A stretch of DNA of 23,572 nt from a virus. Positions within the stretch are counted from its first letter, which is position 1; each line of letters opens with the position of its first letter. The stretch covers positions 1 to 23,572 of IMG/VR virus record IMGVR_UViG_3300021068_000105; one strand, written 5' to 3'. Both the position numbers and the translations under genes were made by a program. Below the pieces are notes generated by a model, which was not told the origin of the DNA, ran no database searches, and was given only the letters and a program-made list of their open reading frames with translations. Of this stretch, positions 1 through 23,572 are shown in pieces.

Positions 1-1
1 T

Positions 2-1303
2 CACATGAAGGGAGATTATTTTTCAGATCGAACTGAGAAAACGATATTTGAAGAAATTGCAAAGTTCGTTGACAAGTATAAGAAAATACCAACTCAGACC
101 TCATTAGAAATTGAGGTTCAAAGTAGGAAAGATTTAAATGAGTTAGACTACAAGAAAGTAGTTGAAGTTATAAAAACACTAAAATCTACAGATGTAGATT
201 TCGATTGGTTGTGTGATACAACTGAACAATTTTGTAAGGATAAGGCGGTATATAATGCGATTGTTAAAGGCATACAAATCATTGATGGAAAAGATAAAGA
301 TAGAGATGTATCTGCAATTCCGAGCATTCTCACAGATGCCCTTGCTGTGGGTTTCGATAATGCTGTTGGCCACGATTACCTGTTGGATAGTGACTCCCGA
401 TATGAATATTATCACACAGTAGAGGAGAAGATTCCGTTTGATCTGGAGTTCTTCAATAAGATCACCAAGGGAGGACTGCCCCCCAAGACACTGAACATTG
501 CACTTGCTGGCACAGGTGTTGGTAAGTCTTTGTTCATGTGTCATGTCGCTGCAAACTGTTTGTCTCAGGGGAAGAATGTACTTTATATTACATTAGAGAT
601 GGCAGAGGAACGGATCGCAGAACGGATTGATGCAAATTTAATGAACATAAGTATGGAAGATTTGCATGATTTGCCGAAGAAGATGTTTGATGATAAAATT
701 GCAAAGATTATAAAATCCACTTCTGGAACTTTGATTGTAAAGGAGTATCCAACTGCTTCGGCACATGCTGGTCATTTTAGAGGATTGATTAAAGAACTTG
801 CTATTAAGAAATCTTTTAAACCAGATATTGTATTCGTGGATTATATAAATATTTGTGCGTCCAGTAGATTTAAGGGAGCAAGTAATGTTAATTCCTATAC
901 AATGGTGAAAAGTTGTGCAGAAGAAATGCGAGGGTTAGCAGTGGAACTGAATTTGCCTATATTCACAGCAACTCAAACTACCAGATCAGGATTTTCTTCT
1001 ACAGATGTAGATATGACAGATACTGCTGAGTCTTGGGGGTTGCCCCAGACTGCTGATTTCTTATTTGCTTTGATCTCTAATGAAGAACTTGATGAACTTA
1101 ATCAGATAGCAGTCAAGCAGTTGAAGAACCGTTATAATGATCCCACGATAAACAAAAGATTCGTTATAGGAATAGACCGTGCTAGGATGAGATTATCGGA
1201 TGTCAAAATATCAGAACAAAGTGATCTTGTAGATAGTGGTCAAGAAGATTTTCTGGACCCCGTTCCTTCTGGACAGGTATTTGGAGAAGGATGGAAGGTA
1301 TGA
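2..1303 (+). CDS. 41: Replicative DNA helicase, T4 gp41 / DnaB family (5' partial)
   Basis: Hexameric ATP-dependent helicase that unwinds the phage replication fork together with the gp61 primase. Counting from the first ATG (base 5), the Walker A motif GTGVGKS is at residues 169-175. The RecA-fold segment continues with TLEMAEERIAERI (about 196-208), Walker B DIVFVDYIN (274-282) and the FTATQTTR motif (about 320-327). KQLKNRYNDP (371-380) fits the usual arginine-finger region. The frame is open to the window edge, and T4 gp41 is about 475 aa against 432 here. The N-terminal domain therefore probably starts upstream and the ATG at 5 is internal. The stop overlaps the next start as ATGA. Family identity is secure; the exact start is not visible. 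Confidence 0.93.
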   Translation, partial: HMKGDYFSDRTEKTIFEEIAKFVDKYKKIPTQTSLEIEVQSRKDLNELDYKKVVEVIKTLKSTDVDFDWLCDTTEQFCKDKAVYNAIVKGIQIIDGKDKDRDVSAIPSILTDALAVGFDNAVGHDYLLDSDSRYEYYHTVEEKIPFDLEFFNKITKGGLPPKTLNIALAGTGVGKSLFMCHVAANCLSQGKNVLYITLEMAEERIAERIDANLMNISMEDLHDLPKKMFDDKIAKIIKSTSGTLIVKEYPTASAHAGHFRGLIKELAIKKSFKPDIVFVDYINICASSRFKGASNVNSYTMVKSCAEEMRGLAVELNLPIFTATQTTRSGFSSTDVDMTDTAESWGLPQTADFLFALISNEELDELNQIAVKQLKNRYNDPTINKRFVIGIDRARMRLSDVKISEQSDLVDSGQEDFLDPVPSGQVFGEGWKV

Positions 1304-1836
1304 GTCTATGGAAGTTTGATTTTAACTTTGATAGAAAACGATTACTTCAAGAAGCAACAGCAATCGGAGGGTACAAACCATTTACTGATGTAGGAAATCA
1401 ATCTAATGAAGATTTTGTTGAATGGTTTGATAAGAATCCCCATTTAAAAAAGAAGGTTTCGAAATTTTATGAAAAACTTCGAGTGCATGTTAAGGATGTA
1501 GATAAATGCCCATATGCCTTATCTCTCGCAAAATATTTTACAGATTTAACAGAAATGGAATCTTACCCTAGATTTTATTATCAGAAAAAAGGATATCGAT
1601 TGGGTCTTCATACAGATCGTGGCACTCAATGCAGTATAAATTTTGTATTGACAGAAGACCCCGATCCCATATATTTTGAAAATGATGAACAGGTTTATTA
1701 CAGGGTGGGTCTTTTGAACACATCTGAAAAACATGCTGTATATACTACTAAAGATAGATATTTATTTAAATTAAGTTTTGCAGAGGGAACTTTTAAGGAA
1801 ATAAAGGATGTTTTGTCATCTAAATTATCAGGTTGA
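1300..1836 (+). CDS. 2OG-Fe(II) oxygenase-like protein, first of left pair
   Basis: Probable non-haem iron, 2-oxoglutarate-dependent oxygenase (double-stranded beta-helix fold); substrate unknown. Counting from an alternative ATG at 1291, the iron triad is H107-T-D109 (in GLHTDRGTQCSINF) and H148 (in NTSEKHAV). R156 is placed to bind the 2OG carboxylate, followed by a hydrophobic strand (YLFKLSF). I prefer the start at 1300: it forms an ATGA overlap with the helicase stop and has AGAAGG about 9 bases upstream. The ATG at 1291 would have GGAG only 4 bases away. The length (178 aa) suits the compact phage versions of this fold. The 3' end overlaps the next gene, which has the same fold. The family call rests on motif spacing. 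Confidence 0.7.
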   Translation: MSLWKFDFNFDRKRLLQEATAIGGYKPFTDVGNQSNEDFVEWFDKNPHLKKKVSKFYEKLRVHVKDVDKCPYALSLAKYFTDLTEMESYPRFYYQKKGYRLGLHTDRGTQCSINFVLTEDPDPIYFENDEQVYYRVGLLNTSEKHAVYTTKDRYLFKLSFAEGTFKEIKDVLSSKLSG

Positions 1837-2389
1837 TAAGAAATATTTAAGAACCTACTTCTATGATAATTATGAAAGAGGGAGATGGCATAGATTTGAT
1901 CCTCCAATATTGATGTGGTGGAAATTATTTAAATGTGATCATGTTGTAGAAGAAATAATGGATGACCTTGGTATAACTGATATGAATGTTAAACCCAGAT
2001 TTTCCTTTCAATTACCACACACAAGACTGACAGAGCATTTGGATTATCAACGTATCGTAGGTATCAATTTTAATCTGGAACCAGAGACTACACCAGACCT
2101 TCATATATACGGAAAAGATTATCCTTATGAAGCATGTTTGGCAGACGTAGGTTCTGTGGAGCATAGTGTTGAGAAGGTTTCATACGAGAGACTAATACTA
2201 AAATTTGCCATACGAGAACCTTGGCAAGACATATTTGATGTATTAGAGTCTAGGGGATTGATTGATGCTGAGAAGACTAAACAGGTTAATCCAGACTATA
2301 AGAACTATAGGTCTGTGATCAAAAAAAAGGATGAAAAATATTTAAGGGGCAATTATCTAGAAAACCAACTTCTACAATATACTAAATAA
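1808..2389 (+). CDS. 2OG-Fe(II) oxygenase-like protein, second of left pair
   Basis: A second putative 2-oxoglutarate/Fe(II) oxygenase. The facial triad is H77-L-D79 (EHLDYQRIVGINFNL) and H119 (GSVEHSVEKV). R128 lies nine residues after the distal histidine (SYERLILKFAI), the usual place for the 2OG-binding arginine. Start 1808 is supported by AAGGA at 1795-1799, 8 bases upstream. It overlaps the previous gene by 29 bases in another frame, so the two are probably translationally coupled. The sequence is clearly different from the upstream oxygenase outside the motif, so this is not a recent tandem duplicate. In marine T4-like phages this superfamily is common and mostly of unknown substrate. 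A role in modifying protein or nucleobase is speculative. Confidence 0.72.
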   Translation: MFCHLNYQVDKKYLRTYFYDNYERGRWHRFDPPILMWWKLFKCDHVVEEIMDDLGITDMNVKPRFSFQLPHTRLTEHLDYQRIVGINFNLEPETTPDLHIYGKDYPYEACLADVGSVEHSVEKVSYERLILKFAIREPWQDIFDVLESRGLIDAEKTKQVNPDYKNYRSVIKKKDEKYLRGNYLENQLLQYTK

Positions 2390-2408
2390 TAACAAATGGA
2401 GAAAGTGG

Positions 2409-3743
2409 ATGTCGATGATTCAAGACTGCGTTAAGCAAGTTAAACCAAAAACAGAAAATTATACCCCACCTATAGATAAAATACAGAATTTTTTTATAAC
2501 TGAAGGAAAGGGTGCGTCTACCTACTTTGAAGGTGTTATTGCCGCCTGTCATAATAATTCTAGAGTTAGTAAAAAAACTTTCGACACAAATATATTAAAA
2601 GATCAAACTGTTAAACAGTTTCTTAAAGCTGCTGATGCTGGTGGTAAACCATTTTTTGCAACTAATGGTAAAAATGATAAAGAAAAATTAGACGTATTAT
2701 ATAAGTTTGCTCAAGTATGTAAGAAAACTTTACCTGGCAACTCATCTGATGCTGGTGCTGGTCAATCTAAGATGTCTGTTTCTAAACCTTGGCAAGAAAT
2801 CACTGATAAAAAAATAGATACATCTAAAGCAGATATTGCGGTGGGTGGTAATAAAACTTCTGTAAAGGGCCCTTCTGCTCAATTAATGTCAGGTAAAAAA
2901 TTAGAGGCAAAAGCAACTATTTTGTCTGCTTTAGAGATTTCTGGTGAGTCGAGTAAATTAAAAGATGCTCTTATTTCTACAGTTGAAGGTTTTGTAGATG
3001 ATACTAGAACTATTGGTGCCGAAGTTACTTCTGGTCTATTAAAGAAAATGTCGCCAGAAGAAGCAAAAAAAACTGGAAATGAAAAAGCAAAAGAGATTGT
3101 AGATAATCAAGAAAAAATGAAAAGCCAGATAACTAAATTATTTGAGACTGCTTTTAGCAATTCAAAAGTGGGCAATGCTTTCGCAAAAGAAGCTATGACA
3201 GGATGGGAAAAATTTGGAGGAAAAGCTTTTCCAAATAAAGGAGCAGGGGATTCCAAAGGTGAAGCAACACATATGCTTATATGGGATTATAGGATGGATA
3301 GAATGAAATTCTTGAAAATAGATGACAAATTTATTGCTATGACTTCTAAAAAAATGAAAGTTAGACCAGATTTAAAGGCTAATTCTTATAATATTAAAGG
3401 TGTAAAGGCAGGGTATTCTTTCTATCAGGCACTAAGAGTGGGTGTTAATGTTGTGTTAGATAAAACTGGAGAATTAGAAGGTTCTGCTAAAGAAGAGATA
3501 GAACATAACAAAACTCTCTTGAGTGAAGGTTCTTTAACAGAAATTAGTTTTAAAAAGAAAGTTCAAGATGTTTTGAATTGGCTTAAAAATAAGATAATGG
3601 GATTATGGAAATGGTTAACAGAAAAAATTAGAGAAATCGTAGATGTCGTTATAGAAAAAGTTAAACAAGGGATGTATTATGCCTTACAAGCATTTCAATT
3701 AGATGTTAATGTAAATGTAAATACTACGGTAAAGCTGTTATGA
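2409..3743 (+). CDS. Conserved marine T4-like phage protein, possible nuclease-like core
   Basis: No firm assignment; 444 aa and lysine-rich. A segment at about 134-175 reads D-T-S-K-A-D-I-A-V-G-G-N-K-T-S-V-K and then S-A-Q-L-M-S-G. This recalls the D...(S/E)-x-K strand-turn of PD-(D/E)XK nucleases (D142, K153), with Ser where Glu is usual; this is a weak match. Residues 28-33 (FFITEG) and 371-374 (LSEG) fit the (L/I)-x-E-G protease pattern seen in neighbouring proteins. The C-terminus (about 380-425) is strongly amphipathic, with several Trp (NWLKNKIMGLWKWL), and could be membrane-active or a coiled segment. GGAG lies 7 bases before the ATG. The neighbours suggest a virion or injected protein. 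Confidence 0.55.
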   Translation: MSMIQDCVKQVKPKTENYTPPIDKIQNFFITEGKGASTYFEGVIAACHNNSRVSKKTFDTNILKDQTVKQFLKAADAGGKPFFATNGKNDKEKLDVLYKFAQVCKKTLPGNSSDAGAGQSKMSVSKPWQEITDKKIDTSKADIAVGGNKTSVKGPSAQLMSGKKLEAKATILSALEISGESSKLKDALISTVEGFVDDTRTIGAEVTSGLLKKMSPEEAKKTGNEKAKEIVDNQEKMKSQITKLFETAFSNSKVGNAFAKEAMTGWEKFGGKAFPNKGAGDSKGEATHMLIWDYRMDRMKFLKIDDKFIAMTSKKMKVRPDLKANSYNIKGVKAGYSFYQALRVGVNVVLDKTGELEGSAKEEIEHNKTLLSEGSLTEISFKKKVQDVLNWLKNKIMGLWKWLTEKIREIVDVVIEKVKQGMYYALQAFQLDVNVNVNTTVKLL

Positions 3744-4984
3744 TGAGGTTTAACGAAATATTACTAGAGGACAAGGGTGGAAAAAATCTACACCTTGAAC
3801 ATTTGGAAGACGAAATACTCAACTACGGTGTTGATGGAGGTCGAGCTGCATTAAACTTTCTGCGTTCCCTCAGAGACATGATGGCAGGAGCCAGTCGTAG
3901 TTCCGTAAATATGACTGTTAAGTGGGACGGAGCTCCTGCGATTTTTGCTGGTATCGATCCAGAAGATGGTAAATTTTTTGTTGCGAAGAAGAGTGTTTTT
4001 AACGTCAATCCAAAGTTATACAAAACAACCAAGGAGATTGACGATGACCTCTCTGGCGCACTTAATTCAAAATTTAAAGTCGCATTGCAAGAGTTTTCTA
4101 AGTTGGGCATTAAAGGAGTCCTGCAAGGTGATCTCATGTATACGGACGATGTCGAGACTACAAAGATCGAGAATATTACATACTATACTTTCCAGCCTAA
4201 TACTATTGTTTATGCTATACCTGTGGATAGTAAGTTAGGAAGTATCATAAAGAAGTCTAATATAGGTATCGTATGGCATACTACGTATACAGGTGACGCA
4301 TTACAGGATATGAAAGCATCTTTTGGTGTAAACATATCAGGACTGAAAACACCTAGTAGTGTATGGATGGATGATGCTACATACAAAGATACAACAGGCA
4401 CGTCTACTTTTACAGAAAAAGAAACACAGAGGGTTACTAAAATACTATCACAAGTTGGGGTGACTTTTCAGAAGATTAATGCGAATGGTTTAAGAAAGTT
4501 TCTCACAGTACAAAATGGTATGACAGGTGCGATTGCTGGTGCATCTCTCAAAACCTATAATAACTCCAAGGTTCGTGCTGGTGAGAAGATTAAAAATCCC
4601 TCCAATCATGCAAAGGGTTATGAGAAGTGGGTATCTGATTCCATACAAAAACAAATAGACAAAGTAAAAAGTCCTGCTGGTAAGAAGAAATATGAAGATA
4701 TGCAGAAAGAGTATGTACGTGAGGTCAAGAAACATACAAGAAACCTAATTCAAATAATCACATTTCAAAATTTATTAGTTGAAGCAAAAATGCAAATAGT
4801 AAAAAAACTAAATAGTGTCAAGCAACTTACTGACACTTTCATTAAGACTGCTAATGGATTTAAGGTAACAAACCCAGAGGGATTTGTTGCTATTGATAGA
4901 GTAAGTGGTGGTGCTGTTAAACTAGTAGATCGTATGGAATTCTCATTTAACAACTTCACCGCAATAAAGGCATGGGACAAATGA
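3740..4984 (+). CDS. Ligase-like covalent nucleotidyltransferase (DUF6267-like)
   Basis: The protein shows the ordered motifs of ATP-dependent DNA/RNA ligases and capping enzymes. Motif I is K61-W-D-G64 (TVKWDGAPAIF), where Lys would take AMP. A motif III-like GVLQGDLMYT is at 126-135 and a hydrophobic YYTFQPNTIVYAI strand at 148-160. Motif IV is PEGFVAI (379-385; E380, G381) and motif V is AVKLVDRMEF (392-401; K394). I recall the family from marine T4-like phages as a protein of unknown function, probably DUF6267. A lysine-rich helical insert (about 270-350) separates motifs III and IV. The N-terminus MRFNEILLE-D (from the ATG at 3743) resembles the short leader shared with other genes here. 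Both ATGs (3740, 3743) overlap the previous stop. Enzyme activity is inferred. Confidence 0.65.
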   Translation: MMRFNEILLEDKGGKNLHLEHLEDEILNYGVDGGRAALNFLRSLRDMMAGASRSSVNMTVKWDGAPAIFAGIDPEDGKFFVAKKSVFNVNPKLYKTTKEIDDDLSGALNSKFKVALQEFSKLGIKGVLQGDLMYTDDVETTKIENITYYTFQPNTIVYAIPVDSKLGSIIKKSNIGIVWHTTYTGDALQDMKASFGVNISGLKTPSSVWMDDATYKDTTGTSTFTEKETQRVTKILSQVGVTFQKINANGLRKFLTVQNGMTGAIAGASLKTYNNSKVRAGEKIKNPSNHAKGYEKWVSDSIQKQIDKVKSPAGKKKYEDMQKEYVREVKKHTRNLIQIITFQNLLVEAKMQIVKKLNSVKQLTDTFIKTANGFKVTNPEGFVAIDRVSGGAVKLVDRMEFSFNNFTAIKAWDK

Positions 4985-5364
4985 CACAAAAATTTTCAGA
5001 TATTTACGAAAAATCTGTTCCCCTTCTTCAACGTAAGAGAATGGCACGTAGAATGAAAAAGATGGCAAGATCTGCCATTTTTAAAATGAAGAAGGCAAGA
5101 TCAGCACTCAGACGAAAAACTCCAGAAAAAATTCTTGCACTTGCACGTAAAAAGGCAATTAATATGATGAGGAAAAAGTTTTATCCTACGTATAAGGATA
5201 TGGCATTTGCTCAAAGAATTAAAATTGATCAGAGAATTATGGTTCAATTCGGCAAGAAAATAGATAAAATTTCCAAAAAATTGGCAATAGTAATAAAGAA
5301 AGGTGAAGGTGCTAGAATAGCAAAGGCAAAGGAAGCACAGAAGAAAGCAAGAGATAATGCGTAG
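4981..5364 (+). CDS. Small, highly basic protein, possible DNA-binding internal protein
   Basis: A 127-aa protein very rich in Lys and Arg and almost without acidic runs, predicted to be mostly helical. Clusters such as RKRMARRMKKMARSA and KMKKARSALRRK dominate the first half. No catalytic motif is visible. I chose the ATG at 4981 because it makes an ATGA overlap with the preceding stop; an in-frame ATG at 4972 would add three residues. The 3' end overlaps the next start by 8 bases, so it is coupled on both sides. The charge suggests nucleic-acid binding or a packaged internal protein that neutralises DNA, by analogy with T4 internal proteins. This is inference from composition and position only. 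Confidence 0.6.
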   Translation: MTQKFSDIYEKSVPLLQRKRMARRMKKMARSAIFKMKKARSALRRKTPEKILALARKKAINMMRKKFYPTYKDMAFAQRIKIDQRIMVQFGKKIDKISKKLAIVIKKGEGARIAKAKEAQKKARDNA

Positions 5365-6919
5365 TTTTAAGACTTTGACAGAAGCAACAGGTAATGCAGT
5401 TTTTACTTTAGGTAGATTCAACCCACCTACTACTGGTCATGAAAAACTTATAAACAAACTTTCCAGTAAGGCAGGACGAGATCCTATGTATGTGTTTCCT
5501 ACACATTCACAAGATCCTAAGAGAAATCCTTTGCCTCATTCTCTTAAAATTGCGTACATGAAGAAGATGTTCAGGAAATATGCCAAGAACATCCAAATCA
5601 GCAAGGCACGGAATGTATTTGAGGTTGCCAAGATTCTTTATGATAAAGGTCATAAATCAATTACTATGGTTGTTGGGTCTGACAGGGTTGCTGAGTTTAG
5701 CAGTCTTCTTAAAAAGTATAATGGAACAAAAAGCACTCATGGTTTCTACGAATTTGATAATATAGATGTTGTTTCTGCTGGAGCACGTGATCCTGACTCT
5801 GAAGGTGTAGAGGGCATGTCTGCATCCAAGATGAGAGCAGCGGCACAAGATGGAGACAAGGATTCTTTTATTCAAGGATTGCCTTCCAGTTTTAAGGAAG
5901 GAGAAAAATTATATAGAGATATTCGTTCAAATATGGGTGTTCGTGAAGAACGAAACATGGGGGATATGTCTGATTTTGAGTATCTCAGAGATCAATATCT
6001 CACAGGTAAAATCTGGAATGTGGGAGAACTAGTAGAAGCAAATGGTGTGAGTGGTGAAATTGTTCGTAGAGGAACAAACTACTTGACAATGGTGGAAGAA
6101 GATGGTAAGGTTCACAAGGTTTGGTTGCATGATATTACCCTTGATGAACGGAACTATCGTAAGGAATATGACAATTATCAAGGCAAACCAGAACAGGTTG
6201 CCAGACGTTCTTCAAGGAATAAAGCACGGAGGGTTATGGGTGACAAGACTAAGATAGGTATGGATGTAGGTCATAAGGACAATAATCCTATGAATAATGA
6301 CCCCAAGAATTTGAAAAATGAAAATCCATCCAAGAATCGAAGAGAACCAAGACTACGTGAAAAACTTGCCAAAACTGCCCCTGTAGATGATTATATAGAT
6401 GATTTTGAAAAGTCTGATGCCCCTCAGTTTAAAGGTAAATCCAAGGAAAAACGTAAAGATATGGCACTTGGTGCATACTATGCAAAGCAACGGGGAGAGA
6501 GTTTAGAAGAAATGTCATGGTGGAGATCAGTTATAGGTAAAATTCATACAGTATCCCACCCTAAAGGGTATGAAAGAATAACAAAGGAATATGCCGAATT
6601 ATTTAAACAGAAACAGTACAGAGATAATCCTCAAAAAGCAGCGTGGTATATAGCAAGAGTAAACAAAGGAGTGGATGTAAAAGTTTTCATCAAATATATT
6701 AATAAATTAGTTGATAAAGGCCAGTTGCCAACAGAGTTGAAAGCAGAATATGATCCGATGGAAGAAAAAATGTCTCCTTTAGCAAAATTACAGAAGTTTG
6801 ATAAATCACGGGTTGCGGCTGGTAAAAAACCAATTTTTACGGATAAAAAAACTAAGAAGAACAAAAAAGAAGCAGTATCATCCTTTAAGGACTTTGTAAA
6901 TAGTATTAACAATAAATAG
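5357..6919 (+). CDS. Fusion: nucleotidyltransferase domain plus HNH-like region, with capsid-targeting-like leader
   Basis: Three parts are visible. Residues 1-10 (MRSFKTLTE-A) form a leader ending in L-T-E-A. Residues 12-190 are an adenylyl/cytidylyltransferase (HIGH-type) domain: GRFNPPTTGH (19-28, the (H/T)xGH nucleotide loop), VVGSDR (105-110) and MSASKMR (154-160, the ISxSxxR-like signature). Its nearest well-known relatives are NadM/CoaD-type enzymes, which join NMN or phosphopantetheine to AMP. Residues 286-330 look like an HNH nuclease core, with H306 in DVGHKDNNPMNND followed by KNLKNENPSKN. Beyond 355 is a Lys-rich tail with GKSKEKRKDMALGAYYAK, a motif I recall from marine T4-like phage proteins. 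It overlaps the upstream gene by 8 bases. Domain calls come from motifs; the joint role is unknown. Confidence 0.72.
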   Translation: MRSFKTLTEATGNAVFTLGRFNPPTTGHEKLINKLSSKAGRDPMYVFPTHSQDPKRNPLPHSLKIAYMKKMFRKYAKNIQISKARNVFEVAKILYDKGHKSITMVVGSDRVAEFSSLLKKYNGTKSTHGFYEFDNIDVVSAGARDPDSEGVEGMSASKMRAAAQDGDKDSFIQGLPSSFKEGEKLYRDIRSNMGVREERNMGDMSDFEYLRDQYLTGKIWNVGELVEANGVSGEIVRRGTNYLTMVEEDGKVHKVWLHDITLDERNYRKEYDNYQGKPEQVARRSSRNKARRVMGDKTKIGMDVGHKDNNPMNNDPKNLKNENPSKNRREPRLREKLAKTAPVDDYIDDFEKSDAPQFKGKSKEKRKDMALGAYYAKQRGESLEEMSWWRSVIGKIHTVSHPKGYERITKEYAELFKQKQYRDNPQKAAWYIARVNKGVDVKVFIKYINKLVDKGQLPTELKAEYDPMEEKMSPLAKLQKFDKSRVAAGKKPIFTDKKTKKNKKEAVSSFKDFVNSINNK

Positions 6920-6929
6920 AAGATAAAAA

Positions 6930-7538
6930 ATGGACCAAAGGTTAGTAAAACAATTAAAAGAAGCAATGCCGACAACTTATCATCCTCAGTATAATTGGGA
7001 TTTAAGTAAGGATGTTGCAGAAGATGATTTGGAGTTATTTAAACAAGCAATGACCAATTGCCCAGCTGGGCAAGATAATAACACTTATTTTAAAGTGATT
7101 TTTATTAAAAATAGAGATGCGATTCAGAAAATATATGACGAACTTTGGGTAGATTCAATAGGAGAAGATGCTACACAGACACAAGTTCTTGCTAATCTTT
7201 TAGTAGTTTTTGAAAATTGGGACAACGATAGTATCCTCCATCGTTGGAATGAACAAAAATACGAAGTAGATAGAGCAACAGCGGTAGGAATGTCGGTAGG
7301 ATATTTAGAATTATTATGTGCGTTATTGGGATATAAAACTGGGCAACTTAATTGTGCAGATAAGGACGTTCAACAAGAGATTAAAAAATCTCTTGGTTTA
7401 GACGATGCCCCTTTATTAATGATGGGAATTGGCCACGGAAATGAAAATGTATCACCGCATAGAAGTCACTTTGATAGGAAGATAAAACATTCTGTGCATA
7501 GAAGAACACCACCTATTTATACAAGGGTATGGGAGTAG
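6930..7538 (+). CDS. Nitroreductase-like flavoprotein with capsid-targeting-like leader
   Basis: A 202-aa protein whose second half follows the nitroreductase/FMN-dependent oxidoreductase pattern. A helix AVGMSVGYLELLCALLGYKTG (118-138) is followed by a short loop, KSLGLDDAPLLMMGIGHG (153-170) and a charged tail. The upstream part (TNCPAGQDNNTYFKVIFIKNRD, about 42-63) fits the 'P-x-x-x-N/Q' FMN-side strand of the family. The first 12 residues (MDQRLVKQLKE-A) again end in L-K-E-A. Nitroreductase-fold enzymes use FMN and NAD(P)H to reduce nitroaromatics, quinones or flavins; which applies here cannot be read. No strong ribosome site is seen, only an A/G-rich AGAAGAT. The fold assignment is by pattern and moderately sure. 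Confidence 0.6.
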   Translation: MDQRLVKQLKEAMPTTYHPQYNWDLSKDVAEDDLELFKQAMTNCPAGQDNNTYFKVIFIKNRDAIQKIYDELWVDSIGEDATQTQVLANLLVVFENWDNDSILHRWNEQKYEVDRATAVGMSVGYLELLCALLGYKTGQLNCADKDVQQEIKKSLGLDDAPLLMMGIGHGNENVSPHRSHFDRKIKHSVHRRTPPIYTRVWE

Positions 7539-7543
7539 AAAAA

Positions 7544-10500
7544 ATGACCGTTTATAGAAAAACAATGGCAGATGCCTATCGAGAAATATATTCTCTCAAT
7601 GAAGATAATATGGACTTGATGAGGAAAGCTGCGAAGGGTGCAATGCAAACCATTAAGTTCAAAGATGGTAAATTGAAAGTAGACTCCTTTACTGCATCTG
7701 GCATCATGGCAGTTTATGATAAGATTAACCCTAAAAATAAAGAATCTATGGAGAAGATGATTAACAGTGGTACAAAAGGACAAATATTAAAACTCCAATC
7801 CCTAGCAATGAAAGCTTCTGGTCGTAAAGAAGAAGTTGAAGTTGATGAAGCAAAGTCAGCAACTGGTTATGAGTTGTATCATAAGACTTTTTCTGGTGCA
7901 ATGCAACACGCATATGCCCATGCAAAAAAGAAATTTGGTATAACTGTTAATCCCAACGAGATCGATCAAAAGGTTGCATCTGGCCCAGCAAAACCATCAA
8001 AAGGTAAAACAAACAAATATGGATTAAAAGGTGATAAGGGTGGCATTCAAGTTCAAGTGTACAATACAGGAAAAAATTATGAACTGAATATGTACAAAGA
8101 AGAAGTTGTCAAAGAAGGTACTTGGCAATTGCCTCAAGGTAATCAAGCAATAAAAGGTCTTAAAAGACTTCTTACCAAACCTATTGAGTTAGGTAAAATG
8201 GCCAATAATGCAAAAAATAAAATTGATAAGTATCTTGGTGACGATGAGTTATTTGATGATCTGGAAGATGCCGCTGATAAAAATCCAAAAGGTGATGCAA
8301 GACCTATAATCAAGAAAGCAATGAAACGTCTGAATATCAGGGAAGATATATCCCCAGTAATGTCCATTTATCAAAATGCTATTTCTAAACTCGTAGAGAA
8401 AACCCGACAATTAAAAGATCCCAAAAAAGAGATGATGATTAAGAGCAAAGATAGTGGTGTCATGGTTATTGATAAAAAGGATTTCAAGAAATATGAAAAG
8501 AAGGGGTATTTTGCGGTAGAAGAAACTGAGGTTGACGAACATAAAGGTAAGAAAAAACATAAACACCCACACATAATGACAAAGGATGGAGAACTTGCAA
8601 CAGTAGATGAAAAATTCGATAGGAAAAAGTTTGATGACAATGAAGACAAAAATTTCCATACTGAAAATGGTGTAGCACTTGTCAATATGTTTGGTGATGC
8701 TTATGAAAAGAGACAAATTGCTCAGATCAAAAAGGATCACGATAAAAGAGGGTCTATCACTTCAAAAGATCAGAAGGTGAGGGATGCTCTTGTCAAGAAG
8801 TATCTTCCTAAACTTAAAGAAGAAGTTGAACTTGATGAAAGTGTTATAGAACAACTAAAATCTCTTGCTAAAGGAGGTTCAAGATATAAACCTAAATCTG
8901 GAGCAGTTGAAATAAAAGATGACAAAGGTAAAGTAATTAATAAACTTACTCCAGAAGGAGCAAAAAAAGTTTTGGATAAGATGAAAGACCCTATTTCTGG
9001 TAAATCTTCTGTGCCTGATCGTACAAGAGGTGGTGCAGAAAAGAAAATAATTGATATAGTTAAGAATTTCAAAGAAGAAGTTGACCTTGATGAAGCCAAG
9101 GGTGTTGTTCAACCTACCAAAGATGGCAAAGGTGTGTTCAAGGTTTTGCCAAGAGACACTAAAGGCATGTCTGGTAAGCAAGACGCCTTCTCTATGGGAG
9201 TGTATGACAAGTCTGGAAAGAAGTTAATCAAAGATTGGGGTTCTCATCCTTCATTGGAAGGTGCAAAGAAATTTGCTAGAAACCACGGCATCATTGAAGA
9301 TGTTGCAGAAGATTTTATTGTAACATGGAAGAAAAAGGAAGTTGCAAGGCATAAGACCGAGCAGGGTGCTAGAAAATTATGGCACAACTTAATAGATAAT
9401 CCGAAAAAATACGGTATCAAACAAGATAAAATTCGTCTTTCTCAAGTTGGAACTACCTTGAAAGTTGCCCAGGAAGGAGTTGACCTTGATGAAGGACCAA
9501 ACAAAATGACTCAACCTGTCATTGTTATGAGACACAAGGATAATAAAAACTTGAGTGTTAGTGTTCTCCCTAGTGCAAAGAATATTAAAGAAAAAGAAAA
9601 AAAAGGTATGAGAATTGATCACGCACTTGTTCCTTCCCCAAGTGGCAATGCAAGAGAAGTCAAAGACCCTAAAGAGATCATGAAATTAATTAAGGGTGGA
9701 GATAAACTGAAGATTGGTGAAGAAGTTGAAATTGTTGAAGGCAAAATGAAAGAACTTCATATGTATATTCAACAAGGAAAAAAACCTGAGTGGATTGCAA
9801 AGACAATGGGTCTAGATGTTAAGACTGTTAAGTCATTGATGTCCGAAGAGACTATGTTGGAAAAAGTAAATAGATTTTTAGAGTCTGCTCGTTCTGATGC
9901 AATGAGGGCAATGAGGAAGTCTGGAGAGTTCAAGGACAAGGATGATGACGATGTAACGGCATCAGATGATGATGTTAAAGCAGCGTCCAAGAATATTATT
10001 GCTCAGATGAGAAAGGTCGTTTCTTTACGAGGAAATTTTAAGGTAGAATTTCAGGACGGTAAGAAAGAGAAAATTGATCCAAAAATTGCTCAATCAATAC
10101 AACAAAAATATAACTCAATGCGTAAACCAGCAGATAAGGAAAAGTTTCAGGCAAAAATTGCAAAATCTAAAAGGGATTTGTTGAATGCATTGAAAGAGAG
10201 TTTCGGAGAGGCAAAGGACGATCAAGCACCAGATCAGGCAAAGAAAGTTCAAGCCAAGCAAGAAAAAGAGAAAGAAAAAGAAACAAAACAAAAGCAAACA
10301 GATGCCATAAAAGATAGACAAACTTCTGTAGCAGATGCTCAAAAAGCAAAGCAAGAAGCAGAAAGAGAGAAGGCATCTAATGAACGTGAAAAAGCAAAAC
10401 AGAAAGCAAATGTTGATGTAGCACAAGCAAGCAAGAAAAAAGAAATGGATACAGCAAAGGCCAGTGATAAAGCAACTAGTGATACACAAAAAGCAGCTGA

Positions 10501-10666
10501 CCAAAAAGAAAAAGAAGCAGAAAAACGTGCCGCTGATACCGAAAGAAAATCAGAAAAGGCAAAGAAAGCATCTAAATCAAAAGAAGTTGCAGGGCAATTA
10601 TCTGCATCTTATAACCCCATCTTATCTAGGATAGATGAAAAAATACAGGAGAGAAAAAATGGGTAA
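7544..10666 (+). CDS. ~1040-aa modular virion-type protein with repeated EEVxLDE motifs
   Basis: Probably a structural or internal virion polyprotein. It is a chain of short Lys/Asp/Glu-rich modules separated by variants of E-E-V-(E/D)-L-D-E-(A/S/G); five to seven copies lie between 7829 and 9742. The LDE-A/S/G and IVE-G forms match the (L/I)-x-E cleavage rule of T4-type prohead protease. One module (about 9745-9840) has a helix-turn-helix-like run, GKKPEWIAKTMGLDVKTVKSLM. The last ~150 residues are a Lys/Glu/Ala coiled coil ending SRIDEKIQERKNG. Start 7544 is preferred over 7529 because GGGAG lies 8 bases upstream. The N-terminus has S-L-N-E-D at residues 17-21. No enzyme motif is seen. Confidence 0.72.
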   Translation: MTVYRKTMADAYREIYSLNEDNMDLMRKAAKGAMQTIKFKDGKLKVDSFTASGIMAVYDKINPKNKESMEKMINSGTKGQILKLQSLAMKASGRKEEVEVDEAKSATGYELYHKTFSGAMQHAYAHAKKKFGITVNPNEIDQKVASGPAKPSKGKTNKYGLKGDKGGIQVQVYNTGKNYELNMYKEEVVKEGTWQLPQGNQAIKGLKRLLTKPIELGKMANNAKNKIDKYLGDDELFDDLEDAADKNPKGDARPIIKKAMKRLNIREDISPVMSIYQNAISKLVEKTRQLKDPKKEMMIKSKDSGVMVIDKKDFKKYEKKGYFAVEETEVDEHKGKKKHKHPHIMTKDGELATVDEKFDRKKFDDNEDKNFHTENGVALVNMFGDAYEKRQIAQIKKDHDKRGSITSKDQKVRDALVKKYLPKLKEEVELDESVIEQLKSLAKGGSRYKPKSGAVEIKDDKGKVINKLTPEGAKKVLDKMKDPISGKSSVPDRTRGGAEKKIIDIVKNFKEEVDLDEAKGVVQPTKDGKGVFKVLPRDTKGMSGKQDAFSMGVYDKSGKKLIKDWGSHPSLEGAKKFARNHGIIEDVAEDFIVTWKKKEVARHKTEQGARKLWHNLIDNPKKYGIKQDKIRLSQVGTTLKVAQEGVDLDEGPNKMTQPVIVMRHKDNKNLSVSVLPSAKNIKEKEKKGMRIDHALVPSPSGNAREVKDPKEIMKLIKGGDKLKIGEEVEIVEGKMKELHMYIQQGKKPEWIAKTMGLDVKTVKSLMSEETMLEKVNRFLESARSDAMRAMRKSGEFKDKDDDDVTASDDDVKAASKNIIAQMRKVVSLRGNFKVEFQDGKKEKIDPKIAQSIQQKYNSMRKPADKEKFQAKIAKSKRDLLNALKESFGEAKDDQAPDQAKKVQAKQEKEKEKETKQKQTDAIKDRQTSVADAQKAKQEAEREKASNEREKAKQKANVDVAQASKKKEMDTAKASDKATSDTQKAADQKEKEAEKRAADTERKSEKAKKASKSKEVAGQLSASYNPILSRIDEKIQERKNG
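7829..9742 (+). repeat. Dispersed in-frame repeats encoding EEVxLDE-type motifs
   Basis: Near-identical 24-base units of the form GAAGAAGTTGA-c/a-sTTGATGAA-r begin at 7829 (EEVEVDEA), 8819 (EEVELDES), 9074 (EEVDLDEA) and 9719 (EEVEIVEG). A shorter form is at 9473 (EGVDLDEG), and weaker versions are at 8099 (EEVVKEG) and 8519 (EETEVDEH). All are in the reading frame, at irregular spacing (about 250-400 bases), so they are linkers between modules and not a tandem array. The conserved core is at protein level, with third-base changes between copies. Four copies (8819, 9074, 9473, 9719) fit the L/I-x-E followed by a small residue rule of T4 prohead protease. Confidence 0.75.
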
Positions 10667-11252
10667 ATACATGAAAACGAAGAAAGGCAGTATTGAATCC
10701 TCCATTCTAGAAGTATGGAAAAACGCTGCTGAGAAGACGGAAGCAGAGAAACTTCATATGCAGTCTTTTGAAATTGGTACTGACAGGTATACAGAATATA
10801 CCAAGAATCTAACTCCAGGTCAAGAAGTGACGCAAAAGTTAGATGAAAAGGGTCTACCACCTTGGTTAGACAAGGATAAAAAGGGTGATGACAAGGATGA
10901 TGAAAAGTCCACTAAAAAAGAAGGTATGCCACCTTGGTTGAAGGGAAAAGGCAAGAAGAATGGTGATGATGACGAGAAAAAGGAAGCATTGTCTCCCAAG
11001 CAAAAGAAACTGGATGTTGACAAAGACGGAGATATCGAGGCTGACGATCTTGCTGATTTGAGGAATAAGAAGAAGAAATCAGAATCTAATCGTGCCAGAG
11101 AAACTTGGAAAGAAGCAATCAAAAAGGTTGCTGAATATTCGAAAGACAAGCAAGAAGATGATGAAGTCAAGGGTAAGAAAACCATGACAGGTGGTAAAAA
11201 AGCAAAAGTAGATGTCAATCCTGATATAGAAGAAAAAGCAAAGAAAAAATAA
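10659..11252 (+). CDS. EF-hand-containing acidic/basic phage protein
   Basis: A 197-aa charged protein. It contains one textbook EF-hand calcium loop, D119-V-D121-K-D123-G-D125-I-E-A-D-D130 (D at 1, 3 and 5, Gly at 6, Ile at 8, Asp at 12), preceded by SPKQKK. Two copies of a PPWL element (GLPPWLDK at 65-72, GMPPWLKG at 89-96) sit in disordered Lys/Asp/Gly sequence. Similar proteins are widespread in marine T4-like phages, but I know no function. Start 10659 has AGGAGAG at 10647-10653, 5 bases upstream, better than the in-frame ATG at 10635 that lies deeper in the preceding gene. The overlap with the preceding stop is 8 bases. Ca2+ binding is predicted from the loop only. Confidence 0.7.
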   Translation: MGKYMKTKKGSIESSILEVWKNAAEKTEAEKLHMQSFEIGTDRYTEYTKNLTPGQEVTQKLDEKGLPPWLDKDKKGDDKDDEKSTKKEGMPPWLKGKGKKNGDDDEKKEALSPKQKKLDVDKDGDIEADDLADLRNKKKKSESNRARETWKEAIKKVAEYSKDKQEDDEVKGKKTMTGGKKAKVDVNPDIEEKAKKK

Positions 11253-11255
11253 ATT

Positions 11256-11774
11256 ATGAAAAGTTTAGTTGAACTTTCTGAGGCATCCGAAGAGGAATTG
11301 CCTGACATTTATTGTGATTTGGATGAAGTACTCGTTGATTTTTTGAGGGGTGCTAAAGAAGTTGTTGGTTCTGATTTTGCAAGTATGCCGTCTAAAGAAA
11401 GGTGGAATATTCTAAACAACCATAAAGGTTTCTGGCAAAATTTGGATTGGAAACCTAATGCTAAACGACTGTATGATTTTATCTCGAAGTATGATCCTCA
11501 TGTATTGTCTGCTTACACGAAACGTGATCCGTCATCCAAGAAAGGTAAAATGAGGTGGTTGAAGAAACATGCAAAATTTAAGAGGGCAAACATACACTTG
11601 GTCTTGAGAACGCAAAAGAAAGACTACGCAAAGAATAAAAATGGCAGTTCCAATATCTTGATCGATGACTATGAAAAGAATATCAGAGAATGGGAAAGTG
11701 CTGGAGGTATAGGTATACATCATACAAATGTAGGAAAATCTATAAGTGAATTAAAGAGACTAGGGTTTAAATAG
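11256..11774 (+). CDS. HAD-family 5'(3')-deoxyribonucleotidase-like protein with leader
   Basis: Putative phosphatase acting on (deoxy)nucleoside monophosphates. HAD motif I is D21-L-D23-E-V (IYCDLDEVLVDF), with D21 as nucleophile and D23 as acid/base. Motif II is S85 in HVLSAYTKRD, and the motif III/IV region is KNGSSNILIDDYEKNI (128-143) with D137/D138 for Mg2+. Overall this follows the NT5C-type family, and 172 aa is normal for it. The first ten residues MKSLVELSE-A form an extra N-terminal leader ending L-S-E-A, then a short acidic spacer before the domain. It starts 4 bases after the upstream stop with no clear ribosome site. It is the last gene before the late promoter at 11775. Substrate is inferred. 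Confidence 0.75.
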   Translation: MKSLVELSEASEEELPDIYCDLDEVLVDFLRGAKEVVGSDFASMPSKERWNILNNHKGFWQNLDWKPNAKRLYDFISKYDPHVLSAYTKRDPSSKKGKMRWLKKHAKFKRANIHLVLRTQKKDYAKNKNGSSNILIDDYEKNIREWESAGGIGIHHTNVGKSISELKRLGFK

Positions 11775-11782
11775 TATAAATA
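11775..11782 (+). promoter_or_regulatory. T4-type late promoter box TATAAATA
   Basis: An exact match to the T4 late promoter -10 element (read by gp55-containing RNA polymerase) lies one base after the stop of the nucleotidase-like gene. It is 35 bases before the ATG at 11817, which has AAGGAG at 11804-11809. Transcription would start near 11787-11789 and give a ~30-base leader. The downstream gene looks like a late virion protein, as expected. Confidence 0.7.
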
Positions 11783-11816
11783 GAGTAAAGATACTCTAAA
11801 AAGAAGGAGAAAAACA

Positions 11817-12848
11817 ATGGGTTTATGGGGAGCTTCAGATGCAACGGAAGATCAGCCGAAGCATTTTACCACTGAACAAAAAGAAGACATTGTTGCCAAT
11901 CAACATGGGTGGACGGTGAAAGCTGGATCTACCCTGACAGGTAACGATAATACTAGTGCTGATCCAGAAATTTTGGTATTCATTCGTGGATTGGATAACA
12001 AACTTGGTGTTGGTGATATTACAGGATTTGATTGGAACATATCAGAATTTGATAAATCGGATGGTGGAACGCTTAGTGTTACTGTTCATTTTAACGAAGC
12101 ACAAACGGTTACTGGTACACCACAATTAACAGTTACTAACGACACGAATTCCAACCACACACTTTCATATGCAAGTGGTTCTGGAACTAGTGCATTAACA
12201 TTTACTCTTGCAATCGGAGCTGCAAACGCCGCAACAGACGCAGACGATGTGTTATCTATTGCCGCTAACTGTGTATCTCTTAATAGTGGAACGATTAAAG
12301 ATACCTCTGGTGATTCAGTGAGTGCTATTACTGGGCCAACTGCCACTACTGGTTCAACGACATTCCCAACAGCGTCCGAAGATCATGGCAATACAACATA
12401 TGATACTGCCTTTGCAGTTGGTGCTGTTACTGCTGGAATTTTCAGTGTTACAATTACAACTGCTGGTTCTGGTTACACAGATGAAGAGGATGCTACAGTT
12501 GACTTAGGTACAGGTACAGACCCAAAACTAACGATTAGTGGAACAACTTGTACTGGTGCAACAATTAAGTCTGCTGGTACTTTAACTGCAATTACTGGTG
12601 TTACTGGACTTACTATTACTGGAGACAGTTCTAGTGCAGCTAATGGTCGTTGTTCAGTTACAATGTCCGTAGTTAGTTGTGCAGTAACAACTGCTGGTGC
12701 TAATTACTCTGATGCTCCAACTGTAGCACTTTCTGGTACTGGTTTAGTCCAAGGCAATGCTACATGTACAATGGCAGGACGAGCTGCGACTATTACAAGT
12801 TCTACAGCACAAGGTACAGCCGCAGGAACTATAACGGTCACTGCATAA
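11817..12848 (+). CDS. Virion surface/structural protein with Ig-like domain
   Basis: A 343-aa Thr/Ser/Gly/Ala-rich, beta-strand protein expected in the virion. Residues 1-60 (MGLWGASDATEDQPKHF... then ILVFIRGL) resemble the N-terminus of abundant structural proteins in marine T4-like phages. Residues about 63-170 are a bacterial Ig-like domain of the SwmB type: SVTVHFNEAQTVTGTPQLTV, YASGSGTSALTFTLAI, LNSGTIKDTSG. Residues 200-343 hold two diverged copies of a short beta repeat (TITTAGSGYTDEEDATVDLG and VTTAGANYSDAPTVALSG). AAGGAG 7 bases upstream and a late promoter at 11775 support strong late expression. It could be a capsid decoration or neck/tail surface protein. Exact location in the virion is unknown. 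Confidence 0.7.
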   Translation: MGLWGASDATEDQPKHFTTEQKEDIVANQHGWTVKAGSTLTGNDNTSADPEILVFIRGLDNKLGVGDITGFDWNISEFDKSDGGTLSVTVHFNEAQTVTGTPQLTVTNDTNSNHTLSYASGSGTSALTFTLAIGAANAATDADDVLSIAANCVSLNSGTIKDTSGDSVSAITGPTATTGSTTFPTASEDHGNTTYDTAFAVGAVTAGIFSVTITTAGSGYTDEEDATVDLGTGTDPKLTISGTTCTGATIKSAGTLTAITGVTGLTITGDSSSAANGRCSVTMSVVSCAVTTAGANYSDAPTVALSGTGLVQGNATCTMAGRAATITSSTAQGTAAGTITVTA

Positions 12849-12851
12849 GTA

Positions 12852-12859
12852 TATAAATA
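12852..12859 (+). promoter_or_regulatory. T4-type late promoter box TATAAATA
   Basis: A second exact TATAAATA lies 4 bases after the Ig-like gene's stop and 30 bases before the ATG at 12890. Between them is GAGGTGA (12879-12885) as ribosome site. Being intergenic and at the same distance from a start as the box at 11775, it is likely a working late promoter for 12890 onward. Confidence 0.7.
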
Positions 12860-12889
12860 GATGACACATTAAGAACGTGAGGTGAAATT

Positions 12890-13096
12890 ATGATTACTAA
12901 AGAAGTAATTGAAGAACGAAAGAAAACTCTGGAAACCGATATAGAAACTGTACGTGGAAGATTGGTGGAGTTGGATAATCAAAAGAACGAAAACACTGCA
13001 TTGTTACAGGCATTACAAGGTGCTGTTCAACAATGCAATGATTTTCTTAAACGAATAGATGATGAATCAAGTGATGTAGAGAATAACGAAAGTTAA
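12890..13096 (+). CDS. Small coiled-coil protein
   Basis: A 68-aa protein, unrecognised by name. Residues 5-58 are an unbroken amphipathic helix (KTLETDIETVRGRLVELDNQ, then ALLQALQGAVQQCNDFLKRI) with heptad-like Leu/Val/Ile spacing. The tail is acidic (DDESSDVENN). It is preceded by a late promoter and a good ribosome site, so probably made late and possibly a virion or assembly accessory. One Cys (in QQCND). No function can be assigned. Confidence 0.7.
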   Translation: MITKEVIEERKKTLETDIETVRGRLVELDNQKNENTALLQALQGAVQQCNDFLKRIDDESSDVENNES

Positions 13097-13149
13097 TATC
13101 TACAGTAACATTCCCATAATATTGTGGGTTAATATAAGGAGATGCCATA

Positions 13150-13632
13150 ATGGCTGACAAAAAAATTACAGCACTAACTGATCTTTCGACAGGTGTTGCT
13201 GGTGCAGATCTACTGCATGTGATTGATGATCCTACTGGAACACCAATCAATAAGAAAGTTAGTGTTACTAACTTCATTAACAACCTTCCTTCATTTATCG
13301 GGTTTTCAAACTCGTATGAGGATATTTCGGATGCGACTCAGACTGCTGTTTCTGTTACCCATGCGGTGACGTTATTGCAGACTTCTGGTTCTGTTGCCAC
13401 CACACTTGCTGATGGTACGGTAATTGGACAGGTCAAAGTCATCATCAACGATACTGATGGTGGTGCTTCTGAATGTACTCCTGCTGATCCTCTCGGATTT
13501 ACTAACATCGACTTTGAGGACGATGGAGATTCCATTACCTTGATGTGGACGGGTACTTCTTGGGCAGTAATTGCTTCAGTTGATATTTCAACAGCTGCAT
13601 CTGCTGGTATTGCAGAGACTGCTGACGATTAA
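13150..13632 (+). CDS. Probable virion (fibre or decoration) protein
   Basis: A 160-aa protein. The N-terminus ADKKITALTDLSTGVAGADLLHVIDDPTGT is typical of phage virion and tail-fibre-attached proteins I have seen in marine phages (KITALTDL, D-LLxVIDDP). This is followed by PINKKVSVTNF and a beta-rich, Thr/Asp-rich body ending with MWTGTSWAVIA. It has AAGGAG at 13136-13141, 8 bases upstream. It lies 53 bases after the coiled-coil gene; the gap holds a weak CCCA/TGGG stem (about 13114-13129) and nothing else. A strong hairpin follows its stop. The structural role is inferred from the N-terminal pattern and late context. Confidence 0.6.
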   Translation: MADKKITALTDLSTGVAGADLLHVIDDPTGTPINKKVSVTNFINNLPSFIGFSNSYEDISDATQTAVSVTHAVTLLQTSGSVATTLADGTVIGQVKVIINDTDGGASECTPADPLGFTNIDFEDDGDSITLMWTGTSWAVIASVDISTAASAGIAETADD

Positions 13633-13646
13633 TATCGTTAGTTGGG

Positions 13647-13666
13647 GGAGAGGGGAAACCCTCTCC
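13647..13666 (+). terminator. Strong GAAA-loop hairpin after virion gene
   Basis: GGAGAGGG (13647-13654), loop GAAA (13655-13658) and CCCTCTCC (13659-13666) form a perfect 8-bp stem closed by a GNRA tetraloop, 14 bases after the stop at 13632. No T-run follows (next bases TACCTCTATATTAG), so it may be an RNA-stability element or a weak terminator. The right arm CTCTCC (13661-13666) can also pair with GGAGAG (13680-13685), which contains the ribosome site of the next gene. Confidence 0.6.
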
Positions 13667-13689
13667 TACCTCTATATTAGGAGAGTAGT

Positions 13690-13899
13690 ATGGCAAGAAA
13701 TGACGGAATAAGATATGGTGCTGGTGGTGCTGGAATGATACAAGAGATACAAGAGATTTCTCCTGTAAATCCTGATCCTAGTCCAAGACAACCATTAGCA
13801 AGTCGAGGAAGACCTAAAAAGAAAGAAGAAGCTCAAATGTTGGAAGAAACTGTACGTAACAGTTTGCCTTCTGATTCAGAGCCAATGGAAGAAGAATAA
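13690..13899 (+). CDS. Small protein with AT-hook-like RGRPKKK motif
   Basis: A 69-aa, low-complexity protein. The N-terminal part is Gly-rich (GIRYGAGGAG) and the middle is Pro-rich. Residues 39-45 are RGRPKKK, the core of an AT-hook DNA-minor-groove binder. The end is acidic. AGGAG (13679-13683) precedes the ATG by 6 bases and can be masked by the upstream hairpin arm. The stop overlaps the next start (TAATG). Similar short proteins occur in marine T4-like phages. DNA binding is a suggestion from one motif only. Confidence 0.65.
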   Translation: MARNDGIRYGAGGAGMIQEIQEISPVNPDPSPRQPLASRGRPKKKEEAQMLEETVRNSLPSDSEPMEEE

Positions 13900-14324
13900 T
13901 GAAAAGTTTTAAATCACATATCAAAGAAATGGTCGGTACTTCTCATCAAGACATGGCAGTGGATAAAAACACCAATCCTATTGCATTTCAGAATCCTGAA
14001 GTGCTTAGAAAATTGAATGCTTGGGTTGGAAGCATTGCTGGTAGTTATATTTTACCAGAAGATGCAATCCATGTGTTAAGAAGTTCACTTATGAAAGTAG
14101 GATTAACTTTTGATGAAGTTCCTATGATGAGTGAAGATAAGGGTTCTTATTCAATGCCCTTAACCCTATTTGGTGGTAGATTTGGCAAATTGCCTAATAC
14201 ACCCATAGATGAATTTCATGCAGATGATGGTATCTCGCATATGATAGAAGGTGGTCTTACATTAGTTATAGGTTATGAAAAAAATGAGGATAACTCTTGT
14301 AGTTTAAGTGCCAACATTAACTAA
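13899..14324 (+). CDS. Conserved phage protein with capsid-targeting-like leader
   Basis: A 141-aa protein of unknown function. The N-terminus MKSFKSHIKE-M strongly resembles the T4 internal-protein leader (M-K-x-aromatic-...-I-x-E at position 10), although the residue after E is M and not A. The rest (ILPEDAIHVLRSSLMKVGLTF, MPLTLFGGRFGKLPNTPIDEF) is a compact alpha/beta-looking domain with no catalytic motif that I recognise. It is joined to the neighbours on both sides by TAATG overlaps. By context and leader it may be a packaged protein. Confidence 0.6.
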   Translation: MKSFKSHIKEMVGTSHQDMAVDKNTNPIAFQNPEVLRKLNAWVGSIAGSYILPEDAIHVLRSSLMKVGLTFDEVPMMSEDKGSYSMPLTLFGGRFGKLPNTPIDEFHADDGISHMIEGGLTLVIGYEKNEDNSCSLSANIN

Positions 14325-14686
14325 TGTTTGATAAAATAACGGCAGATAATGTCATGATGTTTGCTATCAAGCATTATGACAACCCTCTATGTGAAAGTGA
14401 AAAAGAATTTCATGATGATATGAAAAGATTTAAATACATCAAACGTCTTCTACGTAAACATAAGGAGACAGGTGTTATTAAAGAAAGGTTACTCCTAAAT
14501 CATATCATCGTATTAAACAATCTATTCGGACCATCGGCTTGCGTGACCCTACTTCTGTTTAAAATACAGAAAGAATATTGGGAGACACTCAAGTCTTTTT
14601 TATTATACCTAAATATTATTGAAGAAAATGAATTGAAAGATATAAATCATAGTGATAATGTTTTAAAAGTTTTAAAGGAACTGTAA
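14324..14686 (+). CDS. Conserved T4-like marine phage protein (DUF7207-like)
   Basis: A 120-aa, mainly helical protein. The segments MFDKITADNVMMFAIKHYDNP and ERLLLNHIIVLNNLFG match a family conserved across marine T4-like phages that I recall under the label DUF7207; the number is from memory. Helices rich in Leu and Lys follow (RFKYIKRLLRKHKE, YWETLKSFLLYLNI). No signal peptide or active site is visible. TAATG overlaps link it to both neighbours, so it is made with them, probably as a virion assembly accessory. Function is unknown. Confidence 0.65.
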   Translation: MFDKITADNVMMFAIKHYDNPLCESEKEFHDDMKRFKYIKRLLRKHKETGVIKERLLLNHIIVLNNLFGPSACVTLLLFKIQKEYWETLKSFLLYLNIIEENELKDINHSDNVLKVLKEL

Positions 14687-15294
14687 TGGGAAGAGCTATA
14701 GATTTATTCGTAACATACAGATTTATAAAATTGCTTGTCACTCCTTTCGAGAAGACTGAAGCATTTAAACTTGGAATAATTGACAAAGATGGTCGCAGAT
14801 CTGTAAAACCAGGAACAAATGTACCAACAACATTAGGCACTTCTAAAGAACAAGATGCCTATACCATCCTACATAAACTAATATTTAATATCAAAAAGAT
14901 TTTTGGTAAGGTGCCAGGTTTGAGAACCAAATTGGGATCTTATGCCGCTGCTTTATTTCTGCTCAAAGACACATTTAAGGAGCATGTAGATGACCCCGAT
15001 ATGTTTGAGAAGGAATTTATGAAATATTTGAAGGAACAGGGTCACGAAATCGATGATAGTATTTCAGAGGAAGTTATTGGATTTGGTGAGGTTTTGCCTA
15101 AAGGAGAGTATGTTCTGGTCAACGATATCCTAAATAAAGAAGAAGAAGAATTGAGTGCAAAGAAAGGTGACAAGGTTGTTGCTTATGATGATGAGTCAGC
15201 AATAGATACTATATTAGGGGTAGATATTTTCCCTGTAATACATATGAAATCACAGCAGAAAATTTATGTAGGTCTGGAGGATTTAAAGAAATGA
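14686..15294 (+). CDS. Conserved T4-like phage protein, possible virion component
   Basis: A 202-aa protein. The N-terminal run RAIDLFVTYRFIKLLVTPFEKTEAFKLGIID is, in my recollection, conserved in T4-like marine phages next to structural genes. A central helical part (ILHKLIFNIKKIFGKVPGLR, SYAAALFLLKDTFKEHV) is followed by an acidic linker (NKEEEELSAKKG) and a small beta part. No catalytic residues stand out. The start overlaps the previous stop as TAATG and the end overlaps the next start as ATGA. A virion or assembly role is inferred from conservation and context. Confidence 0.6.
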   Translation: MGRAIDLFVTYRFIKLLVTPFEKTEAFKLGIIDKDGRRSVKPGTNVPTTLGTSKEQDAYTILHKLIFNIKKIFGKVPGLRTKLGSYAAALFLLKDTFKEHVDDPDMFEKEFMKYLKEQGHEIDDSISEEVIGFGEVLPKGEYVLVNDILNKEEEELSAKKGDKVVAYDDESAIDTILGVDIFPVIHMKSQQKIYVGLEDLKK

Positions 15295-15647
15295 CAAAGT
15301 TAAAGAAATGGAAAGAAGTGTCTCCCTACACAGGAGCTCCAGTTAAAGAAGATGCCCCAGTAAATATGGCAAGTGGTGGTGGGATAGATATGAACCCTAA
15401 TGGCATGAAGAAGAAAAAAGAATTAGATGCTCGAACTAAGTCATATAAAACACATCGTTCTAAATTAGAAGCAAACAGGTTAGCACGAATTGCACGTGCA
15501 GAGAATAGACGTAAGTACGGATTCGTTGAGACTATTAAAAATAAAATTAAAGAATATGCTCCTGCTGGTTTAGGCAAAACACAACCTGTAGCAGACATGA
15601 GATCTGATGTGCCGAAGAAAATAAAAAAGAATGCCAAAGATAAATGA
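15291..15647 (+). CDS. Small basic conserved phage protein
   Basis: A 118-aa Lys/Arg-rich, probably disordered protein. It starts KKWKEVSPYTGAPVKEDAPVN. It has a basic helix (KTHRSKLEANRLARIARAE) and the tail KKIKKNAKDK. It resembles small basic proteins found beside the preceding gene in marine T4-like phages. It is coupled by ATGA to the upstream gene, and its 3' end overlaps the following hydroxylase-like gene by 17 bases. Nothing in the sequence indicates an enzyme. Confidence 0.6.
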   Translation: MTKLKKWKEVSPYTGAPVKEDAPVNMASGGGIDMNPNGMKKKKELDARTKSYKTHRSKLEANRLARIARAENRRKYGFVETIKNKIKEYAPAGLGKTQPVADMRSDVPKKIKKNAKDK

Positions 15648-16224
15648 ATATTTTGATGAAGACAAATTTCGGAACACCTCTCTCTTTGATCGAAAGAACC
15701 ATTTTCAAATAACTGCTGAAAAATATTGGCATGATATAAATGACTGCTGGGAACTGATAGAAAACTGTAAAGAACACTTAGAGATATTAGAAGAGTGTAG
15801 AAGGTTTACAGATTGGAAGATATATTCTTTGTCAGAAGTAGCACCAAAACGATTAGCAAAATTTGGTGATAAAGGATTTCCTGGTCGTTGGATTGCCTTT
15901 CCTACTCACGAAACTTTCCCTACATTTATGAACTGGTATGAACGAAAAAAGAATCGTTACCATGATCCTGAGATTCGTAAATTAGATGCAGGGGCAATTA
16001 TACTTCCCCACACACATGACCGAGAAATAGAGTCTAAATACTTATATAACATGTCTATAAACCACCCAGAAGGATGTTTATTTGGAATAAAACCTGGAGG
16101 CAAAGTACCATATAAAGCAGGGGATGTTATGAAGATAAATGTATGGAACGAGCATTGCGTATGGAACAACTCAAAGGAAGATCGATATCATGCGATTTTA
16201 GGTGTAATAGATGATACTAAGTGA
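15631..16224 (+). CDS. Aspartyl/asparaginyl beta-hydroxylase-like 2OG oxygenase
   Basis: A 197-aa putative Fe/2-oxoglutarate hydroxylase of the Asp/Asn hydroxylase type. The first metal-site cluster is P126-H127-T-H129-D130 (GAIILPHTHD). A MSINHPEGCLFGIKPGGKVPY stretch follows, and the distal site is NEHCVWNNSKEDRYH with H175 and the 2OG-binding R185. The 'H-x-V-x-N-x-S-x-x-x-R' ending is characteristic of that family. Whether H127 or H129/D130 holds the metal cannot be told by eye. The helical N-terminal 60 residues have no clear motif. The start overlaps the previous gene by 17 bases with only a weak A/G-rich site. The end overlaps another 2OG-like gene. The target could be a protein side chain; this is unproven. 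Confidence 0.7.
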   Translation: MPKINEYFDEDKFRNTSLFDRKNHFQITAEKYWHDINDCWELIENCKEHLEILEECRRFTDWKIYSLSEVAPKRLAKFGDKGFPGRWIAFPTHETFPTFMNWYERKKNRYHDPEIRKLDAGAIILPHTHDREIESKYLYNMSINHPEGCLFGIKPGGKVPYKAGDVMKINVWNEHCVWNNSKEDRYHAILGVIDDTK

Positions 16225-16888
16225 TGAAGAGATTACCGAATTACAAACTATTTGGGATGAAAATTTAACTACTGATGGTCAAGATTTTGTTAAAATATAT
16301 AATCGTAAAGAATATTACAAAAAGTTAAAGAATGGGGAGATAAAGAAATTTAATGAAGATTGTGAAACTGGACATATGTTATTGGCAGTTAAATGTGATC
16401 CTTTAGGGGAATGGTATAGAAATAAATTCGATATTGACGGTCCTTTGGGTGGCCAGTTGGCATTTTTAAAAGAACCATTAGGTGTTCATGTGGATGTATT
16501 GCATAATGTGCCAGATCATTTTTCTCAAAAACTACATACTACAACAAGGTATGCAGTGTTAAAAACAGATTGTACTGATACGTTACATACCTATATTTTT
16601 GATCAATATGCTGATCGAACAAAATGGAGTGGATTTAAAACTGTAAATGAAACAGTAACTGGATTGACAGATACACCAATTGAAGGACATGAAGGATTAG
16701 ACCATTTAATAGATAAAGCATCGTCATTAGGATTAACGGTTAAAGAGAAAATACCATTGCCTATAGGAAAGGTAGTATCTTGGGGAAGTCATTATTTGCA
16801 TAGTGGACAAAGTTTTGTCAGTGCTGGAGGAAGTTGGAAATTTCAAATAACAATACTTACTCCAACGAGGGAGATAAAATATGCTTAA
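16211..16888 (+). CDS. 2OG-Fe(II) oxygenase-like protein, second of right pair
   Basis: A 225-aa protein with a double-stranded beta-helix signature. The first metal site is H93-V-D95 (PLGVHVDVLHNV), and the strands TTRYAVLKTD and TLHTYIFDQY follow. The motif PLPIGKVVSWGSHYLHSGQSF holds the distal H194 or H197. K210 (GSWKFQITIL) takes the place of the usual Arg for 2OG, an uncommon but known substitution. It overlaps the upstream hydroxylase by 14 bases and the downstream spanin-like gene by 8 bases. It is unlike the other three oxygenase-like proteins outside the motifs. Substrate unknown; the superfamily call is by motif order. Confidence 0.6.
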   Translation: MILSDEEITELQTIWDENLTTDGQDFVKIYNRKEYYKKLKNGEIKKFNEDCETGHMLLAVKCDPLGEWYRNKFDIDGPLGGQLAFLKEPLGVHVDVLHNVPDHFSQKLHTTTRYAVLKTDCTDTLHTYIFDQYADRTKWSGFKTVNETVTGLTDTPIEGHEGLDHLIDKASSLGLTVKEKIPLPIGKVVSWGSHYLHSGQSFVSAGGSWKFQITILTPTREIKYA

Positions 16889-17270
16889 AGTTTATATGTT
16901 ATTGCTTGTTTTGGGTCTAATTGGTGGTGTAGGTTATGGTGCCTATTACTACTATAAGGACACTCAAGCACGTATTGCCACCCTTACAGAGAATAGTGCC
17001 AAATTGGAAGTCGCCGCACAGACACAGAAACAGACTATAGATACTCTTGTAGCAGATGCAAAGAAGTATGAGAAACTAAATAGTGAACTACATACTAGTC
17101 TGGATAAAGCAAACGACTATAAGAACACGTTGCTTGGTAAATTGAGAAAACACAACCTTACTAAATTGAGTTCCCAAAAGCCTGCTATTATGGAGAGGAA
17201 GATAAACAATGCAAGCAAAAGATTATTGGAAAGTTTCGAGTCTCTTACTGCTGTCCCTATTAGTAAGTAG
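16881..17270 (+). CDS. i-spanin-like inner-membrane coiled-coil protein (Rz-like)
   Basis: A 129-aa protein with one N-terminal transmembrane helix (residues 4-25, MLLLVLGLIGGVGYGAYYYY). A long periplasm-facing coiled coil follows (about 30-90, ATLTENSAKLEVAAQTQKQT and on), and a basic conserved tail (KLRKHNLTKLSSQKPAIMER). This is the plan of phage i-spanins, which with an outer-membrane lipoprotein partner fuse the two membranes at the end of lysis. The downstream lipoprotein gene starts inside it and shares 62 bases in another frame, a classic Rz/Rz1-type overlap. GGGAG stands 6 bases before the ATG. The architecture is clear; sequence homology to a named spanin is not shown. Confidence 0.7.
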   Translation: MLKVYMLLLVLGLIGGVGYGAYYYYKDTQARIATLTENSAKLEVAAQTQKQTIDTLVADAKKYEKLNSELHTSLDKANDYKNTLLGKLRKHNLTKLSSQKPAIMERKINNASKRLLESFESLTAVPISK

Positions 17271-17601
17271 TTGCTCTACTTGGAACCCGTTAAAAACGAT
17301 TGAGGTCAAGACTGTAGAAGTTGAGAGGAATGTACCTCTACAGAACAGACCACGGCAATTAGATTTAGCAAACATACATTGGTATGTGGTGACAGAAGAG
17401 AATTTTGCAGAGTTTAAGAAGAGGTTTCAAAAAGAGAATGGTGATCCTTTAGTTGCTTATGTTATTAGTGTAAAGGATTATGAAACACTTGCCGTAGACA
17501 TGGCAGAAATTAAGAGGTATATCGATCAACAAAAACAGATTATTATATACTATGAGAAAGCATTGAGTCCGAAAAAGGTAGAGACAAAGGATAAAAAGTA
17601 A
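17209..17601 (+). CDS. o-spanin-like outer-membrane lipoprotein (Rz1-like)
   Basis: A 130-aa protein with a lipoprotein signal peptide: a basic start, a Leu-rich core (SSLLLLSLLVSSC) and lipobox V-S-S-C22. The mature part would begin CSTWNPLKTIEVKTVEVE and contains a mixed alpha/beta region ending in a helix (MAEIKRYIDQQKQIIIYYEK). It begins 62 bases before the end of the i-spanin-like gene, with AGGAAG upstream. o-spanins are usually shorter and Pro-rich, so this is a large version; it is instead close to a conserved lipoprotein of marine T4-like phages. The next gene starts within its stop (TAATG). Confidence 0.68.
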   Translation: MQAKDYWKVSSLLLLSLLVSSCSTWNPLKTIEVKTVEVERNVPLQNRPRQLDLANIHWYVVTEENFAEFKKRFQKENGDPLVAYVISVKDYETLAVDMAEIKRYIDQQKQIIIYYEKALSPKKVETKDKK

Positions 17602-18086
17602 TGGGAGAATTTAACGGAAAAATTGTTGCTGAATTTACTCCACCTAAGACTTGGGAATTGGAGAAAGGGTTGTCATTTAAAACAGATGATTTAACAGACG
17701 CAGAAATTTCTACACTTAAACAAATAGGTGCTAATATAGCAGAATCGGGGAGAATTTCTTGTAAAAAAGGAATGAAAACTGATCTTGCTTCTGTGCCACG
17801 TATTGTATGGAATATCATTGCTCCTTGGGATATAGCAAGAGCAGCGGTTATCCATGATCACTTGTATGCATCGTTACGTAGTTTTTATAATACAAGTTTT
17901 GGAGAAATTGGTCCAAAAACTAAATCTGTACATAAAGAAACGTGGAGCAAAGGAAGAGCAATCGCAGACAAGGTTTTGCTTTTAGGAATGGATGCTTCTG
18001 AACCTTCTATACCAGCATGGAAGAAATATCCAGCGTATTGGTCTGTTAGAATGTTTGGTTGGGGTCCAGCATCAAAGGAAAAATGA
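17601..18086 (+). CDS. DUF1353 family protein
   Basis: A 161-aa protein with the DUF1353 signature. KTDLASVP (59-66) is followed by an aromatic region (PRIVWNIIAPW), then RAAVIHDHLYAS (80-91, H85, D86, H87) and GRAIADKVLLLGM (118-130, D123). The conserved Asp/His set suggests a metal-dependent hydrolase, and phages often carry this gene in lysis or tail modules. Its activity is not established as far as I know. Here it directly follows the spanin-like pair (TAATG). A murein-degrading or lysis-linked role is possible because no classical endolysin is visible in this window. The C-terminus ends PAYWSVRMFGWGPASKEK. The family call is confident, the role is not. Confidence 0.82.
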   Translation: MGEFNGKIVAEFTPPKTWELEKGLSFKTDDLTDAEISTLKQIGANIAESGRISCKKGMKTDLASVPRIVWNIIAPWDIARAAVIHDHLYASLRSFYNTSFGEIGPKTKSVHKETWSKGRAIADKVLLLGMDASEPSIPAWKKYPAYWSVRMFGWGPASKEK

Positions 18087-18535
18087 TGAAAACCTTTAAG
18101 CAACATCTTAAAGAAGCATCTATGTGGAACTATATCTACAAAAAGAATAAAGGTATATTCTATAGAGGTGTGGGTAGAGGAGGACAAGGTACTGGTCTGG
18201 GCGTTTTAGGTCAGGGAATTTATCTTACATGGACTGAAGGTATGGCCTCTGCATTTGCAAAACGACAGGGTGCTGGTGGTGTGGTAAAGAAATATAAACT
18301 CAAATCCAACCTTAAAATAGTTGATGCTGGTGGTATGACTGATGGGGATAAAGATTGGATAGATGTTAAAGCAGTTATGGGATTTGCTCCACAACAACAT
18401 GCAGGGAATGATAAAATGTTTGCGGCCATGTTGTCAATGATGTTGGAGGAAAAAGGATATCATGGTGCAGTCAGTGACGATGTAGCAACTGGCATAGTAA
18501 TCTTTAAAAAGAAAAATGTCAAGGAAATTAAATAA
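18086..18535 (+). CDS. ADP-ribosyltransferase-like protein with T4-type capsid-targeting leader
   Basis: A 149-aa protein. Residues 1-11, MKTFKQHLKE-A, are nearly the T4 internal protein III leader (MKTYQEFIAE-A), with L8-x-E10 then Ala. The rest resembles compact ADP-ribosyltransferase (ART) domains of the polyvalent-protein type. GIFYRGVG has R27 on the first strand. VLGQGIYLTWTEGMASAFAK (40-59) has Y45 in the GxGIYxT turn plus the A..FA helix. KKYKLKSNLKIVDA follows, and the end is GYHGAVSDD then GIVIFKKKNVKEI. A clear catalytic Glu is not obvious. ARTs transfer ADP-ribose from NAD+ to proteins; T4 Alt is such an enzyme injected with the DNA. I chose ATG 18086; an ATG at 18083 overlaps the upstream stop. 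Confidence 0.66.
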   Translation: MKTFKQHLKEASMWNYIYKKNKGIFYRGVGRGGQGTGLGVLGQGIYLTWTEGMASAFAKRQGAGGVVKKYKLKSNLKIVDAGGMTDGDKDWIDVKAVMGFAPQQHAGNDKMFAAMLSMMLEEKGYHGAVSDDVATGIVIFKKKNVKEIK

Positions 18536-18546
18536 AGGAGAAAGAA

Positions 18547-18657
18547 ATGTGCGACAATGAACAGTGTACTAATACTCATTGTACATGTGATCCTTGTGAA
18601 TGTACGGTAGAAAATCCATGTGAGTGTTGTAATGATCATCAGGCAAAAGGCCCATGA
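18547..18657 (+). CDS. Metallothionein-like Cys-rich miniprotein (36 aa)
   Basis: A 36-residue protein with nine Cys (2, 7, 12, 14, 17, 19, 25, 27, 28) and His at 11 and 31. The core CTCDPCEC is a C-x-C-x-x-C-x-C cluster, followed by VENPCECCNDH. This looks like short bacterial metallothioneins, which bind Zn, Cu or Cd through thiolate clusters. An alternative is a structural zinc or disulfide miniprotein. Start: AGGAG at 18537-18541, about 5 bases before the ATG. The stop overlaps the next ATG (ATGA), which confirms it as a member of the gene chain. It is short enough to be missed by automatic gene callers. Confidence 0.7.
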   Translation: MCDNEQCTNTHCTCDPCECTVENPCECCNDHQAKGP

Positions 18658-18917
18658 TCGATAATCGTAAAAAAGACCGTGGGTTTTTAAATTATAAACA
18701 TCCTAAAGACGTAGGTATGTCCTATTTTGCTCACTTAAAATTTGCATGGAATGAATCCAAAGAAGCATGGTGTATGGGTGTTGTTATGTTTGTGCATGGG
18801 TTACTTCCTTGGATATGGGATTGGGAGTTTACTCAATATCTAGATGAGGCAAAGGAACGAATTGAACCACAAGATAAAGTAAGGAAAGGAAAGGAAAGGA
18901 AAGAGGAAAAATGTTAG
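18654..18917 (+). CDS. DUF6356-type small membrane protein
   Basis: An 87-aa protein. It has the sequence H16-P17...GMSYFAHLKFAW (21-32), then a hydrophobic segment MGVVMFVHGLLPWIWDW (41-57) and a polar, Lys/Glu-rich tail. The 'HP..G.SY..H...A' and 'HG/A-LLP' signature matches DUF6356, small inner-membrane proteins of unknown role in bacteria and phages. It begins with ATGA inside the end of the metallothionein-like gene and runs 7 bases into the following holin-like gene. Its last codons are made by a pentanucleotide repeat (see 18881). It could modulate the envelope or lysis, from position only. Confidence 0.68.
   Translation: MIDNRKKDRGFLNYKHPKDVGMSYFAHLKFAWNESKEAWCMGVVMFVHGLLPWIWDWEFTQYLDEAKERIEPQDKVRKGKERKEEKC
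18881..18900 (+). repeat. Pentanucleotide repeat (AAGGA)x4 before holin-like gene
   Basis: Four exact tandem AAGGA units, followed by AAGAGG, sit at the 3' end of the DUF6356 gene, 10 bases before the ATG at 18911. In frame they encode a short R-K-G-K-E-R-K-E-type tail. Each unit contains AGGA, so the tract also offers several ribosome-site-like sequences to the next gene. Copy-number change would shift the frame of the upstream tail and alter spacing to the next start. Confidence 0.7.
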
Positions 18918-19210
18918 AAGCAATAATTTTGGCAGTAGGAGCAAAAACTTGCTGTATTGCAAGTGCTGGAATAGGTGGCGCTGCAAATGTATTAACAAAG
19001 AAAAAATTCAGTTGGAAGGGAGTGAAAGATATTGCTATAGCAATAGCAGTTGGTTGGATCGCTGCGGAGTTCTTTATTCCCCCCATTATGAAACATTGGG
19101 GTTTAGATATGCTATGGGGCCCTGCTATTGCTTTTTTAATTGGTTATAGTGGAATTAGATTTTTACCTAAAATAGAACAAATTATAACATCTCGATTATC
19201 GAAAGGATAA
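18911..19210 (+). CDS. Holin-like three-helix membrane protein
   Basis: A 99-aa hydrophobic protein with up to three membrane helices: about 4-27 (AIILAVGAKTCCIASAGIGG), 39-58 (KDIAIAIAVGWIAAEFFI) and 66-86 (MLWGPAIAFLIGYSGIRF). Basic loops (TKKKFSWKG) and a basic end (SRLSKG) complete it. Size and layout fit class I-type or LydA-type phage holins, which make the lethal hole in the inner membrane. It lies two to three genes downstream of the spanin-like and DUF1353 genes, as in a lysis cluster. AGAGGA stands close (4 bases) to the ATG. The holin call is by topology and context; a signal-anchor membrane protein of other function is possible. Confidence 0.6.
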   Translation: MLEAIILAVGAKTCCIASAGIGGAANVLTKKKFSWKGVKDIAIAIAVGWIAAEFFIPPIMKHWGLDMLWGPAIAFLIGYSGIRFLPKIEQIITSRLSKG

Positions 19211-19212
19211 TA

Positions 19213-19311
19213 ATGAGTAAATTATTAACGATAATATTTTTGATCGGAGCAACGGTGTGTTTATCTGGATGTTCTGCGATTGGATCATATTTGCTTATGG
19301 TAGGTGGATAA
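19213..19311 (+). CDS. 32-aa lipoprotein
   Basis: A tiny gene encoding M-S-K then a hydrophobic stretch (LLTIIFLIGATVCLSGC) with lipobox L-S-G-C20. Only 12 residues follow (SAIGSYLLMVGG). It would give a lipid-anchored peptide like entericidin-type lipoproteins or very small o-spanins. It starts 3 bases after the previous stop and its own stop touches the next ATG, fitting the tight gene chain. No other recognisable feature. Confidence 0.62.
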   Translation: MSKLLTIIFLIGATVCLSGCSAIGSYLLMVGG

Positions 19312-19560
19312 ATGTGGTTTTGGATAATTAGCAGTATAGCAGGGAGCATTTTAGGTAATGCCACCGACAGTTGGTTTGCTGATACCAAACTTGGTATATG
19401 GTTTTATAAAAAGGTTGACAATGTTTCGACATGGGCTTCCAAGAAATTGGGGTTGAAGGTTTTACAGGATGAAGAGAATTGGAAGAAAAAATATCCTAAT
19501 GTTACAAAGAAACTTGACGAATTAGAAGCCAGAATTAATCAACTAGAAAAGGAGAATTAA
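19312..19560 (+). CDS. Small membrane-associated coiled-coil protein
   Basis: An 82-aa protein. The N-terminal 16 residues are hydrophobic with Trp (WFWIISSIAGSILG). Then comes an amphipathic Trp-rich region (LGIWFYKKVDNVSTWASKK) and a C-terminal heptad-type coiled coil (VTKKLDELEARINQLEKEN). It resembles small anchored coiled-coil proteins often found near phage holins. It starts immediately after the lipoprotein stop and ends exactly before the next start. Function is unknown. Confidence 0.65.
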   Translation: MWFWIISSIAGSILGNATDSWFADTKLGIWFYKKVDNVSTWASKKLGLKVLQDEENWKKKYPNVTKKLDELEARINQLEKEN

Positions 19561-19728
19561 ATGATTAGCAATTGGATTTCAGAACGTGTAGTTGAAGGAT
19601 CAAGTCATCAAGGAGCAATAGTTGTCGCTGCCGCTGTTGCAGTATTGTTCTTTGCTGTTCCTTTGACAAAAGTCATTCTTTGGGGTGCTCTTGTTTGGGG
19701 CATCTGGTCTATGTTAAAGAAAGACTAG
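19561..19728 (+). CDS. Small two-helix membrane protein (holin-like candidate)
   Basis: A 55-aa protein. A polar start (MISNWISERVVEGSSHQ) is followed by two hydrophobic stretches, GAIVVAAAVAVLFFAVP (18-34) and KVILWGALVWGIWSML (37-52), ending KKD. A hairpin of two short helices with a basic C-terminus is common in small phage holins and antiholins. AGGAGA a few bases upstream of the ATG overlaps the end of the previous gene. It is one of several small membrane proteins in this block, so which is the true holin cannot be told. Confidence 0.62.
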   Translation: MISNWISERVVEGSSHQGAIVVAAAVAVLFFAVPLTKVILWGALVWGIWSMLKKD

Positions 19729-19731
19729 TAA

Positions 19732-20163
19732 ATGGTAGAGTTGGAAACAAAGGTCAAACTCCTTGAAAAAGAAATACATGACCGAAAAGGAGTATTTCAA
19801 AGATTGGATATCGCAATAGAGAAATTGACCGATGTTTCCAATTCGATACATCGTATGCTTGCTGTACATGAGGAAAAAATAGCAAGACAAGAAGATGCAA
19901 TTCTTGATGCAGAAGGATTAATAGAAACTCGTAGATTAGAACTTACAATGAAAATAGATGAATTGCATTCCAGAATTACTACTAATACTAAAGAAATCAT
20001 GACCGCTGCTTCTGCCCAACATGAGGCACAAAATAAAGAAATTCAAAAATTACGTAACGATCTTACTGCCAGAGTAGGTGTGTTAGAAAAATGGAGATGG
20101 TTAATTATTGGTGGATCTATTGTTACTGGATTTTTATTGCATAAATTTATGATTATCTCTTGA
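19732..20163 (+). CDS. Tail-anchored coiled-coil protein (XhlA-like layout)
   Basis: A 143-aa protein. Residues 1-115 are an almost continuous coiled coil (VELETKVKLLEKEIHDRKG, IEKLTDVSNSIHRMLAVHEEK, KEIQKLRNDLTARVGVLEKW). A single C-terminal membrane helix (WRWLIIGGSIVTGFLLHKFM, about 119-138) follows. The order coiled coil then TM at the end is that of XhlA-type lysis-associated proteins, and similar ones occur in marine T4-like phages. It starts 4 bases after the preceding stop with no clear ribosome site. Its stop codon lies inside the -35 box of the next promoter. Biological role is inferred from topology. Confidence 0.65.
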   Translation: MVELETKVKLLEKEIHDRKGVFQRLDIAIEKLTDVSNSIHRMLAVHEEKIARQEDAILDAEGLIETRRLELTMKIDELHSRITTNTKEIMTAASAQHEAQNKEIQKLRNDLTARVGVLEKWRWLIIGGSIVTGFLLHKFMIIS

Positions 20164-20188
20164 CATTTTGACTTAACTAGTATATTAT
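20160..20188 (+). promoter_or_regulatory. Sigma70-like promoter at the primase start codon
   Basis: TTGACA (20160-20165), 17-base spacer, TATTAT (20183-20188). This is a consensus -35, optimal spacing and one mismatch in the -10. The predicted start of transcription, about 7 bases later, falls at base ~20195, the A of the primase ATG, so the mRNA could be leaderless. The gap also holds TATAAT at 20186 but with a poor 20-base spacing. Host-polymerase (early) expression of the replication genes is inferred. Confidence 0.6.
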
Positions 20189-20194
20189 AATGTA

Positions 20195-21193
20195 ATGGAT
20201 CAGTATATAGACGTTAAATACGTCAGTCTTATATCTCCATTTCTTCAGCAATTTAAGAAGAAGGGAGATTTTCTATGGAATTTTCGTTGCCCCTATTGTG
20301 GAGATTCACAGAAATCTCGCACAAAGGCAAGGGGATTTGTTTATCGTAAGAAGAATGACCTCTTCTACAAATGTCATAATTGTGGGGTCGGTACGACTCT
20401 GGGAAAATTGATTCAGTATCTAGACTCAAAAACTTATAATGACTATATATTAGAACGATATAAAACAGGCAGTGATCATATCACTCCAGAACCAGAGTTT
20501 GTTTTCGATGAACCAATCTTTCGTAAAAAAGGTGTCCTTAAAAATCTCAAGTCTATTTCAGACTTATCCACAGATCATCCAGCAAGAAAGATTATTGAAG
20601 AAAGACTTATACCATCCGAATCATTCTCTGACCTATATCTATGTGAGTCATTTTACAAATTCACAAATACATTAATACCAAATAAATTCCCTTCCTTGGA
20701 TGGAGATCATCCAAGGTTGCTAATACCGTTTCGGGATGAACAAGGAGAGGTATTCGCATATCAAGGGAGAGCATTCGGAAAAGAACAACCTAAGTACATA
20801 ACCATTAAGTTAGAAGATCGAGACAAGATTTTTGGTTTAGATCGGGTTGATAAGAGAGAACATGTTTATGTGGTTGAGGGACCACTTGACAGTTTATTTT
20901 TAGACAACTGTATTGCCGTAGCAGGAGCAGATGTTCCTCTAATGGATTGTGATTTTACAGTAATTTTTGACAATGAACCTAGAAATAAGGAATTGTTAAA
21001 ACAAATAGATAAAGAAATTAAAAAGGGACACAAGATTGCATTGTGGCCTGATCATATGAATTGGAAAGATATAAACGACATGATTATTCATGGATATACA
21101 AAATCCCAAATACAAGAAATTATAACAGATAATACCTTTTACGGCACAGCTGCCCAATTAAGGTTTGCAGGATGGAGAAAGATAAATGCCTAA
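20195..21193 (+). CDS. 61: DNA primase, T4 gp61 type
   Basis: Makes RNA primers for lagging-strand synthesis in partnership with the gp41-type helicase. A zinc-binding module is C32-P-Y-C35-G-D...C60-H-N-C63, as in gp61/DnaG primases. The TOPRIM core shows VVEGPLDSLFL (E228, D232), VIFDNEP (D259, E261) and later IALWPDHMNWKDINDMI (about 281-297). The length of 332 aa is close to T4 gp61 (342). No ribosome site precedes the ATG; a sigma70-like promoter ends 6 bases before it. The stop lies 8 bases inside the next gene. In T4 gene 61 lies near gene 41; here about 19 kb of late and accessory genes separate them. Identity is firm. Confidence 0.92.
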   Translation: MDQYIDVKYVSLISPFLQQFKKKGDFLWNFRCPYCGDSQKSRTKARGFVYRKKNDLFYKCHNCGVGTTLGKLIQYLDSKTYNDYILERYKTGSDHITPEPEFVFDEPIFRKKGVLKNLKSISDLSTDHPARKIIEERLIPSESFSDLYLCESFYKFTNTLIPNKFPSLDGDHPRLLIPFRDEQGEVFAYQGRAFGKEQPKYITIKLEDRDKIFGLDRVDKREHVYVVEGPLDSLFLDNCIAVAGADVPLMDCDFTVIFDNEPRNKELLKQIDKEIKKGHKIALWPDHMNWKDINDMIIHGYTKSQIQEIITDNTFYGTAAQLRFAGWRKINA

Positions 21194-23105
21194 CAACTAC
21201 CTACCAACATCATACCAAGAATTTATACACTTATCAAGATATTCAAGGTGGTTGCCAGAAAAAGAACGAAGAGAAACATGGGATGAAACAGTAGGAAGAT
21301 ATTTTGATTTCTTCACTGAGCATTTAAAAGAAATGCATAATTACAAATTGACTAAATCTCTAAGGGATGAGTTAGAAGAAGCAGTCTTATCTCAGGGAAT
21401 TATGCCTTCCATGAGATGTCTTATGACTGCTGGAGAGGCACTAAAACGTGAAAATATTGCAGGATATAATTGTTCTTATGTTGCAGTAGATCGTCCACAA
21501 GCGTTTGATGAAATTCTTTACGTTTTAATGAACGGCACTGGTGTAGGATTTAGTGTTGAACGTCAATATGTTACTAAACTTCCAGATGTTGCAGAAGAAT
21601 TTTTTGATTCTGATACTACTATCATTGTTGCTGATAGCAAGTTGGGTTGGGCAAAGGCACTTAAAGAATTGGTCGGAATGTTATATATCGGACAAATTCC
21701 TCGTTGGGATTTATCCAAAATTCGTCCAGCTGGTTCTCCCCTAAAAACCTTTGGTGGTAGAGCATCAGGTCCAGAACCTTTAGAATCCCTATTCAATTTC
21801 ACCGTTACAATTTTTAAGAATGCCTATGGACGAAAACTTACTTCTATTGAAGCACATGATATTGTTTGTAAGATTGCAGAGGTTGTGGTTGTTGGAGGAG
21901 TTCGTAGGTCTGCATTAATCAGTCTATCAAATGTGTCTGATGATCGTATGCGAGCCGCAAAGTCTGGTCAATGGTGGACTACAGAACCACAACGTGCTCT
22001 GGCAAACAACTCTGCATGTTATACAGAGAAACCAGATATAGGTGTATTCATGGATGAATGGAAGGCACTATACGATTCTAAATCTGGTGAACGAGGTATT
22101 TTTAACCGTGAGAGTGCAGTTAAGATGGCATCTAAAAATGGTAGACGCAACACAGAAGATTACCAATTTGGCACCAATCCTTGTTCTGAGATTATCCTAA
22201 GAAATCGAGAATTTTGTAACCTATCTGAAGTAGTAGTTCGTGTATCAGATACAAAAGAGACACTTTTAAAGAAAGTACGACTTGCCTCTATTCTTGGTAC
22301 ATTCCAATCCACACTTGTGAACTTCAAGTATGTATCCTCTTCATGGAAAAAGAACTGTGAAGAGGAACGTCTTTTAGGGGTGTCCCTTACAGGTATTATG
22401 GACTGTTCTTTGACAAATGGTAAAGCAAGAGATCTGGATAAACTGTTAGTTACTCTGAAAGAAGAAGCAGTGAAGATTAATGCTGAACTAGCAAAGAAGA
22501 TTGGTATAAATCAGTCTGTTGCTGTAACCTGTGTTAAACCGTCAGGGACAGTCAGTCAGTTGGTAGACGCCGCATCTGGCATTCATGCACGGCATAATCC
22601 ATACTATATTCGTACAGTGCGTGGGGATAAGAAAGACCCCCTTACAAAGATGATGAGAGATGCTGGATTTCCTGTAGAGGATGATACAACAAATCCAAGT
22701 CATACTTCTGTATTTTCTTTCCCTATAAAGGTAGAAGAAAGTGCAGTTTTTCGTACCGATATAAGTGCTATCAAACAGTTAGAACTTTGGAAAATTTATC
22801 AAGAACATTGGTGTGAGCATAAACCTTCTGTCACTATTTCTGTCAGAGAAAATGAATGGTTAGATGTAGGAGCATGGGTCTATGAGCATTTTGATTATAT
22901 GAGTGGTGTTAGTTTCCTTCCATTTTCAGAGCATACATATAAACAAGCACCTTATCAAGATTGTGAGAAAGAGGAATATGAAGTTCTTCTTAGTAAGATG
23001 CCTAAAAATGTAGAGTGGAGTAAATTATCAGACTATGAGAAAACAGATATGACTATTGCTTCTCAAGAACTTGCTTGTAGTGCTGGATTCTGTGAAATCC
23101 AATGA
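21186..23105 (+). CDS. nrdJ: Class II (B12-dependent) ribonucleotide reductase, monomeric type
   Basis: Reduces ribonucleoside triphosphates to deoxyribonucleotides using adenosylcobalamin. Active-site residues follow the Lactobacillus leichmannii RTPR pattern. N331-P-C333-S-E335 is the radical cysteine loop (RTPR C408). C344 (REFCNLSEV) lies 11 residues later, as C419 does. C96 (AGYNCSYVA) is the partner cysteine, and the C-terminal pair C631/C636 (CSAGFCEI) have RTPR's 5-residue spacing. At 639 aa it is shorter than RTPR (739), and the C96-C333 distance is about 50 residues shorter, so the insertion/allosteric region is reduced. It starts 8 bases before the primase stop. The reductase supplies dNTPs for the replication genes beside it, without oxygen dependence. 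Confidence 0.9.
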   Translation: MPNNYLPTSYQEFIHLSRYSRWLPEKERRETWDETVGRYFDFFTEHLKEMHNYKLTKSLRDELEEAVLSQGIMPSMRCLMTAGEALKRENIAGYNCSYVAVDRPQAFDEILYVLMNGTGVGFSVERQYVTKLPDVAEEFFDSDTTIIVADSKLGWAKALKELVGMLYIGQIPRWDLSKIRPAGSPLKTFGGRASGPEPLESLFNFTVTIFKNAYGRKLTSIEAHDIVCKIAEVVVVGGVRRSALISLSNVSDDRMRAAKSGQWWTTEPQRALANNSACYTEKPDIGVFMDEWKALYDSKSGERGIFNRESAVKMASKNGRRNTEDYQFGTNPCSEIILRNREFCNLSEVVVRVSDTKETLLKKVRLASILGTFQSTLVNFKYVSSSWKKNCEEERLLGVSLTGIMDCSLTNGKARDLDKLLVTLKEEAVKINAELAKKIGINQSVAVTCVKPSGTVSQLVDAASGIHARHNPYYIRTVRGDKKDPLTKMMRDAGFPVEDDTTNPSHTSVFSFPIKVEESAVFRTDISAIKQLELWKIYQEHWCEHKPSVTISVRENEWLDVGAWVYEHFDYMSGVSFLPFSEHTYKQAPYQDCEKEEYEVLLSKMPKNVEWSKLSDYEKTDMTIASQELACSAGFCEIQ

Positions 23106-23269
23106 AATTAATTGTATGTGAAAAATGTGAAGCAGAGTATAAAGTTGTTCATAATTTAAATGAAGGATATTATGTTATGGAATATTGCACTTTTTGTGGT
23201 TGCACTTTAGAAGATGATGAGTATCAAGACGAAGTAGAACTTGTGGGATATGATGACGAAGATGAATGA
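23102..23269 (+). CDS. Small zinc-ribbon protein
   Basis: A 55-aa protein with two Cys knuckles: C6-E-K-C9 and C29-T-F-C32-G-C34, a typical zinc ribbon, followed by a very acidic tail (ELVGYDDEDE). The ATG lies in an ATGA overlap with the reductase stop. Proteins of this type often act as transcription or nucleic-acid accessory factors, but no more can be read. It is too short for many gene finders, but conservation of the four spaced Cys and the tight overlap support it. Confidence 0.7.
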   Translation: MKLIVCEKCEAEYKVVHNLNEGYYVMEYCTFCGCTLEDDEYQDEVELVGYDDEDE

Positions 23270-23281
23270 AGTAAAAATAAA

Positions 23282-23572
23282 ATGAAAACTCAAAGTGCTA
23301 AAGCTAAGGGCAGACGGTTTCAGCAATGGGTCAGAGATCAACTTATAGAACAATTAGAAGTCCATCCAGAAGATATAGAATCTCGCAGTATGGGTGCTGG
23401 TGGAGAAGACCTCATAATGGCCCGTGCAGCGAGAGAAAAGTTTCCGTATTCAATAGAGTGTAAGAACCAAGAGAGTTTAAACATATGGAAAGCATACGAA
23501 CAAGCAACTGAAAATTCTGGTGACTATGAACCAGTATGTTTTATTAAACGTAACAACCAGAAACCTTTAGTG
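23282..23572 (+). CDS. PD-(D/E)XK endonuclease-like protein (3' partial)
   Basis: Reading frame cut by the window end after 97 codons. The core is KSAKAKGRR-like at the N-terminus (SAKAKGRRFQQWVRDQL) and MGAGGEDLIMARAAREKFP (D43). S-I-E59-C-K61-N-Q-E follows, a clear E-x-K catalytic strand, then NIWKAYEQA and a KRNNQKPLV strand. This is a conserved phage nuclease family that could act as a Holliday-junction-type or recombination endonuclease. It belongs to the replication block with primase, reductase and zinc ribbon. The start is the first ATG after the zinc-ribbon gene, 12 bases downstream, with no strong ribosome site. The family call is by motif. Confidence 0.75.
   Translation, partial: MKTQSAKAKGRRFQQWVRDQLIEQLEVHPEDIESRSMGAGGEDLIMARAAREKFPYSIECKNQESLNIWKAYEQATENSGDYEPVCFIKRNNQKPLV

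Follow-up and report, generated by a model that had tools for sequence, protein, structure and literature searches.

Short leaders resembling T4 capsid-targeting sequences mark probable enzyme cargo in marine T4-like phages

Why should unrelated enzyme-like proteins of a marine phage begin with nearly the same ten residues? The question arises from a 23.6-kb viral fragment (23,572 nt, here called the window) without a head module, whose phage type is common in the ocean, infects bacteria and is very abundant. Internal proteins of T4 begin with MKTYQEFIAE-A, a leader that directs them into the prohead and is removed by the gp21 protease. A first-pass annotation of the window had quoted six N-termini, each ending in (L/I)-x-E, as leaders of this kind. 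All six are found letter for letter in the sequence, and five of them are backed by relatives. We regard it as likely, with a probability of about 0.83, that the shared leaders are T4-type capsid-targeting sequences (CTS) by which enzyme cargo is loaded into the prohead and cleaved there; docking, cleavage, injection and the enzymatic roles are inferred.

The five leaders that stood belong to distinct families, all on the + strand like every feature given below. The DUF6267 protein (3743..4984; Pfam PF19782, 1e-104) uses its second Met, at 3743, as start and carries MRFNEILLE-D (nt 3743-3769). All 23/23 relatives keep its leader Glu (P1), across leaders of differing length; cyanophage DUF6267 is among the homologues without Glu or leader. 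The motifs KWDG, EGFV and AVKLV suggest a ligase-like nucleotidyltransferase, an inferred activity; KWDG, EG and K393 are invariant among relatives. A PDB sequence search gave no match, and the AF2 model is poor (pLDDT 52) because the alignment is short on diversity. The protein at 5357..6919, with leader MRSFKTLTE-A (nt 5357-5383), combines an NMNAT/cytidylyltransferase-like domain (PF01467, 5.8e-5) with a weak HNH-like region. Among 43 unique N-termini of its family 33 have E9, and F4 is near-invariant; the HTVC008M protein, starting MKTLKELLRK, lacks Glu and leader. The motifs (H/T)xGH and SxxxxR of the nucleotidyltransferase superfamily are present as GRFNPPTTGH and SASKMR, near-invariant across 19 sequences; the substrate is inferred, and a PDB sequence search gave nothing useful.

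The 5'(3')-deoxyribonucleotidase-like HAD protein (11256..11774; phrog_2643, 1.4e-27) begins with MKSLVELSE-A (nt 11256-11282). The leader occurs in 13/19 relatives, some of which have lost the Glu, and residue 4 is mostly L. A 141-aa protein without an assigned fold (13899..14324) has MKSFKSHIKE-M (nt 13899-13928), and F at residue 3/4 together with the site is found in all 12 unique relatives. The 149-aa protein at 18086..18535 is ART-superfamily-like (NAD+-using) and carries MKTFKQHLKE-A (nt 18086-18115), kept in both relatives as MKTLKQLYE-A and MKQFKTLYE-E; the isolate-phage collection holds no relatives. Its assignment is weak, with PF18760 under the Pfam cut-off (1.3e-3) and an AF2 model (pLDDT 63) whose best fold matches are of ART/RES type at Z<8. 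The sixth quoted N-terminus, MDQRLVKQLKE-A of a nitroreductase-like protein identified by inspection (6930..7538), remains unproven because relatives are absent: there is no Pfam or PHROG match and no relative in viral contigs. Its leader-profile score is borderline (4.4), and the stretch may be ordinary helix 1.

The cargo set goes beyond the original list: four further proteins had been overlooked, the last of them a probable case. A 444-aa basic protein (2409..3743) has an extended leader, MSMIQDCVKQVKPKTENYTPPIDKIQNFFITE-G, covering residues 1-32 (nt 2409-2504) and ending NFFITE-G. Homologues share M..[V/L]RQ[L/V]RPRTENYxPxVDKVQ-x-x-L-x-E, with extended leaders of 26-33 aa, and the orthologues of Melnitz (MQGFKTFLSE-A) and HTVC008M (MLSFTGYSNLSE-A) carry a short form. 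A very basic 127-aa protein (4981..5364; mature pI 11.7) begins with MTQKFSDIYE-K (nt 4981-5010). The 1040-aa modular protein at 7544..10666 starts with MTVYRKTMADAYREIYSLNE-D, read as a leader, and its relatives start with MTxYxKTMxE-A; inside it lie seven EExx[LVI]xE-like sites, with residues 102, 191, 332, 432, 517, 650 and 732 as P1 Glu, against 0.001 in shuffles. A 197-aa protein (10659..11252) has a probable 18-aa leader, ..KKGSIESSILE, which the leader profile does not recognise, and its Melnitz orthologue has MSKYLETKKGSIESAVLE-A.

Several other candidates were rejected: MPKINEYFDE at 15631 (profile score -2.2, without relatives), MITKEVIE of p12890, a pattern not kept in its family, and MKFDELNE of a 120-aa cyanophage family (Syn9 gp189), which is part of the domain because aligned relatives lack it. 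MKKLISE of S-CREM2 gp156 gives a profile score, yet it probably belongs to the beginning of the nucleotidyltransferase helix.

The bare (L/I)xE ending at residues 9-11, present as quoted, is hardly specific and cannot serve as a genome-wide detector: in Melnitz it occurs in 5/23 cluster genes versus 15/198 others (p=0.04), in HTVC008M in 2/22 versus 14/176 (p=0.55). The complete leader pattern, with M, a basic or small residue, x, F/Y/L, ... and a final L/I/V-x-E, is clearly above chance. Profiles that left out one family at a time recognised 63% of DUF6267, 97% of basic-4981, 82% of NMNAT, 50% of HAD and 75% of 13899 N-termini, both of the two ART N-termini, and none of the 7544 family; among 78 control-family N-termini the rate was 4-8%. 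A profile built from NMNAT leaders alone was rejected as too narrow. Genome-wide, matches fall in 8/23 cluster genes versus 6/198 elsewhere in Melnitz (p=8e-6), with a modest enrichment in HTVC008M (4/22 versus 7/176, p=0.02). A marine-only profile placed IPII and IPIII at the top of 73 T4 CDS; IPI and Alt were missed, and profile calls are therefore neither complete nor fully specific. The claim that helicase, primase, RNR and oxygenases of the window have no leader was borne out, and whole-genome scans of Melnitz, HTVC008M and S-CREM2 found none beyond background on replication proteins.

The leaders also have the make-up of a CTS. The same leader is found on unrelated mature proteins (L064/065/083 versus L033), in keeping with the short N-terminal leader of 7-65 residues on unrelated mature parts that defines the class. 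In T4 IPIII, mutagenesis showed that targeting depends on residues 4 and 7, whereas residues 8 and 10 matter for processing (PMC9026906); by sequence comparison these residues are matched, MKTFKQHLKE (18086) and MKSFKSHIKE (13899) being in the same register. Most NMNAT, basic-4981, 13899 and DUF6267 relatives have F at residue 3/4, with L/I at P3 and E at P1. The leader end further resembles the major capsid protein (MCP) cleavage site of the same phages, inferred for six relatives by alignment to T4 gp23 (FLTE|A) and not measured: SAFLSE|A in Melnitz, KAFLGE|I in HTVC008M, GQILTE|T in S-SM1, GTGLLTE|A in S-CREM2, RGILTE|A in S-SZBM1 and SGSFLAE|A in S-SCSM1. The gp21 protease and gp22 core protein are encoded in Melnitz, HTVC008M, S-SM1, S-CREM2 and others.

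T4-type late promoters accompany the cargo block and are absent from gp41 and gp61. A putative one of the [AC]TAAATA[GA] type (2382..2389) heads the block 27 nt before 2409, and such a block-heading promoter occurs in eight genomes (the window, Melnitz, HTVC008M, Syn9, S-SM1, S-SCSM1, S-SZBM1 and S-CREM2). Within the window, an ATAAATA late-promoter-like site (6912..6918) precedes 6930, and late-promoter sequences reading TATAAATA precede 11817 (11776..11782) and 12890 (12853..12859).

That such proteins are packaged, as had been proposed, is supported by published proteomes of purified virions. Orthologues of 5357 were detected in S-SM1 (PMC3037559; SSM1_190, equated with T4-GC190 in a GenBank note), S-SCSM1, S-SZBM1 and S-CREM2, and all four bear the leader. 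Presence in the virion is thus met for NMNAT orthologues only; no virion data for HAD, ART or 13899 were found in published proteomes. The S-CREM2 virion contains further leader-bearing proteins, namely a SAM hydrolase (MKDFDSFLEE), an APH-like kinase (MKRFDAFLTE), gp13 and a Cas9-like protein (LRFASFMAE, by motif). There, a leader score of at least 8 is reached by 4/13 MS-detected proteins outside structural modules, 1/167 undetected and 0/39 detected structural proteins (p=8e-5); gp160, gp165, gp174 and gp176 were detected and have no leader. Genes 89-93, 95 and 97 of the S-SCSM1 cargo block are annotated as virion proteins.

Could the likeness be fortuitous? Short AT-rich, Lys/Phe-rich starts ending in Glu are common here and favoured by gene finding, 7-8% of the proteins encoded by Melnitz and HTVC008M have the bare (L/I)xE, and shuffled N-termini yield about three matches per genome at equal threshold. 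However, the two genomes hold 14 and 11 profile matches against 3.4 and 2.8 in shuffled N-termini, concentrated in one gene block; the DUF6267 P1 Glu is invariant despite changing leader length, and in S-CREM2 the proteome-positive enzymes are tagged whereas undetected ones are not. This already disfavoured explanation is very unlikely. The leader might instead be a core-binding tag for head assembly on scaffold or structural proteins that are never delivered, their enzyme-like folds being relics. The gp41-gp61 block is indeed rich in virion proteins without a recognised enzyme domain (S-SCSM1 89, 90, 92, 93, 95 and 97), and the 7544 protein resembles a core protein diced by the protease. Yet the NMNAT and DUF6267 catalytic motifs are kept, and the tagged S-CREM2 kinase, SAM hydrolase and Cas9-like protein (annotations) would be odd scaffolds, so that this possibility appears unlikely.

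Abundant late enzymes could also merely co-purify with virions, the leader serving otherwise, for instance in membrane or complex targeting late in infection. The proteome authors themselves did not exclude contamination by co-purified proteins, and NMNAT peptides are few (2-3 in S-SZBM1 and S-CREM2). Against this stand the independent finding of NMNAT in four phages, the match of the leader end to each phage's inferred MCP cleavage site, and the experimental demonstration that an equal leader shape is a CTS in T4 (PMC9026906); we judge such co-purification quite improbable. Profile, protease-site match, late promoters and virion proteomes together therefore favour CTS-type prohead loading and cleavage, on an evidence base of leader identity and conservation, an inferred MCP-site match, late promoters and orthologues in virions that contains no N-terminal peptide data. 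As the leader sits on unrelated proteins and tagged proteins occur in relatives' virions, it is very probable that the DNA of these phages enters the cell together with a ready-made set of enzymes, delivery being inferred. The CTS-cargo interpretation of the first-pass annotation is thus supported, with virion data from NMNAT relatives and injection inferred. Both checks it had named as able to refute it, virion proteomics and the frequency of the leader on replication proteins, turned out in its favour as far as relatives are concerned.

Comparison with known systems places the window closest to its T4 models without making it identical to them. T4 IPI, IPII and IPIII likewise have a leader of about ten residues with an aromatic residue 4, a hydrophobic-x-Glu end and divergent mature parts, and their protease gp21 is also found in phages related to the window. 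T4 cargo, in contrast, consists of small inhibitors and Alt, whereas the window encodes clustered enzyme-like proteins between gp41 and gp61, one family of them with a 26-33-residue leader. Alt is a packaged and injected ADP-ribosyltransferase, and 18086 is ART-superfamily-like with an N-terminal propeptide-like leader; unlike Alt, it has only 149 aa, and its modelled fold appears to resemble MbcT/RES, diphtheria-type and AcrIF11 ARTs. The head and ejection proteins of phiKZ and SPN3US include large head-loaded enzymes processed at x-x-E sites, but their propeptides are mostly long (>100 residues) with S/A-x-E motifs, while the window leaders are short and end F/L/I-x-E. The virion-located NMNAT/cytidylyltransferases of the four cyanophages are orthologues of 5357; their proteome reports give no packaging signal, whereas the window leader provides such a signal and leads one to expect further cargo.

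Under the CTS reading, proteins of the gp41-gp61 block would be made late, from T4-type late promoters, and each leader, with its aromatic residue 4, hydrophobic third residue before the cut and Glu preceding the cut, would dock its protein onto the prohead core. Cleavage by the prohead protease gp21 would then follow this Glu, just as it does in the propeptide of the major capsid protein (..FLSE|A), leaving the mature enzyme inside the head alongside the DNA. If T4 Alt and the IP proteins are a guide, such enzymes may pass into the host together with the genome and be at work ahead of phage gene expression; the predicted set comprises the NMNAT-like, ART-like and ligase-like DUF6267 proteins, the deoxynucleotidase and the very basic, DNA-binding-like protein. 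We speculate, as a possibility that remains doubtful, that the region between gp41 and gp61 is a dedicated, modular virion cargo locus of marine Kyanoviridae (cyano-, pelagi- and methylophages), in which enzymes with interchangeable CTS leaders and the multi-site polyprotein 7544 are co-loaded, processed within the prohead and brought into the host, ahead of transcription, as an NAD/nucleotide kit (NMNAT making NAD+, ART using it, alongside ligase-like DUF6267 and the nucleotidase), possibly against NAD-depleting host defence.

The finding extends the T4 CTS system to enzyme-rich cargo in Kyanoviridae, cleavage and host delivery being inferred. The leader is the missing packaging signal for enzymes that have repeatedly been seen in cyanophage virions, unexplained as cargo or contaminants. 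With sequence as the sole input, it also predicts that ocean T4-like phages inject further proteins, namely a nucleotidase, an ART, DUF6267, kinases, a SAM hydrolase, a Cas9-like protein, a zeta-like kinase and RimK. Which proteins are delivered at time zero becomes directly testable through leader-reporter fusions and through mass-spectrometry data that are already available, and the leader offers an addressable tag for loading proteins into phages of hosts that are hard to culture.

The 23.6-kb fragment belongs to a T4-like marine myovirus and extends from a gp41-type helicase (5-1303) up to a primase of gp61 type (20195) and a ribonucleotide reductase (21186). The same gene order exists in Methylophilales phage Melnitz, Pelagibacter phage HTVC008M and cyanophages Syn9 and S-SM1, all Kyanoviridae, and the proteins that the first-pass annotation had singled out as carriers of short N-terminal capsid-targeting sequences (CTS) of T4 type are located inside the gp41-gp61 block. 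T4-type late promoters ([AC]TAAATA[GA], 15-60 nt upstream) precede 18 Melnitz and 11 HTVC008M genes (1.4 expected in each), including many head or tail genes. A late promoter at 2382, upstream of the gene starting at 2409, heads the cargo block here, and one also heads it in Melnitz, HTVC008M, Syn9, S-SM1, S-SCSM1 and S-SZBM1; none was found upstream of gp41 or gp61 where it was looked for. The block is therefore a late, virion-type unit among replication genes.

The six N-termini quoted by the annotation were re-read from the sequence and are all exact. The rule used to list them, (L/I)xE at residues 9-11, is weak by itself, since 7-8% of the unrelated proteins in Melnitz and HTVC008M also fit it, but the whole leader shape carries real signal. 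Homologues were gathered from 80+ viral contigs, their N-termini extracted, and profiles built with one family left out each time. Unique held-out N-termini exceeded the threshold in 63% (DUF6267 protein 3743, proteins being named by gene start), 97% (basic protein 4981), 82% (NMNAT-like 5357), 50% (HAD protein 11256) and 75% (13899) of cases and in 2/2 for the ART-like 18086, as against 4-8% of 78 N-termini from control families that lie in this block or flank it. Whole-genome scans matched 8/23 block genes versus 6/198 others in Melnitz (p=8e-6) and 4/22 versus 7/176 in HTVC008M (p=0.02), though these scans are not fully independent, as some block genes are orthologous to training families. 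Among 73 T4 proteins, which served as a positive control, the marine-trained profile ranked IPIII and IPII at the top and missed IPI, which has a 19-residue leader, and Alt; its sensitivity is therefore limited.

Five of the six proposed leaders are thus supported (3743, 5357, 11256, 13899, 18086), while that of the nitroreductase-like 6930, for which no relatives were found, remains unproven. A further leader is supported on 4981 and others are probable on 2409, 7544 and 10659, although the 7544 family leader (MTxYxKTMxE) was not recognized across families by the leave-one-family-out profiles. As the annotation stated, helicase, primase, ribonucleotide reductase and 2OG-oxygenases lack a leader, and the small membrane proteins of the window lack one too. 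The four leaderless 2OG/oxygenase-like genes lie at the edge of the cargo block and within it (1291-2389 and 15631-16888).

The leaders appear as detachable units. Across 23 relatives of DUF6267, leader length and sequence vary, while the final Glu never changes and a conserved mature start, DKGGKNLHLEH, comes directly after it. In the 2409 family the conserved leader is longer (M..RQ[LV]RPRTENYxPxVDKVQS[FI]LSE), and its 31-aa form MSNLNHYVRQIRPRTENYIPHVDKVQSLFSE stands in three contigs (L064, L065, L083) on an unrelated 412-aa mature protein that has no Pfam match and does not detectably resemble other 2409-type mature parts; judged from sequence, this is a natural leader swap, as among T4 internal proteins. 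Major capsid propeptide ends, inferred by alignment with T4 gp23 (GSFLTE-A) and not measured, are SAFLSE-A in Melnitz, KAFLGE-I in HTVC008M, GQILTE-T in S-SM1, GTGLLTE-A in S-CREM2, RGILTE-A in S-SZBM1 and SGSFLAE-A in S-SCSM1. Leaders of the same genomes match these inferred prohead-protease sites and include TFLSE-A (Melnitz), AFLNE-A (S-SM1), SFLTE-A (S-CREM2) and QFLKE-A (S-SCSM1). In T4, mutagenesis assigned residues 4 and 7 to targeting and 8 and 10 to processing (PMC9026906), and the conserved F4, hydrophobic P3 and P1 Glu of the leaders are consistent with these positions.

Published virion proteomes bear on the proposal that the proteins are packaged. In S-CREM2, left out of profile training as an independent test genome, 52 virion proteins were reported (PMC10665884), 13 of the detected ones from outside the head and tail modules. 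A leader score of at least 8 was reached by 4/13 of these, by 1/167 undetected proteins and by 0/39 detected structural proteins (p=8e-5). The four are gp6 (SAM hydrolase, MKDFDSFLEE-F), gp13 (MKDLHSFLTE-Q), gp14 (APH-like kinase, MKRFDAFLTE-E) and gp154 (NMNAT, MKNFSSFLTE-A); the virion-detected, Cas9-like gp12 has LRFASFMAE-A behind a short extension. All four S-CREM2 cargo operons are headed by a late promoter. None of the window proteins corresponds to the hydrolase, kinase or Cas9-like families. The gp14 and gp12 leaders fall in two neighbouring late operons (L103:7704-13331, gp12-gp15); no Pfam domain was found here in gp12, which leaves its Cas9 label provisional.

Leader-bearing NMNAT orthologues were likewise detected in virions of S-SM1 (T4-GC190, PMC3037559; MKKFSAFLNE-A), S-SCSM1 (PMC9602691; MKSFLQFLKE-A) and S-SZBM1 (PMC9146016; MRFRQFIIE-A), whereas the S-PM2 enzyme, leaderless and fused behind DUF6267, went undetected in a study that also missed other virion proteins (PMC3037559). 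In that natural fusion (S-PM2p142, L101:8599-9771) the C-terminal half of DUF6267 is joined to the NMNAT-like enzyme, tying both functions together. Seven genes of the S-SCSM1 gp41-gp61 block (89-93, 95, 97) bear virion-protein annotation. The authors of two cyanophage proteome papers left undecided whether such enzymes are cargo or contaminants.

The 1040-aa protein encoded at 7544-10666 is built from modules that seven KEEVxLDE-like linkers connect. Shuffled sequences would give 0.001 EExx[LVI]xE-like sites where seven are present, and the modules between these sites recur at other positions in relatives. These sites are candidate internal prohead-protease sites, cutting being inferred, and the protein may be a polyprotein that, like T4 gp22 or gp67, is cut into pieces inside the head.

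As for cargo functions, 5357 matches PF01467 and has TTGH and SASKMR motifs, 11256 belongs to the 5'(3')-deoxyribonucleotidase family, and 4981 has a mature pI of 11.7. The invariant KWDG, EG and K motifs of DUF6267 recall the pattern of polynucleotide ligases, a likeness of motifs alone. The best fold matches of 18086, from a modest model (pLDDT 63) and with Z<8, are ART/RES/PARP-type NAD+ enzymes. Fold matches of 18086-18535 include chain 9k3a_B of the cyanophage A4 pre-ejectosome (ejection complex), which suggests, as far as the model can be trusted, that ejection proteins of a different type of cyanophage contain ART domains. Zeta-toxin-like P-loop kinases with leaders occur outside the block in Melnitz (L011:32356-33024, MKTFAELQE-G) and within it in HTVC008M (L010:19742-20404, MIPFILKE-G), and a Melnitz RimK-like ATP-grasp protein outside the block (L003:82-1131, MTQKFSQFITE-E) is a candidate cargo enzyme.

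An NAD-centred kit, in which NMNAT supplies what ART and possibly further enzymes consume, is attractive but unproven. Altogether, the leader observation is confirmed and the set extended, while cleavage and delivery are not shown; no papers linking CTS to Kyanoviridae phages were found in the searchable literature. These findings describe, in Kyanoviridae, a cargo system of CTS type like that of T4, with cargo much more enzyme-rich and modular than in T4.
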